Below, piece by piece: positions 1 to 64,000 of a DNA stretch of 64,000 bases; position 1 is the stretch's first letter, and each line of letters begins with the position of its first letter. The stretch comes from Pseudoruegeria sp. HB172150 (GTDB taxonomy: Bacteria; Pseudomonadota; Alphaproteobacteria; Rhodobacterales; Rhodobacteraceae): positions 868,001 to 932,000 of the forward strand of contig NZ_JAATNG010000001.1 of the NCBI RefSeq assembly GCF_013184805.1, read 5' to 3'. The notes under the pieces were generated by a model. The model was not told the origin of the DNA. It made no database searches and saw nothing but the letters and a program-made list of their open reading frames with translations. The position numbers and the translations under genes are program-made.

Positions 1-524
1 TGCGGGTATCGGTTTGTGCCTGGAGATACATTGATGAAGCTCGACACAGTCCACTTCACACTATCGAAATAGTCATCATTGGCCGCTTCTTGCACAGAAC
101 AGCAATCTTGTGGTTTTTGGTGGGTTGGGTGGTAGTAGGTGTGCGTATGCAGTACTTTATTTTAATACACAACAACTTAGGCAAGGCAGTGGCGGAGACG
201 AAAGAAATCGAACCAGAGATATGTTCCTTTTTTCCAACCTCCGGAAAACACGGCACAAACTCAGCGTAGGAATTGGGTAGACGTTTGATTTTGAACAACT
301 TTTCAGATCTTTAGGGCTCGCTTGTCCGATGAGCGCAATGGTCCCTTCACGTCGTTCCTTTTGCCAAACGTCATCTGTTAACCGGCGCCGTGGCAGCGCC
401 CGTTCAAACTGTCGCCGAGTGCCGCCTCAGTCGTTCCCTCCCGGCACGACGACAAGACACCAGCCTGTACAGTGTCTCGGGTCAATATATGGTTGACGTA
501 AGTGAATTAGAGTTCGGTTGAAGC
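1..524. other. Gene-poor stretch left of the HEPN-LOTUS gene
   Basis: No convincing coding region is visible. The DNA is richer in A and T than the chromosome to the right. The only recognisable object is the partial tRNA-Ser 3' end at 190-214. It is probably mobile-element DNA that continues left of the window. Confidence 0.5.
190..214 (-). repeat. Partial tRNA-Ser 3' end, att-like copy
   Basis: Compared with the 3' end of the intact tRNA-Ser (1680-1704), 22 of 25 positions match. The first 13 bases, covering the CCA end and acceptor strand, are identical, and the TCGAACC T-loop segment is also kept. The rest of the tRNA is absent. Such truncated 3' copies are the usual distal attachment site left when an element integrates into a tRNA gene. 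No integrase gene lies between the two copies. Confidence 0.65.
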
Positions 525-1388
525 ATGACGGCAAATTCTGACGAAACAATGCAGGCGCTTCAGCATGAGGTCCAGCGATTACTGGGTCGGTGTTTGCTGC
601 GGTTACAGCAATACGAACGTCTGATCAAAGCTATTATGGGGGACTGCGAAATCTCGGGGCCGGCTCATGCCTTGGAGGAAGTGAGGGCCGCGCGCATGAC
701 CGCCACCGCCGGCAAGACGCTCGGAACCATAGTCGGCGAACTCCTGGGATCGTATGTTGTTCCCAATGAGGTCGACACTCCGATACCGACCTCAACCGAT
801 ACCTCTGATGGCCACATCTCAATCGGCAGCCGGCTGCAACTATCGGACGCGGATTTCGCCCGGACTGAGAATGACCTGAGGGATTTGGTGCTTCTGCGGA
901 ACAACCTGGTCCATCATTTCATTGACCAGCACGACATCAGAACCCTGGACGGATGCCGTGGCGGCCGCGATGCCTTGATCAAAGCCTACACCCGGATTGA
1001 CCGGCATTTCGAAGAACTCCGGGCATGGGCCAAAGGCATGCATGACGCTCGTCGGGCGCTCGCGGGGGTCGTCCAATCAGATGCATTCCACGACCTCGTG
1101 GTGAATGGCATTCACCCGGATGGCACAGTGTTCTGGCCTGGCGCAGGCATTGTGCGCGCGCTGCAGGAAGCTTCTGGAGTGTTGGCCGTCAAGGGTTGGA
1201 CGACCGTCGCGGAGGCTGGCAGGTGGATTGCGGAGCGGTATCCAGAACAACGGCCCGAGAAATATGGATGCAGCAGTTGGCGGCAGGTCGTGCATGAATC
1301 GCGCTTCTTCGAACTACGGTACTTTGAAGTCGGTGCACTTCGCGTTGCCCGGTATCGGGATAAAAAACGCCCTGCGAACCCAAGTTGA
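525..1388 (+). CDS. HEPN-like protein with C-terminal OST-HTH/LOTUS domain
   Basis: This is a 287-residue soluble protein. Its helical N-terminal half contains RNNLVH (Arg125-x4-His130), the R-x4-6-H signature of HEPN ribonuclease-fold proteins. The C-terminal 70 residues (W..V.EAG.WI....P...PEKYGCSSWRQVV) match the OST-HTH/LOTUS pattern, a winged-helix RNA-binding domain. An RNA-binding or RNA-cleaving role is inferred, not shown. The gene lies alone between the two tRNA-Ser attachment-like copies, which suggests accessory cargo, perhaps for defence. ATG start at 525 with no strong Shine-Dalgarno. Confidence 0.65.
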   Translation: MTANSDETMQALQHEVQRLLGRCLLRLQQYERLIKAIMGDCEISGPAHALEEVRAARMTATAGKTLGTIVGELLGSYVVPNEVDTPIPTSTDTSDGHISIGSRLQLSDADFARTENDLRDLVLLRNNLVHHFIDQHDIRTLDGCRGGRDALIKAYTRIDRHFEELRAWAKGMHDARRALAGVVQSDAFHDLVVNGIHPDGTVFWPGAGIVRALQEASGVLAVKGWTTVAEAGRWIAERYPEQRPEKYGCSSWRQVVHESRFFELRYFEVGALRVARYRDKKRPANPS

Positions 1389-1679
1389 GGCCCGTCTGCA
1401 GGCAGGCTGCATCTTATGCCATACGAGGCTGGCTGGGTCGGCGGGCTGCCTGGGAATTAGGTGGCCATCAGCTTTCATTCAACCGAAAGTCAAGTCCAGC
1501 GCCGGAAGCGGCCGCCGACAACCGTATCGCGCCAAACGCCAAACAGAGACTCGGGCCGTATTGGGCGGCTATTTCGCCTGTGAATTCGAGTCTCTTGAGG
1601 CCAACGCCCCGCACAAGTCGCGGAAAACACGCCACAATACGTGAGGTATAAAATCGCTCAATATCAATGCCTTATGTCG

Positions 1680-1769
1680 TGGCGGAGACGAAGGGATTCG
1701 AACCCTCGAAACGGTTTCCCGTTTACTCCCTTAGCAGGGGAGCGCCTTCGACCACTCGGCCACGTCTCC
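1680..1769 (-). tRNA. tRNA-Ser (anticodon GCU)
   Basis: A 90-nt gene with a 7-bp acceptor stem (GGAGACG pairing with CGTCTCC), discriminator G and an encoded CCA end. The anticodon loop carries GCT within CTCCCCT-GCT-AAGGGAG. The long variable arm typical of type II tRNAs (GTAAACGGGAAACCGTTTC) and the T-loop GGTTCGAATCC are present. It reads AGY serine codons. Its 3' end faces the att-like copy at 190-214. Confidence 0.96.
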
Positions 1770-1919
1770 GCCGACCCTCCTAAATGTCCGGTGCCAGAGA
1801 AACAAGGACAATATTGAACGGGCAGGTGGGAGCGGCGGGTCGACCACACGACCGAGACGGACCTGCGTGGTCAATGCGGCCGCGAGACCCGATCCCTGAA
1901 GCCACACCAGTCCTTCGGC

Positions 1920-2504
1920 CTACGGTTTGTCGCTCAGCACGCGGTACCCGCGCGGTTCAGCCGGATTGCCGCTGACGATGGCGTAATCTTCGACGTCCGA
2001 AAGCACGACGGCCCGCGCGCCCACCACTGCGCCCCGACCGATGGTCCGGCCGGGACCCACGAACGCGTCTGCTGCGATCCATGCGTCTTCACCAATGGTG
2101 ACTGGCGGGCGTGTCAGGTCAAAGGTCGGGCTGGATATGTCGTGGCTGCCGGCGCAGATATGCGCGTATTGCGATATGGTTGCCCGCGCCCCCACGGTTA
2201 TCCGGCCGATCGAATAGAGCCTGGCGGCGTATCCCACGGTGACGTGGTCGCCAAGGGTCAGGTTCGACGGCATGAAGATATCCGCGCCCGGGTTAATGCG
2301 GACGTTCTTGCCGACACTGGCTCCGAACATGCGCAGCAGGAACACCCGCCACGACCAGAAGAACGGGCGCGGCGTGAACCGGAACAGCGGCCAAAACAGC
2401 CACCAGAGTATCCGTGTCAGCTGCTCCTGCTTGCTGTACTTGATGGCCTTGCGGTTTGCGTCGATGTCCAGCCGGTCGGTAGCCGTTTTTTCCGATGGCG
2501 ACAT
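1920..2504 (-). CDS. WcaF-like putative acetyltransferase (left-handed beta-helix)
   Basis: 194 residues. Hexapeptide repeats (V.IN.GA.I, LTLGDHVTVG, ITVGARATIS, VTIGEDAWI, TIGRGAVVGA) predict a left-handed beta-helix O-acetyltransferase. HICAGSHD resembles the catalytic His segment of the WcaF/maltose acetyltransferase family. An aromatic stretch near residues 30-55 (LWWLFWPLFRF) may bind the membrane. The family acetylates sugars in exopolysaccharide synthesis. No glycan genes lie nearby, so the substrate is unknown. Confidence 0.82.
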   Translation of the reverse strand: MSPSEKTATDRLDIDANRKAIKYSKQEQLTRILWWLFWPLFRFTPRPFFWSWRVFLLRMFGASVGKNVRINPGADIFMPSNLTLGDHVTVGYAARLYSIGRITVGARATISQYAHICAGSHDISSPTFDLTRPPVTIGEDAWIAADAFVGPGRTIGRGAVVGARAVVLSDVEDYAIVSGNPAEPRGYRVLSDKP

Positions 2505-2590
2505 TCAGCAAGCCTCCAAGGTCACAGAACAGCTCTGATACCAGAGCCGCGGTGATTGCGCTATGCGGTCAATGCCCGGCGGTCAACGTT

Positions 2591-3394
2591 TTACGACAGC
2601 ACAACGAAACGGATCGCGCGCTGGATCTCGAAAAAATCCGTCGCCCGGAACTCCAGCACTCGTGGTTCCGGATGTTCCATTCCGGGATACCAGCTGCCCT
2701 TGTAGGCTTCGACCGGATTGGTGAACTCGACGCGCAGCTCCCATTCCTGCGTCTGCTGGGGCAGTCCACCGGCGACGCCACCGGTCAGCGCGGCTTCGAC
2801 GCCGTCGCGGATCTCCTCGACCGCTGCGGCGGGGCTCAGCGACTTCGTCGCCGGGCCGAACCCTTCGCTGGTCGCCACGGTGGCGATGCCGGGCACAAAG
2901 GCTTCCGCCTCGGCACACATGCCCATGTCGCCGGACAGGAACACCGACGGCACGCCGTAGCGGGCGGCGCAGAGTGCGTTCAGCGTGAATTCCGACGCGA
3001 CTTCGCCGTTGATCAGCAGGCGGGACACGCGACCGGTCAGCGTATGCGCCAGCGGGTTCGTGTCGGAGCCGGCCTTGTTGTGATAGCCGGTGTAAAGTGC
3101 TGCATCGAAGCTGTCGTCGATGCCGAACATCATCAGGTCGGGATGGCCGCTCCAGCCGCGGACAATGCTGACATAAGAGGGCAGGCGCGACAGGATCAGG
3201 TTGCGGGCCGTGGAATGGGCATCCTTGACCAGGATCTCCTCGGCCCCGGCTGCCTTGGCGCCTTCGCAGGCCGCAACCAGCTCATCGGTCATGTATTCAC
3301 GGAATTCGGCGTATTCCGGCTTGTCCTTGAACGCCTCGTTCCAGTCGGTGATGCCGGCCGTTCCCTCGATATCGGCGCTGATGAAGATCTTCAT
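2591..3394 (-). CDS. dppA: M55 family D-aminopeptidase (DppA-like)
   Basis: 267 residues beginning MKIFISADIEG, the metal-binding N-terminus of the M55 (DppA) family of zinc-dependent D-aminopeptidases. HST and YHNK segments follow as in the family. It would remove N-terminal D-amino acids from peptides in the cytoplasm; there is no signal peptide. It is the last gene of a minus-strand cluster with a Dpp-type transporter and a penicillin-binding-type hydrolase, which fits D-peptide catabolism. Only 15 bp separate it from the upstream PLP enzyme gene. Confidence 0.87.
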   Translation of the reverse strand: MKIFISADIEGTAGITDWNEAFKDKPEYAEFREYMTDELVAACEGAKAAGAEEILVKDAHSTARNLILSRLPSYVSIVRGWSGHPDLMMFGIDDSFDAALYTGYHNKAGSDTNPLAHTLTGRVSRLLINGEVASEFTLNALCAARYGVPSVFLSGDMGMCAEAEAFVPGIATVATSEGFGPATKSLSPAAAVEEIRDGVEAALTGGVAGGLPQQTQEWELRVEFTNPVEAYKGSWYPGMEHPEPRVLEFRATDFFEIQRAIRFVVLS

Positions 3395-3409
3395 GCTTGG
3401 TTCCTTTTC

Positions 3410-4498
3410 TCACGCCAGTTCCGCGACAGTGGCGATCAGCCGGTCGATCTGTTCGGGTGTGTGTTCCGAGAACACCGCGATCCGCAGGGACGGCCTGTCT
3501 GCCGGCGCATCGGAATAGCCGCCCGGGGCCACGAGTTTCACCAGGATATCCCGCACGGCCAGCCCTTCGGCAATCGCCGCAAGATCGCGGCCGGCATCGG
3601 TCAATGTCACGATAGGCACCGGAGTTTCGGCGACGTCGAAACCAAGCGCTCTCAGGCCGGACCGCATCTGCGCGACATTGGCGCCGAGACGCCGCCGGAT
3701 CGAATGATCGGCCGTCAGCAGCCGCAGCGCCGTCAGCCCGGCGGCGGCAGCCGCGGGCGGGGGAGGCGAGGCGCCCCGCATGATCCGGGCGCGTTCCTTG
3801 ATCCGGTCTCTCAGCGCCTCGTCGCCCGGAATGATCCCGCCCAGGCCACCGAATGCCTTGCTGAGTGTTCCGGCCACGTGGCTGCGCGGTCCCTCCGCAG
3901 CGAAATGCTCCAGCAAGCCGCGCCCATGGGTGCCCAGCACTCCGACACCGTGACTGTCGTCGACCACCAGCCGGCCATCCTCGTATCTGTCTAGAATGGC
4001 GCGATAGTCAGCGAGCGGGGCCAGGGCGCCTCCGGAAGGAAACACCCCGTCGGTCACAACGACCGGCCGTTCGCCGGATCGAAGCTCCGCTTTCAGCACG
4101 TCTTCCAGCGCGGACGTATCCCGATGAGCAAAGGTCACGACGCGCAGGTCCAGCGACGGCACCGCGTCGCGGATGCTGTAATGCGTCGCGGCATCCATCA
4201 GGATCAGGTCGCCCGGCTCGCAGATCCCCTGCATCAACGCCATCGGGCTGGCATAGCCGGAGATCAGGTAGGTGACGTATTCGGCGCCGAACCAGGCGCA
4301 CAGCGCCTCCTGCAGCTCCTGATACACTTCCATCGCCGCCAGCGTTCCCGGCCCCATGCCGAAACGCCGCGTCGCCTCGCAGGCCGCCTCGATCACCTCG
4401 GGCCGTCCGTGCATCGCGTAATAGCTTGTGCCGCAGAAGTAATCGACCTCGCGCCCGTCGATGCGCATGCGCGGGCCGATAGGCCCGTCCATGGCCAT
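3410..4498 (-). CDS. PLP-dependent aminotransferase class I/II, alpha-oxoamine-synthase-like
   Basis: About 362 residues from the ATG at 4498; the open frame extends further upstream but only into the preceding gene. The pattern is that of the fold-type I alpha-oxoamine synthase group (8-amino-7-oxononanoate synthase, 2-amino-3-ketobutyrate ligase): DDSHGVGVLGTHGRG binds the cofactor and GTLSKAFGGLGG (Lys near residue 222) forms the Schiff base. The exact reaction is unknown. Lying between the two peptidase-type genes, it probably processes a released amino acid rather than making biotin, as no bio genes are present. Confidence 0.8.
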   Translation of the reverse strand: MAMDGPIGPRMRIDGREVDYFCGTSYYAMHGRPEVIEAACEATRRFGMGPGTLAAMEVYQELQEALCAWFGAEYVTYLISGYASPMALMQGICEPGDLILMDAATHYSIRDAVPSLDLRVVTFAHRDTSALEDVLKAELRSGERPVVVTDGVFPSGGALAPLADYRAILDRYEDGRLVVDDSHGVGVLGTHGRGLLEHFAAEGPRSHVAGTLSKAFGGLGGIIPGDEALRDRIKERARIMRGASPPPPAAAAAGLTALRLLTADHSIRRRLGANVAQMRSGLRALGFDVAETPVPIVTLTDAGRDLAAIAEGLAVRDILVKLVAPGGYSDAPADRPSLRIAVFSEHTPEQIDRLIATVAELA

Positions 4499-4517
4499 CG
4501 GCGCGCCTACTGCGGCG

Positions 4518-6170
4518 TCACGCGGCACGGCGTTCAAGGAACATCGGACCGACGCGGATGCCCTGCCGCCCGGCCTCGTCCACCGCCCCCAGCTCAAGGA
4601 CCTCTTCCTCGTAGAGCAGCCCGTGCATCCGGAACCGGTCCTTGTCGATGGGCTCGCAGGAATGGGTGCAGAAATACTCGATCAGGCACAGCAGCTTGCC
4701 GTGGCTGTAGGACAGGTACGTGACGTTGAAGTCCGGCCCGTATTCACCCAGATGCGGCGCGATTTCCGGCGGCGGTGCTTCATCGGGGATGTCGGTGGAC
4801 TTGGTCCACTCGGTCTCTTTCCACCGCAACTTGCCGGCCGATGGAAAGCTCAGCTCCATATGCGGATAGTCGGCGCCCTTGCCATAGATCCGTCCGTCGA
4901 TGACAAAGCTCGACCCGCCCGCCGGCCGGATCTGCAGCGGCACGCCGTCGCCCATCAGGTACAGCTTGCCGTCCTTCTCCTTGATCTCCACGACCTCGCC
5001 GGACTCCGCTTCGTGGTAGTTTCCGGGCAGATCGGCGAACTGTTCCGCGGTGATCGGGGCAGGACGCTGGCTGCGCTCCGGTGCCTTGCCCATCTTCCGC
5101 TCCGCCAATGCGATCCGCAGCCCCTCGTTGCCAAGCCGGTTGGCGATCTGGTTGGCGAAATCGAGCGTGGCGAAGATCAGGACGCCAAGCCCCGCGCTGG
5201 GCAGCAGCGCCATCTGCGAGGCATAGCCATAGACCGCACCGCCGTGGCCCACCGTGGTCCAGCCGTCCAGCTCGCCGATGCCGTAGCACAGACCATAGCC
5301 GTTGATCACCTTGCCATGGGCCTTCCGCTGGCCCACGGGTGTCCACATCTCGCGCAAGGAGGCGGGGGAGATTACGCGGGTTCCGTCCGGCGCGAATCCG
5401 CCGCGCAGCAGGCATTGGGCATATCGCGCCATGTCGCCGGTCGTGGAAAAGATGTTCCCGGCCGGCGAACCGCCGAGGTCGAAAACCGGGGCAGGGCTGT
5501 CGCCTTCCAGCGTCCACATGTCAGCCGGTGCCAGCCGCTCTCTGATACCCGGCGCCATCCCGGACGACGTGTCGCTCATGCCAAGCGGCGCCATGATGTT
5601 GCTGTGGACGTAGTCGGAGTAACTCGTCCCGGTGACCTTCTCGATCACCAGCCCGACCACGGCGATGCCGGCGTTGGAATAATGCATGACCCCCGCGCTC
5701 GGATCCTGCTTCAGGGTCGACTGGGCCAGTTCCGCCACGGTCTCCTCCAGCGGCGGGCGATGCGCGTCAAGGTAATGCCCGCTCTTCGGTTCGCGGACCA
5801 GTCCTGCGGTATGACTCATCAGCTTGCGCAGCGTGACCTCCGGCCCGAACGGCCCGGATTCGCGGCCCGCGAACGGGTTGGTCGGCGCGAAGCCCGGCAG
5901 ATAGGTGGACACATCGGCGTCGATGTCGATCTTGCCCTGCTCGACAAGCTGCATGATCGCCATCGAGGTGAACGTCTTGGTGATCGACCCGATCCGAAAG
6001 CAGGTATCTCCCTTCATCGGAAACGACAGGTCCGAACGCTGGATATGTCCCTCGGCCATCAGCCCGTCGCGGTCGACCAGAGCGTAGGAAATCGACGGGA
6101 TCGCCTTGTCCTCGACCTCGTAGGAAATCAGGTCCTCGAACAGGCTCTTGGCATCGTCGGAAATAGTCAT
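4518..6170 (-). CDS. Serine hydrolase, class-C beta-lactamase/D-aminopeptidase-like
   Basis: 550 residues. The SxxK nucleophile motif is S62-I-T-K65. YSN near residue 165 and HGG near 308 complete the active-site set of the penicillin-recognising S12 family. A C-terminal extension of about 200 beta-rich residues recalls the extra domains of DAP-type D-aminopeptidases. There is no signal peptide, so the enzyme should act in the cytoplasm on imported substrates, unlike true beta-lactamases. It lies 12 bp downstream of the DppC-type permease gene. Substrate specificity is inferred from its neighbours. Confidence 0.82.
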   Translation of the reverse strand: MTISDDAKSLFEDLISYEVEDKAIPSISYALVDRDGLMAEGHIQRSDLSFPMKGDTCFRIGSITKTFTSMAIMQLVEQGKIDIDADVSTYLPGFAPTNPFAGRESGPFGPEVTLRKLMSHTAGLVREPKSGHYLDAHRPPLEETVAELAQSTLKQDPSAGVMHYSNAGIAVVGLVIEKVTGTSYSDYVHSNIMAPLGMSDTSSGMAPGIRERLAPADMWTLEGDSPAPVFDLGGSPAGNIFSTTGDMARYAQCLLRGGFAPDGTRVISPASLREMWTPVGQRKAHGKVINGYGLCYGIGELDGWTTVGHGGAVYGYASQMALLPSAGLGVLIFATLDFANQIANRLGNEGLRIALAERKMGKAPERSQRPAPITAEQFADLPGNYHEAESGEVVEIKEKDGKLYLMGDGVPLQIRPAGGSSFVIDGRIYGKGADYPHMELSFPSAGKLRWKETEWTKSTDIPDEAPPPEIAPHLGEYGPDFNVTYLSYSHGKLLCLIEYFCTHSCEPIDKDRFRMHGLLYEEEVLELGAVDEAGRQGIRVGPMFLERRAA

Positions 6171-6182
6171 CGCGGGCGTCCT

Positions 6183-7055
6183 TCAGACTTGGTGGCGCGG
6201 GTCCAGAACATCGCGAAGCGCATCGCCCACGAGGTTCCAGGCCAGAACGAAAAGGAAGATTGCGGCCCCCGGAAAGACCAGCGTGTACCAGAACTGGAAC
6301 GGGTTGCCGGCCTGGCCGACGATCCAGTTCCGGGAATAGGCGATCAGGTTGCCCCAGTCGGCATAGCCTTCCTCGGTACCGACGCCCAGGAAGGACAGCG
6401 CCGAAGCCGACAGCACCATCGAACCGGTGGCCATCGTCGCCAGCACCAGCACCGGGAAGAAGGCGTTGGGAAGGATGTGCAGCACGATCAGCCGCAGGTC
6501 GCTGGCGCCATAGGCACGCGCGGCGCTGACGTAATCCATCTCGCGTATCCGCAGGATTTCGCTGCGCACCACGCGGGCATAGCCCATCCATCCGAAGGCG
6601 GTCAGCGCGACGATGATCGGGACCAGGCCCTTACCCAGGATCACGGTCAGAACCAGCGCGGCGATCAGGAAGGGAACGGCAAGGAACACGTCCACAAGAC
6701 GCATCAGCAGCTCGTCGATGATGCCGCCGTAGTAGGCCGCGATGGCGCCGATGGCGGTGCCGATCAAGGCGGAAATGATGACGACGCCAAGCCCGATCTT
6801 GAACGCGGTGCGGGTGCCCCAGATCACCGCATAGTAGATATCGTACTGCCCCTGCGTGGTGCCGAACCGCGCCTCGGGCGAGGGCGGCTGCGGCGTCGCC
6901 CAGAACCCCGCGCGCGGCGTGTCGTAGGGCGACAGCTGGAACTCGGTCGGCGGTGCCAGCAGTGGTGCAAAAACCGCGATCAGCACGAAGGCAAGCAGCA
7001 ACAGCAGGCCGAACAGCGACATCGGGTTCTGCAGCAGGTAACGAACCACTCTCAT
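6183..7055 (-). CDS. dppC: Dipeptide ABC transporter permease, DppC type
   Basis: 290 residues with an N-terminal membrane segment (residues 14-34), a periplasmic loop and five further helices. The cytoplasmic EAA loop, AARAYGASDLRLIVLHILPN, contacts the ATPases. The GTG/ATG overlap of 4 bp with the preceding DppB-type gene indicates translational coupling. With the DppB-type protein it forms the channel for peptides delivered by the solute-binding protein encoded upstream. Confidence 0.93.
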   Translation of the reverse strand: MRVVRYLLQNPMSLFGLLLLLAFVLIAVFAPLLAPPTEFQLSPYDTPRAGFWATPQPPSPEARFGTTQGQYDIYYAVIWGTRTAFKIGLGVVIISALIGTAIGAIAAYYGGIIDELLMRLVDVFLAVPFLIAALVLTVILGKGLVPIIVALTAFGWMGYARVVRSEILRIREMDYVSAARAYGASDLRLIVLHILPNAFFPVLVLATMATGSMVLSASALSFLGVGTEEGYADWGNLIAYSRNWIVGQAGNPFQFWYTLVFPGAAIFLFVLAWNLVGDALRDVLDPRHQV

Positions 7056-8089
7056 CGCGTCTTCACCCTCGGGTCGAGCATCGGATAGATCAGGTCGACG
7101 ATCAGGTTCAGCGCCACCAGCACCAGGGCGAAATAGATGCCGAAGCCCAGCACCGCAGGGAAATCCAGCCCCGCCGCGGATTTCGCGGCGAACTGGCCAA
7201 GACCGGGGAAGTCAAAGATCGTCTCTGTGATGACCACTCCGCCCATCATGTAGGCCAGCTCCATCCCGGCGACCGTCACAACCGGCAGCAGCGCATTGCG
7301 CCGCGCGTGGCGCAGCTCCACCACCTTGCGCGGCATCCCCTTTGCGCGCGCGGTGCGCACGTAATCCTGCCGCAACGTTTCCAGCATCGAGGTGCGCATC
7401 ACCCGCGTGATGCTGGCGACGTTGACGTACATCAGCGTGATCACCGGAGCCACGAGGTGCCGTATCGCGTCGAAGAAGATCGGCCAGTTCCAGTTCAGCA
7501 GCGCGTCGATCGTGTTGGCGCCGGTGTAGCGGGTGAACTCGTCAGAGTTGACCTCGGTAATGGCCCATTGGCTCAATCGCCCGGGTGGGAACCAGTCAAG
7601 CGTGGAATAGAATATCAGCAGCATCAGCAGGCCGAAGACGTAAGTGGGAAAAGACCAGCCGAGGATCGCGAAGACCCGGATCGAATGGTCCTGCCATTTG
7701 TTGTGGTTCGTCCCCGCCCGCGAGCCGAGCCAGATCGCGCATAGAAGCCCGGGGACAAAGGCGAAAAAGACCAGTTCCATCGTTGCGGGGAAAAGAGAGG
7801 AAAGTGCCGTTGCCACCGGCTGCCGCGCTGTCTCGGACCAGCCGAGATTGCCGTGCAGGATGTTGCTGAGCCAGCGCGCGTATTGCACCGGAAACGGGTC
7901 ATCCAGACCATATTGCTCGATCATGGTCCGGATCATCTCCTGCCCGCCCTTCAGGTAGTCGTCGGTGGGGGCGTAGGCTGCCAGCCGCTGCGTCGGGCTC
8001 AGCGACATCTGCAGGCCGAAGATCATCAGCGAGAGGGCGAACAGCACGACGGGCAGCATAATCAGCCGTCGCAGGGCATAGGTCATCAT
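7052..8089 (-). CDS. dppB: Dipeptide ABC transporter permease, DppB type
   Basis: 345 residues starting MMTYALRRLIMLPVVLFALS, with the first helix typical of the DppB/OppB family and the EAA loop RTARAKGMPRKVVELRHARRN. It lies 75 bp downstream of the solute-binding protein gene, with a strong hairpin in the gap, and overlaps the DppC-type gene by 4 bp. Inner-membrane half of the peptide transporter. Confidence 0.93.
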   Translation of the reverse strand: MMTYALRRLIMLPVVLFALSLMIFGLQMSLSPTQRLAAYAPTDDYLKGGQEMIRTMIEQYGLDDPFPVQYARWLSNILHGNLGWSETARQPVATALSSLFPATMELVFFAFVPGLLCAIWLGSRAGTNHNKWQDHSIRVFAILGWSFPTYVFGLLMLLIFYSTLDWFPPGRLSQWAITEVNSDEFTRYTGANTIDALLNWNWPIFFDAIRHLVAPVITLMYVNVASITRVMRTSMLETLRQDYVRTARAKGMPRKVVELRHARRNALLPVVTVAGMELAYMMGGVVITETIFDFPGLGQFAAKSAAGLDFPAVLGFGIYFALVLVALNLIVDLIYPMLDPRVKTR

Positions 8090-8124
8090 GCGGGGGTCGG
8101 GTCCGGAAAGGTCGTCGTATCGGG

Positions 8125-8149
8125 CGCCGGGCGGACATGCCGCCCGGCG
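8125..8149 (-). promoter_or_regulatory. Intercistronic hairpin between SBP and permease genes
   Basis: Perfect 10-bp stem (CGCCGGGCGG and CCGCCCGGCG) with a 5-nt loop, located after the SBP stop codon. No T tract follows on the minus strand, so it is probably not a full terminator. Such stems commonly protect the upstream mRNA and let the binding protein be made in excess over the permeases. Confidence 0.7.
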
Positions 8150-8164
8150 TCGCGGATCTTGTGA

Positions 8165-10093
8165 TCAGTCGTTCGACTTGGTGACCGGATAGAAGTCCCA
8201 GGCACCGTAGGTGATCATGTTGTGAACGTAGCCGTCGATGTTGTCCCGCACGACGATGAAGCCGAATTCCTCGTAGAGGAAGATCGTCGTGGCAAAGTCG
8301 TGCGACATTTCCTGCAGCTTGGCATAAATCGGCTCGCGCACTTCCGGGTCCGAAGACGCCCAGGCTTCATCCAGCAGGGGCTCGAATTCCTCGGACATCA
8401 GGTCGCGATAACCCTGACCCGAAAACCCGGCGACCAGCCCCGTCGGCGACAGGTAGTAGGTCGCAGCGCCAAGCGGACCGCCCGGGTCGGAATAGTCGGG
8501 GCCCCAGCCCATATACATCATCGGCGCAGCGGGTACCTCGCGGTTGTTCCGCAGGGCGGACAGCGACGAGGGCGGCAGCGACTGGATCTTTAGCTTGAAC
8601 TTCGGATTGATCCGCTGCAGCCCCTGCTGAAGGATCGACAGGGCGGCCACGCCGTTCGTCGCGCCTTCCTGCACATAGGCCGTCATCTCAAAGCCTACGT
8701 CCCAGAGCTTGCCGTCAAATGCCGCCTTGAAGTGCTCGGTGGCCTTCTCGGGATCCCATTCGTAGACCGGCGAGTCCTCGCGGTACCCCATGATCCCACG
8801 CACCGTTGGGCCGTGCGACTGCACCGTCTTGCCCAGCAGAACCTGGTCGATCAGGATGTCGTAGTTCATCGCATAGCTGAAGCCCTGACGGACATCGAGA
8901 TCGGCGAAGAAGTCCGGCGGAATGCCGGCGCCGTCCAGCTGCCCCGAACCGATAGCCGGGTTGTCGACCTCGTCCAGCGGCCAGAAGAAGAACAGACCAC
9001 GTCCGAACACCTTGGGCAGGCCGTCGATGACCTTCACGCCTTCGGTCGCAGCCATCTCCTCGAGGAACTCGATGGGAGTTTCAACGAAATCGGCATCGCC
9101 CGAGATCAGCTGCAGCCGCCGGGTGGTCCATTCCGGCACGGTCCGGATCACCACGCGTTCCAGCGAGGCGGGCTCGTCCCAGTAGCCTTCGAACCGCTTC
9201 AGCGTGATGCGCCGGTCGGTCTTGTCCCATTCTTCCAGCATGAACGGGCCAGAGCCGTTCTCGACGTCGAACAGCGCGTCCTCGCTCAGCTCGGGGCGGT
9301 AGTATTCGTACCAGGTGTCGCCATCGCCATCCCAGCCGCCGACATCCGCGGTCCATTCCGCGTCGACGATGGACGTGCCGAAGGGCAGGGCCATGATCCC
9401 CAGCGTCGCCGGGAACGAGGACGGGATCGTAACGGTCACGGTGTCGCCTTCGACGACGATCTGTGACGCCAGCGCGTCATAGACCTCGCGCAGCGTTTCG
9501 GGGCTCGCGTCGGCGATATCCTCAACACCACCGACTTCCTTAACCCAGGTTGCGATGCTGTTGTATTCGCCGGCTGTCACCACCTCGGTGATGGCGTTCG
9601 ACATCCAGCTTTGACCCATCAGCATCGCGCGCAGCAGCGAATACTTCACGTCCTCGGCCGTGATCTCGCCATAGCCCGGCTCGATGGCCGCCATCTTGTC
9701 TTCGCTCAGCTCGTCATAAAGTTCCCACGAGATCGAGCCGTCGTCGCCCTTCACCCCGACATAGTGGGTGTGGACGTCGGCGCGCATCGGGAAGCTGTAG
9801 CTGACGGACCCGTCGTCGTTCTCGACGATCAGCCCGTTTTCCAGCGACGGGACCTCGGTTGAAAGCGCCGGCACGAATTCCGAGATCTCGGAACCCTTGA
9901 AGTTCAGAAGCCGGTTGTAGACGTTCAGCACCCCGTAAGAGCTGGGAGTGTCGGCGATATAGGCGGGGTCAAAGGACTGAACGTCGCTTGCCCACAGAAA
10001 AACGAAAGTCCCCGGGTTCTTCGTCTGGGCGATGGCGCTCGCGGCCGTCAGCCCAAGACACAGACCCAGCGACGCGGCTACGGCACGTTTCAT
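8165..10093 (-). CDS. Peptide ABC transporter solute-binding protein (family 5)
   Basis: 642 residues from the ATG at 10093, preceded by AGGGA. A clear signal peptide (MKRAVAASLGLCLG..ASAIA-Q) directs it to the periplasm. The mature protein has the family-5 SBP features: FVFLWASDVQSFDPAY near the N-terminus and the RITLKRFEGYWDEPA segment. It binds peptides and hands them to the two permeases encoded just downstream. It is divergent from the LysR gene, with a shared LysR-type operator between them. In-frame codons upstream of 10093 run into the regulatory region and are not used here. Confidence 0.92.
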   Translation of the reverse strand: MKRAVAASLGLCLGLTAASAIAQTKNPGTFVFLWASDVQSFDPAYIADTPSSYGVLNVYNRLLNFKGSEISEFVPALSTEVPSLENGLIVENDDGSVSYSFPMRADVHTHYVGVKGDDGSISWELYDELSEDKMAAIEPGYGEITAEDVKYSLLRAMLMGQSWMSNAITEVVTAGEYNSIATWVKEVGGVEDIADASPETLREVYDALASQIVVEGDTVTVTIPSSFPATLGIMALPFGTSIVDAEWTADVGGWDGDGDTWYEYYRPELSEDALFDVENGSGPFMLEEWDKTDRRITLKRFEGYWDEPASLERVVIRTVPEWTTRRLQLISGDADFVETPIEFLEEMAATEGVKVIDGLPKVFGRGLFFFWPLDEVDNPAIGSGQLDGAGIPPDFFADLDVRQGFSYAMNYDILIDQVLLGKTVQSHGPTVRGIMGYREDSPVYEWDPEKATEHFKAAFDGKLWDVGFEMTAYVQEGATNGVAALSILQQGLQRINPKFKLKIQSLPPSSLSALRNNREVPAAPMMYMGWGPDYSDPGGPLGAATYYLSPTGLVAGFSGQGYRDLMSEEFEPLLDEAWASSDPEVREPIYAKLQEMSHDFATTIFLYEEFGFIVVRDNIDGYVHNMITYGAWDFYPVTKSND

Positions 10094-10184
10094 GGCAATC
10101 CCTGTCGCGTTGTTTTTTGTGCAAGTGCCCCAAAAGGATGGAACGGGGCTTGCCGGACTGTCCAATGCTAAGATAGGAACGGTT

Positions 10185-10199
10185 ATGCAAAAAATGCAT
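10185..10199. promoter_or_regulatory. LysR-type operator, site 1
   Basis: ATGCA-N5-TGCAT, fitting the T-N11-A rule for LysR-type regulators. It sits between the divergent SBP and LysR genes. The same palindrome recurs at 11225-11241 before the ATPase genes. Confidence 0.7.
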
Positions 10200-10209
10200 G
10201 AGGCACCCA

Positions 10210-11151
10210 ATGGAACTGGCCTGGCTGGAGGATTTTGTCGAGATCGTCGCCACCCGGAACTTCTCCGCGGCGGCCTCAGCCCGGCATATTTCGCAATCCG
10301 CCTTCAGCCGCCGGATCAAGTCGCTCGAAGCGTGGCTCGGCGCCGAACTGATCGACCGCAGCACCTATCCGGTGCGCCTGACCGGCGCCGGCAACATCTT
10401 TCTGCCACGCGCGCAGGAGCTGGTGCGCGACATCTACCAGCTCCGCGCCGAATGCCGGAACCTATCGGGCACGAACGAGCCGCCACTCGCGTTTTCCGCG
10501 CTCCACACCCTCGCCATCTACTTCTTCCCGCGCTGGCTCCGTTCGCTGGCCGCCTGGCCCGAGCCCACGCGCTGCGTGATGCATGCGGGCGATTTCCTGG
10601 AATCCATCGAACAGCTTTCCCTGCGGAAATGCGACTTTGCGCTGGTCTACGATCACCCGGCGGGCCTGCCTGTACTGGAAACCGGCCCGTTTGAATCCGT
10701 TCAGGTCGGCACGGACCGGCTGATCCTCGTCTGCGGCTGCGATGCGAATGGCAAGCCGCTCTATTCCGTCGATGAAGGCGAGATATCCGAGCCGATCCCC
10801 TATCTCGCCTATGCCTGGAACGACGGATATCTCGGCAAGCTCATCGGCCTGATCCTGTCACGCCGGTCAACCGAACTGCCCCTGTCGACCGTCTATCAGT
10901 CCTCCCTCGCGGAAGGACTGAAACAGATGGCCATCGTTGGCAGCGGCATCACTTGGCTGCCGCAGATCTGCGTCCGCGACGCGATTGCCGAGGGGAAGCT
11001 GGTCCAGATCGGCGGCAGCCAGATGACCATAGAGATCCAGATCCGCCTGTTCCGGCGCTCCGGCCATCAGAGCGCAACCATCGAAGCGTTCTGGCAGCAG
11101 CTGGTGCTGAAAGAGGCGGCAAGCCGCACGCGGCTGCCGATTCGACCCTAG
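10210..11151 (+). CDS. LysR family transcriptional regulator of the peptide locus
   Basis: 313 residues from the ATG at 10210 (MELAWLEDFV); an in-frame ATG 12 bp upstream lies inside the operator and is less likely. The N-terminal winged HTH has the usual NFSAAASARHISQSAFSRRIKSLE pattern in residues 20-45, followed by a LysR substrate-binding domain. Its position between the two arms of the transporter locus, and the identical palindromes before both arms, point to it as the local regulator. The inducer is unknown. Confidence 0.9.
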   Translation: MELAWLEDFVEIVATRNFSAAASARHISQSAFSRRIKSLEAWLGAELIDRSTYPVRLTGAGNIFLPRAQELVRDIYQLRAECRNLSGTNEPPLAFSALHTLAIYFFPRWLRSLAAWPEPTRCVMHAGDFLESIEQLSLRKCDFALVYDHPAGLPVLETGPFESVQVGTDRLILVCGCDANGKPLYSVDEGEISEPIPYLAYAWNDGYLGKLIGLILSRRSTELPLSTVYQSSLAEGLKQMAIVGSGITWLPQICVRDAIAEGKLVQIGGSQMTIEIQIRLFRRSGHQSATIEAFWQQLVLKEAASRTRLPIRP

Positions 11152-11224
11152 CCGGTTGCCGCAGAAACGGGCGGCGCCCAAGAAATTGGCAAAACTGGTT
11201 GCGGCCCGTACAAATTTAAGTCCT

Positions 11225-11241
11225 TATGCAAATCATGCATA
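11225..11241. promoter_or_regulatory. LysR-type operator, site 2
   Basis: TATGCA-AATCA-TGCATA, a perfect 6-bp inverted repeat with 5-nt spacer that also satisfies T-N11-A. It is in the 271-bp gap before the ATPase genes and shares its arms with the site at 10185-10199. Confidence 0.72.
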
Positions 11242-11422
11242 GGGGTCTTTCCAAAACTGCCATCTGCGCGGTCGGCGCCAGGGAACGCAGCCTGCATTGT
11301 AATCACAGCGTTCGGCGGCCGCCCTCGGCGATCCGTTTCGCCGGTTCGCTCCGAACAGCTTACCCGATGCGGCGCGTGTTGACAGCCCGGTGGCGCTATG
11401 CGCGGACTGCCGTGACCACACC

Positions 11423-12352
11423 ATGCAACGGATCCCCAACGTGACCGGGACACCCGAGACGATAGATACCGACGACGACGTGATCCTCTCAGTCGAGGAC
11501 CTGCGCGTCAGCTTCCGCCTCACCAAGACCGAAACGCTCCACGCGGTGCGGGGCGTATCATTCCAGATCAAGCGCGGCGAAACGCTGGCGCTGGTCGGTG
11601 AATCCGGTTCCGGCAAGTCGGTGACCGCGATGACCGTCATGCGCCTGACCGAATACGACGGCGCCCGGATCGACGGCGGCCGCGTCCGGATGCGCATGAA
11701 GTCGGGGAAGGTCGAGGACCTTGCCACACTCTCCGAGCAGCGGATCGAGCAGTTGCGCGGTTCCGAGATCTCCATCGTCTTCCAGGACCCGATGTCGAGC
11801 CTGAACCCGGTCTTCCGCGTTGGCGAACAGATCGCCGAAGGCATCGTCCGGCACCAGGACAAGACGCAGGCCGAAGCCGAAGCCATCGCCTTGTCGATGC
11901 TCAAGCTCGTGCGCGTGCCCGATGCCGAGCGCCGGATGAAACAATATCCGCACCAGCTGTCCGGCGGCATGCGCCAGCGCGTCATGATCGCCATGGCGCT
12001 GGCCTGCCGGCCGTCTCTGATGATCCTTGACGAACCGACCACGGCGCTGGACGTCACGATCCAGGCCCAGATTCTCGATCTCGTCCGCGCGCTGCAAAAG
12101 GAAATCGGCATGTCCGCCCTGTTCATCACCCATGACATGGGCGTGGTGGCAGAGATCGCCGACCGTGTCTGCGTGATGCTGAAGGGCGAAATCATCGAAA
12201 GCGGCACGGTCTACGAGATTTTCGGCAACCCGCAGCACCGCTACACACAGTCGCTGATCGCCGCCGTGCCGCGCCTTGGCAGCATGTCCGACAAGGACGC
12301 GCCCGAAAAATTCCCGCTCGTCACCTACACGGCAGAAGGTGACGCCGCATGA
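11423..12352 (+). CDS. dppD: Peptide ABC transporter ATP-binding protein, DppD type
   Basis: 309 residues from the ATG at 11423; a GTG at 11390 is an alternative, and neither has a clear Shine-Dalgarno. Walker A is GESGSGKS, the signature is LSGGMRQR and Walker B is LMILDEPT, followed by the switch His in FITHDMG. The C-terminal tail has the peptide-transporter YTQSLIAAVPRLG motif. Energises the DppB/DppC-type permeases encoded on the opposite strand. Overlaps the next ATPase gene by 4 bp. Confidence 0.92.
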   Translation: MQRIPNVTGTPETIDTDDDVILSVEDLRVSFRLTKTETLHAVRGVSFQIKRGETLALVGESGSGKSVTAMTVMRLTEYDGARIDGGRVRMRMKSGKVEDLATLSEQRIEQLRGSEISIVFQDPMSSLNPVFRVGEQIAEGIVRHQDKTQAEAEAIALSMLKLVRVPDAERRMKQYPHQLSGGMRQRVMIAMALACRPSLMILDEPTTALDVTIQAQILDLVRALQKEIGMSALFITHDMGVVAEIADRVCVMLKGEIIESGTVYEIFGNPQHRYTQSLIAAVPRLGSMSDKDAPEKFPLVTYTAEGDAA

Positions 12353-13311
12353 CCGCCGCCGCTCCGGAACTCAGCAGGGAAACCGACACCGCCCGCCCAC
12401 TGGTCGAAGTCCGCGACCTTGTCACCCGCTACGACCTGAAGTCCGGACTGTTCGGCAAGGTTGCCGGCCGCGTGCACGCGGTCGAGGGTGTGACCTTCGA
12501 CATCGCGCCGGGCGAGACGCTTGCGCTCGTCGGCGAGTCCGGCTGCGGCAAGTCCACCGTCGCCCGCAGCCTGATGCAGCTGGAAAAGATCACTGCCGGT
12601 TCAATCCGTTACAATGGCGTGGAACTGGTCGGCGCCGAGCGGAAGACCATCCTGCAGTTCCGCCGCGAAGTGCAGATGGTGTTTCAGGATCCGTTCTCGT
12701 CGCTCAATCCGCGCATGACGATTGGCCGGGCGATGATGGATCCGATGCGGGTGCACGGCCTTGGAAAATCGTCCGATCTCCGCGCCCGCGCCGCCGATCT
12801 GCTGGAACGTGTCGGGCTGTCGGGCGATCATCTCGACCGCTTCCCGCATGCCTTCTCCGGCGGCCAGCGGCAGCGTATCTGCATCGCGCGCGCGCTCACC
12901 TTGGATCCGCGCCTTATCATCGCCGATGAAGCCGTCGCATCGCTGGACGTGACGATCCAGGCGCAGGTGATCAACCTGCTGATCGATCTGCAGCGGGACC
13001 TTGGAATCTCGATACTGTTCATCAGCCACGACATGGCGGTGGTCGAGCGCATGGCGCATCGCGTGGCCGTCATGTATCTCGGTGAAATCGTCGAGATCGG
13101 AGACCGGCGTTCGGTCTTCAACAACCCGCGGCATCCCTATACGCGCAAGCTGCTGTCCACCGTCCCGGTGGCCGATCCGAACAAGCGTCCGAAAGACCGG
13201 ATGCTGATGACCGAAGAGATCCCGAGCGCCGTCCGCCCGCCGGATTTCGTGCCGAAGAAACTGCCGATGCGGCAGGTCTCGCCGACGCACATGGTACGTG
13301 AGACCGAGTAA
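12349..13311 (+). CDS. dppF: Peptide ABC transporter ATP-binding protein, DppF type
   Basis: 320 residues. Walker A GESGCGKS, signature FSGGQRQR, Walker B LIIADEAVASLD and the tail HPYTRKLLSTVPV are all present. Translation starts at an ATGA overlap with the stop of the DppD-type gene. In this family the two ATPases work as a heterodimer. The gene ends 3 bp from the convergent LLM oxidoreductase gene. Confidence 0.92.
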   Translation: MTAAAPELSRETDTARPLVEVRDLVTRYDLKSGLFGKVAGRVHAVEGVTFDIAPGETLALVGESGCGKSTVARSLMQLEKITAGSIRYNGVELVGAERKTILQFRREVQMVFQDPFSSLNPRMTIGRAMMDPMRVHGLGKSSDLRARAADLLERVGLSGDHLDRFPHAFSGGQRQRICIARALTLDPRLIIADEAVASLDVTIQAQVINLLIDLQRDLGISILFISHDMAVVERMAHRVAVMYLGEIVEIGDRRSVFNNPRHPYTRKLLSTVPVADPNKRPKDRMLMTEEIPSAVRPPDFVPKKLPMRQVSPTHMVRETE

Positions 13312-13314
13312 GTC

Positions 13315-14295
13315 CTAGCGCAGCGCGTCCGCCGCGATTTCGAACGAGTGGAGTCGCGCGGTGTGGTCGTGGATCTGACCGGTCAGGATCACCTCGTCCG
13401 GTTCGAATTCCCGGATTAGCCATTGAAGTCCGGCCTTTACGGTATTTGGGGCGCCGACGGCCGAGATGCGCAGCGCCTCGTCCACCATCGCGATGGCCGA
13501 GGGATCGGCAACCTCGGTGATGTCGTTCACCGGGGCAGGCAGCGGGCCGGGTTTGCCGGTGCGCAGGTTGATGAACGCCTGCTGCATCGAGGTGCGCAAC
13601 CTCACCGCCTCTTCATCGGTGTCGGCGGCGAACACGTTGACCGCCAGCATGAAATGCGGCTTCGGCCACGCCTCCGACGGGCGGTAGGTTTCGCGGTAAG
13701 TGGCGATGGCCTGTTCCAGCATCTGCGGCGCGAAATGAGAGGCGAAGGCGTAGGGCAAGCCGAGATGCGCGGCAAGCTGTGCGCCGAACAGGCTGGAGCC
13801 CAGCATCCAGACCGGAACGTTCGTTCCGGCGCCCGGCACGGCGCGGACGCCCTGCGTGGCCTCACCGGGCGCAAAATAGCTCATCAGTTCGACAACATCG
13901 TTCGGGAAATTGTCGGCATTCTCCATGCCTCGCCGCAGCGCGCGCGCGGTTCGCATGTCGGTGCCCGGCGCCCGGCCGACGCCAAGGTCGATGCGATCCG
14001 GGTAAAGCGTCGCCAGCGTGCCGAACTGCTCGGCAATGACCAGCGGTGCATGGTTCGGCAGCATCACACCGCCGGCGCCGACGCGGATCGTGCTGGTATG
14101 CCCCGCCACATGCCCGATCAGGATCGAGGTCGCGGCAGAGGCGATGCCGGTCATGTTGTGGTGTTCCGCCATCCAGTAACGGGTGTAGCCCCACTGCTCG
14201 GCATGCTGCGCGAGGTCGATGGTGTTCCGAAGCGCATCGGCAGGCGTGAACCCTGCCGGCACCGGCGATAGATCGAGAACGGAAAAGGGGACCAT
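13315..14295 (-). CDS. LLM class flavin-dependent oxidoreductase
   Basis: 326 residues starting [12 protein letters not shown] at 14295. The luciferase-like alpha/beta barrel pattern is clear ([36 protein letters not shown]). Members use FMNH2 or similar to oxidise small organics; this subgroup is often annotated as alkanal-monooxygenase-like with unknown substrate. It is convergent with the transporter ATPases and not obviously part of that system. Confidence 0.88.
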
Positions 14296-14409
14296 GCGAT
14301 GCTCCTCGGCTGACCGTCCCCAAGATCTATGTCGCGCGTTAACGGGTTTCCACCGCCGCCGCCGCACAAGTCCGGCGCGCCCCGCGCACAGCGGCGCGGG
14401 GCAGGGGGA

Positions 14410-16128
14410 TCAGGTGCGTACGCCCGAGAAGCGGCTTTGCCAGTCCTCGCGCTCTTCGTCCGAAATCTTGCGGAACAGATTTTCCGGAACGGTAAAGGCA
14501 CGCCCCGGAGTCAGACCCTTCAGCGCGGCTTCCATGTCGTCCGGCCAGCCCATGCCGTCGGCACCCATCGCCTCCAGCATCGCGGCGGAGGCATCCGGGA
14601 TGAACGGTGCCGACACCGCGCCATAGAAGGCGATCAGGTTCAGCGAGAACCGGATGATCGCCGCCGCCCGGTCAGGGTCTTCCTTGAAGACCGACCACGG
14701 CGCGGCCTCCTGCAGGTACTCGTTGCCGATCACCCACAGCGCCCGCAGTTCCGCGGAGGCCTTGCGCACCTCGATGGCTTCCATATGCGCCGAATAGGCG
14801 TCCATCCGTTCGGTCAGCTCGCGGATCACTTCCACCTCGCCGGGACCATAGGCGCCGCCCTTCGGCACCTCCTCGCCAAAGCGCGAGCGGCAGAACTTGG
14901 TGACGCGGCTGACGAAGTTGCCCAGCACGTCGGCAAGGTCCTTGTTCACCGAAGCCTGGAAATTCTCCCAGGTGAATTCGCTGTCCGAGTTTTCCGGCGC
15001 ATGGCTCAGCAGCCACCAGCGCCAGTAATCCGCCGGCAGGATCTCCAGCGCCTGATCCATGAACACGCCACGGCCCTGCGAGGTCGAAAACTGCCCGCCA
15101 TCGTAGTTCAGGTAATTGAACGACTTGATGTAGTCGACCAGCTTCCACGGATCGCCCGATCCGATGATCGTCGCCGGGAACGACAGCGTGTGAAACGGCA
15201 CGTTGTCCTTGCCCATGAACTGGACGTAGCGGACATTTTCCGCGCCCTCGTCGGTGCGCCACCAGCGGCGCCAGGCGCTGTCGTCCAACCCCTCGCCATC
15301 GGACCATTCCTTGGTCGCCGCGATATATTCGATGGGCGCGTCGAACCAGACGTAGAAGACCTTGCCCTCCATGCCCGGCCACGGCTCCTCGCCCTTCATC
15401 ACCGGCACGCCCCAGTCAAGATCGCGGGTGATGCCGCGATCCTGCAGCCCGTCGCCGTCATGCAGCCATTTCTTGGCGATGGAAGTGGTCAGCACCGGCC
15501 AGTCGGTCTTGGACGAAATCCACTTGTCCAGCCGCTCACGCAGCAGCGATTGCCGCAGGTACAGGTGCTTGGTCTCGCGCACCTCCAGATCCGTCGACCC
15601 GGAAATCGCGGAACGCGGGTTGATCAGGTCGGTCGGGTCTAGCTGCTTGGTGCAGTTCTCGCACTGGTCGCCCCGCGCCTTGTCGTAGCCGCAGTTCGGG
15701 CAGGTGCCCTCGATATACCGGTCGGGCAGAAAGCGGCCGTCGGCGTTGGAATAGACCTGGCTTTCGGTCACCTCCTCGATGAACCCGTTCTCGGCCAGCC
15801 GCCCCGCGAAGTACTGCGTCAGCCTGCGGTTCTGCTCTGACGACGAGCGCCCGAACTTGTCGAAGGACAGCCGGAATCCATCCGACAGATCCTTCTGGAC
15901 CTGCCACATCTCGGCGCAGTACTCGGCCACCGGCTTGCTCGCCTTGGCGGCGGCCAGTTCGGCAGGGGTGCCATGCTCGTCGGTCGCGCAGATGAACATC
16001 ACCTCGTGACCCCGCGCGCGCATGTACCGGGCATAGAGGTCGGCGGGCAGCTGGCTGCCCACGAGATTGCCCAGATGCTTGATCCCGTTGATATAGGGGA
16101 TCGCCGAAGTGATGAGTATCCGCGCCAT
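14410..16128 (-). CDS. metG: Methionine--tRNA ligase
   Basis: 572 residues. It shows the class I signature [11 protein letters not shown] near the N-terminus, a zinc knuckle [17 protein letters not shown], and [10 protein letters not shown] in the KMSKS position. It charges tRNA-Met in the cytoplasm. The C-terminal dimerisation domain found in longer MetRS is absent. Single gene, no visible leader regulation. Confidence 0.94.
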
Positions 16129-16194
16129 GCGATCGTTCCTGTGTGAAAGTCCCGCGCGCTCTAACGCATTCGTCCGGTCGGTGCCAGTCGCGAT

Positions 16195-17430
16195 CTAGTG
16201 CGGCTCGCCGTCGCCCTCGCGTAGACGGCCGATCAGTCGCCCGATCAGGAACGAGGTGCGCGGAGAATAGACATATTGCGTGCGTTCCTCGACGGTCGGG
16301 CGCGCACGCATCCGCATCAGCCCGTAGACCACCAGGAACAGGTGCCCGGCCGCGACCAGAGCGAACATCGCCCAGGGCCCGAACGCGCCGATCAGGGCGG
16401 ACGCGATGAGCGGCGACGCGATGGCCCCGATGGCGAAGAAGAACATCAGCGCGGCGGACAGCTCCACGCGTTCCTCGTGCTTGGCGAAGTCATGGGCGTG
16501 GGATGCGGCGACGGAATAGACTGGAAAGGTGGAGAAACCGAAGAACCCGGCGCCCAGCAGCACCATCACCGTGCCGCCGCCGCTGACCGCGACGGTGACG
16601 CCGCAGGCAACCATCGCCGCCCCGGAAATCCAGATCAGCACCCAGCGCCGGTCGAACTTGTCTGCAAGCCATCCCGTCGGCCATTGCGCCAGCGCGCCGC
16701 CAAGGACGAAGCTGGCCAGGAACCATGCGATCTGCCCCGGGGCAAGGCCGACTTCCTGCCCGTAAAGCGGCCCGACCATCCGGAACGCGGCGCTGGTCTG
16801 ACCGGCGACGATCACGCCTGCCACCGACAGCGGCGAGATCGCCCAGGCCAGGCGCGGCCTAAGCCGTGGCGCGTCCGGCACCTCGGGCTGTTTCAGCCGC
16901 GACAGGGTCAGCGGCAGCAGCGCCGCGCTGCAGAACAGGGCGAGCAGGTTGTAGGACACGTAATGCGCCGGCTCCAGCACGCCGATCAGCAGCTGCGCCA
17001 TCAGCGCCGCGCCCATGTCGACGCCCCGGTAAGCGCCCATCGCCCGGCCCCGGGTCTCGTTCGTCACCTTCGCCTGCAGCCAGCTTTCGACCACCGTGTA
17101 GCACCCGGCGACACAGATGCCGCTGGCCACACGCATCGCGGCCCAGAAATACGGGTCGACCACCAGCATATGCGCCAGCAGGCCGATGGTGCCGGCGGCG
17201 GTGAAGGCGGCGAAGGCGCGCGAATGGCCGACCGCGCCCATCAGGCGCGGCGCCTGCCAGCAGCCGATGAAGAAGCCCACGAAATGCGCCGAACCCAGCA
17301 GGCCCACCTGCGTCGGCGTGAAGCCCAGCTTCACCCCGGACAGCGCGTCGAGCGGCCCCACGCCCCCGTTTCCCAGCTGCAAGAGCACGACTGACAGGAA
17401 CAGGGCAGCGAAGGAAATCAACAGGCGCAT
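16195..17430 (-). CDS. MFS transporter
   Basis: 411 residues from the ATG at 17430 (MRLLISFAALFLSVVLLQLG); upstream in-frame codons lie in the repeat-bearing gap. About twelve hydrophobic segments with the GSAHFVGFFIGCWQ and ADKFDRRW loop motifs identify a major facilitator. Its layout recalls the YfkF/YcaD-like group of Roseobacter MFS proteins. Substrate unknown. Divergent from another MFS gene at 17701. Confidence 0.88.
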   Translation of the reverse strand: MRLLISFAALFLSVVLLQLGNGGVGPLDALSGVKLGFTPTQVGLLGSAHFVGFFIGCWQAPRLMGAVGHSRAFAAFTAAGTIGLLAHMLVVDPYFWAAMRVASGICVAGCYTVVESWLQAKVTNETRGRAMGAYRGVDMGAALMAQLLIGVLEPAHYVSYNLLALFCSAALLPLTLSRLKQPEVPDAPRLRPRLAWAISPLSVAGVIVAGQTSAAFRMVGPLYGQEVGLAPGQIAWFLASFVLGGALAQWPTGWLADKFDRRWVLIWISGAAMVACGVTVAVSGGGTVMVLLGAGFFGFSTFPVYSVAASHAHDFAKHEERVELSAALMFFFAIGAIASPLIASALIGAFGPWAMFALVAAGHLFLVVYGLMRMRARPTVEERTQYVYSPRTSFLIGRLIGRLREGDGEPH

Positions 17431-17570
17431 GCCGCATTGCTTTCCAGCCCGGGTCGCGGTCCGCAAGCCGCTTTGCGACGCCACAGCGGCGTTTTCCCGA
17501 CACCGCGCCGTCAAACCACGGTCCCGGCCTCCGATCCCGGCACCGCCAGCGGAAAAGCACGCAGACCCGC

Positions 17571-17606
17571 CCGCTTCTTCTGGTCGAAAATATCCCCGCC
17601 GGAGGC
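17571..17606 (+). repeat. Intergenic repeat, copy 1 (CTTCTTCTGGTC..ATATCCCCGCCGGAGGC)
   Basis: Near-identical to 47438-47474 and, inverted, to 42788-42817. All three lie in gaps between genes. The core is CTTCTTCTGGTC followed by AAAATATCCCCGCCGGAGGC. This kind of element recurs in Rhodobacterales genomes; its function is not known to me. Confidence 0.7.
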
Positions 17607-17700
17607 TCCCGAAACATCCGCCCACGCACCGCCTGGACATCGGCGCGCCCGACCGTATTGCCGAAACATTCCCGTTACATACCAGGCGTAGAGCCATCCA

Positions 17701-18876
17701 ATGCCTGCCCTTCGCGTCTTTGCCGTTCTCGCCGTCACCCAGCTTGTCAGTTGGGGTGCAGTGGGCCTGTTGCCGGTGCTGGCGTCAGGGATTGCCGAAG
17801 CCCTCGAGCTGCCGCTTGCCACGGTGTTCTTCGGAGCCACGGCTATGTTCGTGGCGATGGGCGTCACGGCGTCGCTGGCCGGCCGGGCGTTCCAGCGGTT
17901 CGGCGCCCGGCGGGTGATGGCGGCCGGAGCGGTGCAGACAGCCGCCGGCCTCGCGCTTCTTGCCTTGGCAATGACCGGACCGGTCTACTTCGCGGCCTGG
18001 ATCGTGATCGGCATCGCCGGGGCGATGCTCTTGACCACAGCAGCCTATATCTACCTGTCCGACCATGCCGGGGACCGCGCCCGCGGCATGATCGGCATGC
18101 TGATGCTGGCGACCGCGCTCGCAGGCAGCCTGTTCTGGCCGGTGACTGCCTTTCTCGACCACCTGCTCGGCTGGCGCGCGACCACCTTCGCGTTCGCCGT
18201 GCTGATGCTGGTCCTCGTCGCGCCGCTCATCCTGATTGGCCTGCCCGAAGCGCGCCGCCAGCGCGTGTCCGCCGAAACCTTCCCGCGCGCCGATATTCGC
18301 AGAACCGCCACTTTCCGCCTGATCGTCACGGTGGTCGCGCTGAACAGCTTCGTCACCTTCGGGTTCGAGGCTATCGGGATCGAACTGTTCCAGGCGCTCG
18401 GCACCGGCACGGCCGGGGCCGTTGCGGCGGCGTCTCTTCTTGGGCTCTTCAAGGTCGGCGGCCGTCTGGTGGATCTGGCGGGCGGCAGACGCTGGGACGC
18501 GATGACGACTGCCCTCATCGCGGGAGCGATGATGCCCTTGGGCCTTGCGTCGCTGTGGCTCGGCGGGGCGGCGTGGGGTGCGCTGGCGGCGTTGCTGATC
18601 CTGTTCGGCATCGGCAGCGGCGCCTTCGCGGTGGCCCGTGCCACGATGCCGCTCGTCTTCTACCGCAAGGACGACTATGCCGCCGCGATGTCGGCTATCG
18701 CGCTGCCACTCAACCTCGCCAGCGCCGCCGCGCCGCCGGCACTTGCCGCGCTACTGACACGCGCCGGTCCCGCGGCCGTGCTCGCCGGTCTCGCAGGGCT
18801 GGCAGCGGCCGCCTTCCTGCTGCTTCTGCGTCTTGACGGAATTCGCCGGCGGGATGCGGCGGAGCATCCCGCCTGA
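17701..18876 (+). CDS. MFS transporter
   Basis: 391 residues, predominantly hydrophobic with about twelve predicted helices. The cytoplasmic loop AGRAFQRFGARRVM matches the major facilitator motif between helices 2 and 3. N-terminal segment LAVTQLVSWGAVGLLPVLAS is typical of a Roseobacter MFS subgroup. Substrate unknown. The longer frame at 17658 that overlaps it is a shadow. Confidence 0.87.
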   Translation: MPALRVFAVLAVTQLVSWGAVGLLPVLASGIAEALELPLATVFFGATAMFVAMGVTASLAGRAFQRFGARRVMAAGAVQTAAGLALLALAMTGPVYFAAWIVIGIAGAMLLTTAAYIYLSDHAGDRARGMIGMLMLATALAGSLFWPVTAFLDHLLGWRATTFAFAVLMLVLVAPLILIGLPEARRQRVSAETFPRADIRRTATFRLIVTVVALNSFVTFGFEAIGIELFQALGTGTAGAVAAASLLGLFKVGGRLVDLAGGRRWDAMTTALIAGAMMPLGLASLWLGGAAWGALAALLILFGIGSGAFAVARATMPLVFYRKDDYAAAMSAIALPLNLASAAAPPALAALLTRAGPAAVLAGLAGLAAAAFLLLLRLDGIRRRDAAEHPA

Positions 18877-18958
18877 CCGGAACAGGTTCGGGAAATGTGG
18901 GAAAAATTTGACCGCTTGGAAAAAACAACGCTCCCGAACCGGCTTTACCACCCGCATT

Positions 18959-18981
18959 ACAACGGTGGTTACAACGGTTGT
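18959..18981. promoter_or_regulatory. Double ACAACGGT-GT motif
   Basis: ACAACGGTGGT and ACAACGGTTGT stand 1 bp apart; the second is an 11-bp palindrome. They lie about 140 bp upstream of the COG4315-type gene, so a regulator-binding site is plausible. Confidence 0.4.
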
Positions 18982-19119
18982 GTCCGACATGCCGCCTCGC
19001 AGCAGCACTCTGCATGCGGTCGGGTCCAAGTCCGTTACGACCCGGCCGCGCCCTCCCTGCCGCTGCTTCCGACAATCCCCGGCCATTCCGGCCGGTCATA
19101 TATTCAGGAGATCGTTTTG

Positions 19120-19479
19120 ATGACGATGAAGACCTTTGTTACCGCAGCTGCTCTTTCCCTGGTCGCCGGCGTTGCCGCCGCGGCGCCTGCCGGCATGGCC
19201 GGCGGCGTGATGACCGACCTCAAGGGTATGACGCTCTACACCTTCGACAATGATACCGCTGGCACCAGCAACTGCTATGGCGGCTGCGCGCAAAGCTGGC
19301 CCCCGTTCATCGCCCAGGCTGGCGCCGCGGCCGAAGGCCCGTTCTCCCTGGTGACCCGCAAGGACGGGGCGCAGCAGTGGGCCGTTAACGGCATGCCGCT
19401 TTACTACTGGGCCGGCGACCGCAAGGCCGGTGACGTCAACGGCGACGGCGTCGGTGGTGTCTGGCACGTGATTAAATAA
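19120..19479 (+). CDS. Secreted COG4315-family protein
   Basis: 119 residues; ATG at 19120 is preceded by AGGAG at a normal distance. A signal peptide (MTMKTFVTAAALSLVAGVAAA) leads to a mature domain with GMTLYTFDND, CYGGCAQSWPPF and GMPLYYWAGD, the pattern of the COG4315 'secreted repeat' lipoprotein-like family. The two cysteines probably form a disulfide in the periplasm. Function is unknown. A strong terminator follows at 19602. Confidence 0.85.
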   Translation: MTMKTFVTAAALSLVAGVAAAAPAGMAGGVMTDLKGMTLYTFDNDTAGTSNCYGGCAQSWPPFIAQAGAAAEGPFSLVTRKDGAQQWAVNGMPLYYWAGDRKAGDVNGDGVGGVWHVIK

Positions 19480-19601
19480 GCCGTTTCAGTACGTTACCGT
19501 TTTACCTGAGCCTTTTTACGAAAGACTTTCACCCCATCTATTTTCATTAGCCAATCGTTTTTCGGCGCGCTCCTCCTGATTACCCTAAGGGGGAGCATCT
19601 G

Positions 19602-19645
19602 GCCCGGTTCGCTGAGTATTTTCGGCGGACCGGGCTGTTTTTTGT
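19602..19645 (+). terminator. Rho-independent terminator
   Basis: Stem of 11 bp with one wobble pair (GCCCGGTTCGC with GCGGACCGGGC), 12-nt loop, followed by a T-rich run. It closes the COG4315-type transcript and faces the end of the convergent ImuA-like gene. Confidence 0.85.
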
Positions 19646-19652
19646 TACAGGG

Positions 19653-20261
19653 TCATTCCGCCATTGCGGCGGCATGGGCCCGGAAGCTGCCGTTTTCCCG
19701 CGTCACCCGCCAGGTTTTCATCGGGGCTGTCCGCGCCCTCCGGCGGTGCAGCAGCCAGCCGCGCCGCCCCGCGCCGTGGTCCGAGCACATCTGCCACCGC
19801 GTTTCCACCCCCGGCGCGCCGCCGTCGCCCGGCGTCAGCAGCAGGCCCAGCGGATGCGTGCCGTGTTCCTCTGCCCCGGTTTCGGCGGCCAGGTGCAGCC
19901 GCCGGACCGAGGTCAGCCCCGGCACCGCCGGCAGGTCCGCCACCACCAGCGGTACCACGCCGGCGCGCAGAACTTCCTCCATGCACCACAGCACATCCTC
20001 CTCGCGCACCGGTTCGAGGAAGATCAGCCGCGCCGGATCGAACAGGTGGAGCGCCGCTTCGGGATTCAGCCGTTCCGGCATCCAGCTGGGCACGATCCAG
20101 AGCACCGGCCCCTCCAGCCGCGCCGCGACGACCGAGGCCAGCGTGCGCCGCGCGTCGCCGCAGACCTCGTGCGCGCGGGCCATCGGCAGCGCCAGCTCGT
20201 CCAGGAAGGACAGGGCGGGGCGGTCGCGTTGGCTTTGGCGTGACAGCAGCGGATGATTCAT
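19653..20261 (-). CDS. ImuA-like SOS protein
   Basis: 202 residues from the ATG at 20261. Phrases such as GPVLWIVPSW, PERLNPEAALHLFDPARLIFLEPVREEDVLWCMEEVLRAG and PLVVADLP recall the short ImuA proteins of Rhodobacterales, RecA-fold relatives that help the ImuB-DnaE2 mutasome. No Walker A is kept. A LexA-type box at 20277-20291 stands 16 bp from the start codon. The usual imuB and dnaE2 partners are not adjacent. Reading-frame choice was made against a long overlapping frame with arginine-rich, unnatural composition. Confidence 0.72.
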   Translation of the reverse strand: MNHPLLSRQSQRDRPALSFLDELALPMARAHEVCGDARRTLASVVAARLEGPVLWIVPSWMPERLNPEAALHLFDPARLIFLEPVREEDVLWCMEEVLRAGVVPLVVADLPAVPGLTSVRRLHLAAETGAEEHGTHPLGLLLTPGDGGAPGVETRWQMCSDHGAGRRGWLLHRRRARTAPMKTWRVTRENGSFRAHAAAMAE

Positions 20262-20276
20262 GCAGCCAATATAGAT

Positions 20277-20291
20277 GTTCGCTTTTCGTTC
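20277..20291. promoter_or_regulatory. LexA (SOS) box, GTTC-N7-GTTC
   Basis: GTTC GCTTTTC GTTC fits the direct-repeat SOS box known for alphaproteobacterial LexA. It is 16 bp from the ImuA-like start codon and 82 bp from the divergent aldo/keto reductase gene. Confidence 0.82.
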
Positions 20292-20372
20292 TCCAATACC
20301 GCAGGGCAATCCGCTCTTGCCCCCGGTGGTACACAGGTTAGCTTTCCGGCAACGACGAACAGGGGGACAGCC

Positions 20373-21416
20373 ATGAAGACGATCAAACTCGGCGCAAGCG
20401 ACCTCGAGGTCTCGCGCCTCTGCCTTGGCACCATGGGCTGGGGCAGCCGCAACACCGAAGCCGAGGGTCACGCCCAACTCGACCAGGCGCTTGCCGGCGG
20501 CATCACCTTCATCGACACGGCAGAGGTCTATCCGACCTATCCGATCAGCGCCGAAACCGTCGGCCGCACCGAAGAGATCATCGGCACCTGGTTCGCCAAG
20601 ACAGGCAATCGCGACAGGATGGTTCTTGCCACAAAGGTGTCCGGTCCGAACCAGAAGGTCGCACGCGGCGGCGAGGGTTATAGCGGCGCGGTTCTGCCGA
20701 AGACGGCAGACGGCTCGCTGAAGCGGCTGCAGACCGACGTGATCGACCTTTACCAGCTGCATTTTCCGACCCGCCCGCAATACCACATGCGCGCCAACTG
20801 GCGGTTCAACCAGGCCAGTGTCGACAAGGCGGCCGTCGCCGATCACATGCTCGACGTGATGGGCGGCATGCAGAAGCTGATCGAGGCCGGCAAGATCCGT
20901 TACTGGGGCCTCTCGAACGAGACCGCCTGGGGCACCGCGCAATGGCTGCGCCTGGCTGACGAGAACGGGCTGCCGCGCCCGATCACCATCCAGAACGAGT
21001 ATTCGCTGCTGTGCCGCACCGCGGACACCGACCTGTCAGAGGTCTGCGTGGCTGAGAACATACCCGTCCTGCCGTTCTCACCGCTCGGCATGGGGCTGGT
21101 GTCCGGCAAGTATAACGGCGACGTGACACCGCCCGACACCCGCCGCGCCGTCGAGGCCACGCTGAACGGCCGCATCAATCCCAAGGTCTGGCCCGCGGTC
21201 GACGCCTATATCAAGATCGCCAGGGATCACGGTCTCGATCCGTCCGCCATGGCGCTCGCATGGACTCTGACCCGGCATTTCGTGGCCGCGCCGATCTTCG
21301 GCGCCTCGAAGCCGGAACACTTGGAAATCGCGATGACGGCAGACGCGATCGAACTGTCCGACCAGGCGCTGGAAGCGATCGACGCCGTCAACAAGGCGCA
21401 TCCGATGCCCTACTGA
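20373..21416 (+). CDS. Aldo/keto reductase
   Basis: 347 residues from the ATG at 20373, preceded by AGGGGGA. TIM-barrel AKR signatures are visible: the FIDTAEVYP catalytic Asp/Tyr segment, KVSGPN with the catalytic Lys, and the C-terminal NADPH-binding region. It resembles the Tas/YajO group. Substrate unknown. It starts close to the LexA box but on the far side, so SOS control is uncertain. Confidence 0.9.
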   Translation: MKTIKLGASDLEVSRLCLGTMGWGSRNTEAEGHAQLDQALAGGITFIDTAEVYPTYPISAETVGRTEEIIGTWFAKTGNRDRMVLATKVSGPNQKVARGGEGYSGAVLPKTADGSLKRLQTDVIDLYQLHFPTRPQYHMRANWRFNQASVDKAAVADHMLDVMGGMQKLIEAGKIRYWGLSNETAWGTAQWLRLADENGLPRPITIQNEYSLLCRTADTDLSEVCVAENIPVLPFSPLGMGLVSGKYNGDVTPPDTRRAVEATLNGRINPKVWPAVDAYIKIARDHGLDPSAMALAWTLTRHFVAAPIFGASKPEHLEIAMTADAIELSDQALEAIDAVNKAHPMPY

Positions 21417-21507
21417 CCCTGCGCCAAACTCTCGCCCGAATTTTCGGTTAATCCGGCGCGAACAGGCGGGGAAAACCGCCGTCCGGGCAGGCCGCGGGGC
21501 AGAGTGC

Positions 21508-22815
21508 ATGACGACGGAAGGCAGACAATCCAAGGCGCGGCTGGTCGTCGCCCTGATCTTCCTGGCGGCGCTGGCGCGTTTCGCCATCCTCTTCATGTGG
21601 ACGCCGCATCCCCCGGACATGTCAGGGTTCTACATGTCAGGCTGGCTTTACGCGCACGGTCTCTACGACCTGATCTATGCGACGCCGGACTATTTCTTCG
21701 GCGGTACGCCGCCGGACTGGATGGAACCGCTGGAGCAGGTCGGCCTCTATGGCAACGAGGTCCTGCCCTACGTCTATGCGCCGCTCTGGGCGGCAGTCCT
21801 GTCGCCGATTGCGGGCGCGACTGACCCGCTCACTTTTTTCCGGGTCTTCGACGTGGTGCTTGTCGGGCTCATGGTGGCGTCGGTCTTCGTCGCATGGCGC
21901 CTGGCGCGGCGCTGGGCCATTCCGCTCTGGGGGTGGACGGCGCTGAGCACCGTGGCGCTGGCGACCTCCGTCACCGCCTATATCGCGCTGGCGCAACTGC
22001 AGCCGCAGATCGTGGTGGCCTTCCTGTGCCTCGTGGCCTTCGAGCGGTACGGGGCGGGCAAACCGGTTGCGGCGGGAATATGCCTTGCATTCGCCGCGGC
22101 GCTGAAGCTGACGCCGGCGGGATTGGCGCTGATCTTCCTGCTCGACCGCAACTGGCGCGCGCTTGGCGCGTTTGCGGTCGTCGGACTGCTGCTTGCCGGT
22201 CTGAGCCTGATCATCGCCGGTCCGGACCTGCATTTCGCCTATCTCGACAGCCTGATGGCGGCGGGGCAGGGCATCCACATCACGGCCGTGACCTATAACA
22301 TCGAGGTCCTGCTGCAGGCGATCAGTTCGGCGCTGGGCTTCACGCCCGCCTTCGATCCGTGGCAGCGTGGTATCCGACTGCTCGAAACGCCGTTCCTGAT
22401 GACGGTGGTCAGCAAGGCGCTGCTGCTGGCCGCGCTGGTGTGGATGGTGCGCGCCACCGCCGCCCTGCCGTCGGACAAGCGGCTGGTCGCGCGTCTGTTC
22501 CTGCTGTCGATGCTCCTGGCCTTGTTCGGGCCGCTGGGCTGGGCGCACTACTACCTGTTGCCCCTGTTCCTTCTGCCGTCGCTTATCGGACTGCTGCCGG
22601 TTCGGCTGGCCGGGTGGACCATCGCCGCCTTCCTCGTGGTCGCCAGCTGGCCGGTGATGCTGGGGGTGGCCCTGACCATTCCGGGCGACTTTGCCCGCGC
22701 CGCAATTGGCACGCTGACCATGCTGACGCTCTTCGCGATCACCGCCGCAGGTTGCGCACGGCAGGGCCAGACGCGCAGCAATGCCACAGTCGCGGATACC
22801 CTCGCCGCTGCCTGA
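21508..22815 (+). CDS. Membrane glycosyltransferase-like protein (GT87/DUF2029)
   Basis: 435 residues with about ten hydrophobic helices. The N-terminal periplasmic loop after helix 1 contains DMSGFYMSGWLYAHGLYDL and VYAPLWAAVLSP, as in DUF2029/GT87 polyprenyl-phosphate-dependent mannosyltransferases. A glycan role in the envelope is inferred. No other glycan genes adjoin it. Confidence 0.78.
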   Translation: MTTEGRQSKARLVVALIFLAALARFAILFMWTPHPPDMSGFYMSGWLYAHGLYDLIYATPDYFFGGTPPDWMEPLEQVGLYGNEVLPYVYAPLWAAVLSPIAGATDPLTFFRVFDVVLVGLMVASVFVAWRLARRWAIPLWGWTALSTVALATSVTAYIALAQLQPQIVVAFLCLVAFERYGAGKPVAAGICLAFAAALKLTPAGLALIFLLDRNWRALGAFAVVGLLLAGLSLIIAGPDLHFAYLDSLMAAGQGIHITAVTYNIEVLLQAISSALGFTPAFDPWQRGIRLLETPFLMTVVSKALLLAALVWMVRATAALPSDKRLVARLFLLSMLLALFGPLGWAHYYLLPLFLLPSLIGLLPVRLAGWTIAAFLVVASWPVMLGVALTIPGDFARAAIGTLTMLTLFAITAAGCARQGQTRSNATVADTLAAA

Positions 22816-22874
22816 GACGGCCGGCTTGCACGGCTTCCCGAATCCCCCCCTTGTGGCGGGGAACGGAGGGGCCC

Positions 22875-23774
22875 ATGCCGCTGACCATGAACCGGGACGT
22901 CTTCATCACCTGCGCCGTGACCGGTTCGGGCGCGACGCAGGACCGGTCGCCGCATGTTCCCCGCTCACCAAAGGAGATCGCCGAAAGCGCCATCGACGCG
23001 GCGAAGGCCGGTGCAGCGATCGTTCACTGCCACGTGCGCGAACCCGACACCGGCGCACCGTCACGGCGGCTGGAACTGTACCGTGAGGTGACCGACCTGA
23101 TCCGCGCCTCGGACACGGACGTGATCCTGAACCTGACCGCCGGCATGGGCGGCGACCTCGTGCTGGGGTCTTCCGATCGGCCGCTTCCGCCCGGCGCGGG
23201 CACCGACATGATCGGCGCCGAGGCGCGCACCGCCCATATCCGCGACTGCCTGCCGGAGATCTGTACGCTCGACTGCGGCACGATGAATTTCGCCGAGGCC
23301 GACTACGTGATGGTCAACACGCCCGGCATGCTGCGCGCTATGGGACAGATCATGACCGATCTCGGCGTGAAGCCGGAGATCGAGGCTTTCGACACCGGTC
23401 ACCTGTGGTACGCGAAGCAACTCGTCGCGGATGGAATCCTGAAAGATCCGGCGCTGGTGCAGCTGTGCATGGGCGTTCCCTGGGGCGCGCCGGACGACAT
23501 GAACACGTTTCTCGCGATGCTGAACAACGTCCCGGATCACTGGACTTTCTCGGCCTTTTCGCTGGGCCGGAACCAGATGCCATACGTTGCGGCCTCGGTT
23601 CTGGCGGGCGGCAATGTGCGCGTCGGGCTCGAGGATAACCTGATGCTGGGCAAGGGACAGCTTGCGACCAACGCACAACTGGTGGATCGTGCGTTGACCA
23701 TCATCGAAAGCCTCGGCGCGCGGGTCATCGGACCCCAAGAGACCCGCGACAGACTGGGGCTGAAAAAGCCTTAA
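22875..23774 (+). CDS. Beta-keto acid cleavage enzyme (BKACE), likely 3-dehydrocarnitine cleavage
   Basis: 299 residues. The zinc-binding HCHVREP (His51, His53) and the LNLTAGMGGDLVLG region define the BKACE/DUF849 family, which transfers an acyl group between a beta-keto acid and acetyl-CoA. The neighbouring 3-hydroxyacyl-type dehydrogenase looks like carnitine 3-dehydrogenase. The natural reading is 3-dehydrocarnitine plus acetyl-CoA giving betainyl-CoA plus acetoacetate. Start ATG at 22875 follows GGAGGGG. Confidence 0.85.
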   Translation: MPLTMNRDVFITCAVTGSGATQDRSPHVPRSPKEIAESAIDAAKAGAAIVHCHVREPDTGAPSRRLELYREVTDLIRASDTDVILNLTAGMGGDLVLGSSDRPLPPGAGTDMIGAEARTAHIRDCLPEICTLDCGTMNFAEADYVMVNTPGMLRAMGQIMTDLGVKPEIEAFDTGHLWYAKQLVADGILKDPALVQLCMGVPWGAPDDMNTFLAMLNNVPDHWTFSAFSLGRNQMPYVAASVLAGGNVRVGLEDNLMLGKGQLATNAQLVDRALTIIESLGARVIGPQETRDRLGLKKP

Positions 23775-23790
23775 AGGGAGGCCGACGCAG

Positions 23791-24267
23791 ATGCATTTCC
23801 GTTTCCTCATCCCCATCGCCCTGTTCCTGCTGACCGCATCCTGTGGCGGGTTCAACATAGGCGACAGCCTGCCTGACAGCATGAAGGGCAGTGCAGCAGC
23901 GCCCGAAGTGGTGATCGAAACCGACCCCGCCGCAGAAACCGCCGAACCCGTCGCGACCGAAACGACATCGCCCGCCCCGGCGGCGCGGCCCGCCCGCATC
24001 GACCTCGACCCCTCGAATACCGATGCGCTCGACAGCGAACGGGTGATCTGCGAGGCGAAGGGCGGCAAATGGTCCGCCGCGGGTTCCTCCGGCGCCCATG
24101 TCTGCGTCAGCACCACGCGCGACGGCAACAAGGCCTGTACCAGGGCCACGCAATGCGAGGGCTACTGCCTTGCGCGCTCGGGCACCTGCGCGCCCTTCAC
24201 CCCGCTCTACGGCTGCCACGAGGTCCTGACCGACAATGGCACCCGGCAGACCATCTGTCTGGAGTAA
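23791..24267 (+). CDS. Small lipoprotein of unknown function
   Basis: 158 residues with a lipoprotein signal (lipobox LTASC, Cys near residue 19), an acidic Thr/Ala/Pro-rich linker, then a cysteine-containing domain (CEAKGGKW, HVCVSTTRDG, CTRATQCEGYCLA, YGCHEVL) with eight cysteines, probably disulfide-bonded in the periplasm. The cysteine spacing looks conserved, but I do not know the family well enough to name a function. It sits between the two carnitine genes, 16 bp after one and 2 bp before the other, so it is cotranscribed with them. Confidence 0.8.
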   Translation: MHFRFLIPIALFLLTASCGGFNIGDSLPDSMKGSAAAPEVVIETDPAAETAEPVATETTSPAPAARPARIDLDPSNTDALDSERVICEAKGGKWSAAGSSGAHVCVSTTRDGNKACTRATQCEGYCLARSGTCAPFTPLYGCHEVLTDNGTRQTICLE

Positions 24268-24269
24268 GA

Positions 24270-25253
24270 ATGGAAAAGAAGGCAGCCATAGTCGGCGGGG
24301 GCGTGATCGGCGGCGGCTGGGCCGCGCGCTTCGCACTGATGGGCTGGCAGGTCCGCGTCTTCGACCCGGACCCGGACGCACCGCGCAAGGTGAATCAGGT
24401 CCTCGAAAATGCCCGCGCATCGCTGCCCGCGGTAATCGACGCACCGCTGCCGCCGGAAGGCGAGGTCATCTTTTCGGGCACCATGTCCGAAGCGGTCGCC
24501 GGCGCCCGGTGGATCCAGGAAAGCGTGCCGGAGCGGCTGGAGCTGAAACAGACGCTGTATCAGCGCCTTCAGTCCCATTGCGGCGAGGACGCGATCATCG
24601 GCTCCTCCACCTCGGGGTTCAAGCCCTCGGACCTTCAGGCGATCTCGCACCGCGCCGACCAAATCATCGTAGCGCATCCCTTCGTGCCGGTCTACCTGCT
24701 GCCTGCGGTCGAGATCGTGGGCAGCGCCGCCAACCCGCCGGAGACGCTCGACCGGGCCGAGGAGATCCTGCGCGGGATCGGGATGTTCCCGCTGCGGCTT
24801 GCCAAGGAGATCGACGCCCATATCGCCGACCGGCTGCTCGAGGCGGTCTGGCGCGAGGCGCTGTGGCTCGTGAAGGACGGCATCGCGACGACCGAGGATA
24901 TCGACAACGCGATCCGCATGGGCTTTGGCCTGCGCTGGGCGCAGATGGGCCTGTTCGAGACCTACCGGCTCGGCGGTGGCGAGGCGGGGATGCGGCATTT
25001 CCTGCACCAGTTCGGTCCGGCGCTGCAGTGGCCGTGGACGAAACTGACGGACGTGCCCGATCTGGACGACGAACTGATCGACACGATCGCATCGCAGTCG
25101 GACGCCCAGTCCGGGGCCCATGAAATCTCAGAGCTGGAGCGGATCCGCGACGGCAATCTCGTGGCGATCCTGAAGGCGCTGAAAGGTCAGGGCTGGGGCG
25201 CCGGGCAGGTGCTGAAGGAACAGGACGCCCGGCTGCGCGGGGAGGACGCCTAG
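24270..25253 (+). CDS. Carnitine 3-dehydrogenase
   Basis: 327 residues of the 3-hydroxyacyl-CoA dehydrogenase fold. The Rossmann motif is GGGVIGGGWA at residues 9-18, and HPFVPVYLLPAVEIVG is the catalytic-His segment with the carnitine-dehydrogenase type wording. It would oxidise L-carnitine to 3-dehydrocarnitine with NAD+. The thioesterase often fused to or next to this enzyme is absent here. Confidence 0.87.
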   Translation: MEKKAAIVGGGVIGGGWAARFALMGWQVRVFDPDPDAPRKVNQVLENARASLPAVIDAPLPPEGEVIFSGTMSEAVAGARWIQESVPERLELKQTLYQRLQSHCGEDAIIGSSTSGFKPSDLQAISHRADQIIVAHPFVPVYLLPAVEIVGSAANPPETLDRAEEILRGIGMFPLRLAKEIDAHIADRLLEAVWREALWLVKDGIATTEDIDNAIRMGFGLRWAQMGLFETYRLGGGEAGMRHFLHQFGPALQWPWTKLTDVPDLDDELIDTIASQSDAQSGAHEISELERIRDGNLVAILKALKGQGWGAGQVLKEQDARLRGEDA

Positions 25254-25274
25254 GCGCATCCCTCGGAGCGGCTT

Positions 25275-25294
25275 CGGATCGCTTGCGCGATCCG
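25275..25294 (+). terminator. Hairpin after the carnitine operon
   Basis: Perfect 8-bp stem CGGATCGC/GCGATCCG with TTGC loop, 22 bp after the stop codon. No T tract follows, so it is a weak terminator or mRNA-stabilising stem. Confidence 0.45.
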
Positions 25295-25301
25295 ACCCGC
25301 G

Positions 25302-25326
25302 GGGGGACGCTGTCCCCTCGGTCCCC
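25302..25326 (+). repeat. Att-like segment, left copy
   Basis: Aligned with 42762-42785, the core GGGG-CGCTGTCCCC-CGG-CCCC matches with three substitutions. Composition changes just inside both copies, so they are the best candidates for attL and attR. The segment also resembles common Roseobacter intergenic DNA, which weakens the case. Confidence 0.4.
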
Positions 25327-25611
25327 GAAAATGCAGTTTCCGATAAGGCTCTGTAAAAGCGCTGATTTCTAGTGAATTGGCCAGTGTCGTAGTGCTGGTG
25401 TGGGCAATTCACGGGCAATTCTTCGAAGTTGACCGTGGTCTTATGATCGGCCTATCCTTGGGATGAAATGCGTAGCGCATCTTCGGATGGTCGATGCAGA
25501 GGCGGGTCGAAAGACTCGTTGGCGGATCGCAGGCCGCCGATCAAATCTGCCCCTTGTCTCATCGGGTTACGTGGGTCCACCCCTCTCTGATTGATCCAAT
25601 GGAGACGAATG

Positions 25612-25881
25612 ATGCGTGAACGCTGGTACTCGAAACCACAAATCGCCCGATACATTACGAAGCGGTTCTTCGATGTTACGCCTCGCAGCGTCGAAAGAAT
25701 GCCGCTTGAGTCGAAGCTGATAGCTGGAAAGAGGCGCTATAGTACAGTATCAGCCGATGAAATCTGCAAGTCTTTAATCGAAGACGCACCTACAGTTCTT
25801 GGCACTCCCGGTGCTCGGACGATGAAGCTGCAAGTTGCTCAAATAGAAGATCAAAGCTCGGGGGCAGGCACCGGCCCATAG
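25612..25881 (+). CDS. Small winged-HTH protein, possible excisionase/AlpA-like regulator
   Basis: 89 residues from the ATG at 25612, preceded by GGAGACGA; ATG 25609 and TTG 25591 are alternatives. The segment SKPQIARYITKRFF..TPRSVERMPL followed by KLIAGKRRYSTVSADEI resembles the short winged helix of AlpA/Xis-type DNA-binding proteins, with the basic GKRRY in the wing. Small proteins of this kind control excision and early genes in satellites. It is first in the element, opposite the integrase. Identification is tentative. Confidence 0.5.
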   Translation: MRERWYSKPQIARYITKRFFDVTPRSVERMPLESKLIAGKRRYSTVSADEICKSLIEDAPTVLGTPGARTMKLQVAQIEDQSSGAGTGP

Positions 25882-25977
25882 CATTCCCCAATACTGCGGG
25901 CGTCTGCGTCCGTTTCGGGCGATAATGGCGGTAACTCCCTTGGGAGTTGCGCGTTAGAGCGGCCGAGACGGTTTGCC

Positions 25978-26133
25978 GTGCAGCTTAGCGAACTGCACCA
26001 GATGGCAAGGTGGTCCGGGCATAGCGCGGCTGGCAGAGATATTGGGGGAGCCCCAAACATTGTCTCACGCAAAGAACGAACGCCCCCAAACTGGGAGCGT
26101 TCGATAGCTGCAGAGTATTGGAACAGCGGATAG
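25978..26133 (+). CDS. Possible very small DNA-binding protein
   Basis: A 51-codon frame from a GTG. The wording GGAPNIVSRKERTPPNWERSIAAEYW loosely resembles the recognition helix and tail of short Cro/YdaS-like repressors. There is no clear Shine-Dalgarno, and the same DNA contains a hairpin. I list it as a possibility only. Confidence 0.2.
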   Translation: MQLSELHQMARWSGHSAAGRDIGGAPNIVSRKERTPPNWERSIAAEYWNSG

Positions 26134-26279
26134 CGAACCCGCTGTACCCAATTATCGCGCGGCGCTGGCGCATTAGCGAACGTTAATTGTTTCTGGGATG
26201 GGTTGTTAGCTCGCGAAGTTCAAAGCGGAAGTTTGATGTCGGTAAGTCATTAATCGAAAACCAAATTCCCAAGCGCATT

Positions 26280-26295
26280 GGCACGATATCGTTCC
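26280..26295. promoter_or_regulatory. Element palindrome, copy 1 (GGCACGATATCGTTCC)
   Basis: 16-bp near-perfect palindrome 79 bp before the primase start codon. The match with copy 2 extends to its right (TCCT then CGTT). Three further copies lie upstream of other transcription units of the element. Confidence 0.65.
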
Positions 26296-26373
26296 TCCTG
26301 CCGTTTCGGCGGGGTGGTTAAGAAGTCTGAAACCGACCGCGCGAGGTCTCGGCGGTCAATCTGGAGGATGAGG

Positions 26374-28956
26374 ATGCCCGTGGATGATGATGAAATCCGC
26401 CGTCGAGAACGAGAAGACCTGGATACCCACGTCATTGAGGATCAGCGAGGCGGCGACACTACGACGCTGCAGATGTACAGGGAGGACGAACTACCTGCGT
26501 TCCCTGTTGGCCTGTCGTGGAACAGGATGAGGGAGCGCTGGGAAAAGAAGCCGCTGGTCAGATGGTCAGGCGCTTTGGGCAGCACGGTCGGGTCACTTAG
26601 AGGCAGAACTCGGATTAGTGCGATTGGCGTTCCCATGGGTGAGCGCAGCGGCCTTTTCGCCTTCGACCTGGATAGCTACAAAGAGGGCAACGAAGCGGAC
26701 AATTGGCTCAAGAGTCGCGATCTGCCCCCCACCCGCAAACACTCCACAATGAGCGGCGGCGAACACTGGATTTACCGGCTTCCAAAAGAGTTCTGCGATC
26801 TACCAAGCACTGGTGGCAGTTTGGCCCGTGGTTTGGATACGCGTGGCGAAGGCGGCTACATCGTCTGGGCAGGTGGTGTTGACGACCGGCGATACGAAGT
26901 CATTGATGACCGCGAGCCCGCTTATCTACCTGAAGCGGTGTGCGAAGAACTTCAGCAACTATCAAGTACGGGGAAGAAGCGAGCAAATCCGCCCGACTAC
27001 TGCCAGCCGTCTGCGGAAGATCAGCGACGGATCACGGAGCGGCTTGAAGAGCTATTGTTCAATGACGAGTCGCTGTCAGCCCTTTGGCATAGGGGCGAAA
27101 AGGCGCACGGTGATCAGACTAGGTCAGGCAAGGACTACACGCTTGCCCTGATGCTTGCACGAGGCGGCTTCGGTTATCACGAACTTGTCTGGCTGATCTA
27201 CGAGATTTTCGACCACGGCACGGTGGCTAGAGATGGCCACACTGAGAAGGCCATCGCCAGCATCCGAAGATGCGCCCAAAAGGCCATGCAAACAATCCGC
27301 GACAGATCAATTCAGAGGTCCGACCGAATTGACCTCCTTAGGATCAACGTCGGCGATCACAGACGCGGCGAAATCATCCGGTCCGTCTCCGAGCACCTGA
27401 GCGCGAAGCGCAAAATGTTTCGGTTCGGATCGAGTCCAGTGACGGTATTGTCCGACTCCACAGGCGTGATCCATCTTCTCGATGATGGCACGCGCGTTCC
27501 CGAAGCCGTTTTGGTGCCAGCCGAAATTAACGAAGTCCTGGCATTAATCGAGATCGAGCAAGAGGTTCATGCCTTCGGCATCAACCGGGATGAGGAAGTC
27601 AGAAAGCCGATCCCAGTATGGTTGACGAACGGCATCGTCCGGAACTCAGGTCGGTTCATGCAGGATCTCCTCGGGATTGCGCGCTACCCGATGATGACCA
27701 AAAATGGGCTTGTGAGCGGGCACACGGGCTACGACGAGCGCACGAAACTTTGGTGGGCATGCGATCCCGTTGAGCCAAGGTTCGAAGGAGCCGGAGAAGA
27801 GGCCCTCCAGTTCCTTCGAGATCATATGTTGGTTGGGTTCCCGTTCGTTTCCGAGGCGGACCGGATCCGCGCGCTGGCACTTCCGCTGACGCTGATGGTG
27901 CGACGTCTTCTGCTGACGACAGGACAGTGCCCGGGGTTTGGTTTTCGGGCGAGCGAGGCGAATTCCTTCAAGACCTTTTTGGTACAGAATCTCAGCCGAA
28001 CGGTGTTGACGTATCTCCCCGCGACGCATGCTTACAGTCCTCGGCCGGAGGAGTTTGACAAGCAGTTGTTGGCGACTGTTCGGACTGACCCCGACCTGTT
28101 GTTTCTCGACAACCTGCCGAACGGCCATGCGTTCGGCCAGGCTTCGTTGGACAAGCTAATGACAGATGGTGTCCTTGAAGCACGCGAACTGGGTCGCTCG
28201 CACAACGTCAAAGTCCGGTTCTCTGGCGTTCCCGTGATCACAGGAAACGGATACTACTATCGTACGCCAGATACGCGGACGAGGTTCTTCGACATCAATC
28301 TTGAGAGGAACCAGGAAGTGCCAGCGGATTGGGTAGAGAGTGTCCTTCAGTTCATCGAGGACGAGCGACCAGCGATCATTGGAGCGTATCTCAAGATATT
28401 GGAGTGTCCGCCAGCACAAGCGCCTAAAGGAATGCGGTTTCCAGAGTGGTGGGAGGTTGTCGGTGGCCCGCTGAGCACAGCTTCTCAGGTGTCAGAACTG
28501 TTCGCTGTGGATGACATGGAAGGTGGTGTAGGCGGTGGCTACAGTGGTCCGCGATCGAACCTGTTCAGTGCGATGCTAGAGATGATGGCACGAGGGGGTG
28601 TTTATGAGAATGCGGCCAGTGTCGATGGAGAGGCCATGGCCGATGGGGAAGAAGGCAAGACGGGTGAGACAGTAGACCTGGACGAGATTGCCGCCCGAGG
28701 CGGTTACTACTGGGCGGAATTGGAAACTCTGTTTGAGGAGGAGCTTCGCGATGCTCTGGGCATTGAGGATTCCGTTCCTCTAAACCGACGGCACAGCGCG
28801 CGGCTGAGCCAATTGCACCTGAACCATAAAGCCCGGCTCATCGGGTCCGCGAATGTTGGACGGCTAAGGACCAAAGACGGGCGCGATCTGAAATCACGTA
28901 AAAAGACAATATTCTTCATTGAAACCGTAGGAACGGCCGACGATATCGCGCTGTGA
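26374..28956 (+). CDS. PrimPol-type primase with C-terminal AAA+-like domain
   Basis: 860 residues from the ATG at 26374, which has GGAGG 7 bp upstream; the open frame begins earlier, inside the palindrome. LFAFDLDSY (Asp98, Asp100) and SGGEHWIY with His131 match the catalytic residues of bifunctional primase-polymerases. The C-terminal third has DPDLLFLDN as a Walker B and VPVITGNG as a sensor 1, as in replicative helicases of plasmids and satellites, but the expected Walker A reads EANSFKT instead of GxxGxGKT. It should start replication of the element. Adjoining repeats at 29.0 kb could be the origin. Confidence 0.78.
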   Translation: MPVDDDEIRRREREDLDTHVIEDQRGGDTTTLQMYREDELPAFPVGLSWNRMRERWEKKPLVRWSGALGSTVGSLRGRTRISAIGVPMGERSGLFAFDLDSYKEGNEADNWLKSRDLPPTRKHSTMSGGEHWIYRLPKEFCDLPSTGGSLARGLDTRGEGGYIVWAGGVDDRRYEVIDDREPAYLPEAVCEELQQLSSTGKKRANPPDYCQPSAEDQRRITERLEELLFNDESLSALWHRGEKAHGDQTRSGKDYTLALMLARGGFGYHELVWLIYEIFDHGTVARDGHTEKAIASIRRCAQKAMQTIRDRSIQRSDRIDLLRINVGDHRRGEIIRSVSEHLSAKRKMFRFGSSPVTVLSDSTGVIHLLDDGTRVPEAVLVPAEINEVLALIEIEQEVHAFGINRDEEVRKPIPVWLTNGIVRNSGRFMQDLLGIARYPMMTKNGLVSGHTGYDERTKLWWACDPVEPRFEGAGEEALQFLRDHMLVGFPFVSEADRIRALALPLTLMVRRLLLTTGQCPGFGFRASEANSFKTFLVQNLSRTVLTYLPATHAYSPRPEEFDKQLLATVRTDPDLLFLDNLPNGHAFGQASLDKLMTDGVLEARELGRSHNVKVRFSGVPVITGNGYYYRTPDTRTRFFDINLERNQEVPADWVESVLQFIEDERPAIIGAYLKILECPPAQAPKGMRFPEWWEVVGGPLSTASQVSELFAVDDMEGGVGGGYSGPRSNLFSAMLEMMARGGVYENAASVDGEAMADGEEGKTGETVDLDEIAARGGYYWAELETLFEEELRDALGIEDSVPLNRRHSARLSQLHLNHKARLIGSANVGRLRTKDGRDLKSRKKTIFFIETVGTADDIAL

Positions 28957-29005
28957 CAGGCAGAGTTCTGCAGGGTTGCTGCATGAATGCCGGTGTATCT
29001 CCTCC

Positions 29006-29206
29006 CCATGGAATCCCCATGGAAGATTCCATCCACGGGGAGCTTGGAGACCCGTAAGTTACTGAATTCAATTATACTAAGTCTTTGGGCCCCATGGTCC
29101 CCATGGACCCCATGGAACGGGGGGCTTGCCATACAAACGGCGAACGCCGCCATTGATCAATTCCGAACCGGGTGAATTCCACCGACTTCCACGGGGTTCC
29201 ACGGGG
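29006..29206. repeat. CCATGG / CCACGGGG repeat cluster
   Basis: CCATGG occurs at 29006, 29017, 29092, 29101 and 29110, each in a CCCCATGG or TCCCCATGG context. CCACGGGG occurs at 29033, 29190 and 29199. Spacings of 9 and 11 bp put neighbours on about the same face of the helix. Such clusters next to a primase gene resemble iterons. Confidence 0.6.
29055..29070 (-). repeat. TGAATTCAGT-ACTTA repeat, inverted copy
   Basis: On the minus strand this reads TGAATTCAGTAACTTA, matching the paired repeats at 37038-37061 and 37158-37181 in their 3' two thirds. It links the two repeat regions of the element. Confidence 0.45.
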
Positions 29207-29352
29207 AAATGCGTTGGGGAAAGATGCACTCCGAGCATCATTAAAACGGAATTAACAGACCACTAGTCGAAGTCTATGTTAAAACGGCAATTGAGCTAGT
29301 GCACAGAAAAAGCTTGTGCAGCGTTTGCATGTCCCGCTATCCTAGGAGAGAT

Positions 29353-29448
29353 ATGAATTGGAGAAATTACGCAGAACACAGATGCCCACGTGTGAAATAT
29401 TATCTATCGGGGAAAGTAAAAGACGTCATTGAAAGAGCCGGTAATTAG
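29353..29448 (+). CDS. Possible 31-residue protein
   Basis: ATG preceded by AGGAG at normal spacing; the product MNWRNYAEHRCPRVKYYLSG.. is basic and has no recognised motif. It lies in AT-rich DNA just upstream of the secreted-protein gene at 29515. Too short for certainty. Confidence 0.3.
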   Translation: MNWRNYAEHRCPRVKYYLSGKVKDVIERAGN

Positions 29449-29514
29449 AAAGCTTAGCCGACAGGTATTTTTAAGGATATTTAAAAGCTACCAATAATTT
29501 GGAGGAGTCTCAGA

Positions 29515-30765
29515 TTGCAAAAGGAACACTCGCGCAATCACAAGGAAAAACACGGAATTCTCAAGGTTTTTTTGATTCCTATCGCCCTAGCGCTTTTGTC
29601 TACTCCAGCAGACTGTGAAGAGTATCTTCTGTACAACGAAGGTCAAGTGGTTTGGAACTACCATGGACATGCGAGATTGCTTCTTGATTTTCACGGAAAT
29701 TATGTAAGCGGCACAATATTGCCGATGAAAGGTATAAATGGAGAGGCCAGATATGTATACGGGGAGAATTTTGAAGAGGGAAAGATGCGATTGTTCCTTC
29801 CTAACGAAGAAGGCATTTTGAGGCCAAACATCTATGAAAAGGAAATCACAAGAGACAAAATCATATGGAAATCTGAAACGGCGAGTAATTTTTTTAGGTT
29901 GAGAAGCGGTCCATTTTCCGAGGCATCTTTGACATTTTCGTACGGCAGTTGTTCGGTTAGAACCCAGTTGTTGCAAGTCTTTCTAAATGAAGATTCGGAA
30001 AACATAACTCCAGAAATTGACAGCATATTAAGAGGGAAGATCTCCGAATTCACCATTATGAGTAGCGGTGGGCAGATATACTTGACTACTCCACTTGGAG
30101 AAGAGGCGCGGGCAGCGCAGCTGGTTAGACAAATTAACTCTGTACATAGTGTTTCATACTTTTCCGGCTGTGGCCCGGAGGAGGCAACGAACTTCACCTT
30201 GCCGAAAAGTGTTATTTCGGAGGATTCCGACATTAGTTCGTCGGAATTAGCAGATTTTTTAAAGGAAGGCGTCAAAACCTTTCTCGAGGCTAATCAAGGA
30301 GAAAGCGACATAAGATACAAAATAGATATTATTGGAGTTGCCGAATCTCCTTTTCTGGGAGCCACAGTGAGCGCTCGGCTGTCCGTTACCGCCTGGTCGA
30401 GAGCTACACGACGCGCGGACAACAATTGGGATCGATTTGAAGTATTTGCAGCAGTGGCCGACATTTCCCCTCAGTCTGTAAATGAAACCACAATTATTAT
30501 TTGGGTCGAAGATCTCTATACGGGAAGTGTCGTAGCTCGTCCCAATGTAGATCCACCGCATGAAAGTTTTCTTAATATTTTATCGGGTCCCGGCGAGGAA
30601 GGCATCATTGCTCTTCTATTGTCGGATTTTTTTGCCAATGAATATTCAGGGCGATGTAGTGTTGAGCCATTATCGGTGGAGAACTATCTTGAGCCGGAAA
30701 GATCAATTATTTTTAAAGATAATTTCGGTAGATGTCCCTGGAACGAAGCAGAGCGAGGAGATTGA
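29515..30765 (+). CDS. Secreted protein of unknown function
   Basis: 416 residues starting at a TTG with GGAGGAG 8 bp upstream. After a basic N-terminus, residues 16-32 (ILKVFLIPIALALLSTP) form a signal peptide with cleavage near CEE. The rest is beta-rich, acidic and without a motif I recognise. Codon use is AT-rich compared with the chromosome and with other element genes, suggesting separate acquisition. It is followed closely by a small membrane-protein gene, so the two probably form one transcription unit. Confidence 0.75.
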   Translation: MQKEHSRNHKEKHGILKVFLIPIALALLSTPADCEEYLLYNEGQVVWNYHGHARLLLDFHGNYVSGTILPMKGINGEARYVYGENFEEGKMRLFLPNEEGILRPNIYEKEITRDKIIWKSETASNFFRLRSGPFSEASLTFSYGSCSVRTQLLQVFLNEDSENITPEIDSILRGKISEFTIMSSGGQIYLTTPLGEEARAAQLVRQINSVHSVSYFSGCGPEEATNFTLPKSVISEDSDISSSELADFLKEGVKTFLEANQGESDIRYKIDIIGVAESPFLGATVSARLSVTAWSRATRRADNNWDRFEVFAAVADISPQSVNETTIIIWVEDLYTGSVVARPNVDPPHESFLNILSGPGEEGIIALLLSDFFANEYSGRCSVEPLSVENYLEPERSIIFKDNFGRCPWNEAERGD

Positions 30766-30773
30766 GTCGTAAT

Positions 30774-31196
30774 ATGTATAGCCGCACACATAGGAATCTA
30801 ATCACTGTAATTGTTATTTTTGGTCATGTAGGTATTTTTCTTTACGCTTTTTTGGTGGTTCCGTATTTTAGAGCGGGTGAAATACTAGATTCCGACTTTT
30901 TCCAATTGGTACTTATGGCGAGCCCGGTTCTTGCAACGACGTCCATGTTGGCCTTCGTTAAATTGTTAGACGACGGGGGAAGAGGGCCGCGTGGAAGGAG
31001 AGTAGGTTTGACGTATACAGTGATCACTGTATCGCTTCCCGTTATTCTCATCATCATAATATTGTATATTTTTACTTTGTTCGCACTTGCTGTGAGCACT
31101 CTAGACAGGCTGAAGTTATCCTTGGGTGTAATAGAAACGTTTTTTGGAGGATACATTGGTATACTTGGAAAGAGGCTGTATGGAACTTCTTCTTGA
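30774..31196 (+). CDS. Small membrane protein, three predicted helices
   Basis: 140 residues from the ATG at 30774. Three hydrophobic stretches lie near residues 9-32, 42-65 and 82-115, the last possibly a long or re-entrant helix (VILIIIILYIFTLFAL). AT-rich codon use matches the preceding secreted-protein gene. Function unknown; the pair could be an effector with a membrane partner, but this is only a guess from arrangement. Confidence 0.65.
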   Translation: MYSRTHRNLITVIVIFGHVGIFLYAFLVVPYFRAGEILDSDFFQLVLMASPVLATTSMLAFVKLLDDGGRGPRGRRVGLTYTVITVSLPVILIIIILYIFTLFALAVSTLDRLKLSLGVIETFFGGYIGILGKRLYGTSS

Positions 31197-31449
31197 ATTG
31201 GATTGGAATTCCTGAGAATATTTTATCATTTTTATACTTTGCGTAACTGGGTAATTCGCCATTATAGATTCAGTTCCATCGAGCAAGTATCGATATCATG
31301 GTCGTGGTGGTTTCCACCCAAAGCGGTAAGCCTTCAGTTTTCGAAAACGCTGACCTTGGCGGACCGACTGCATTTCGCAACCTTTGCGCGTCTGGTGCCC
31401 AACCTATTCAACACTATTTCATGTTCGAAGCATGTAATTTGGCCTCTGG

Positions 31450-32046
31450 TCATGTTCCGATGCCTCGAGCGATCAAACGACGATATGTCATTTTTCGATC
31501 CGCATCGATCTGCGGTGGTGGATACGGAAGCGCATCCACATAGCTGTCGGCTATGGAAGCATCACTTGATCGTAATTCATGATAGACGTTCAGCAACTCT
31601 CGTCCAACGTGCTCCGGCAAAGGTTTCCTGCGTGACCGAAATTTGCTGGCGAATTTCGCGACCGGAGTCGCTCGCCGCGCGTTGCTGAAAACGTCGATCA
31701 AGGCAGGCACATCAGTCACGCCAAAATTGTTCACGAGCGTTGGAGCACTGGCGTAGCTGAGTGGCATTGCAGCCGGATCCCATTTAGCTTCACCGAAAAT
31801 GCCATGGTGAAGCGTTTGGATCGGTGGCGTGACATGAACAAGCTTCACTCCTAATGCTCCGTTCTGCGCAAAGGCGAACCGTGTCCCGTCAAGTTCGGCG
31901 AGTTTTTTGGGGTTCATTAAGTTTTTCCGATGGCACCCAGTGCAACCGAAACTGCCAAATTCCCACAAGGGATCGGTTCTCATCTCGTTCGGATCATCGA
32001 GACGAGGTTGCCTGAGCATGACTATGACAACGCGAAGGCTATCCAT
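31450..32046 (-). CDS. Partner protein of the Nmad3-like gene (FGCTGCH motif)
   Basis: 198 residues. The strongest motif is DPLWEFGSFGCTGCHRKNLMNP, where C-x2-C-H could bind a metal; FAFAQNG and LVHVTPP follow. I do not recognise a named family. The start codon overlaps the last 8 bases of the Nmad3-like gene, so the two are translationally coupled. An association with modified nucleotides or DNA is inferred only from this pairing. Confidence 0.7.
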   Translation of the reverse strand: MDSLRVVIVMLRQPRLDDPNEMRTDPLWEFGSFGCTGCHRKNLMNPKKLAELDGTRFAFAQNGALGVKLVHVTPPIQTLHHGIFGEAKWDPAAMPLSYASAPTLVNNFGVTDVPALIDVFSNARRATPVAKFASKFRSRRKPLPEHVGRELLNVYHELRSSDASIADSYVDALPYPPPQIDADRKMTYRRLIARGIGT

Positions 32047-32785
32047 CTGTGCCCAATCCGCTCAGTGACGAGGTAAGATCTTCGCACCACCGAGAGGCGT
32101 CATCGCGCTGTCCTATGTCCGCGACGAATTCTTGCCCGCGCGCAACGGCATTGAGCCTGTCGTGGGCCTCCCAACGATCTGCGCGCGCGTGGTAAGTCAG
32201 GCCAACTTCGTGCAGCCATGTAGGGACGCGCCAACGACTGACAGCACCTCCCGGCAATGAAAGCCTTTGCTCGTCTCTCGCTTCGTTGGCGGTTCCTCCA
32301 CGACCGAGATAAAGCGTATTATTGGCGTTCCATTCTCCAAGAGTATGTGGATGCCGCATTGCGAAGCCGGACGGCTGATCAGTTGCTCGTGGATTCGCTC
32401 CCAGAGAAACAGTTTCCTCAACCACCAGAAAACCAAAAAAACGGTGGTGCCGGTCGCTGCCATCGGGCTCTGCAAACAAACCAAAGAACAGGAAGATATC
32501 TCCTATCCCAACGGCGTTGTTCGCGAGGTGGGACTGCGCAGCTCCGGTTTGGCCAAAGGCGCACCGCCCCTGATCAAACATGGGGTCATGATGGCAAAGA
32601 CTGGTGCCTGATATTCGCGACTTGGTCGCAGTTTCAACTATCTTCGAAAGTCCGAGGTCCGCATATGTAGTCTCGGAGCGATGTCTTGTCGGTATAGGCA
32701 GGCTGATCGGCTTTCCGTCGATAATCGGCGACGGGGCTCCGCCGGCACCAGTGTCAAACCCCTTCCTGCTCAGCACGATCTTCAT
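32039..32785 (-). CDS. Nmad3-like (nucleotide-modification-associated) protein
   Basis: 248 residues opening MKIVLSRKGFDTGAGGAPSP, then SLPIP, YADLGL, FGQTGAAQSHL, GDIFLFFGLF, RHPHTLGEW and GQEFVAD, the order of conserved segments I know from the Nmad3 family. Such proteins were predicted from gene neighbourhoods to take part in making or handling modified bases. It is transcribed against the rest of the element together with its partner, like a cargo module. The biochemical role is unproven. Confidence 0.7.
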   Translation of the reverse strand: MKIVLSRKGFDTGAGGAPSPIIDGKPISLPIPTRHRSETTYADLGLSKIVETATKSRISGTSLCHHDPMFDQGRCAFGQTGAAQSHLANNAVGIGDIFLFFGLFAEPDGSDRHHRFFGFLVVEETVSLGANPRATDQPSGFAMRHPHTLGEWNANNTLYLGRGGTANEARDEQRLSLPGGAVSRWRVPTWLHEVGLTYHARADRWEAHDRLNAVARGQEFVADIGQRDDASRWCEDLTSSLSGLGTDG

Positions 32786-33104
32786 GAACTATCGTCGCAT
32801 ACCTTGTGGACGTACCAGTAGTATCTTGGAAAGACATAGCGTTTGTCACCACCTTAGGCGCGGATGCTCAAGGCGCCGTGCCATTGGAGGCCCAAAGGGA
32901 CAAGCAACCTCCCAAGAATTGGCGCCATCGCACAATCCAATTGATCCCCTAATGCGTTGTGGGCACGCGACAACGTCGTCACGCCGGGGTGTGCGGTGGG
33001 CCGGGGGGATCATCAGTTCCGGAGCGACGGGGGGCCGGAACCGCTCTGGGGGCTGCAAGAAAACCGTTGGTTAGTGAAGAAAACGATAAAGGTTATGGAC
33101 TTAG
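32786..33104. other. Gap between the Nmad3-like module and the terminase operon
   Basis: Divergent promoter region for the minus-strand Nmad3-like pair and the plus-strand terminase operon. Short frames on both strands have no credible start or composition. I see no copy of the 16-bp palindrome here. Confidence 0.5.
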
Positions 33105-33614
33105 ATGAAGGACATTAACTCAGATCGTGTTGGCGACGGACAGAAGGAATTGGAATTCCTCCAAGAGAATGTCCATGCTGAACACCCCGATCCGCCTGAA
33201 TGGCTGGACGAGGACCAACAGAAATTCTGGCGCATTCTGGTGAAATCAAAAGCACCTGCGGATTGGTTGTGCCCAACGTCGCTTCTGCAGCTGTCCCAGC
33301 TGTGCGTCTTGTCTGCGAGGTTCTTCAACATCCAGCAGGAGATTGACGAGAACAACCTGTTTCAAGACGTCAACACGCGGAGTGGCTGGTGGGAAAAACC
33401 AGACCCAAGATTAGCAATACAGTCGAAGGTGTTGACGCAGATGCGGGGGGTGATCCGCGATCTTGGTCTGAATTCGGGCGCTACGACCATGTCCGCGCAA
33501 CGCCGCCTCGCACGTCTCGAAAAGGCTATGAAGCTGCGCGGCGAACACCCTGAACAAGAAAAAGCCAATGAAGAAGAAAAACACCAAGAGATGATCCAAC
33601 TTCTCGCCAGCTAA
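33105..33614 (+). CDS. terS: Phage terminase small subunit, P27-like
   Basis: 169 residues. PDPPEWLDEDQQKFWRILV, then W and the helical segment SLLQLSQLCVLSARFFNIQQEI, then PRLAIQSKVLTQMRGVIRDLGL, follow the layout of the P27-type small terminase (entry helix, central helices, 'no-long-range' C-terminal LGL segment) and end in a charged Glu/Lys tail. Small terminases recognise the pac or cos site. No large subunit gene follows, which is the arrangement expected of satellites that redirect a helper's packaging motor. First gene of a packed operon. Confidence 0.65.
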   Translation: MKDINSDRVGDGQKELEFLQENVHAEHPDPPEWLDEDQQKFWRILVKSKAPADWLCPTSLLQLSQLCVLSARFFNIQQEIDENNLFQDVNTRSGWWEKPDPRLAIQSKVLTQMRGVIRDLGLNSGATTMSAQRRLARLEKAMKLRGEHPEQEKANEEEKHQEMIQLLAS

Positions 33615-33638
33615 CCAAACCACAACGGGAACCAAAGC

Positions 33639-33851
33639 ATGCCTATTAACGTAGAAGAACTTCTCAAGCTTAAGGAGTTCGAATCCGAGGAAGAATTCCT
33701 CGACCGAGTGGACGAACTCGTTCTGAAGATCGCAGAGATGGACATCAAAGACAGAAAGAACATCGCAGGTCTCCTAGTGCTTCTGGATGAATTGACTGCA
33801 ACGCACGAGATTTATTCAGAACAGCTAGTAGAGGAAAGAGAGGTCGCTTGA
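33639..33851 (+). CDS. Small acidic helical protein
   Basis: 70 residues, almost wholly helical, rich in Glu, Leu and Lys (EELLKLKEFESEEEFLDRVDELV). Starts 24 bp after the terminase gene and overlaps the next frame by 4 bp. No family recognised; it could be an adaptor for the terminase or an anti-repressor. Confidence 0.6.
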   Translation: MPINVEELLKLKEFESEEEFLDRVDELVLKIAEMDIKDRKNIAGLLVLLDELTATHEIYSEQLVEEREVA

Positions 33852-34108
33852 GCAGGAAAAATAGGTTCTTCAAAGGCCAGATTAACCACGTCTTCGGCAT
33901 GTCCAAACGCGAGGCGCGCGCGACGCGCAACGGCGTCGCCGGCCACCCCCGGAAGCGCGCGTTAGCGCCACGGAGAGCCACGGACATTGACAATGCGCCC
34001 ATCCATGTACCCAGGCACCCGCCGCCCACTGCGTCAATTCTCGATCACGGGAACATGATAGTTGGCTCAAACTTCGTTCCGCAATTTCATGGGTTTACCA
34101 ATGGCTAG
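33848..34108 (+). CDS. Small basic protein
   Basis: 86 residues from a TTG overlapping the previous stop (TTGA), with AGAGAGG upstream. The first half is strongly basic (SRKNRFFKGQ, SKREARATRNG, PRKRALAPRRA), so nucleic-acid binding is possible. Overlaps the next gene by 8 bp. No family recognised. Confidence 0.5.
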   Translation: MSRKNRFFKGQINHVFGMSKREARATRNGVAGHPRKRALAPRRATDIDNAPIHVPRHPPPTASILDHGNMIVGSNFVPQFHGFTNG

Positions 34109-34370
34109 ATCCATCAAGGTCCACATCGAAAACGATAGTACCGTAGGTTGTCCTAAATACAATCTTCTGGTGCAACATGAGATGCCTCTATGGGCTCTTG
34201 CACGTAGGTTGCTCGATCTTGGTGTTGACCGCGACACCAGCATTCTCATCTACGTGATCAATGCAGAAGACTACGACGAGGACGAAAGGTTCCCTGAACG
34301 TACTGTGGGGGAGTGGGCAAAACTATCTTGGGAAGATGGAATGCGTCTTGCTCAACAGAATGCCGCCTGA
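34101..34370 (+). CDS. Small hypothetical protein
   Basis: 89 residues from the ATG at 34101; TTG 34062 and ATG 34089 are alternatives, none with a strong Shine-Dalgarno. N-terminal SIKVHIENDSTVG is beta-like, the rest helical and acidic (INAEDYDEDERFPERTVGEWAKLSWEDG). No recognised family. It closes the first block of the operon; the next gene follows after a palindrome. Confidence 0.6.
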   Translation: MARSIKVHIENDSTVGCPKYNLLVQHEMPLWALARRLLDLGVDRDTSILIYVINAEDYDEDERFPERTVGEWAKLSWEDGMRLAQQNAA

Positions 34371-34404
34371 CTTCGACCAATAGAGGCAAAGCTAACCAAC
34401 ATTA

Positions 34405-34420
34405 GGAACGATATCGTTCC
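34405..34420. promoter_or_regulatory. Element palindrome, copy 2 (GGAACGATATCGTTCC)
   Basis: Perfect 16-bp palindrome 52 bp before the gene at 34472. TCCT and CGTT follow as in copy 1. Confidence 0.7.
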
Positions 34421-34471
34421 TCCTATCGTTCATTCACTCCTTCGAACACCGTTCAAGCGAGGTAAAGCACT

Positions 34472-35179
34472 ATGCTTGTAAGACGATTGCCACCAGCCAC
34501 CATCAAACTAAAAAATGGCTGCCACCTCACCCTGTCTAAGCGCATAACGGGCACCACTGCAAAGGTAGCACATTCCTCTGCTGTACGTGCCTTGCAGCAA
34601 TACGAAAAGGCAGAAGATGCAGAGGAACTGCTGGAGATTCAGCACCAGAATCTCGATCTGCTGGATGAGCTTATTGCAGCTGCAACTCTCATCGCAGAGA
34701 ACCTTCTTTCCGCTATTCGGATGCTGGAAGGCAACCCTACGGATGGCACCGGCCCGGTAGTTGAAAACGCAGCAACCACCCGCGCCTTAGCGGATGCCTT
34801 AGGAGCTGCTGTACCAGAATTTGATCTGGGGGAGTTGGACGAGACTCTGCAAGTTCTGCGTAGCACTTACGCCGACATTACGCAGGACCTAGACACGGCC
34901 ATTAAGCGCAGAGAGAAGCTTGATATGGTCCTGCGCGAAGGAACGGCGATCGTCATCGCGCACGCAGATCGACCTGCCAGATTGTTCGAACTTTACGAGC
35001 TACCGCACGAACTGTCTGTGGCTACATCCGACAACTGCAAGGCACTCTGCAAGAGTTACCTCAGTCGGAAAGAGATCAAACGCCAGAAGGACAAGGCAAA
35101 CCGAAGGGACACGCTCCGACGAGACATTGCCAGCAAGGTTGCAAGGATCTGGGAGGGAGACTTCAGCAATGCCCGGTAA
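34472..35179 (+). CDS. Coiled-coil protein of the element, unknown function
   Basis: 235 residues starting MLVRRLPPATIKLKNG; GAGG precedes the ATG. Residues 35-65 and 105-165 have long heptad-like Leu/Ile/Glu patterns and suggest coiled coils; the tail is basic (KEIKRQKDKANRRDTLRRD). It could be a structural or scaffold-modifying protein. Overlaps the next gene by 11 bp. No family recognised. Confidence 0.7.
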   Translation: MLVRRLPPATIKLKNGCHLTLSKRITGTTAKVAHSSAVRALQQYEKAEDAEELLEIQHQNLDLLDELIAAATLIAENLLSAIRMLEGNPTDGTGPVVENAATTRALADALGAAVPEFDLGELDETLQVLRSTYADITQDLDTAIKRREKLDMVLREGTAIVIAHADRPARLFELYELPHELSVATSDNCKALCKSYLSRKEIKRQKDKANRRDTLRRDIASKVARIWEGDFSNAR

Positions 35180-35549
35180 CAGCAACTTCCCCGTCACCTT
35201 CACCAGCACCCGACCCGTCTCTAATCAGCCCACCAATGCACCTGTGCAGCCATCGCTTCCGACTCCCGCAAGAGGCACCAAGGGCAGTAAAGACTTGCAT
35301 AGCGATGCGATACTTTCTGCAGTAGGTCGCATCATCAAAGAAGAACTAGAGAAGCGCGACAGCGACTTGACCGAGAAGTTCGCATCGCTCGATGGGAACA
35401 CCATCCTTAAGTCAGCTTCCGCAGCCATCCTCGCTGCCAACCTCGCAGCACTGCGGGAGTATGCAGGTAATATATCGCTTCGACGAGCAAAGCATATCGA
35501 AGGTACGGAGCCACTTCCGGCACTTCTGGGGGGAATTCTCGATGCTTGA
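35169..35549 (+). CDS. Small element protein, disordered N-terminus with helical C-terminus
   Basis: 126 residues. The first 45 are Pro/Thr/Ser-rich (FTSTRPVSNQPTNAPVQPSLP), followed by an acidic helix (IIKEELEKRDSDLTEKF) and a hydrophobic helix of Ala/Leu. Starts inside the preceding gene and overlaps the next by 8 bp, so tight coupling is likely. No family recognised. Confidence 0.65.
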   Translation: MPGNSNFPVTFTSTRPVSNQPTNAPVQPSLPTPARGTKGSKDLHSDAILSAVGRIIKEELEKRDSDLTEKFASLDGNTILKSASAAILAANLAALREYAGNISLRRAKHIEGTEPLPALLGGILDA

Positions 35550-36096
35550 TCTTTCTCCTGAAGATGTCGCTGCACATGAGCTACGGCACATCCTCGCAGC
35601 TTCCACAGCCCTCATGCAGAACGGCACAGCTGCCGACTACAAGAGCACGATAGTCCACTTCGACTTCACGGATGAAGGCGCTACCGTCCACTTCGCAATC
35701 GAAGATCCTAGCACCGAAGACTTGCCTAAGAAGGTAACACAGCTGGCAGCTTTAGGTCCGGTGGTGAAGTTCGACGGAGACCTTTTCGACCTAATTCGTG
35801 AAGGCAACAAGGAAGCCCTGCGCAAAGCAGGAAACCTCTCCCCCGAAGACCTCGATGCGGCTGCACAGTTTGACGGTCCACCTATGGAACCGATCAAGAT
35901 TTTGCTTGCCACCAAAGACTTGCAGGAGGTCTTAGGCGACAAAGGTTTCGACATTCTCGCGAAGCAGCTGCGCACAGCGCATAACCAGCACGTCGAAGAG
36001 TTCGGCCTAGCAGAATTGGTTCCACGCAAGTATGCAGCTGCAGCCCTGAAGGCAGCACAGGACGAGTTGTCTGCTACTTCGGGTATTCCGCAATGA
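35542..36096 (+). CDS. Element protein of unknown function
   Basis: 184 residues from the ATG at 35542, with GGGGGGAA upstream. It has an acidic alpha/beta composition (HFDFTDEGATVHFAIEDPSTEDL). There is no membrane segment or known motif. It overlaps its neighbours on both sides by 8 and 4 bp. Confidence 0.7.
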   Translation: MLDLSPEDVAAHELRHILAASTALMQNGTAADYKSTIVHFDFTDEGATVHFAIEDPSTEDLPKKVTQLAALGPVVKFDGDLFDLIREGNKEALRKAGNLSPEDLDAAAQFDGPPMEPIKILLATKDLQEVLGDKGFDILAKQLRTAHNQHVEEFGLAELVPRKYAAAALKAAQDELSATSGIPQ

Positions 36097-36719
36097 GCGA
36101 CATCAAAGACCTTCTACGGCACGAATATCTGCACGCTCTGGGCCATGTAATCGCAGACATTCTGGCCGGCCATACAGAACCACAACAAAGCCATTATTGC
36201 TGTATCGTGCAGCCACCGGACGCATTGTTCAAAGCCGATGGAAGCGAGTTCGATACGGCATTTGTCTTCCTGTCTGAAGTTCATGCAGGGAATGGTCACA
36301 TCAATATGCAGGAATGCTGCCTCTCTGTCGAAGATGTCGAGGCATTCCAAAGCATGTCTGCACGTTCAGAAAAAGATCCTCATATACGTTCCATCCTTGG
36401 GGTGGCGTTCTTCATGTCCAGTTGGTTCCACCAATCCAACGTTCTGAATGCAGCACTGGAAGATGGTTCAGATGAAGAGGGAATTTACATCCTCGAATCC
36501 AAGGAACTCTGGAAGGCCATAGAAGCACCCATACGTGAGTTGTTCGCTGCTATGCTAGCAGGAAGAGAGACTATTACAGTGGCACCTTTTACCAACATCC
36601 CTCTCCCTGTCTGGACATATATAGATGCACCTGCCGACAAGGTACCGGACATTAGACCTAAAGAAGAGATCAACGATGCCGAGGCCACTTTGGACAGAAC
36701 CCAGACCGGAACAGGATAA
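36093..36719 (+). CDS. Element protein of unknown function with HExxH-like motif
   Basis: 208 residues; ATGA overlap with the previous gene. Residues 10-18 read HEYLHALGH, an HExxH motif with a third His four residues on, as in some zinc peptidases, but it lies at the extreme N-terminus and no supporting fold is evident. The remainder mixes helices with Cys-containing segments. Could be a chance match. Overlaps the next gene by 44 bp. Confidence 0.65.
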   Translation: MSDIKDLLRHEYLHALGHVIADILAGHTEPQQSHYCCIVQPPDALFKADGSEFDTAFVFLSEVHAGNGHINMQECCLSVEDVEAFQSMSARSEKDPHIRSILGVAFFMSSWFHQSNVLNAALEDGSDEEGIYILESKELWKAIEAPIRELFAAMLAGRETITVAPFTNIPLPVWTYIDAPADKVPDIRPKEEINDAEATLDRTQTGTG

Positions 36720-36912
36720 GATTGCTACCATTCCGGCCAGCGATCTCACATCCGGCATGTTGATTGAGAAATGCGCCGAAGATCCACGTCTTGATGGGCA
36801 GCTCGTGGTGACTTCGGTTGCGGTGCCGGGCGGAAGGGTGAGCATCTTCACTAAACGCGGCTACAGCACGACTCTGAGTTCCAACCGCAGAGTTGATGTG
36901 GTCGAACCTTGA
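36676..36912 (+). CDS. Small hypothetical protein, last of the terminase operon
   Basis: 78 residues from the ATG at 36676. IATIPASDLTSGM then KRGYSTTLSSNRRVDVVEP suggest a small beta-barrel-like fold; SH3-like or Hin-type folds would be possible, not shown. Overlaps the previous gene by 44 bp in another frame. After it comes a 441-bp region without genes. Confidence 0.55.
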   Translation: MPRPLWTEPRPEQDKIATIPASDLTSGMLIEKCAEDPRLDGQLVVTSVAVPGGRVSIFTKRGYSTTLSSNRRVDVVEP

Positions 36913-37037
36913 TCTGGGGGTGTGTGAAGATCTTCCGCCCGGCACACCCGCCGGATTCGCGCCCCGGCGACTTCACCCGGAAAACCATCAATTTGGACGT
37001 TTTCACGGCCCAACTTGACCCAAAGCGCGGGAAAATT

Positions 37038-37181
37038 TCCCCATTAATTCAGTGACTTAACAAGCGCATTAACCACGCCAAACCCGGCGCGTGGCGTTCG
37101 TGGCCAACGGCCCACACCGGGCGCGTTCATCTGGGCCAGCAACGGCATTCTTAATTATCCCCATGAATTCAGTCACTTAAC
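37038..37181 (+). repeat. Paired 24-nt direct repeats (TCCCCAT..TTCAGT.ACTTAAC)
   Basis: Copies at 37038-37061 and 37158-37181 differ at two positions and are 120 bp apart. A shortened inverted copy is at 29055-29070 beside the primase gene. Two separated clusters sharing a repeat recall the ori and crr arrangement of P4-type satellites. Confidence 0.6.
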
Positions 37182-37192
37182 TGCATACTTCA

Positions 37193-37208
37193 GGAACGAT
37201 TTCGTGCC
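37193..37208. promoter_or_regulatory. Element palindrome, copy 3 (GGAACGATTTCGTGCC)
   Basis: Two substitutions from copy 2. It lies in the gap between the terminase operon and the convergent/divergent genes at 37.4-37.7 kb. Confidence 0.55.
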
Positions 37209-37353
37209 TAGATCGGTCGTTTGTGACCTTCTTCGGCACCTCAACTTTGGCGTGAGTGGGCATGTCAGCGGAGCGCCAGCTTCGTCAAACAATAAGACCG
37301 AGGCAGCGATCTACAGGTGCCGCCCCGGCCCGGTTCAAGTTCTATTAGCTCCC

Positions 37354-37530
37354 TTAGTATGCCTTGCGCGGTGACAGTAGAACTCTTACAGCCCAGATCG
37401 TCGGAGTCGCGACTACAAAGGCGACAACGAAAGCCTCGGCGCGATTGGCCGTTGCGCTATAGACCGCGGTCGACAGTGCGAGTGCACAAGCCAGCGTACC
37501 GATTCTTAGACCCTTAAGGCATGTCTTCAT
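37354..37530 (-). CDS. Small secreted or membrane protein
   Basis: 58 residues from the ATG at 37530, with GGAGAA upstream. MKTCLKGLRIGTLACALALSTAVYSATANRAEA looks like a signal peptide, followed by a second hydrophobic segment (FVVAFVVATPTIWAVRVLL). It may be inserted in the inner membrane. Function unknown. Divergent from the wHTH gene at 37693. Confidence 0.55.
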   Translation of the reverse strand: MKTCLKGLRIGTLACALALSTAVYSATANRAEAFVVAFVVATPTIWAVRVLLSPRKAY

Positions 37531-37692
37531 GGGTAGGTTCTCCTCTGTACTGCAAGCTACACCTCCGATGCTTGCAGTGCTGTTAGATTCGGAAGCACCT
37601 CTGATCACGGGTGTTAAGGCTTAACACGCAAGACAAGCTTCTTTTGCTTGTTAAGCCGGATTCTGGTAGCTTCGGCCTCGGAGGACGGTTTG

Positions 37693-38259
37693 ATGTTCCA
37701 CTCGACCGACAACGCGGGAGAAACCATCCGGAAGCTGCAAGTTCTCAGCGATTGGTACGCTGAGAACGTTGATACTTCGACATTGACGCCTTCGTTACGC
37801 TGCGCACATCGACATATGTTCGGGCTCACAGCCTTCGATGTGTCAACACCGGTCGTCCAAAGTCTGGCCAGATCACGTTCTGGGCTGGAAGCAACCGAGT
37901 CCATGCTGCGCTACCTGAAAGCTAGTCCTGAAACAGTTGAAGTGTTTTCGGAGAAAAGCATGACCCGCCTACTGGAGAATACCGAGCCGCTGAGCGGCTG
38001 GGCTAAACACTTCTGGTCTGACTGGCTGGAGCTAAGCGACGAAGGGGCACCGGGAATGTGGTGGCCCGTGCCTGTGCTGAATCACCTGCTAGCTAACCAC
38101 TTTCCGGCTTCGACTCTACGTTCAGTCACAATTGCCCTTGAGGCGATGGGAGTCGTGGAACGACGGCGTGCGCGCCATCAGGTCAACCCGAAATCCCGGG
38201 CAAACGCGATTAGGGTAACTAAGCGCGGCTTGATGCTCGATGAGGAGTTGAGGAAATGA
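37693..38259 (+). CDS. Putative winged-HTH protein of the element
   Basis: 188 residues from the ATG at 37693, chosen because GGAGG stands 8 bp upstream; a TTG at 37648 is an alternative. The C-terminal 70 residues (VPVLNHLLANHFPASTLRSVTIALEAMGVVERRRARHQ..ANAIRVTKRG) have a winged-helix pattern with a basic wing. It could be a regulator of the element. Its stop overlaps the next start (ATGA). Confidence 0.6.
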   Translation: MFHSTDNAGETIRKLQVLSDWYAENVDTSTLTPSLRCAHRHMFGLTAFDVSTPVVQSLARSRSGLEATESMLRYLKASPETVEVFSEKSMTRLLENTEPLSGWAKHFWSDWLELSDEGAPGMWWPVPVLNHLLANHFPASTLRSVTIALEAMGVVERRRARHQVNPKSRANAIRVTKRGLMLDEELRK

Positions 38260-38417
38260 AAAAAATTCTACAGCTTAGCATCGCCCTTTCTTACCTCCTA
38301 TTCCCAGCACCATCTGTGGATGTTCAGCGCTCGGACGCTGATCAAACCGCAAAGTACGAGGAAAAGAGCGACGATGCGTATGACGACCTGATCAAGCGGC
38401 TAAAGCAGTTCTCCTAA
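38256..38417 (+). CDS. Small secreted peptide coupled to the wHTH gene
   Basis: 53 residues starting at ATGA over the preceding stop, with GAGGA upstream. MKKILQLSIALSYLLFPAPS is a signal peptide; the mature 30-odd residues are acidic and helical (DADQTAKYEEKSDDAYDDL). Periplasmic or exported. It is too short for family assignment, but start context and signal peptide make it credible. Confidence 0.6.
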   Translation: MKKILQLSIALSYLLFPAPSVDVQRSDADQTAKYEEKSDDAYDDLIKRLKQFS

Positions 38418-38878
38418 CTTCAAAACGTCCGCTTCGAACTCGTAGCCGGCGACTCTGAGAGCTTGCAACTTGAAATTGTACCGCTACGCAGGTGACCTGC
38501 CAAAAACGGTCGCTTCCGCTGGTGACGCAAACGGTTGAGTTATGGCACATCCTGCGGCTCGGAGAAGGTCCGAGACGAGCCCATTTCAGACGTCGGTGAA
38601 CTGCGCGGCAACCGGCGCGACGGGCGGGAGACAGTCGTTCGCCGCATGGCAGCGAGAACTCGCGGGGATCGCCAAAGCGGACATTGGACACCACAAAATC
38701 TATAGATATCTGCAAGAAATTACGACATATTGTCGTCAACGGCTCACACAGCTCATGATGTAGCAAGCGATCCCGAATGACCTCAGAAGTATGTTTGATG
38801 AACAGTCTGTCCGAGGTTTTGGCCGCCGATAGTGCGACGATCGTGGAGTACTATGTGCCTCCTTCACCATGAACCACA

Positions 38879-39023
38879 GCCGGTCAACTTGACCGGCTGA
38901 TCCCTTCAAATAAGCAGTACGCTAACTTTTACCAAAAGCTCATTAGGCCGAGTCGGCCCGCTGACCACCAATTAAGAGCATCTTCTCTGAAGACATCAGA
39001 GGGTCAACTTGGCCCGCTGACCC
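38879..39023 (+). repeat. TCAACTTGGCCCGCTGACC repeat cluster
   Basis: Copies near 38883-38904, 38950-38967 (partial) and 39002-39023, spaced about 50-70 bp. The first lies in a palindrome GCCGGTCAA-C-TTGACCGGC; the third begins GGGTCA and ends TGACCC. Probably binding sites of one protein. Confidence 0.55.
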
Positions 39024-39044
39024 ACTACACCAAGACATTATTCC

Positions 39045-39058
39045 GCACGATATCGTTC
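39045..39058. promoter_or_regulatory. Element palindrome, copy 4 (GCACGATATCGTTC)
   Basis: Retains the central ACGATATCGT of copies 1 and 2. It lies 153 bp before the frame at 39211. Confidence 0.55.
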
Positions 39059-39210
39059 AAAATGCCTTGGCCACGCACCAGCTGCGCACGCACATACCCT
39101 GTCTGGGGGCATAGTAATAGCGCGATTTCGTCCCTGAGAGTGAACGGCCGCAAATTATTGAGGCAACGACACATGCTCCCTATATTGTTTGAACCGTACA
39201 TGTCGAAATC

Positions 39211-39462
39211 ATGGGTAGGATTTTGGAAGAACCTGAATTCAAAACCAATCACCGAAACCCGTTGACAGAACTCTCAGAACTCCGGCTCGAAATTGGGCCG
39301 AAAGACGAGGTCTTCGATCTAACCTGCCGGTTGCGGTTCGGCGTTATGCAGTATGAGCACAAAGACCGAGAATATGGGTCGGTGTGTCAAAGGCTCACTT
39401 ACGCTTGTCACTCGAAGGTTGCGAAAGCACGTTTGACGAAGTCTTCGGAGAAAGTGGGCTAG
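39211..39462 (+). pseudogene. 5' part of a probably frameshifted gene
   Basis: An 83-codon frame from ATG. Up to about residue 58 (LRLEIGPKDEVFDLTCRLRFGVMQYEHKDREYGSV) it reads like normal protein; afterwards it turns basic and random. The overlapping frame at 39384 becomes protein-like exactly where this one stops being so. The point lies in GGTGTGTC, where an extra GT would shift the frame. Together they would form one protein of about 255 residues. Confidence 0.5.
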
Positions 39463-39980
39463 AGTCGGTTCTGGAGGAAGACGCCTTAGAAATAGAGACC
39501 GCAGCGAAGTTCGCCGGTGCTGTTGAGGCGGCTACGGATGCCGGGGCGAATGCCAAAGCGAATGCTGGAGTAGGTGTTGGAGCGATGCGAAAACGCAAGA
39601 TTTCGCAAAGCAAGGTGCATTTGCCTGTTGAAGCACGCCCGAACGATAGTTGGGAAATCCAGCCGAAGTCCGTAACCGAAGGTGCCACAACCTTGCTCGA
39701 AGGTACCGCAATACCGGGAGTTCGCCTTTGCGGAGTTCGCCGTCTCCATGGAGGGAACCGCATGGTAATTGCTGGTGAGGTGCAAGTTGCAAAGAGCGTG
39801 ATCCGTGTATCTGCCAAGGGAGGTAATCGTCTTAACAGAGCGATGAATGAGTACCAAAACAAGGATGCAATCGTTGCCCAGATATTGAAGAAGGCCATTC
39901 TCCGTGAGGCAGCTAGCAATGTGCCCGGCCGACCAAAATCTATTGTGGCAATATCTCGAAGCGAGGTTTCGGAAGAGTGA
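39384..39980 (+). CDS. Hypothetical protein, possibly the 3' part of a frameshifted gene
   Basis: 198 residues from a GTG, without a Shine-Dalgarno. SKAHLRLSLEGCESTFDEVF is followed by an Ala/Gly-rich linker (EAATDAGANAKANAGVGVGAM), a beta-rich middle and a tail KAILREAASNVPGRPKSIVAISRSE. No family recognised. The GTG may merely be the first in-frame codon after a shift; see 39211. Overlaps the following gene by 4 bp (GTGA). Confidence 0.55.
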   Translation: MSKAHLRLSLEGCESTFDEVFGESGLESVLEEDALEIETAAKFAGAVEAATDAGANAKANAGVGVGAMRKRKISQSKVHLPVEARPNDSWEIQPKSVTEGATTLLEGTAIPGVRLCGVRRLHGGNRMVIAGEVQVAKSVIRVSAKGGNRLNRAMNEYQNKDAIVAQILKKAILREAASNVPGRPKSIVAISRSEVSEE

Positions 39981-40738
39981 CGCAACTTCTAGAAGATGTT
40001 CTTACCGAGGATGAGCTGAAGGCAATTGACGATGTACTTTCTGGCGATAGTCCGAGATTTGACCTTTTGGTAGATTTGTCCGGTTTAGACCCTCGAAACG
40101 ACTTCAAATTCTCGGACCTGAGAAGATTAAATCTATGCGGTGCGGATCTAAGGGGATTTGATTTCACTGGCTCGGATCTGCGCCAATGTGTGCGAAACGG
40201 CAATACGCTGATTGACGATACAACCGTCTTTGATGACGCCTTAGTTGAGTGGATAGACGTCGAAACTTTGCCAATCGTGATGAAGATGCAGGAAGTGGAA
40301 GCGGCATCCGGGCCAGAGCCTCGTCAAAAGCTGTTGACTGAACTGGTTGCTGAGTTCGGGAAGACCAGTCACGTAGTCTCCTACATGGTCTCGGCTGCGT
40401 CCAAGGCACAAACGCTCGATGAATTCTTAGATTTCGCGCTGTTCCTGCCCGAAAAGGTTACGACCAATCAATCCGCTACTTTACGATCTGCCGGTTTGAA
40501 ACTGCTGAAAAAGAAGCTGTCGCAGAGTCGTTCTCGAACTGGCCGAGGGGCTACGGCAATCTTTGCTATAGAAAATATAGTTGCGAAACTTCAACAGGCA
40601 CCGGACTCGATGGCGGAACGCATTTATGGTCATTTGGCTGATGTGGTTAATTCAAAGCAACCAGCCACAATTGGCAATCGACTGGTTTCAGTTGAAGCAA
40701 GGGATGTAGAGCACGCTTTCTCTCGAATAGGACAGTAG
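39977..40738 (+). CDS. Protein with a short pentapeptide-repeat segment
   Basis: 253 residues from a GTG overlapping the previous stop. Residues 45-70 (FSDLRRLNLCGADLRGFDFTGSDLR) form about five A(D/N)LxX pentapeptide units, a right-handed beta-helix seed. The larger C-terminal part is helical with no known motif. The coupling to the upstream frame suggests they work together. Role unknown; a regulatory or effector function is possible. Confidence 0.65.
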   Translation: MTQLLEDVLTEDELKAIDDVLSGDSPRFDLLVDLSGLDPRNDFKFSDLRRLNLCGADLRGFDFTGSDLRQCVRNGNTLIDDTTVFDDALVEWIDVETLPIVMKMQEVEAASGPEPRQKLLTELVAEFGKTSHVVSYMVSAASKAQTLDEFLDFALFLPEKVTTNQSATLRSAGLKLLKKKLSQSRSRTGRGATAIFAIENIVAKLQQAPDSMAERIYGHLADVVNSKQPATIGNRLVSVEARDVEHAFSRIGQ

Positions 40739-40813
40739 ATTTTGCGGATTGTTCAGGCGGCAATGTTCGAAGTAAAATAAAGCGAGCCGCTGAAATTAGG
40801 AAACTTCTAAAAT

Positions 40814-41344
40814 TTAATCACTGGTTGACCTGTCAATAAAGCTAATATCCTTAAGTGGTTCTTGCTCCGCATTCATTCTAATATGTTCTAACAAGACCAT
40901 TGTTGCCGCACAGGCCATTAAGAATTTCTCCTTTCTCGGAAGGTCCATCTCAATGTTGTGCGATGTGTTATCGCAGAGATCCTTAATGCGATCTTTTTCA
41001 AATGAAGCATCTCTCATGTGGGCAAATTCATTTCGTACTTTCCGTTGAATTTGAAGCTGGTCATGTATAGCGTCATCAATCAATCGAAGGGCGTAACAGG
41101 CTTCTATCCGCGCGTGCAGGCTGCCAAGCGGCGCGTTGTGGTTATCTAAAAGTTCTTTGCTGCTCTTGCCTGGCCGCAGATATGCAACCAGTACATCGCG
41201 CAGCTGTTGCTCAACAAAACCCGTTGCAACAAGAACAGCTCCTCGAGCACTTTCTTTGTTGAGCATATCTGATATTGTGCCGAGCTCCGCTTGAAACTCA
41301 GCACCAAGTGGGTTCAATTGTGCGCTTCTTTCACCGCTAGCCAT
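40814..41344 (-). CDS. MltR/HEPN-like protein
   Basis: 176 residues from the ATG at 41344 (GTG at 41350 possible). The helical domain with LGSLHARIEACYALRLID and RKVRNEFAHM resembles the MltR family, which shares the HEPN-type fold; Arg104-x4-His109 fits the HEPN ribonuclease motif. True MltR regulates mannitol use, but no mannitol genes are here. Adjacent to the integrase gene in a mobile element, a toxin or defence role is as likely. Function unresolved. Confidence 0.65.
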   Translation of the reverse strand: MASGERSAQLNPLGAEFQAELGTISDMLNKESARGAVLVATGFVEQQLRDVLVAYLRPGKSSKELLDNHNAPLGSLHARIEACYALRLIDDAIHDQLQIQRKVRNEFAHMRDASFEKDRIKDLCDNTSHNIEMDLPRKEKFLMACAATMVLLEHIRMNAEQEPLKDISFIDRSTSD

Positions 41345-41409
41345 AGTCACAGCATGGCATGGGGGTAGGTGCAGTCAAGCTTCGACGCAGAGTGCGATAT
41401 CGTGCGGCA

Positions 41410-42549
41410 TTACTGTTCGGTCAGTGCGTCTGACCACTTCGTCAGCCACTCCCTGCGCTCGGCAAGGAAGTCGTATTTCAGGTAGTGGCGCATCACACCT
41501 GAGACAGAGGCACTGGCGCTATGGTTCAGCATCCTGTCAGCGACTTCGAGTGGACATCCCTCGGCCGCAAGCCATGACATGAGTGTGCGGCGAAGATCGT
41601 GCAGCTGCCAGTCGGTAACGCCACATGCCTCGTCCAGCCGGGTCTTGAACTTGGTGAACTGCTTGATGGGCGATGTGCCAGTGCTGGTGAAGATCCAGCC
41701 AGTGTCGATGGTAAGCGGCTTCACAGCTTCCAACACCCCCATAGCTTGGGGGGCGAGAGGCACGATGAAGCTTCGCGACGACTTTGTGATTTTGGCCGGC
41801 AGTACGATTTGATCGCCTTGGATGTGCTCCCACCATAGACAGGAGCATTCCGTCCGACGCAGGCCGGATAGGTGCAGGAGGCGGAAGTAGCTCTGCCAGA
41901 CTTGAGGCAGCTTTCCGGCACCTTCGTATACCTGTTTGGCTTCCTCCATGGAGAGGTAGCGCTCCCTTGGCTTGGTAGGAGTTGATCGGATGGAACGCAC
42001 GACCTGCGCGTCAACGAGTTCTCGTTCTGATGCCCACCCCCAGAGTGCCTTCGTCTCCTGAAGCGTTCGACGCATGGAAGTTGGCGCTGTGGCAGCTTTG
42101 CGGTCGAAGATCTGAACCAGGTCTTTCCGGTTAATCGCATTCGCGGGGTGTTTCAGTAACGGCTTCAGGTCGCGCTTCAAATCCCGCACAGCTTCACGGA
42201 TGGTTCTGCGCTGCGCCTTCGCCTCTGCCCAATTGTCGATGACCTGTTCCAGTGTGGGCGATGCGTTTGTCCTACCCGTTGGTATCTCTGCGCCCGCGCG
42301 TATGGCGGCAAGAGCGGCTTGAGCGGCGGCTCTTGCATCCTCCACACCCTGATGGGGCCAACTGCCGAGGTGTACCCGATGCCGTGTGCCTCTGAAGGTC
42401 TTCCTCATCTGCCACTTCGCATCGTCGCGATGTCCTGTGACACTCAAACCTGACACCGCAGCATCAGTCAGGGTAGAAGCGGGTCCACTCTGGGGGAGGT
42501 TCCTGCGGATGTAAGAGTCGGTCAGTCTGGTGTCAGAGATTCGTCCCAT
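41410..42549 (-). CDS. int: Tyrosine recombinase (integrase) of the element
   Basis: 379 residues from the ATG at 42549, preceded by AGAGGA; ATG 42555 and a longer start at 42582 are alternatives. The C-terminal catalytic domain has the Arg of LSGLRRTE (near 233), HDLRRT (His-x2-Arg near 318), the His of LNHSAS and the nucleophile Tyr of RHYLKYDF. The N-terminal half has the DNA-arm and core-binding pattern of phage-type integrases. It should insert and excise the element, with the right att site just beyond its start. Confidence 0.92.
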   Translation of the reverse strand: MGRISDTRLTDSYIRRNLPQSGPASTLTDAAVSGLSVTGHRDDAKWQMRKTFRGTRHRVHLGSWPHQGVEDARAAAQAALAAIRAGAEIPTGRTNASPTLEQVIDNWAEAKAQRRTIREAVRDLKRDLKPLLKHPANAINRKDLVQIFDRKAATAPTSMRRTLQETKALWGWASERELVDAQVVRSIRSTPTKPRERYLSMEEAKQVYEGAGKLPQVWQSYFRLLHLSGLRRTECSCLWWEHIQGDQIVLPAKITKSSRSFIVPLAPQAMGVLEAVKPLTIDTGWIFTSTGTSPIKQFTKFKTRLDEACGVTDWQLHDLRRTLMSWLAAEGCPLEVADRMLNHSASASVSGVMRHYLKYDFLAERREWLTKWSDALTEQ

Positions 42550-42761
42550 TCTCATTCCTCTGTCTGGGCAATTCCTAGCCAAAAGAATCGCTCGGATTGG
42601 AAGAGATCGCTGTCAAAAAGAGACGCTGCGGGACGAAAAGTCAAAGGCAATCCCTGATCTCAGGGAAGAAAAGTAATTGACAACAAATAGTTAAGATGTG
42701 AGTGCGAGAGGTGGCGAGACAGTGCGAGAATTAACGATAGGACGACTGAAAATAGTGCGCT

Positions 42762-42785
42762 GGGGGCGCTGTCCCCCCGGACCCC
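42762..42785 (+). repeat. Att-like segment, right copy
   Basis: GGGGGCGCTGTCCCC-CCGGACCCC resembles 25302-25326 with three substitutions. It directly follows the last AT-rich DNA outside the integrase gene, and the common intergenic repeat begins 2 bp later. Confidence 0.4.
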
Positions 42786-42787
42786 CC

Positions 42788-42817
42788 CTGGGATATTTTC
42801 AACCAGAAGAAGCAGGC
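42788..42817 (-). repeat. Intergenic repeat, copy 3 (inverted)
   Basis: CCTGGGATATTTTCAACCAG followed by AAGAAGCAGG is the reverse complement form of the repeats at 17571 and 47438. Confidence 0.6.
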
Positions 42818-42826
42818 GGAGGTGGC

Positions 42827-43450
42827 TCAGACCTTCTTTGCAACGAGGAACCGGACGTTCTTGGCGCCCTCGAATTCCGCCATTTCGACGATCTCGAAAC
42901 CGCCGTTGCGGATCGCCGCTTCCAGCTCTTCCCGGCTAAAGATCAGCACGTTCGGTGCCTTTCCGACGGCGCGCATCAGCAGCAGGACCAGCCGGATCAG
43001 CGGGTTCATCTCGCGGAGGCAGGCGGTTTTGGTGATGTAGTAACCGCCGGTTTTCAGCTGCGCGCGGGCCTGGGCGATGGCGGCGTCGAGATCGCTGACG
43101 AGGTGCAGCAGGTTGAAGCCGAGCACCGCGTCGAAGCTTTCCGTTTCGGCCGCATCCGCCTCAGCCGGAGCCACCGCGAACGCCACGTTCGCCGCGCCGG
43201 CCGCCGCCGCCTTTTCGCGCGCAATGGCGATCATCTCGGCCGACACATCCGTGGCGACGTACTCCCTGACCGAACCCGCCAGCTTCAGCGCGGTCGATCC
43301 GGTGCCGCAGCCCGTTTCCAGCACCCTGTCCTCCGGCTTCAGGTAGGCGCGGACCCGTGTCAGCGTCGCCTCCCAGGCCGGTACGTTCTTGACCGGGCTT
43401 TTGGCATAGCGCGCCGCGGCGCGGTCCCAGAATGCTGCATCGCTATTCAT
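42827..43450 (-). CDS. Class I SAM-dependent methyltransferase
   Basis: 207 residues from the ATG at 43450, preceded by AAGGAG. Motif I is VLETGCGTGST (residues 45-56), followed by VATDVSAEMIAIA and the FDAVLGFNLLHLV motif IV region. It methylates an unknown small molecule. Divergent from a LysR gene, with a shared operator at 43513, so it is a likely target of that regulator. First chromosomal gene right of the integrated element. Confidence 0.87.
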   Translation of the reverse strand: MNSDAAFWDRAAARYAKSPVKNVPAWEATLTRVRAYLKPEDRVLETGCGTGSTALKLAGSVREYVATDVSAEMIAIAREKAAAAGAANVAFAVAPAEADAAETESFDAVLGFNLLHLVSDLDAAIAQARAQLKTGGYYITKTACLREMNPLIRLVLLLMRAVGKAPNVLIFSREELEAAIRNGGFEIVEMAEFEGAKNVRFLVAKKV

Positions 43451-43512
43451 GATTGAAACTCCTTTTGGCGCCCCTCTATCCATACAGGATTGACAAGGGA
43501 ATTGCCGAATTC

Positions 43513-43529
43513 CGTATCTGCAGTATACG
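43513..43529. promoter_or_regulatory. LysR-type operator CGTAT-N7-ATACG
   Basis: Inverted repeat satisfying T-N11-A, in the 86-bp gap between the divergent methyltransferase and LysR genes; it lies 8 bp before the LysR start codon. Confidence 0.65.
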
Positions 43530-43536
43530 AAAACGC

Positions 43537-44436
43537 ATGACATGGCCCGCCGCCGCCTTTGACTGGAACCACCTCCGCGCCTTCCTCGCCACAGTCGAGG
43601 AGGGATCGCTATCCGCCGCCGCCCGCGCGCTGGGCCAGACCCAGCCGACGCTGAGCCGCCAGATCGCGGCGCTGGAGGAGGATCTCGGCCTGCCGCTCTT
43701 CGAACGGCTCGGCCGGTCGCTGTCGCTGACCCCGGCGGGCCGCGATCTCGTCGCCCATGTGCGCGAGATGGGGGAGGCCGCGGGACGGATATCGCTGGCC
43801 GCTTCCGGCCATTCGGAAACCATCGAGGGCCCGGTGTCCATCACCGCCTCGGACTCGATGTCGGCCTATCTCCTGCCCGACATCCTCGCCCGGCTCCGCG
43901 CCGAGGCGCCGGGGATCACCGTGGACATCGTCGCCGCCAACGACATCCGCGACCTGCAGCGGCGCGAGGCGGATATCGCCATCCGCCATGTCCGGCCCGA
44001 ACAGCCCGACCTCATCGCGCGGCTGATCATGACATCTTCCGCGCATCTCTACGCCTCCCGCACCTATATCGACGCGCGTGGACGCCCCACCACGACCGAC
44101 GACCTGCGCCAGCACGACATCATCGGGTTTCAGCCCGTCGACCGGTTCCTGGCAGAGATCAACCGCCTCGGCATTCCCGTGGAACCGCACCAGATCCGGC
44201 TTGCGACAGAGAGCGGCATCGTCGCCTGGGAACTGGCGCGCGCCGGGCTCGGCATCGGGATCATGGACCACCAGATCGCAAGGCAGTTCCCCGAGATGGA
44301 GCGGCTGGTGCCGGAACTGCCGGCGATCCCGGTGCCGGTCTGGCTGATCTGCCACCGCGAGCTGCAAAGCAGCCGCAGGATCCGCCTCGTCTACGATTTC
44401 CTCGCCAGCGCGCTGTCCGCCATCTCCTCCAGATAG
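43537..44436 (+). CDS. LysR family transcriptional regulator
   Basis: 299 residues from the ATG at 43537 (MTWPAAAFDWNHLRAFL). HTH SLSAAARALGQTQPTLSRQIAALE in residues 25-48, then the substrate-binding domain with VSITASDSMSAYLLP. Upstream in-frame codons cross the operator and are not used. The likely target is the adjacent methyltransferase gene and itself. Its end overlaps the convergent XRE gene by 46 bp. Confidence 0.9.
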   Translation: MTWPAAAFDWNHLRAFLATVEEGSLSAAARALGQTQPTLSRQIAALEEDLGLPLFERLGRSLSLTPAGRDLVAHVREMGEAAGRISLAASGHSETIEGPVSITASDSMSAYLLPDILARLRAEAPGITVDIVAANDIRDLQRREADIAIRHVRPEQPDLIARLIMTSSAHLYASRTYIDARGRPTTTDDLRQHDIIGFQPVDRFLAEINRLGIPVEPHQIRLATESGIVAWELARAGLGIGIMDHQIARQFPEMERLVPELPAIPVPVWLICHRELQSSRRIRLVYDFLASALSAISSR

Positions 44437-45260
44437 CCGGGAAACGCGCGATCCGGCACGCTTGCCTCGCGCACCAGCTGGTCGAAATGCGCAAGGATGG
44501 TCTGAACCCGGTTCGAATCCCGGAACGCCAAGTAATTGCGCCCGACATAGATCACCGCCAGCAGCGGGCCGAAGATCGTGACCGGAGAGGAAAACAGCCG
44601 CCGTGCATCGAAAAGATAGATGCGCAGGCGCGGATAGAGCTGCCGGTAGAGCGAGAGGATGCGCTCGGTCTGCGCCAGCCGCAGGTCTTCGGGCAGATCG
44701 CGGTAATAGCCCTCGGCGCGCAGGAAGCTTTCCATTTCGTGGATCGGAAAGGCGATCTCGTAGTCCGATTGCGCCGACAGCATGAAGTTCAGCCGGTCCT
44801 CCGACGCGCCGATGGCCTGTTCGGTGGTGCGGCCCAGATGCGGGCTGTATTCCCATTCCAGCATCGCGCGCGTCTTCAGCAGGTCGGGCAGCGACGCCGG
44901 AACGTGCCGGATCTTGTAGCCCGCCGCCTCGCGGTGCCAGTCGAATATCTGCTCGTCCACCAGCGCACGAGGCGCCTCGGTCACCTCTAGGCTGTTCGCC
45001 AGCAGGTCCGCGGCACTTTCTGGCCGTTCCGACAGGCCCAGAAGCCAGTCCGCGGAGACGCCGAGATAAGAGGCGCATTCGCCGACGACCTGCGCATTTG
45101 GCAGCCGCGCACCCCCGTCGGACAGCAGCTGCGACACGGTCGAACGGTCCACGCCGATGCCGCGCGCCAATCCGCTCTGGCTGACATCGCCGGTTTCCAT
45201 CGCCTGACTCAGGCGGCGGCGGAACAGGTAAGCGCGGTCTCTCTTGTCGAATCTGGCCAT
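44391..45260 (-). CDS. XRE family transcriptional regulator
   Basis: 289 residues. The N-terminal HTH is SQSGLARGIGVDRSTVSQLLS (residues 27-47), followed by a dimer-like linker LGVSADWLLGLSERPE and a 180-residue C-terminal domain without recognised motif, probably for ligand sensing. Overlaps the tail of the convergent LysR gene. Divergent from the DUF2061/desaturase operon, a possible target. Confidence 0.87.
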   Translation of the reverse strand: MARFDKRDRAYLFRRRLSQAMETGDVSQSGLARGIGVDRSTVSQLLSDGGARLPNAQVVGECASYLGVSADWLLGLSERPESAADLLANSLEVTEAPRALVDEQIFDWHREAAGYKIRHVPASLPDLLKTRAMLEWEYSPHLGRTTEQAIGASEDRLNFMLSAQSDYEIAFPIHEMESFLRAEGYYRDLPEDLRLAQTERILSLYRQLYPRLRIYLFDARRLFSSPVTIFGPLLAVIYVGRNYLAFRDSNRVQTILAHFDQLVREASVPDRAFPGYLEEMADSALARKS

Positions 45261-45369
45261 TTGTTGATTTTTATCACGGATTGAGGGGAAAAGTTAATCA
45301 TATCCCGAATTCGCAGCGCCGGCCGCTCTCGTTACCCTGTTAACGGGGACATCGAGAAAATCCGGAGGG

Positions 45370-45573
45370 ATGATGGAGACGCGGCAACGTACCGTGGTGA
45401 AAGCAGTTCTGTGGTCCGTACTCGGATGGATCATCATGGCTCTGGTCGGGCTGACCTGTACCGGCTCTCTCACCACAAGCGGCACGATGGCCGCGATCAA
45501 CACCGCGCTCGGCCTTCTGAGCTACGTCATCTACGAACGGATCTGGACCAACATCGCGTGGGGCCGCGCATGA
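45370..45573 (+). CDS. DUF2061 small membrane protein
   Basis: 67 residues with two helices and the family wording RTVVKAVLWSVLGWIIM..GSLTTSGTMAA..TALGLLSYVIYERIWTNIAWG. Start ATG at 45370, or 45373, with GGAGGG upstream. Overlaps the desaturase gene by 4 bp, so the two are cotranscribed. Family function unknown. Confidence 0.83.
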   Translation: MMETRQRTVVKAVLWSVLGWIIMALVGLTCTGSLTTSGTMAAINTALGLLSYVIYERIWTNIAWGRA

Positions 45574-46457
45574 GCGGCCGTATCGAATGGCCGACGCTGG
45601 GACTGCTGACTTTCTGCTACGCTGTCTGGGCCCTCGGCACCACCGCTGCCGCGGAATGGAACCTTGCCTTCGGCATCGCGTTGACGGCGCTGGCGATTGC
45701 ACAGTTTTCCTCTCTCCAGCACGAGGCGATACATGGCCACCCGACGCGCAATGCCACGGTCAACGCCGCGCTGGTCTTTCCGGCGCTGACGCTGATCGTG
45801 CCCTATATCCGGTTCCGGGATTCGCATCTGGATCACCACAACGACGCGGAACTGACCGATCCCTATGACGACCCGGAATCGAACTATCTCGACCCGGCGG
45901 TGTGGCAGACGCTGCCGCGCTGGCTTCAGACCCTGCTGATCTTCAACAACACGCTGCTCGGCCGCCTGACCGTGGGAACAGCCATCGGCATGTTTGCCTT
46001 CATCCAGGGAGATGTCCGCCGGATGCGCGAAGGCGACCGCCGTATCATCCGCGGCTGGCTGTGGAACCTGCCGGCGCTGGTGCCGGTCGCGCTGTGGTTC
46101 GCCTTCGTGGCGCAGATGCCGGTCTGGGGCTACCTGATCGCCGTCTATGCGGGCCTGTCGCTGGTACGCATCCGCACCTTCCTCGAACACCAGGCGGCGG
46201 AACGCGCCTCAGCCCGCACCGCGATCATCGAGGATCGCGGGCCGCTGTCGCTCCTGTTCCTGAACAACAACCTGCACGTGGTCCACCACATGCACCCGCG
46301 CGTGCCGTGGTACCGGCTGCCGCAGCTCTATTCGCAGAACCGCGAGCGGTACACGCGGCGGAACGGCAATTACGTCTACCGGTCCTATGCCGAGATCTTC
46401 CGGCGCTATTTCCTCACGCCGAAGGATCCGGTGCCGCATCCGCTGTGGAAGCGGTAA
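45570..46457 (+). CDS. Fatty acid desaturase family membrane protein
   Basis: 295 residues with the three histidine boxes of membrane di-iron enzymes: HEAIHGH (near 51), HLDHH (near 88) and HVVHHMHP (near 238). Helices flank the boxes. The family desaturates or hydroxylates lipids or carotenoids; exact substrate unknown. Starts inside the DUF2061 stop (ATGA). Confidence 0.88.
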   Translation: MSGRIEWPTLGLLTFCYAVWALGTTAAAEWNLAFGIALTALAIAQFSSLQHEAIHGHPTRNATVNAALVFPALTLIVPYIRFRDSHLDHHNDAELTDPYDDPESNYLDPAVWQTLPRWLQTLLIFNNTLLGRLTVGTAIGMFAFIQGDVRRMREGDRRIIRGWLWNLPALVPVALWFAFVAQMPVWGYLIAVYAGLSLVRIRTFLEHQAAERASARTAIIEDRGPLSLLFLNNNLHVVHHMHPRVPWYRLPQLYSQNRERYTRRNGNYVYRSYAEIFRRYFLTPKDPVPHPLWKR

Positions 46458-46528
46458 GCCGCGACATCTTCTAACCCTCTGGCAAAAGGCGACTTCCGGC
46501 TGCCGTCCAGCTGTGCCATAGCGCCCGT

Positions 46529-47422
46529 ATGGACCTCTGGATCATCGTTACCATCGCGGCGGCTGCAATACAGACCGTGCGCTTCATGCTGCAGAAGCAG
46601 ATCAAGGCGGCGGGCCTGTCGACCGGCGGCGCAACCTTCTCGCGCTTCGTCTTCGCCGCGCCGCTGGCGGCGCTGACCGCCTTTGCGCTGATGCGGGCGC
46701 TGGAGGAACCCTTTCCGCCCCTGACCGGCACCTTCTGGGCCTATTCCTTCTTCGGCGGGCTCGGCCAGATCGCGGGAACGCTCTGCACCGTCGCGCTGTT
46801 CGGGTTCCGCAACTTCGCGGTCGGTATTGCCTTCACCAAGACAGAGACCATCCAGGTCGCATTGTTCTCGGCCGTGGTTCTCGGCGAAGCGGTGTCCGGC
46901 ACCGGGCTGGTCGCGATCCTGATAGGGCTTGCCGGGGTGGTGCTGATATCGCTGAAGGGCAAGGGGCTTGGCGGCGGCATCTTCAACCGGTCCATGGCGC
47001 TGGGCCTCCTGGGCGGCGCGGCCTTCGGCGGGTCCGCCATCGGCTATCGCGGCGCGGCGCTGGAACTGGGCGACGGCAACTATGTCTTCCGCGCGGCCTT
47101 CACGCTGGCCGCCGTCACTGCGATGCAGACCGTGGTCATGCTGATCCTGCTGCGGGTGCGCGAGCCGGGCCAGATCACTCAGGTCTTCCGCAAATGGCGC
47201 ACCACCGCGCTTGTCGGCGTCACCGGCATGCTGGGTTCGCTTGGCTGGTTCACCGCCTTTACGCTGCAGAACGCGGCCTATGTCCGCGCGCTGGGGCAGG
47301 TGGAGCTGATATTCAGCTTCCTGATAACGACGCTCGTCTTCCACGAGGCCGTCAGCCGTCGCGAACTGACCGGCATCGCGCTGCTCGGGCTCAGTGTGGT
47401 GATGCTGGTCCTGTACCTCTGA
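46529..47422 (+). CDS. EamA family transporter
   Basis: 297 residues with ten hydrophobic helices in two EamA repeats (residues 1-135 and 150-297); AGVVLISLKGKGLGGG ends the first repeat. Members export metabolites or amino acids; substrate unknown. Separate transcription unit 71 bp after the desaturase gene. Confidence 0.87.
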   Translation: MDLWIIVTIAAAAIQTVRFMLQKQIKAAGLSTGGATFSRFVFAAPLAALTAFALMRALEEPFPPLTGTFWAYSFFGGLGQIAGTLCTVALFGFRNFAVGIAFTKTETIQVALFSAVVLGEAVSGTGLVAILIGLAGVVLISLKGKGLGGGIFNRSMALGLLGGAAFGGSAIGYRGAALELGDGNYVFRAAFTLAAVTAMQTVVMLILLRVREPGQITQVFRKWRTTALVGVTGMLGSLGWFTAFTLQNAAYVRALGQVELIFSFLITTLVFHEAVSRRELTGIALLGLSVVMLVLYL

Positions 47423-47437
47423 CCGGCGCGCAACCCG

Positions 47438-47474
47438 CCTGCTTCTTCTGGTCAGAAATATCCCCGCCGGAGGC
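47438..47474 (+). repeat. Intergenic repeat, copy 2
   Basis: CCTGCTTCTTCTGGTC, AGAAATATCCCC, GCCGGAGGC: nearly the same as 17571-17606, 16 bp after the EamA stop codon. Confidence 0.7.
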
Positions 47475-47676
47475 TTCCGCACGTTCCGACGGCGGGCTGG
47501 CGTAACTCAGTAAACAGCCGAAACCGTGTCCAGCAGGGAATGGGACCGTTCCAAACCTCACGGCAGTTGACGTAAAGCCAACGGCATGCTCACCTCGCCG
47601 AAGGCCGCCACCGGACGTGCTCCGCAGCCACCCGAAATCCAGAAAATTTCAACAAGATCCGACCGGGGGAAAGCGT

Positions 47677-49686
47677 ATGCGGAGCTTGAGGGCACCTATT
47701 TTGATTGCGGCCACTGTCGTGCCTATGGAGGCGGCGGCCCAGGACGGCGAGGCGTTCCTCGGAACCATCGTCCTTGCCGCGCCGGCAGGCCCGGACCCGG
47801 ATGGCGAGATCCTTGGCATTCCCGACCTGGCCGATGATGTCATCAACATCTCCAGCGCGGGAATCGCGCTAAGCAACCCGGCGGACCTGTCCGAGCTGTT
47901 CGTGGCGGAACCAACGATTGCCGTCGGCAGTTCGATCCCGATGTCGCAGAAGGTTTATGTCAATGGCATCGAGGAAAACAACCTCGCCATCAGCATCGAC
48001 GGTGCGCGGCAGAACAACAAGATCTTCCACCACAACACCACCACGCTGATCGATCCGGCGCTGCTCAAGGTGGTGCGGATCGACCCGGGCGTGGCTCCCG
48101 CCGATGCAGGTCCGGGTGCGCTCGGCGGGGCGCTGGCCTACGAGACCAAGGATGCCGCCGATCTTCGGGGTGCCGGAGATACGTTCGGCGGCCGCTACAA
48201 GTTCGAGTTCGACACCAACGGCAATATCGTGTCGAACAGCCTCACACTCTACGGGATGCAGGGCGGATGGGACTACCTGGCTTTCCTGAAATACGCCGAC
48301 GGCAACCCGCGGAAAGACGGCGACGGTGTAGAAATAGTCGGCTCGGGTACAGGCGTGTTCAGCGGGCTCGCAAAGCTTGCCTATCAAAGCGATACCGGCA
48401 GCCGGATCGAGCTGTCCTTCGAGCAGGTCGAGGATGACGAGGCGCGTCCATACCGGGCGAATATCGGGCAGATCATCGGCGGACGCCCGGTGCCGCCGAC
48501 CCGGCCCTACGAGATGACCCGGACGAACGTTGCATTGACCTACACCGAAACGGCGCCCGACGGGCTCTGGGATCCGAGGATCCAGATCGCCTACAGCGGA
48601 ACGGATCTTTTCATAGACGAGAGCGACCTCAGCACGGCGCAGACCGTCGAGGGTGTTACGGAAAGCATCAGCGGCGTGTTTTCCAACCGCTTCGACCTCG
48701 GATGGGGCTCGATCAACGCGGGCGTCGATTTCTTCTCGGACACGGCCGAGACAGACTATGTCTACCTGCCGAATTCCGCGTGGAACGAGGCGGCAAAGGA
48801 AAAGCTGCGGAACTTCGGCGTCTTCGCGCAGGCCCGGCTGGAACCCACGGTCGACACGCGGTTGTCCTTCGGCGCGCGCGCCGACTTTCAGGAATTCACC
48901 GGCGTCGATGGCTCGACCCAGTCGGCATCAGGCGTTTCCGGCAACGTTTCCGGCGAATGGGACGTGACCGACCGGTTCACGGTCAGCGCGGGCTATGCGC
49001 ATGTCTGGGGCGGTATCGAACTGGCCGAGAACTTCATCATGAATCCTGCCTGGAGCTATGCCGATAGCGGGATCGAGTCGGTCACTGCGCAAAACTATTA
49101 TGTCGCCGCCGCCTATGATTTCGGTAACTGGATTGTGGATGGCAAGATCTTCGGCACCGACATCAACAACGCCCGCGCCGCCAGCTATTCCGGCGGTCCG
49201 GAACTGACGACCGACCTGCAGTCCCGCGGCTACGAGGTCGGGTTCGGTTACGGCTGGAACGGTGGTTTCCTGCGCGTGGGCTTTGCCAGCATCGACACCG
49301 AACTCGACGGGCGCACTGCGGATTCCTACACCGGCAACTACCTGACGATGCCGATGGGCGATTTCCTGACCGTTCAGGCCGCCCACGAATTCAACAATGG
49401 GGTGCTTGTGGGCGGCGACGCGCAGATCGCGTTCGATTATGACGACACCTACGATTATGACACCGGTGGACAGGGGCCCACGCTGCCGGGATACACGGTG
49501 GTCAACATCTTCACCGAATACACGCCGCCGCAGATGCAGAACCTGACGTTCAGGGCGGAAGTGAACAACCTCTTTGACGAGACCTATGCGAGCCGTGCGA
49601 CCTACGGCCAGGAGTTCGTGGGAGAGGTCGTGCCCCTGAACGAGCCCGGTCGCTCGATCCGCCTGAGCGCGGAGATCGCGTTTTAG
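47677..49686 (+). CDS. TonB-dependent outer-membrane receptor
   Basis: 669 residues from the ATG at 47677 with signal peptide MRSLRAPILIAATVVPMEAAA. The plug (VAVGSSIPMSQKVYVNGIEENNLAISIDGAR, PGVAPADAGPGALGGALAYETKDAADL) and the closing strand LNEPGRSIRLSAEIAF mark a TonB receptor of the heme/siderophore type. No transport genes adjoin it. A 272-bp gap follows without visible gene. The ligand is unknown. Confidence 0.9.
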   Translation: MRSLRAPILIAATVVPMEAAAQDGEAFLGTIVLAAPAGPDPDGEILGIPDLADDVINISSAGIALSNPADLSELFVAEPTIAVGSSIPMSQKVYVNGIEENNLAISIDGARQNNKIFHHNTTTLIDPALLKVVRIDPGVAPADAGPGALGGALAYETKDAADLRGAGDTFGGRYKFEFDTNGNIVSNSLTLYGMQGGWDYLAFLKYADGNPRKDGDGVEIVGSGTGVFSGLAKLAYQSDTGSRIELSFEQVEDDEARPYRANIGQIIGGRPVPPTRPYEMTRTNVALTYTETAPDGLWDPRIQIAYSGTDLFIDESDLSTAQTVEGVTESISGVFSNRFDLGWGSINAGVDFFSDTAETDYVYLPNSAWNEAAKEKLRNFGVFAQARLEPTVDTRLSFGARADFQEFTGVDGSTQSASGVSGNVSGEWDVTDRFTVSAGYAHVWGGIELAENFIMNPAWSYADSGIESVTAQNYYVAAAYDFGNWIVDGKIFGTDINNARAASYSGGPELTTDLQSRGYEVGFGYGWNGGFLRVGFASIDTELDGRTADSYTGNYLTMPMGDFLTVQAAHEFNNGVLVGGDAQIAFDYDDTYDYDTGGQGPTLPGYTVVNIFTEYTPPQMQNLTFRAEVNNLFDETYASRATYGQEFVGEVVPLNEPGRSIRLSAEIAF

Positions 49687-49958
49687 CGCGGTTGGGAATG
49701 CCTGCTCCGCGTTCCCGCTCCAATGCGGCGGGCACGCGGAGCGAGGCGGAACTTTTGACGAGCCTGATTTGCCCGAGCGGCGCCAGCGTCCGCCTTGGCA
49801 GCTTTCTGGGTGACCGGCCCGGAAACGGGTCGGCCATCCCCGTCGGTGTCACGGTCGTGCGACCTGCGCAAACGGCACCCTGCACATACCGTCCCCACTC
49901 TACGTTTGCGCTAACATTCCTGAAATCAATGACTTGACCCCCCGTCCCCATGGGGACG

Positions 49959-50660
49959 CTATCCGCCATACCCCTGCATCGGCCCCACGCCGCCCAGCCT
50001 TCTGAACAGGCTCTCCTCCGCCCCGTTGTCAAAGAAAGGCACCGTCTCCGGCGGCCCCAGATCCGGCAGCGCCGCCGCCACCTCGGCCAGCACCACCTCG
50101 GTCACGAAGGGCAGGTGGAACTCCCTGACCCGCTCCAGCGGGATCCATTGCAGGTGCCCGAGTTCGCCCGAGGCGCGCGAGAAATCATCCGGATCGCCCT
50201 GCACCGCCGCCACATCTGCCACGAAGAACCGGGCATCGAACCGCCGCGGCCGCCCCGGCGGCGTGATCGCCCGGAAGACAAAGGACAGCGCCCCGGCGGC
50301 GGGCACGAACCCGGCTCCGGCGAAGCCGAGCCAGTCCTCCGGTACGTCGCCGGACCAAATGCCCGGCAGCCCCAGCGCCAGCCCGGTCTCCTCCCACAAC
50401 TCCCGGATCGCCGCCGCCGCAAGGGCGGGCCCGAGGCCCGGCACGCTTCGCTCGTCGATCCGCGCGAGGCAGCCGTCCGGCAGCGGCTCTGCCATCGGCA
50501 CGAATGCATCGCCCGCGTCCACCGCGCCGCCCGGGAACACGAACCGGTCCGGCATGAACGCCGCCTTGGATCCGCGCTGACCCATGAGCACACGAGGCGC
50601 TGTCGCGGCATCCCGCACCAGCACCACCGTTGCCGCATTTCTTATGGCTGTCTTGTCCAT
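49959..50660 (-). CDS. NUDIX hydrolase
   Basis: 233 residues from the ATG at 50660. The Nudix box core RELWEETGL near residue 88 and VFPGGAVDAGD before it are clear; the Glu expected at the start of the box is not evident. It hydrolyses a nucleoside-diphosphate-linked compound, perhaps a CoA derivative. Head-to-tail with the DUF983 gene, 25 bp apart. Confidence 0.88.
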   Translation of the reverse strand: MDKTAIRNAATVVLVRDAATAPRVLMGQRGSKAAFMPDRFVFPGGAVDAGDAFVPMAEPLPDGCLARIDERSVPGLGPALAAAAIRELWEETGLALGLPGIWSGDVPEDWLGFAGAGFVPAAGALSFVFRAITPPGRPRRFDARFFVADVAAVQGDPDDFSRASGELGHLQWIPLERVREFHLPFVTEVVLAEVAAALPDLGPPETVPFFDNGAEESLFRRLGGVGPMQGYGG

Positions 50661-50685
50661 TTCCGATCCTCCCCAAGGGCGAGGA

Positions 50686-51084
50686 TCAGCTGCCGTCCCC
50701 GAAACCATGCATCCGCTTGGCCCATTGCAGCGCCACGATCAGCCCCTTCAGCCTCGGCAGAAGGTACAGCGACAGCGCCACGCAGCCAACCGAGAAGACC
50801 GAGGCCAGCATCAGAGGCTCCGGCCGCCAGGTCGAGTACGCGAAAAGGATCGCCGGTGCCATCAGGTGGCCGACGATGAGGATCGTCAGGTAGGCCGGCC
50901 CGTCATCGGCCCGGTGATGGTGCAATTCCTCGCCGCAGACCGGGCATTCGTCGCGCACCTTCAGATAGCCGCGCAGCATCGGGCCCGACCCGCAATTCGG
51001 GCAGCGCCGGCGCCAGCCGCGCCAAAGGGCGGGCTTTACCGGGCGGTCCTCTAGGGCGTGCTGGTCCGCGGTCATATCCGTCAT
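50686..51084 (-). CDS. DUF983 membrane protein with zinc-ribbon
   Basis: 132 residues. CPNCGSGPMLRGYLKV..CPVCGEEL forms a C-x2-C...C-x2-C zinc ribbon, followed by two helices; HHHRADDGPAYLT is typical of DUF983. Function unknown. Upstream of and probably cotranscribed with the NUDIX gene. Confidence 0.88.
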   Translation of the reverse strand: MTDMTADQHALEDRPVKPALWRGWRRRCPNCGSGPMLRGYLKVRDECPVCGEELHHHRADDGPAYLTILIVGHLMAPAILFAYSTWRPEPLMLASVFSVGCVALSLYLLPRLKGLIVALQWAKRMHGFGDGS

Positions 51085-51310
51085 GCTCTGATCCGGTGAA
51101 TTCTGATGTCCCCCAACATAGGCGCATTGGCCAGGTTAGTAACCGCGCGCATCGTCATTGCGGCGCTCTGTCGCAAAAGAGCCCGGACGACGTTGTGAAA
51201 AAATCTGCGCCCCCGGCGACGGAAGTCCGGACTGCGCCCGTTTCACTATCAGAACGCGCAAGACAGATGCACCGCGCGTCGGAGGAGCAACCTTGAAACA
51301 GGAGCAGACA

Positions 51311-52039
51311 ATGAAACGCATCCCCCTACTGGCCGCGACGGCCGCGATTGCTATCGCCTCGACCGGCGTGATCGCCACCGCCCAGAGCAACACGCCGCCG
51401 GCCCAGCCGGAGCGTCCCGCAGGGCCAGCGATGATGGTCTTCGAGCGGTATGACACCAATGGCGACGGCACCGTCACCCGCGAAGAGGTGGACGCGCTGA
51501 AGACCGAACGCTTCACCGGCATGGATGCCGACAGCGACGGTCAGGTCTCGGCCGAGGAACTGTTCGCCGCGCAGGAAGCGCGCCGGGTAGAACGGCAGCA
51601 GGAGCGCGCGGCACGTATGGTCGAACAGCTCGACGAAGACGGCAACGGCCTGCTGAGCGCCGAGGAACTGGCGGATGCCGGACCGCGCGGCGACCGCCCG
51701 GACCTTTTCGAGCGGTTCGACACGGATGGTGACGGCTCCATCACGCAGGCCGAGCTGGAAGACGCACGCGGCATGTTCCGCGGCCACGGCAAGGACGGGC
51801 GTGGCAATCACGGCGACCGCCAGGGCTTCATGAAGCGTGGCCATGAAGGCGAACGCGGTCAGGGCCAAGGCCAGATGCAGGGCTACATGCCAATGCCCAT
51901 GCCGATGCCGGGTTACGGGATGATGCCGGGTTACGGCTATGCCCCTATGCCGGGCTACGGTCCGATGCAGGGCTACGGTATGATGCCGGGCTACGGACAC
52001 GGCCCGCAGCAAGGTCCTTGGGGCCAGGGCGAGCGCTGA
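51311..52039 (+). CDS. Secreted EF-hand protein
   Basis: 242 residues; AGGAG precedes the ATG. Signal peptide MKRIPLLAATAAIAIASTGVIATA. Four EF-hand loops: DTNGDGTVTREE, DADSDGQVSAEE, DEDGNGLLSAEE and DTDGDGSITQAE. The last 55 residues are Met/Pro/Gly/Tyr repeats (MPGYG, MQGYG). It likely binds Ca2+ or other metal in the periplasm. It stands 101 bp before an ECF sigma operon and may be its target. Confidence 0.87.
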   Translation: MKRIPLLAATAAIAIASTGVIATAQSNTPPAQPERPAGPAMMVFERYDTNGDGTVTREEVDALKTERFTGMDADSDGQVSAEELFAAQEARRVERQQERAARMVEQLDEDGNGLLSAEELADAGPRGDRPDLFERFDTDGDGSITQAELEDARGMFRGHGKDGRGNHGDRQGFMKRGHEGERGQGQGQMQGYMPMPMPMPGYGMMPGYGYAPMPGYGPMQGYGMMPGYGHGPQQGPWGQGER

Positions 52040-52140
52040 CGCCCTGACTCCGATGCGGCGGCGCGCAGGTCTCTCCCCGAACAAAGCGCGCCGCCGCGCA
52101 TATTGCTGCCCAAACCCTTTCGGGATACGCCATCCGGACG

Positions 52141-52725
52141 ATGAACATGGCTCTGGACGCTCTGTCTGACGTCTCTGACGAGGCGCTGCTCGTCGCTTTC
52201 GGCAATGGCGACCGCGAAGCCGCGCAGGCACTGACCTTGCGGCTGACTCCGCGCGTCCTTGGTTTCGCCGCACGGATGCTGAACGATCGGGCCGAGGCGG
52301 AGGACGTGGCGCAGGAGGCGATGCTGCGGCTCTGGCGACAGGCGCCCGAGTGGCGGCAGGGCGAGGCGAAGGTGACGACATGGCTCTACCGGGTGGTGTC
52401 GAACCTGTGCACTGACCGGTTGCGCAAGAGCAGGGGGCAGGCGCTCGACAGTGTGCCCGAGCCCGAGGACGAGAGCCCCGGGGCAGAAGCGGGGCTGCAG
52501 CAGGAGGCACGGGCAAAGGCGCTCGAACAAGCGCTGCAAGAGCTGCCGGAGCGGCAGCGGCAGGCGGTGATCCTGCGCCACATCGAGGGGTTCTCGAACC
52601 CTGAAATCGCGCAGGTGATGGACATAGGCGTTGAGGCGGTCGAAAGTCTGACCGCCCGCGGCAAGAGGGCGCTGGCGGCCAATCTGGCGCCGCGGCGCGC
52701 AGAACTGGGGTACGAAGATGGCTGA
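52141..52725 (+). CDS. ECF-type RNA polymerase sigma factor
   Basis: 194 residues from ATG 52141 or 52147. Region 2 (MLNDRAEAEDVAQEAMLRLWR) and region 4 (LPERQRQAVILRHIEGFSNPEIAQVM..VEAVESLTARGKRAL) are both present. Directs transcription of a stress or metal response. Overlaps the next gene by 8 bp; that gene and the third have the placement of anti-sigma and sensor. Confidence 0.9.
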   Translation: MNMALDALSDVSDEALLVAFGNGDREAAQALTLRLTPRVLGFAARMLNDRAEAEDVAQEAMLRLWRQAPEWRQGEAKVTTWLYRVVSNLCTDRLRKSRGQALDSVPEPEDESPGAEAGLQQEARAKALEQALQELPERQRQAVILRHIEGFSNPEIAQVMDIGVEAVESLTARGKRALAANLAPRRAELGYEDG

Positions 52726-53092
52726 GACGGCTGGAAAACCACTGGACGAGACGGAGCTGGAATCTCTCTTCTCCGCCGCACGGGCCGAAGCGCCCGATCC
52801 TTCGGGTGCCTTGTTCGAGCGAATACTGGCGGATGCCGATGCGCAACTGGCGGCACGGGCGGTGCCGACCGCCGCGGACACGCGACCGCGGGGCCTGTTC
52901 GGCGGCCTGTTTGCCGGTATCGGCGGCTGGCCCGCTGCAGTGGGCCTGGCGGCGGCGGCCGTGACTGGCCTGACCATTGGTGTGGTCACGCCGGACACCG
53001 TGGACTCGCTGTCGAACGGTTACCTTTCTGCCGACTGGACGACGGCGGAGGACCTGATGCCCTCTTATGCCGGATTGCTGGGAGAAAGCTGA
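52718..53092 (+). CDS. Putative anti-sigma factor, single-pass membrane protein
   Basis: 124 residues with one helix near residues 70-92 (GWPAAVGLAAAAVTGLTIGVV), cytoplasmic N-terminal acidic helices (LDETELESLFSAAR) and a short periplasmic tail. No zinc anti-sigma motif. Identified by position after the sigma gene. Confidence 0.7.
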   Translation: MAETAGKPLDETELESLFSAARAEAPDPSGALFERILADADAQLAARAVPTAADTRPRGLFGGLFAGIGGWPAAVGLAAAAVTGLTIGVVTPDTVDSLSNGYLSADWTTAEDLMPSYAGLLGES

Positions 53093-53095
53093 CCG

Positions 53096-53602
53096 ATGAG
53101 CGATCCCGTAACAGAACCGAAACGGCGTTTTCGCTGGGGCCGGCTGGTCCTGATCCTGTCGCTTGCGTTGAACCTTCTCGTCGTGGGCCTGATAGCGGGT
53201 GCTTTGATCAAGGGCCCCCCGAAGCGGGACCACGGGCTGCCGATGCGCGACCTGGGCTTCGGCCCGTTCGTCGCCGCACTTCCCGACGGCGACCGGCAGG
53301 CACTGGCAGAGGCGATCCGCGAGCAGGAAGGCAGTTTCCAGTCGCGTCGGTCCGAGCTGCGTCGACAATTCGATGCCTTCCTCGCGGCCCTGCGCGCCGA
53401 ACCTTACGATCACCAGGCGCTGGTGCAGATCATCGAGTCACAGCAGAACGAGATCGCAGAGAGCCTTCAGGCAGGCCGCGACCTGCTGCTCGATCAGATC
53501 GCCGGTATGGACGATGGCGAACGCGCGGCCTACGCGGAATCGCTGGAGAGCGGATTGCGTAGGTGGAAGCCGGACCGTCCGCCGCCGCCGAAGAAGGACT
53601 GA
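53096..53602 (+). CDS. Periplasmic heavy-metal sensor-like protein (CnrX/Spy group)
   Basis: 168 residues. Membrane anchor (residues 18-40) and a periplasmic four-helix domain with RQALAEAIREQEGSFQSRRSELRRQFDAFLAALRAEPYDHQAL, the pattern of CnrX/Spy/CpxP-type proteins. With the sigma factor and anti-sigma it resembles the CnrYXH metal-sensing set. The metal is unknown. Ends with a Pro/Lys-rich tail. Confidence 0.8.
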   Translation: MSDPVTEPKRRFRWGRLVLILSLALNLLVVGLIAGALIKGPPKRDHGLPMRDLGFGPFVAALPDGDRQALAEAIREQEGSFQSRRSELRRQFDAFLAALRAEPYDHQALVQIIESQQNEIAESLQAGRDLLLDQIAGMDDGERAAYAESLESGLRRWKPDRPPPPKKD

Positions 53603-53635
53603 GGCCGCGCCAGGCCTGGTTGAAGAGACCCGTCC

Positions 53636-55012
53636 TCAGGCGGCGTTCGATTGAACCATGACCAGGTTGCGCCCATCCGCCTTGGCCGCATAAAGCGCGC
53701 GGTCGGCGGCCTCCAGCATCTTTGCGGTTTCGGCCTGGTAGAGATCGCTCGTCACCAGCCCGATGCTTGCGGTGACCGTGACACTGCCGGCGCTGTTAGG
53801 CAATTCGACCGACGGCTCGGCTATGGCACAGCGGATCCGGTTCGCAGTCGTGCGGGCATCGTCCAGAGCAGCGTTGCGTACGACGGCCAAAAATTCCTCT
53901 CCGCCAATGCGCGCGAGCAGATCGCCGTTGCGCAGGCAGCCGCTCATCCGGCGGGCCACCTCGACCAGAACCGCGTCTCCGGCCGCGTGGCCGAAGGTGT
54001 CGTTGATTGTCTTGAACCGATCGAGATCCAGCATCATCACCGCGAAGCACTCGCCGGCGCGGCGGGCTTCCCTTGCGATCACCTCCATGCGGTTCATCGC
54101 GTATCCGCGGTTGAACAGGCCGGTCAGTGGGTCGGTCACCGCCATCTTCAGTCTGTCACGCAGGGCTGCGCGTTGGCCGTCAGCCCGCGCTTTGCGCGCC
54201 AATTCGCGCCGCAGCCGCAGCGCGACCTCTTCGGCGTCGAAGCCGGTTTCGACAAGGTCGCTGACGCCGACGTCCAGTGCGGTGACCGCCCGTTCGGGTG
54301 CGGGGGCCGGCTGCACCAGAAGTATCGCCGCGTGCATGGTCTGGCTGCGGCAACGCAGATCCGAGATCAGGCGCAGGGTTCGTTGCGGCAACCCGACGTT
54401 TTCCGCGACGACGATGGCATCAGGTGCCGTTTCGCCGCGCAGGGCGGGTAGGGCCGATCCCTCCTGCATGATGCGGATCTTTCCGCGTATGCGGGGCGCC
54501 AGTTTTTGCCGCCAGACGACGCCCTCTGCCAGGTTCGGGACGATCAGGACGATGTCGCCGGCCGGTGCGAATGGCGGCACCGCCTCGGCAAAGCCGGGAC
54601 CCTGATCGGTATCGGTGGCGTTGGCCATTTCGGCCTCGCTGGCATGGCGGCGTAACAGATTGCGGATCCGCGCAGAGAGCAGGGCCGGTTCCGATTTCGT
54701 GTCCACCACCGCGTCGGCGCCGGCCTCCAGCGCATCGATCCGCATCCGGCAGTCGGAGCCGTCGAGCCGCAGGATCAGGGGGATCGAGCGCGTTTGTGGG
54801 TGGGTTCGCAACCTGGCGCAGAGTTCCGCGCCGTAGAGACTGCCCAGCCGCTGCGGAAGAAGGATCAGGTCGGGCGGATCGCACTGCGCGATCTGCAGCA
54901 TCTCATCGAAATCCGCGGCCTGCACGGTCTCGTAGGCGAAAGGCGCGAGGCGGGCCTTGAGGACGATGCGCTCTCCCGCTACGGAATCGGCGATAAGGAT
55001 ACGGCCCGACAT
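53636..55012 (-). CDS. PleD-like diguanylate cyclase with two degenerate receiver domains
   Basis: 458 residues from the ATG at 55012. The GGDEF domain is intact: active-site GGEEF near residue 365, and the inhibitory RxxD (RNGD) five residues before it. It makes cyclic di-GMP. Receiver 1 has LILLPQ where the phosphorylated Asp is expected (LLD) and receiver 2 has IVVAEN, so neither seems phosphorylatable. Regulation by another route is inferred. Confidence 0.86.
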   Translation of the reverse strand: MSGRILIADSVAGERIVLKARLAPFAYETVQAADFDEMLQIAQCDPPDLILLPQRLGSLYGAELCARLRTHPQTRSIPLILRLDGSDCRMRIDALEAGADAVVDTKSEPALLSARIRNLLRRHASEAEMANATDTDQGPGFAEAVPPFAPAGDIVLIVPNLAEGVVWRQKLAPRIRGKIRIMQEGSALPALRGETAPDAIVVAENVGLPQRTLRLISDLRCRSQTMHAAILLVQPAPAPERAVTALDVGVSDLVETGFDAEEVALRLRRELARKARADGQRAALRDRLKMAVTDPLTGLFNRGYAMNRMEVIAREARRAGECFAVMMLDLDRFKTINDTFGHAAGDAVLVEVARRMSGCLRNGDLLARIGGEEFLAVVRNAALDDARTTANRIRCAIAEPSVELPNSAGSVTVTASIGLVTSDLYQAETAKMLEAADRALYAAKADGRNLVMVQSNAA

Positions 55013-55109
55013 GGTGTCCTCGCACTTCCAGCTTGTGTGCGTTTCGTTCGATTTATTCTTTCGTTGGGACAGGTTAAGAAAACGTTTCGGGTTGAGTGGA
55101 GAAAGTATT

Positions 55110-55388
55110 ATGCAGCAGGATCGCGCCGAGACAGTGGCTGCACAGGCGCTTGCCTGGCTCGCGGCAAGCGACGACATGATTGGCGTTTTCCTTGGCGCGA
55201 CCGGCGCTTCTGTGGACGATATCCGCGCGCGCTCGGGCGATCCGGAATTCCTGGGGTCGGTGCTGGATTTCTTGATGATGGACGACACTTGGGTCGTGGC
55301 CTTCTGCGATTCCGGCAGTCTACCCTACGAGACTGTCATGCAGGCGCGGGCTGCTTTGCCGGGCGGCGCGCAGGTGCACTGGACCTGA
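55110..55388 (+). CDS. DUF3572 protein
   Basis: 92 residues. ALAWLAASDDMIGVFLGATG, LDFLMMDDTWVVAFC and PGGAQVHW match DUF3572, found in alphaproteobacteria. Function unknown. Divergent from the PleD-like gene, often its neighbour in this group; it ends 1 bp from the convergent dehalogenase gene. Confidence 0.85.
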   Translation: MQQDRAETVAAQALAWLAASDDMIGVFLGATGASVDDIRARSGDPEFLGSVLDFLMMDDTWVVAFCDSGSLPYETVMQARAALPGGAQVHWT

Positions 55389-55389
55389 C

Positions 55390-58300
55390 CTAGAGGTTGA
55401 TCTCCAGCACGCCGTCCGGTTCCGCCGCGCGGCTCTGGCACAGGATTATCTGGCTCTCGCGATCCTTCTTCGACAGCACGAAGTCGCGGTGTTCCACCTC
55501 GCCCGAGATGACACCGCATTTGCAGACGCCACACAGCCCGTCCGAGCATTTGACATCAACATGCACGCCCGCCGCGAGCAGCGCGTCGGAGGCGGAGATG
55601 TCTTCGGTAACTTCGATCTCCCGCCCGGATCTGGTGAGTCTCAGAGTGAATGGGTGGTTCTCGTATTCCGGCAGTTCGGGGACAGAGAAGTATTCCAGAT
55701 GCCGTGCCTCTTCCGGGAAGCCGTTGGCTTCGGCTGCGACCATCACTGCCGCCATGTAGGCATCGCCGCCGCAGGTATAGACATGCGCGCCGGCCCGATA
55801 CCTCAGCACCCGGGACAGATCCGCCCGGCTGCCCTCGTCGCTGAAATGCAGGTGCAGGCGGTTGCCCCAGGGCACGTGGCGAAGGTCCTCGAGAAAACCT
55901 GCATCCTCTCGCCGCGAGCAGGAATAGTGCAGCGCGAATTCCGCACCGATGGCATGCAGGTGGTGGGCCATGGCGATCATCGGCGTCACACCGATGCCGC
56001 CGCCCATCAGGTAGGTGAAGCTGGCAGTCTCATCGAGCGGGAAGTGGTTGATCGGATGGGAGATGAATACCCGGCGGCCTTCATGGAAGATTCGGTGCAT
56101 CAGCTTCGAGCCGCCGCGTCCTGCATCCTCGCGCAAGACGGCGATCTGGTATTTCGACCGGTCCGCCGGGTCGCCGGACAGCGAGTACTGCCGGAAGAAC
56201 TCGGGTGCGACGACGACGTCGATATGAGCGCCCGCGGTGAAGGGCGGCAGATCCGCGCCGTCAGGTAGCGAGAACTCATATTTGCTGACGCCGCCGGTCA
56301 TCTGCTCGGCTCGCGAAACCACAACCTGCAGCACCGGGCTCTCGCCCTGATCGGCGGTGTAGACATGCTCGGGCGGCACGCCATTTGCCCGCCGGGTCTT
56401 GTGCTCCTCGGCCGGGATCATCGCCTGGTACGCCTCGATCCCTGCTTCGCGGTCCATCGGGAAAGGCCAGGGATAGGGCGGCGGCGCCAGCGGAGCCGGG
56501 TACACGGCCAGCGTCTGGTCCTCGTAGCGCAGGTCGAGATCCCGCTGCAGACCGCGCGTGTTGGGCGGTTCGGCGGGCGGGCCGTAGGGCCCTTCGTCGG
56601 TCATCTCGAGGTCCCACCACCATTTCTTGACCGGGTTGATATCACCCTTCCCGACCATATCGTCGAGCTTCGCCAGCACCGGCGCGGCCTTGGGCACCGT
56701 CATCGCAGCCCAGCGGAACGGGCTTTCGGCGAAGAGCCCTTCGAGGTTCCACGGGCAGGTTTTCATGCACCGCCCGCACATGGCGCCGTTCTTCTGGCTG
56801 ACACGGTAGGTGGTGCACTTCTGGCTGTCCGATTTCCAGATCTCGTAACCGTTGAACATCAGTTTTGGACCAGCCGTGATGGCGCCGGAAGGACATTCGC
56901 GGGCGCATTTGTTGCAGGAGTTACAGAACCGCTGCAGGCCAAAGTCGATCGGCTTGTCGTGGGTGATCGGCATCGTCGTGGTCACGACACCGGATTTCAG
57001 CCGGGGGCCGAGAAACGGATTCAGGATCACCTCGCCGATACGGCTGACCTCGCCCAGACCCGACAGCAGCAGCAGCGGCGGGTGTAGAACTTCGTCGTCC
57101 ATAACCGTGTGCGTCCGGGCCGAGAACCCGAGGTTGCGAAGGTGCTGCGCAAGCACGCCGCCGACCAGCGAAAAACGCAGGTATGCGCGCATCGACTGGG
57201 CACAGCTGATCCAGTCGTCGCCGGAGGCGCCCTCCATCGTCTCGTGCCCCTGATCGACGATCATAGAAATCGCCTGGTCGTGGTAGGGCGTGATCGGCTT
57301 GCCGGCGGCGTCATGCGAATACCATGCCCAGTCCGGGCAGTCGCTGAGGCCAACTGCGTCCTGCCCGATGAAATAGAGCGCGGCCTTGATGTTGTCGGCA
57401 TTGCGCTGTGGGTCCGAGGTGGAGGGGTGAATCTCTCGCGTCTCGCCGTCCTGAAGCAATATGAATGCACCCAGAGACGGGCGGAACGCAAAGGCAGAGG
57501 CGGATTTGCGCACATAGTTGCCGTTCTTCGCCCCCTCCTGCGCCGCACGGCCAAGATCGCCGAAGAGCGAGCGCGCAAACATGTTCGCCCGTTTCGGGAC
57601 TCGAGGGACATTCGCGCGGTCGATATACGTAGTGGGTTCGTCCACCCGTTTCAGGCGTTCGAACGGATGCGGACCATCCTTGAACTCGCGCGACTTGAAT
57701 GGGTCCGCGTTCCGGGCGTTCTTTGCCTGATGGCCGAGCCCTGCCTGCCAGCCGAGCCCCGGCTTCTGGCCCGGAAGAATCGGCTTGTCCGGCTCCATTT
57801 CCAGCGTCGTCGTAATCACCGCAAGCCCGAACCGCGTACCCAGGAATGGGTTCATCGCCTCGCCATTCTCCACAGCCGCAAGCCCGGACGCGACCGCGAG
57901 CTTTTCCAGATGCACCTCCGACGCGGCACCGGAATGGGCGCGCGCCTCGTAGCCCAGAAGCCGGATGTAGTTCGACAGCGTCACCGCCGTTTCCATGGTC
58001 CGCAGGCAGGCGCGGTGCGACTGCGCGTCGAGGATCCAGTCGGTTCCGGGCTCGTCCGCGCGCGGATCGCGCGGATAATCGCAAAGCAGCACGAGGGCAT
58101 GCGTGTGATGCCGGCACTCTTTCGGCGGGGCGGCGAGGGCTTCGCGCAGGCCGGCCATGATCACGTCGATCCCGGCTGCCAGTGTCTTCGGCTGCATGGT
58201 GCGGATCTTCTCGGCCAGCCGGTCCACATCCGGGTTCGCCAGCGGCTCATCCAGCCATGCGGATGCCGGAATCTCGCAGACGCCGACCATCGCACTGTCG

Positions 58301-58581
58301 AGGTAATAGCCGAATGCCTTCAGGTGCCGCGCCCGTTCCTCCGGGTCTTCGGGGATTGTCGCGCGTGCCTTCGTCACCCCGTCGCGGGTGGCGTCGAGCA
58401 TCGCCTGATATTCCTGCATCGCGTTAACGATCGACAGCGGGTCCTCGGGGCGGCGAAAGCTCAGCCCCTGCATCGGCCCCAGCCTGTCGAGATCGACGGT
58501 CACCCCCGTCCGCGCCAGCTTTTCCAGCGGGTACGGGCCCAGATGCACCGGACGGTTCCGGTATGAAAATAGCTTACCCAT
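55390..58581 (-). CDS. Self-sufficient catabolic reductive dehalogenase (RdhA fused to reductase and ferredoxin)
   Basis: 1063 residues; GAGGAGG precedes the ATG. The N-terminal half is RdhA-like with an internal duplication (NPFLGTRFGLAVITTT near 245 and NPFLGPRLKSGVVTTT near 530). Two 4Fe-4S sets follow: CNSCNKCARECP near 550 and C..CGRCMKTCP near 590-610. Residues about 745-960 are a flavin/NAD(P)H reductase (RQYSLSGDP, GGGIGVTP), and the C-terminus is a 2Fe-2S ferredoxin (CSDGLCGVCKCG). There is no TAT signal, so it is cytoplasmic. This is the layout of BhbA/NpRdhA-type enzymes that dehalogenate haloaromatics with NADPH, B12 and flavin. Substrate unknown. Confidence 0.88.
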   Translation of the reverse strand: MGKLFSYRNRPVHLGPYPLEKLARTGVTVDLDRLGPMQGLSFRRPEDPLSIVNAMQEYQAMLDATRDGVTKARATIPEDPEERARHLKAFGYYLDSAMVGVCEIPASAWLDEPLANPDVDRLAEKIRTMQPKTLAAGIDVIMAGLREALAAPPKECRHHTHALVLLCDYPRDPRADEPGTDWILDAQSHRACLRTMETAVTLSNYIRLLGYEARAHSGAASEVHLEKLAVASGLAAVENGEAMNPFLGTRFGLAVITTTLEMEPDKPILPGQKPGLGWQAGLGHQAKNARNADPFKSREFKDGPHPFERLKRVDEPTTYIDRANVPRVPKRANMFARSLFGDLGRAAQEGAKNGNYVRKSASAFAFRPSLGAFILLQDGETREIHPSTSDPQRNADNIKAALYFIGQDAVGLSDCPDWAWYSHDAAGKPITPYHDQAISMIVDQGHETMEGASGDDWISCAQSMRAYLRFSLVGGVLAQHLRNLGFSARTHTVMDDEVLHPPLLLLSGLGEVSRIGEVILNPFLGPRLKSGVVTTTMPITHDKPIDFGLQRFCNSCNKCARECPSGAITAGPKLMFNGYEIWKSDSQKCTTYRVSQKNGAMCGRCMKTCPWNLEGLFAESPFRWAAMTVPKAAPVLAKLDDMVGKGDINPVKKWWWDLEMTDEGPYGPPAEPPNTRGLQRDLDLRYEDQTLAVYPAPLAPPPYPWPFPMDREAGIEAYQAMIPAEEHKTRRANGVPPEHVYTADQGESPVLQVVVSRAEQMTGGVSKYEFSLPDGADLPPFTAGAHIDVVVAPEFFRQYSLSGDPADRSKYQIAVLREDAGRGGSKLMHRIFHEGRRVFISHPINHFPLDETASFTYLMGGGIGVTPMIAMAHHLHAIGAEFALHYSCSRREDAGFLEDLRHVPWGNRLHLHFSDEGSRADLSRVLRYRAGAHVYTCGGDAYMAAVMVAAEANGFPEEARHLEYFSVPELPEYENHPFTLRLTRSGREIEVTEDISASDALLAAGVHVDVKCSDGLCGVCKCGVISGEVEHRDFVLSKKDRESQIILCQSRAAEPDGVLEINL

Positions 58582-58588
58582 CTCCTCC

Positions 58589-59047
58589 TCAAAGATGCGT
58601 TGGCGGCAGGTCCTCTCCCGTCATCAGTTTCTTTAGCAGGTCCTTTAGGTCCTGCCGCTCTTCCGGGCTGAGCCGTTCGGCCATGACCGCCGCATTGCTG
58701 CGGGCAATAGGCGTCGCCTGCGCCAGCAGTTCGTAGCCCGTTTCGGTAACGGCGACCGTACGGGTTCTGCCATCTCCGTTTCCGTCCTGTCGGGCGATCA
58801 GCCCAGCGACCTCCATATTGCGCAGCGCGCGGCTGACTGCTGTGCGGTCGATACCGACATAATTCGCGATTTCAGACGGTTGTCGCAATTCCTCATTGCC
58901 GACCGCGAGCAGGATCGCCCAGAATGTCCTTGGCAGACCCAGCTTGCGCAGACCGTCCTCCAGCCGTCGCTGCTGTATGCGCGCGGCAAGTGACAACTGA
59001 TAACCGAGGGAATCGTGAAGACGGTATGGTGACGACATAGTTGTCAT
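58589..59047 (-). CDS. MarR family regulator, probable controller of the dehalogenase
   Basis: 152 residues from the ATG at 59047; ATG 59038 and TTG 59053 are alternatives and no Shine-Dalgarno is evident. Winged HTH QPSEIANYVGIDRTAVSRALRNMEVAGLIARQ and wing GDGRTRTVAVTETG are typical MarR. Stop lies 7 bp before the dehalogenase start, so the two form an operon. TTGTCATTGTCA around the start region may be its operator. The inducer may be a halogenated aromatic; inference. Confidence 0.88.
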   Translation of the reverse strand: MTTMSSPYRLHDSLGYQLSLAARIQQRRLEDGLRKLGLPRTFWAILLAVGNEELRQPSEIANYVGIDRTAVSRALRNMEVAGLIARQDGNGDGRTRTVAVTETGYELLAQATPIARSNAAVMAERLSPEERQDLKDLLKKLMTGEDLPPTHL

Positions 59048-59119
59048 TGTCAATCAAATCGATGTGCCATGTCAACGCCCTGCGACCTGTGGCAAGACTG
59101 GCAGCAGAAGGGGACAGGG

Positions 59120-59833
59120 ATGACGGCAATCCGTGGGGTGCTTTTCGACAAGGACGGCACGTTATTCGATTTCGAGGCAACGTGGAGCGCCTGGGCGGCG
59201 ACGATGCTGCTGGATTTCGCCGGGGGCGATGCTGAGAGGGCGACGTCCCTTGGGGACCGCATCGGTTTCGATTACGCGGCGCGCAGGTTCGATCCGCTCA
59301 GCCCGGTTATCGCCGGAACCCCGGATGAACTCGTGGCTTTGCTCGGGCCAGGCGTTCCGGAATTCTCGCCAGACGAGTTGGTCGCCCGGCTGAACGCCAC
59401 GGCCGCAGCGGCTCCGCTGGTCGAAGCCGTGCCGCTGAAGCAGTTGATCGCGGAGCTTCGGTCTGTAGGTCTGAAACTCGGTGTCGCGACCAACGATGCC
59501 GAAGTACCGGCCCGGGCGCATCTTGCTGCCGTGGGACAGGAAGATGCCTTCGACTTCATCGCCGGTTATGATTCCGGCTTCGGCGGCAAGCCCGAACCCG
59601 GTATGTGCCTGGCGTTCGCGCGCGCCGTGGACCTGTCGCCTTCGTCCATTGCCATGGTGGGGGACAGCACGCATGATCTGGTTGCGGGACGCGCGGCGGG
59701 CATGCGCTGTATCGCGGTGCTGACCGGGATGGCGGAGGAGGAAGACTTGGCGCCGTTGGCCGATGCCGTATTGCCGAGCATCGGATATCTGAGCGACTGG
59801 ATCGCCGCACAGAACCGGCCAATTCGGACATGA
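59120..59833 (+). CDS. HAD family hydrolase (phosphoglycolate-phosphatase-like)
   Basis: 237 residues from the ATG at 59120, preceded by AGGGA. DKDGTL (residues 10-15) holds the nucleophile Asp; ATNDA and GGKPEPGMCLAFA supply motifs II and III; GDSTHD is motif IV. It dephosphorylates a small metabolite. Divergent from the MarR gene. Confidence 0.9.
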   Translation: MTAIRGVLFDKDGTLFDFEATWSAWAATMLLDFAGGDAERATSLGDRIGFDYAARRFDPLSPVIAGTPDELVALLGPGVPEFSPDELVARLNATAAAAPLVEAVPLKQLIAELRSVGLKLGVATNDAEVPARAHLAAVGQEDAFDFIAGYDSGFGGKPEPGMCLAFARAVDLSPSSIAMVGDSTHDLVAGRAAGMRCIAVLTGMAEEEDLAPLADAVLPSIGYLSDWIAAQNRPIRT

Positions 59834-59890
59834 CGGAATTGTAGAAAAACGACCTGACTGGTCGCATTCCCTCGACCTTGCTCGCGGCCG

Positions 59891-59916
59891 CTCCTGTTTG
59901 CTAGGCCAAACAGGAG
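59891..59916 (+). promoter_or_regulatory. Hairpin covering the Shine-Dalgarno of the mttB-family gene
   Basis: CTCCTGTTTG and CAAACAGGAG form a perfect 10-bp stem with CTAGGC loop. The 3' arm contains AGGAG, the only ribosome site for the ATG at 59924. Folding would block initiation. Confidence 0.7.
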
Positions 59917-59923
59917 TCGCGAC

Positions 59924-61480
59924 ATGGATACAGTGGTCAAGCGCCGCAAACGCTCCGGCGGGCATTCAGGGAACCGGCGGCTCAACAATCCCGCGGTGAT
60001 CCGCCAGATGCCCTGGCGGCTGCCGGTCAACACCGATCGGCCCACTGAACCGCTGACCGAGGAAGGCATCGCCGCGATCCATGATGGGGCGATGCGCATT
60101 CTCGAGGAAATCGGCATCGAGTTCCTGAACGACGAGGCGCTGGCGATCTTCCGCGAGGCGGGCATGACCGTGGACGGTACTAATGTCCGCATGGGCCGCG
60201 ATTTCGTGATGGAGATGCTGGGCAAGGCGCCTTCGACTTTTACCCTGACCCCGCGCAACCCCGACCGTGAGCTGGTCATGGGCGGCAAGTACATGCTGTT
60301 CGGCAATGTCTCTTCGCCGCCGAACTACTGGTCGCTCGAGACCGGCAAGCTGCCCGGTACGAGCGAACAGTGCCGGAACCTTTTGAAACTGACCCAGTAT
60401 TTCAACTGCATCCATTTCGCCGGCGGCTACCCGGTGGAGCCGATCGACATTCACCCATCCGTCCGGCACCTCGACGTGCTGTTCGACAAGCTGACGCTGA
60501 CCGACAAGGTGGCACATGCCTACAGCCTTGGCGCCGAGCGGGTCGAGGACGTGATGGAGATGATCCGCATCGCCTGCGGCGTCACACACCAGGAGTTCGT
60601 GGCCAAGCCGCGTATGTACACCAATATCAACTCCACCTCGCCGTTGAAGCACGACATGCCGATGATCGACGGCTGCCTACGCTGTATCCGCAAGGGGCAG
60701 GCGGTGGTGGTGTCGCCCTTCACGCTGGCGGGCGCGATGGCCCCGGTCACCATGGCCGGCGCCGTGGCGCAGTCGATCGCCGAGGCGTTGTCTGCGTTGG
60801 CGCTGTTCCAGTATGTCGCCCCCGGATGCGCGAGTGCCATCGGCACTTTCACCTCCAACGTCGACATGAAATCGGGCGCGCCTGCGTTTGGCACGCCGGA
60901 ATACATGCGAGCCACCCAGATGACCGGGCAACTTGCCCGCTTCTACGGGTTGCCACTGCGGTCGAGCGGCGTCTGCGCCGCGAACATCCCCGACGGGCAG
61001 GCGATGTGGGAGACTTCGAACAGCCTGTGGGCCGCAGTCCAGTCTGGCACCAACATGGTTTACCATGCCGCCGGTTGGCTGGAGGGCGGACTGATCGCAA
61101 GCCCCGAGAAGTTCATCATGGATTGCGAGATCCTGCAGATGATCCAGCGCTATTTCGAGCCTGAGATCACGGCCACCGGCCCTGACGATATCGCGTTGGA
61201 CGCGATCCGCGAGGTCGGATCATCCGGCCATTTCTTCGGGATAGACCATACGCAGGAGCGTTACGAGACTGCTTTCTACCAGCCTTTCCTCGCCGACTGG
61301 CGCAACTACGAGGCGTGGAATCTCGATGGAGCTGTCTGGACCACCGAGCGTGCGCACGTGATGTTCAAGCGCATCATCGAAAGCTTCGAGGAGCCGCCGA
61401 TGGATGTCGCGATCCGCGACGAACTTTCCGCCTTTGTCGAGCGCCGCAAGGCCGAGGGCGGCGCCCCGACCGACTTCTGA
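59924..61480 (+). CDS. Trimethylamine/quaternary-amine methyltransferase family protein (MttB-like)
   Basis: 518 residues of the MttB TIM-barrel family. No in-frame amber codon occurs, so it is not a pyrrolysine enzyme; such homologues include glycine-betaine-corrinoid methyltransferases. GIEFLNDEALAIFREAGM and YAPGCASAIGTFTSN-type segments are visible. It transfers a methyl group to a corrinoid protein, but no corrinoid gene lies next to it. The start is shielded by a hairpin. Confidence 0.87.
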   Translation: MDTVVKRRKRSGGHSGNRRLNNPAVIRQMPWRLPVNTDRPTEPLTEEGIAAIHDGAMRILEEIGIEFLNDEALAIFREAGMTVDGTNVRMGRDFVMEMLGKAPSTFTLTPRNPDRELVMGGKYMLFGNVSSPPNYWSLETGKLPGTSEQCRNLLKLTQYFNCIHFAGGYPVEPIDIHPSVRHLDVLFDKLTLTDKVAHAYSLGAERVEDVMEMIRIACGVTHQEFVAKPRMYTNINSTSPLKHDMPMIDGCLRCIRKGQAVVVSPFTLAGAMAPVTMAGAVAQSIAEALSALALFQYVAPGCASAIGTFTSNVDMKSGAPAFGTPEYMRATQMTGQLARFYGLPLRSSGVCAANIPDGQAMWETSNSLWAAVQSGTNMVYHAAGWLEGGLIASPEKFIMDCEILQMIQRYFEPEITATGPDDIALDAIREVGSSGHFFGIDHTQERYETAFYQPFLADWRNYEAWNLDGAVWTTERAHVMFKRIIESFEEPPMDVAIRDELSAFVERRKAEGGAPTDF

Positions 61481-61533
61481 GCTACTCGGACATATCGGCG
61501 CGGTAGGGAATTGCTGGCTTTTGCGCCGGCGCC

Positions 61534-61550
61534 GCCGCGCCTAGGCTGCC
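61534..61550 (+). promoter_or_regulatory. Shared promoter-like 17-mer, copy 1
   Basis: GCCGCGCCTAGGCTGCC, 26 bp before the DUF4153 start, is identical to 63356-63372, 23 bp before the H-NOX start. TAGGCT may be the -10 element. Confidence 0.5.
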
Positions 61551-61575
61551 TGCGACTTTCAGCGGAGGAGCCGCG

Positions 61576-63333
61576 ATGACCGCTATGACCGAGCCCGGGG
61601 AATACACCGTCAACCGACGTGTCTGGATGACAGCGATCGGCGCGCTGGCCGGGCTTGCTGCCTGGCTGCTGTGGGACGTTCTGCCGGACCATGTTGAAAA
61701 TGAACGGCTTTTGCTGTTCCTCTCTGCCGGAGCGAGCGGGTTCTTTGCAGCCCTTCTTGCCGCAGCCGGCGCACTGGCTCTTCCGCGCGCTGTCCTTGCA
61801 GCAGCGGGCGCCTCTCTTCCGGCCGCCTGCCTGCTGACCTGGGCCAGCTTAAGATACGCCGACGTCGACGACTTCCTGGAGACCGGGCACGCGGTCTTCG
61901 CCTACGGTCTGATCGTGTTCCTGTCGCTGCCATTTCTGATCGTCGCGCTGCGTTCGGGCGAGGGCTGGCGCAGCTATCCGGCGCTGTTCCGGCAGTCCTG
62001 GGACATTGCCGTGCGCTACGCCGCCGCGTTGGTCTTTGTCGGCATCTTCTGGGGTGTGATCTTTCTCTCCGACGCGCTGTTCAAACTGGTCGGGCTGGAG
62101 ATCATCGAGGACCTGCTCGAAATCGACGCCGTGCCGGCTGTCCTGACCGGCGCGATAATCGGCCTTGCGCTTGCCGTGGTGGCGGAGCTTGCCGATTACA
62201 TCTCGCCCTTCCTGATCCTGCGCCTGCTGCGCCTGCTCCTTCCGGTGGTCGTCGTCGTTGCCGGCGTCTTCCTGATCGCGATCCCGTTCCGGGGGCTTTC
62301 CGATGTGTTCGGTGGCCTGTCCGCGGCGGCCGTCCTGTTGTCGATGGCCGTGGGCATCGCGACGCTGATCACCTCGGCCATCGAGCGCAATGACGAGGAA
62401 GCTGCCGATTCCCGCATCCTCCTGGTATCTGCACAGCTGCTCGCCGTGGTCATCCCGATCCTGTCCGCCCTTGCTCTCTACGCGGTCTGGATCCGTGTCG
62501 CCGACTACGGCTGGAGCCCGGACCGAATCGCCGCCACATGCGCCGGCATCGTCGGGCTCGGTTATGGCCTGCTTTACGCGGTCTCCGTGATACGCCGCCG
62601 CGACTGGATGGAACGGATCCGGCAGGCGAACATCGTCATGGCACTGATAACCATCGCGCTGGCGGCCTTGTGGCTGACGCCCATCCTGAACGCTGAACGC
62701 ATTTCGGCCCGCAACCAGATGGCGCGGTTCGATGCGGGTAAGGTCGCGGCAGAGGATCTCGACCTGTGGTTCCTAGGCCGCGAAATCGGTGTCGCGGGCG
62801 AGGCGGCCATTGCGGAGCTTGCCGCGATAGAGCACCCGGAGGCCGATGTGATCGCGGAACGGCTGGCGCTGCTGGAGGCAGCCGACAGCCGCTATGCCTT
62901 CGAGCGCACAGATACCGGCCCCACACAGGACAGCTTGCGCGAGGAAATACTCGTGACTGCGCCGGTCGTGCCCGAAGGGGGTAGGCTGCCCGACGGCCTG
63001 CTGGACAGGGCAGCGCCCTACGACCTGCAGCAATGGGCCGAAGCCTGCCGCGAGAAAACGCCTGCCGGAAATCCCGCCTGCCTGTTCCTCGCCGCCGATC
63101 TGGACCTCGAGAGCCCGGGCGATGAGACGCTGTTGGTCTGGAAAAATGGCCCTTATGTCTACGTCACGGCGCTGAAGGACGGGACACGCCAGTCACCGGC
63201 CTTCCTGCGTGGTGGCGCGGTAAGCCTGCAGCCGCAGGTGATCGACGACATCCTCGCCGGAAACTACAGCGTCGGTGTGCCGAGCGTCCGCTCGCTCGAT
63301 CTTGGAAAGGTGGAAATTTTCATCATACCCTGA
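61576..63333 (+). CDS. DUF4153 membrane protein
   Basis: 585 residues; N-terminal half has about eight to ten hydrophobic helices, C-terminal third is soluble and probably periplasmic. FLSDALFKLVGLEIIEDLLE and ISPFLILRLLRLLLPVVV fit DUF4153. Function unknown. ATG at 61576 (or 61585) follows GGAGGAG. Shares its promoter 17-mer with the next gene. Confidence 0.85.
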   Translation: MTAMTEPGEYTVNRRVWMTAIGALAGLAAWLLWDVLPDHVENERLLLFLSAGASGFFAALLAAAGALALPRAVLAAAGASLPAACLLTWASLRYADVDDFLETGHAVFAYGLIVFLSLPFLIVALRSGEGWRSYPALFRQSWDIAVRYAAALVFVGIFWGVIFLSDALFKLVGLEIIEDLLEIDAVPAVLTGAIIGLALAVVAELADYISPFLILRLLRLLLPVVVVVAGVFLIAIPFRGLSDVFGGLSAAAVLLSMAVGIATLITSAIERNDEEAADSRILLVSAQLLAVVIPILSALALYAVWIRVADYGWSPDRIAATCAGIVGLGYGLLYAVSVIRRRDWMERIRQANIVMALITIALAALWLTPILNAERISARNQMARFDAGKVAAEDLDLWFLGREIGVAGEAAIAELAAIEHPEADVIAERLALLEAADSRYAFERTDTGPTQDSLREEILVTAPVVPEGGRLPDGLLDRAAPYDLQQWAEACREKTPAGNPACLFLAADLDLESPGDETLLVWKNGPYVYVTALKDGTRQSPAFLRGGAVSLQPQVIDDILAGNYSVGVPSVRSLDLGKVEIFIIP

Positions 63334-63355
63334 CGAATTGGGGCTTTGTTAACGA

Positions 63356-63372
63356 GCCGCGCCTAGGCTGCC
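63356..63372 (+). promoter_or_regulatory. Shared promoter-like 17-mer, copy 2
   Basis: Identical to 61534-61550 and at almost the same distance from its gene. Confidence 0.5.
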
Positions 63373-63394
63373 GCAAACAGACGAGGCGCGAATC

Positions 63395-63982
63395 GTGCAC
63401 GGGATGATCAATCGATCCGTTCAGTGCTTTTTGACGGACACCTACGGGCGAGAGAAATGGGATGCGATTGCAGCCTCCGCCGGGCTCGACTTTGCCGGGT
63501 TCGAGCCGATGCTGGAATACGATCCCATTTTGACGGAGGCGGTTCTGCAGGCGGCGGCACAGGTCCTCGGCAAGCCGCGCCAGATGATACTGGAGGACAT
63601 CGGTACTTACCTCGTCAGCCATGAAAACATGCAGATGATCCGACGTCTCCTGCGTTTCGGCGGCGCGAACTTTGTTGCATTTCTTTACTCGCTTGACGAA
63701 CTGCCGGACCGGGCCCGCCTTGCATTGCCCGACCTCGATCTGCCCGCACTGGAACTGGAGGAAACAGACACAGCCAGTTTCACGTTGCGGGTGCGGAATG
63801 GTCCGGACGGCTTTGCCTATGTCCTGATGGGTGTCCTGCGGGCACTCGCGGACGATTACGGGGCGCTGGTGTTGCTGGAGTTCGACGAGCGGCGCGGGGA
63901 TACGGAGACGATATCGATCCAGCTTGCTGAAACCGCGTTTTCCGAAGGCCGCCGGTTCGACCTGCGCCGGCGCACGGGATGA
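63395..63982 (+). CDS. H-NOX (heme NO-binding) domain protein lacking the heme ligand
   Basis: 195 residues from a GTG (ATG at 63404 possible). MHGMINRSVQCFLTDTYGREKW opens as in H-NOX proteins, and FVAFLYSLDELPDR is the helix that should carry the proximal His; here Pro104 takes its place. The YxSxR propionate motif is also not kept (TLRVR). The fold is probably retained but without heme. Its stop overlaps the start of the following gene (ATGA), probably a signalling partner. Confidence 0.82.
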   Translation: MHGMINRSVQCFLTDTYGREKWDAIAASAGLDFAGFEPMLEYDPILTEAVLQAAAQVLGKPRQMILEDIGTYLVSHENMQMIRRLLRFGGANFVAFLYSLDELPDRARLALPDLDLPALELEETDTASFTLRVRNGPDGFAYVLMGVLRALADDYGALVLLEFDERRGDTETISIQLAETAFSEGRRFDLRRRTG

Positions 63983-64000
63983 CGGCTTTCCCAAAGCTGG
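63979..64000 (+). CDS. Start of the next gene, cut by the window end
   Basis: ATGA overlap with the H-NOX stop; only MTAFPKL is visible. H-NOX partners are commonly diguanylate cyclases, histidine kinases or methyl-accepting proteins, but seven residues cannot decide. Confidence 0.4.

Follow-up and report, generated by a model that had tools for sequence, protein, structure and literature searches.

A putative cos-type phage satellite with its own small terminase and related loci in the same bacterial family

A low-GC island of 17.4 kb (25,327-42,761) was detected within the window, the 64,000 nucleotides of Pseudoruegeria sp. HB172150 DNA analysed here. It is likely an integrated phage satellite of the cos type, whose own small terminase (TerS) and packaging site would divert an HK97-like helper. 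The island probably travels in particles built by another virus, because it has its own genes for integration, DNA copying and DNA labelling, no recognised shell genes and related islands in the same bacterial family, in which alone this satellite family has been found so far. Excision, use of a helper and packaging, i.e. the satellite lifestyle, are what we infer for the island. To our knowledge, phage satellites are well described in few bacterial groups only. The preliminary description of this DNA knew of no well-described family with such a gene set in Rhodobacterales, and none appeared in the titles and abstract openings on satellites of Rhodobacterales, Roseobacter, Rhodobacteraceae and Alphaproteobacteria.

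Gene content and borders of the island

Between 25 and 43 kb the GC content drops to 0.44-0.59 from a level of about 0.65. The island encodes a tyrosine integrase, a wHTH regulator, a PrimPol-type primase and TerS (Table 1). That these occur together without capsid, portal, large terminase (TerL) or lysis genes, as described before, was borne out by scans of 20 predicted proteins against Pfam and 20 against PHROGs (overlapping sets, the shortest ORFs left out), in which TerL, portal, capsid, tail and lysis families gave no confident match. Capsid, portal or TerL genes belonging to the same element, named earlier as a finding that would speak against a satellite, were not recognised by these scans in the element. 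The sole matches with labels of this kind, to two 'virion structural protein' families of PHROGs, were weak and fell on known proteins, the integrase (E 0.005) and TerS (E 0.09). The wHTH protein showed no Pfam match above the cut-off, and its gene has an alternative ATG start at 25609. Residues 324-892 of the longer primase ORF, forming its C-terminal part, align to the protein of the related genome G435 (35%).

A 24-bp imperfect repeat (21/24 identical, 88%) flanks the island at 25303-25326 and 42762-42785, and its inner edges coincide with the borders assigned in the preliminary description. The repeat is no proof of att sites, because its left copy forms the final part of a roughly 55-bp sequence dispersed among the genomes of this genus; an exact long att repeat was not found at the borders. 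On one side of the island lies a 3-hydroxyacyl-CoA dehydrogenase-family gene, on the other a methyltransferase gene. A clean empty site was absent among four genomes of the same genus: in three the dehydrogenase gene stands beside other genes, and G001, which lacks this gene, has homologues of both outer flanking genes (66% and 62% identical) side by side. The conserved cassette 3' of TerS, the Nmad3 gene, the repeated palindromes and the G-tracts 5' of TerS were absent from the preliminary description.

Table 1. Features of the island and its borders (window coordinates)
Feature	Position	Strand	Remarks
Left border repeat, candidate attL	25303..25326	+	CGCTGTCCCC common with right border; end of dispersed sequence
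Small wHTH regulator/excisionase-like	25591..25881	+	41% identical to G435 gene in same place
Palindrome ACGATATCGT, operator-like copy 1	26283..26292		about 80 nt before likely PrimPol start 26374
PrimPol primase fused to helicase-like C-terminal part	26374..28956	+	PF09250 2.2e-16; ATG start inferred
416-aa protein, low GC, cargo	29515..30765	+	no Pfam, PHROG or PADLOC match
154-aa hydrophobic protein, cargo	30732..31196	+	
198-aa protein after Nmad3, cargo	31450..32046	-	
Nmad3 (nucleotide modification associated domain 3), cargo	32039..32785	-	PF18754 6.4e-68, full profile
Three G-tracts (33003, 33029, 33048), putative cos-like packaging site	33003..33052	+	upstream of TerS
TerS, HK97/P27 type	33105..33614	+	phrog_83 1.5e-11; PF05119 5e-5, HK97 profile match
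70-aa protein	33639..33851	+	directly 3' of TerS
69-aa ORF	33899..34108	+	
89-aa ORF	34101..34370	+	
Palindrome ACGATATCGT, operator-like copy 2	34408..34417		g235 begins about 55 nt downstream
g235, all-helical coiled-coil protein, cassette gene 1	34472..35179	+	25-29% identical to 3 relatives
g209', small cassette gene 2	35169..35549	+	25-42% identical to 4 relatives; ATG start inferred
g234, HExxH protein, FtsH/M41 peptidase-like, cassette gene 3	35542..36096	+	24-37% identical to 4 relatives
g208, second HExxH protein, cassette gene 4	36093..36719	+	20-22% identical to 3 relatives
Degenerate operator-like copy	37195..37208		2 mismatches to AACGATATCGTTCC
203-aa protein	37648..38259	+	
GC-rich repeat cluster	38877..39023		includes perfect 11-bp inverted repeat
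Palindrome ACGATATCGT, operator-like copy 3	39047..39056		exact copy
198-aa protein, cargo	39384..39980	+	
Pentapeptide-repeat-containing protein, cargo	39977..40738	+	PF00805 5.2e-5
DUF4145/MtlR-like protein, cargo	40814..41350	-	phrog_22031 5.9e-17; DUF4145 5.3e-4, below cut-off
Tyrosine integrase with Arm-DNA-bind_3 domain	41410..42582	-	PF00589 8.5e-15, PF13356 1.1e-6, phrog_1 6.2e-50
Right border repeat, candidate attR	42762..42785	+	CGCTGTCCCC common with left border

Related loci in the same bacterial family

The gene set is more than a chance assembly. Related loci are present in five further genomes from this bacterial family: G435 (Roseivivax lentus), G318 (Tateyamaria sp.), G220, G631 and G581. 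The search for elements with the same gene order, suggested in the preliminary description, was thereby successful, with the order TerS, small gene, g235, g209', g234, g208 kept in G435, G318 and the remnant G220. Since this order is conserved although the four cassette genes are only 20-42% identical between the window and its relatives, the arrangement is old and has been maintained. Integrase and primase/helicase modules accompany the cassette in G435 and G318; G435 carries a wHTH gene, too, and G318 an AlpA gene (PF05930 8.2e-5) beside the integrase. TerS is absent from G581. No exact repeats of at least 12 bp (13 bp for G581) were found at the likely ends of G435, G318, G631 and G581.

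PrimPol as a single query retrieved no close relatives from genome contigs or viral contigs. Read by eye, the PrimPol neighbour at 3.638 Mb of G220 resembles a remnant, with a transposase-like gene close by. Weak or partial matches in G197, G305 and the viral locus L056 were discarded, as inspection revealed no cassette there.

Exact copies of the palindrome ACGATATCGT occur three times in 64 kb (0.01 expected), all of them inside the element; for AACGATATCGTTCC, allowing up to three mismatches, the window has 12 matches where 4.7 would be expected. G435, G581 and G631 yielded no repeated exact 10-bp palindromes, and G318 and G220 showed no clear counterpart.

TerS and the integrase are phage genes and several carriers (G581, G631, G220) are remnants, two of the six members being broken loci, as might be expected of a decayed prophage in which the genes for head, tail and lysis are gone while integrase, primase and TerS persist. 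We nevertheless consider such an origin very unlikely. The genes after TerS include no recognised phage structural remnants, the TerS-cassette order recurs across several genera without TerL, and a common palindrome precedes two core operons. Furthermore, the window, G435 and G318 have open core frames, in agreement with the earlier view that intact frames are unlike a decayed prophage.

TerS and a putative packaging site

The assignment of TerS to the P27-like type, already proposed, was confirmed by the matches in Table 1, the one to PF05119 scoring 24.1 bits, just below the cut-off of 24.7. A profile of five TerS of the family, compared with 177,635 distinct PDB sequences at E values up to 10, matched HK97 TerS alone (6z6e, 8pop; E 1.9e-4); the possibility raised before that TerS is no terminase homologue thus did not materialise. 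The window TerS is 25% identical to that of G435 in a pairwise alignment; in an alignment of all five TerS, the identities to the window copy are 17, 21, 14 and 15%. Using tblastn against phages, it matched one phage TerS (25% identical, E 3e-3), and TerS of G220, G631 and the G096 prophage gave no match. As the sole query against 195 relatives, TerS found just the window copy and G096, which is a true prophage.

Two to three G-tracts (five or more G, searched within 150 nt upstream of a gene) were detected upstream of TerS in all five TerS-bearing members. With this motif, which was chosen after the satellite sequences and G096 had been seen, at least two tracts precede 5/5 TerS genes compared to 0/57 other same-strand genes of these elements. 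In the window they are followed by AAGAAAAC repeats at 33057 and 33077. Among 40 HK97-like phage contigs, 26 exhibit at least one G-run before TerS (15.9% of control stretches) and 13 at least two (2.1% of control stretches), leaving 14 loci without any and 27 without two. In HK97 a run of 9 G lies 100 nt ahead of terS, flanked by the HNH gene on one side and the right end of the record on the other; in the G096 prophage, too, the G-tracts lie between HNH gene and terS. We read this signature as a putative cos-like packaging site. K-mers of note common to the stretches upstream of TerS were not found. According to the section of PMC11331095 on this point, HK97 TerS contacts a site downstream of the cut, outside the G-run. 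Both in satellites and in HK97-like phages, the signature could guide the search for packaging sites.

A TerL search by PF03354 identified no helper phage. The only such TerL of this genome lies in a second, capsid-bearing element which has no recognised tail gene and no G-tract pair before its TerL, and none was found in five other carrier genomes. Scans of viral contigs with the element proteins, by methods that miss distant relatives, revealed no family member; at one locus the helicase part alone was in common.

The cassette downstream of TerS and the cargo genes

In all five TerS-bearing members a small gene directly follows TerS, with no clear homology among them. None of the cassette proteins had a Pfam match above the cut-off (best E 0.007) or a PHROG match better than E 0.04. 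For g235 (structure model with pLDDT 85), the fold search yielded nothing at E 0.001 or better, and tblastn against phage and plasmid records, which misses distant relatives, gave no match. The HExxH motif is present in four of five g234 sequences (ATG start inferred from relatives) and in all four of g208. FtsH, YME1, AFG3L2 and FtsHi chains make up seven of the top ten PDB matches of the g234 model, all at E > 0.2 and none at E 0.001 or better; profile searches found nothing for g234 and nothing better than E 1.3 for g208. Judging from the HExxH motif and the weak fold matches, the two tandem HExxH proteins may weakly resemble FtsH/M41 peptidases. The cassette is a defined four-gene set, providing candidates for capsid or packaging hijacking.

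It is possible, if doubtful, that the loci form a Rhodobacterales family of cos-type satellites with a private HK97-type TerS and cos site and a head-diversion cassette, whose two FtsH/M41-like metalloproteases would act by proteolysis of helper head proteins. A satellite family in Rhodobacterales would mean that HK97-like phages of this order, too, are exploited by satellites that carry TerS and use cos.

The cargo proteins Nmad3, the DUF4145-like and the pentapeptide protein could be encoded by defence or modification genes. Together with the lack of a detected helper and the fact that satellites often interfere with helpers, this would suit a non-packaged integrative island for defence or cargo, in which TerS and cassette act against phages, e.g. 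by poisoning the packaging of an incoming phage. This is improbable, as the replication protein, the integrase and the cos-like site beside TerS are more in keeping with transfer than with defence alone, and PADLOC found no match for eight window proteins. It likewise found none for one of two relatives' proteins.

Proposed course of satellite transfer

Under the preferred reading of a cos-type satellite, the island's own integrase would have inserted it, by a site-specific reaction, at the position observed between the two flanking genes. Once an HK97-like helper is active, the element's regulator may switch on the primase operon and the post-TerS operon at the palindromic operators, and the PrimPol-helicase would copy the element into concatemers. 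TerS would bind the G-tract region before its gene as a private cos site and bring helper TerL and empty heads to the satellite DNA. More speculatively, the coiled-coil and HExxH proteins probably make head assembly or packaging by the helper suit the satellite, and Nmad3 and other cargo may protect DNA or host.

Comparison with known satellites and phages

Being integrated, equipped with integration and replication genes and devoid of recognised structural or lysis genes, the island corresponds in gene content to a phage satellite in the general sense. It would work like a PICI, yet it fits none of PICI, P4, cfPICI and PICMI. With P4-like satellites it shares a primase-helicase and the Arm-DNA-bind_3 integrase, a domain that is a P4-type feature. 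The hallmark genes of P4 are Psu, Sid and delta, and P4 is, as far as we know, without TerS; the island differs in having TerS, and Psu, Sid and delta are absent from its Pfam and PHROG matches. cfPICIs bring capsid, portal, protease and TerL genes of their own, whereas none of these was recognised in the island.

In PICIs, int and regulator stand together at one end, followed by the replication and then the encapsidation genes. In the window and in G435, however, int and wHTH lie at opposite ends, unlike G318, where int adjoins AlpA. The island further differs from PICIs by its HK97-type TerS, by the cassette with two HExxH proteins and in that no known PICI interference gene was recognised. 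Its own terS (with an inferred cos-like site), its size of 17.4 kb and the absence of recognised structural and lytic genes agree with PICIs. PICIs have a unique att site with identical repeats; at the island's borders stands the imperfect 24-bp repeat (21/24), the left copy of which belongs to the dispersed sequence. As far as the parts of PMC6092414 on PICIs and SaPIs go, the likeness extends to integrase, small regulator, primase, own TerS (some SaPIs), about 15 kb and the lack of structural and lysis genes; its Fig. 1 legend places int at the left end and says no more on order. These shared features, including AlpA in G318, would suit a divergent PICI in the broad sense, a reading that overlaps with the satellite reading (same lifestyle) and does not exclude it. 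Given the opposite ends of int and regulator and the cassette proteins without Pfam matches above the cut-off or PHROG matches better than E 0.04, we regard it as rather unlikely. The E. coli cos-type PICI EcCICFT073 has no TerS and its Rpp joins the helper TerS, according to the passages on it in PMC6092414 and PMC6739421. The island resembles such elements in that it would redirect the packaging of a cos phage, and differs by its own TerS.

PICMIs, arranged as int-alpA-prim, share int, a small regulator and primase with the island. The portion of PMC10803314 describing them gives a prototype of 6.1 kb, in which no terS was found, and a location at fis; the island has 17 kb, TerS and the flanking genes named above. 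Finally, HK97-like cos phages (the G096 prophage, HK97) have the TerS family and the G-tracts between HNH gene and terS in common with the island. In these phages TerS is followed by TerL, portal, protease and capsid genes, whereas in the island the new four-gene cassette holds the position of the phage TerL.

Gene content and borders of the island

In the 5.06 Mb genome of Pseudoruegeria sp. HB172150 the island differs in GC content from its surroundings (0.44-0.59 between about 25.3 and 42.8 kb of the window vs. about 0.65), and the single tRNA gene of the window is not near it. Integrase, PrimPol primase and TerS, named in the preliminary description, were recovered by both Pfam and PHROGs, and Nmad3 was supported by Pfam. 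TerS reached 24.1 bits in Pfam, against a curated cut-off of 24.7, and an E-value of 1.5e-11 across 101 residues in PHROGs. The reported lack of capsid, portal, TerL and lysis genes also held: no confident match to these or to tail functions was obtained for 20 proteins in Pfam and 20 in PHROGs (overlapping sets, tiny ORFs left out). The integrase (E 0.005) and TerS (E 0.09) each gave a weak match to a "virion structural protein" family.

The inner limits first proposed coincide with the borders of an imperfect repeat of 24 bp (21/24 identical, 88%), whose copies share the exact core CGCTGTCCCC. Since the left copy forms the terminal part of an approximately 55-bp sequence that recurs at dispersed sites in genomes of this genus, it may be an insertion target or a coincidence. 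The island is preceded by a 3-hydroxyacyl-CoA dehydrogenase family gene, presumably a carnitine dehydrogenase, and followed by a methyltransferase gene. In a genome of the same genus (G001), which lacks both the island and the dehydrogenase at this place, the methyltransferase homologue (62% identical) adjoins the homologue of the gene preceding the dehydrogenase (66% over 88 residues). This arrangement, not a clean empty site, supports a putative insertion of the island.

Within the 64-kb window the palindrome ACGATATCGT has three copies, all of them in the element (expected 0.01), a number reached in 0 of 100 shuffles. This suggests putative operators, by which one regulator would act on the main operons. 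No like set of palindromes was found in the relatives of the element.

Coordinates of features in the window and in other loci
Feature	Location	Remarks
tRNA gene	window, 1.7 kb	
ACGATATCGT, first copy		before PrimPol
ACGATATCGT, second copy		before g235
ACGATATCGT, third copy	window 39,047	
ACGATATCGT, degenerate copy	window 37,195	
GC-rich cluster of direct and inverted repeats	window 38877-39023	no called genes; possible replication origin
RASxAxSFKT in helicase-like parts	window 26374-28956; L044:17167-19836	read from alignment
163-aa protein in TerS position	G581, L079:11060-11995	
Mom-family protein	G318, L075:6891-7670	PF25680, 5.4e-29
Element of about 10 kb	G000:C1:1091786-1101746 (L088)	own genome
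Third element	G000:C1:1711068-1724987 (L091, L092)	own genome
Stretch with portal match	G000:C1:2302000-2308800 (L090)	own genome; 6.9e-90

Related elements and the cassette

When 394 genomes of the family were searched with PrimPol, 41 had matches, most of which covered one half of the protein; the one strong partner was Roseivivax lentus DSM 29430 (G435, E 3.5e-96). Its wHTH is 41% identical to that of the window, TerS is present together with homologues of g235, g209', g234 and g208, and the integrase, oppositely oriented, lies at the far end. A profile built by joining five element proteins (E up to 0.01) matched in 5 of the 394 family genomes, one of them weakly (G197), and in 4 of 292 genomes of the order, own genome included in both. 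With the g235 profile, the window's genome was the sole match in a sample of 385 genomes from the class, and a second draw of the family gave 4/295, among them a weak match in G305, where other element genes are absent and which was rejected. As the draws overlap, the prevalence of the element can be put only roughly at one per cent.

The related elements that the preliminary description had proposed to look for exist: six genomes carry the cassette or part of it, namely the window's, G435, Tateyamaria sp. Alg231-49 (G318), G220 (cassette and TerS only), G581 (g235 broken, TerS absent) and G631 (TerS and a g235 fragment). The protein in TerS position of G581 matches the C-terminal end of the TerL nuclease domain (2.2e-6) and adjoins a cysteine-rich HNH-like protein lacking a Pfam match.

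Compared with the window proteins, identities are 25-29% for g235 and 20-22% for g208 (three relatives each), 25-42% for g209', 24-37% for g234 and, in a five-sequence alignment, 14-21% for TerS (four relatives each). HExxH is present in all four g208 sequences and in four of five g234 sequences, G318 having EELRH instead. For the predicted g234 model (mean pLDDT 78), seven of the first ten PDB matches were FtsH/YME1/AFG3L2/FtsHi chains, all with E > 0.2; viral FtsH/M41 proteins were matched weakly, too. Sequence profiles against the PDB gave no match for g234 and a best E of 1.3 for g208. Judging from HExxH and these weak fold matches, the HExxH proteins might be M41-like. The g235 protein is predicted as a long helical coiled coil (pLDDT 85); its fold search gave no match at E 0.001.

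Other modules vary. The N-terminus of the primase is PrimPol in the window vs. no Pfam family in G435; G318 has an AAA_25 helicase, and AlpA adjoins its integrase. The helicase-like parts have RASxAxSFKT at the place where the usual Walker A motif, GxxxxGKT/S, might be expected. The Mom-family DNA-modification protein is satellite cargo in G318, as Nmad3 is carried by the window element; this cargo, present in two members, may shield the DNA as it enters.

TerS and the G-tracts

TerS is a terminase homologue, as originally assumed: the five-member profile matches only HK97 TerS structures (6z6e, 8pop; E 1.9e-4). In each of the five TerS-bearing members, the 150 nt upstream of TerS contain two or three runs of at least five G. 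The stretch counted in G318, G220 and G631 has only three such runs each on its coding strand, two of which are those before TerS. Against the density elsewhere in each element, Poisson p ranges from 9e-5 to 1.7e-3 (combined 3e-13 over elements, for a motif chosen post hoc, after looking). Among 57 other same-strand genes of these elements, none is preceded by two G runs and four by one.

In HK97 a run of nine G precedes terS by 100 nt; terS begins at base 50 of the record, whose start was taken as the cut. Packaging of HK97 takes place at cos, where its HNH protein promotes cleavage (PMC11331095, PMC9410871), and the published TerS contact lies downstream of the cut (PMC11331095). In a true HK97-like prophage (G096), with the Pfam gene order HNH, TerS, TerL, portal, protease, capsid, G runs sit between HNH and TerS.

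Viral contigs related to the G096 TerL (best 80 of 102 matches) gave 74 loci. Of these, 68 entered the test, 67 of them with a TerS frame, and dereplication left 40, including G096, already seen earlier. Within 250 nt upstream of TerS, at least one G run was present in 26 of these 40 loci from the best 80 of 102 matches and at least two in 13, vs. 15.9% and 2.1% of 2,000 random control stretches from the same loci. This ties the signature to HK97-like packaging regions, and the element carries it at the matching place, as a putative cosN, cosQ or other site. By eye, many phages related to the G096 prophage (L051, L107-L180) share a block between HNH and TerS in which G-tracts are followed by ACCGGAGGG and then by a TAGAAAAAGCCAC-like stretch, probably the cos region.

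Helper and other elements of the genome

No resident helper was identified; TerL of the PF03354 family, the only one searched, was found in 0/5 other carriers. The one copy in the window's own genome belongs to an element of about 10 kb with genes for head-tail connector, TerL, head closure, HNH, capsid, prohead protease, portal, regulators and integrase. With no tail or lysis gene seen, it looks like a capsid-forming satellite. The helper need not live in the same strain, since hitchers are found in genomes without any possible helper (a review, PMC11389934). The third element comprises an integrase (PF00589, 1.9e-19), small genes, a weak TerS (phrog_51, 1.7e-3) and PrimPol, followed by a tape-measure-like protein of 1027 aa. 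The portal-bearing stretch, whose neighbours were read by eye, may represent a gene transfer agent.

Comparison with known satellites

Among open-licence papers on satellites combined with Rhodobacterales, Alphaproteobacteria, Roseobacter, Rhodobacteraceae or metalloprotease, judged by title and start of the abstract, we found none that describes this element, in line with the preliminary description; this applies to that literature and not to print as a whole. PMC12324425 deals with other elements. By the tests for membership, the element falls outside cfPICI, P4 and PICMI. It is not filed as a PICI either, because two members lack the PICI arrangement of integrase and regulator and the candidate att repeats agree at 21 of 24 positions, the left copy being part of a dispersed sequence. 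By function it would resemble a PICI that carries a TerS of its own.
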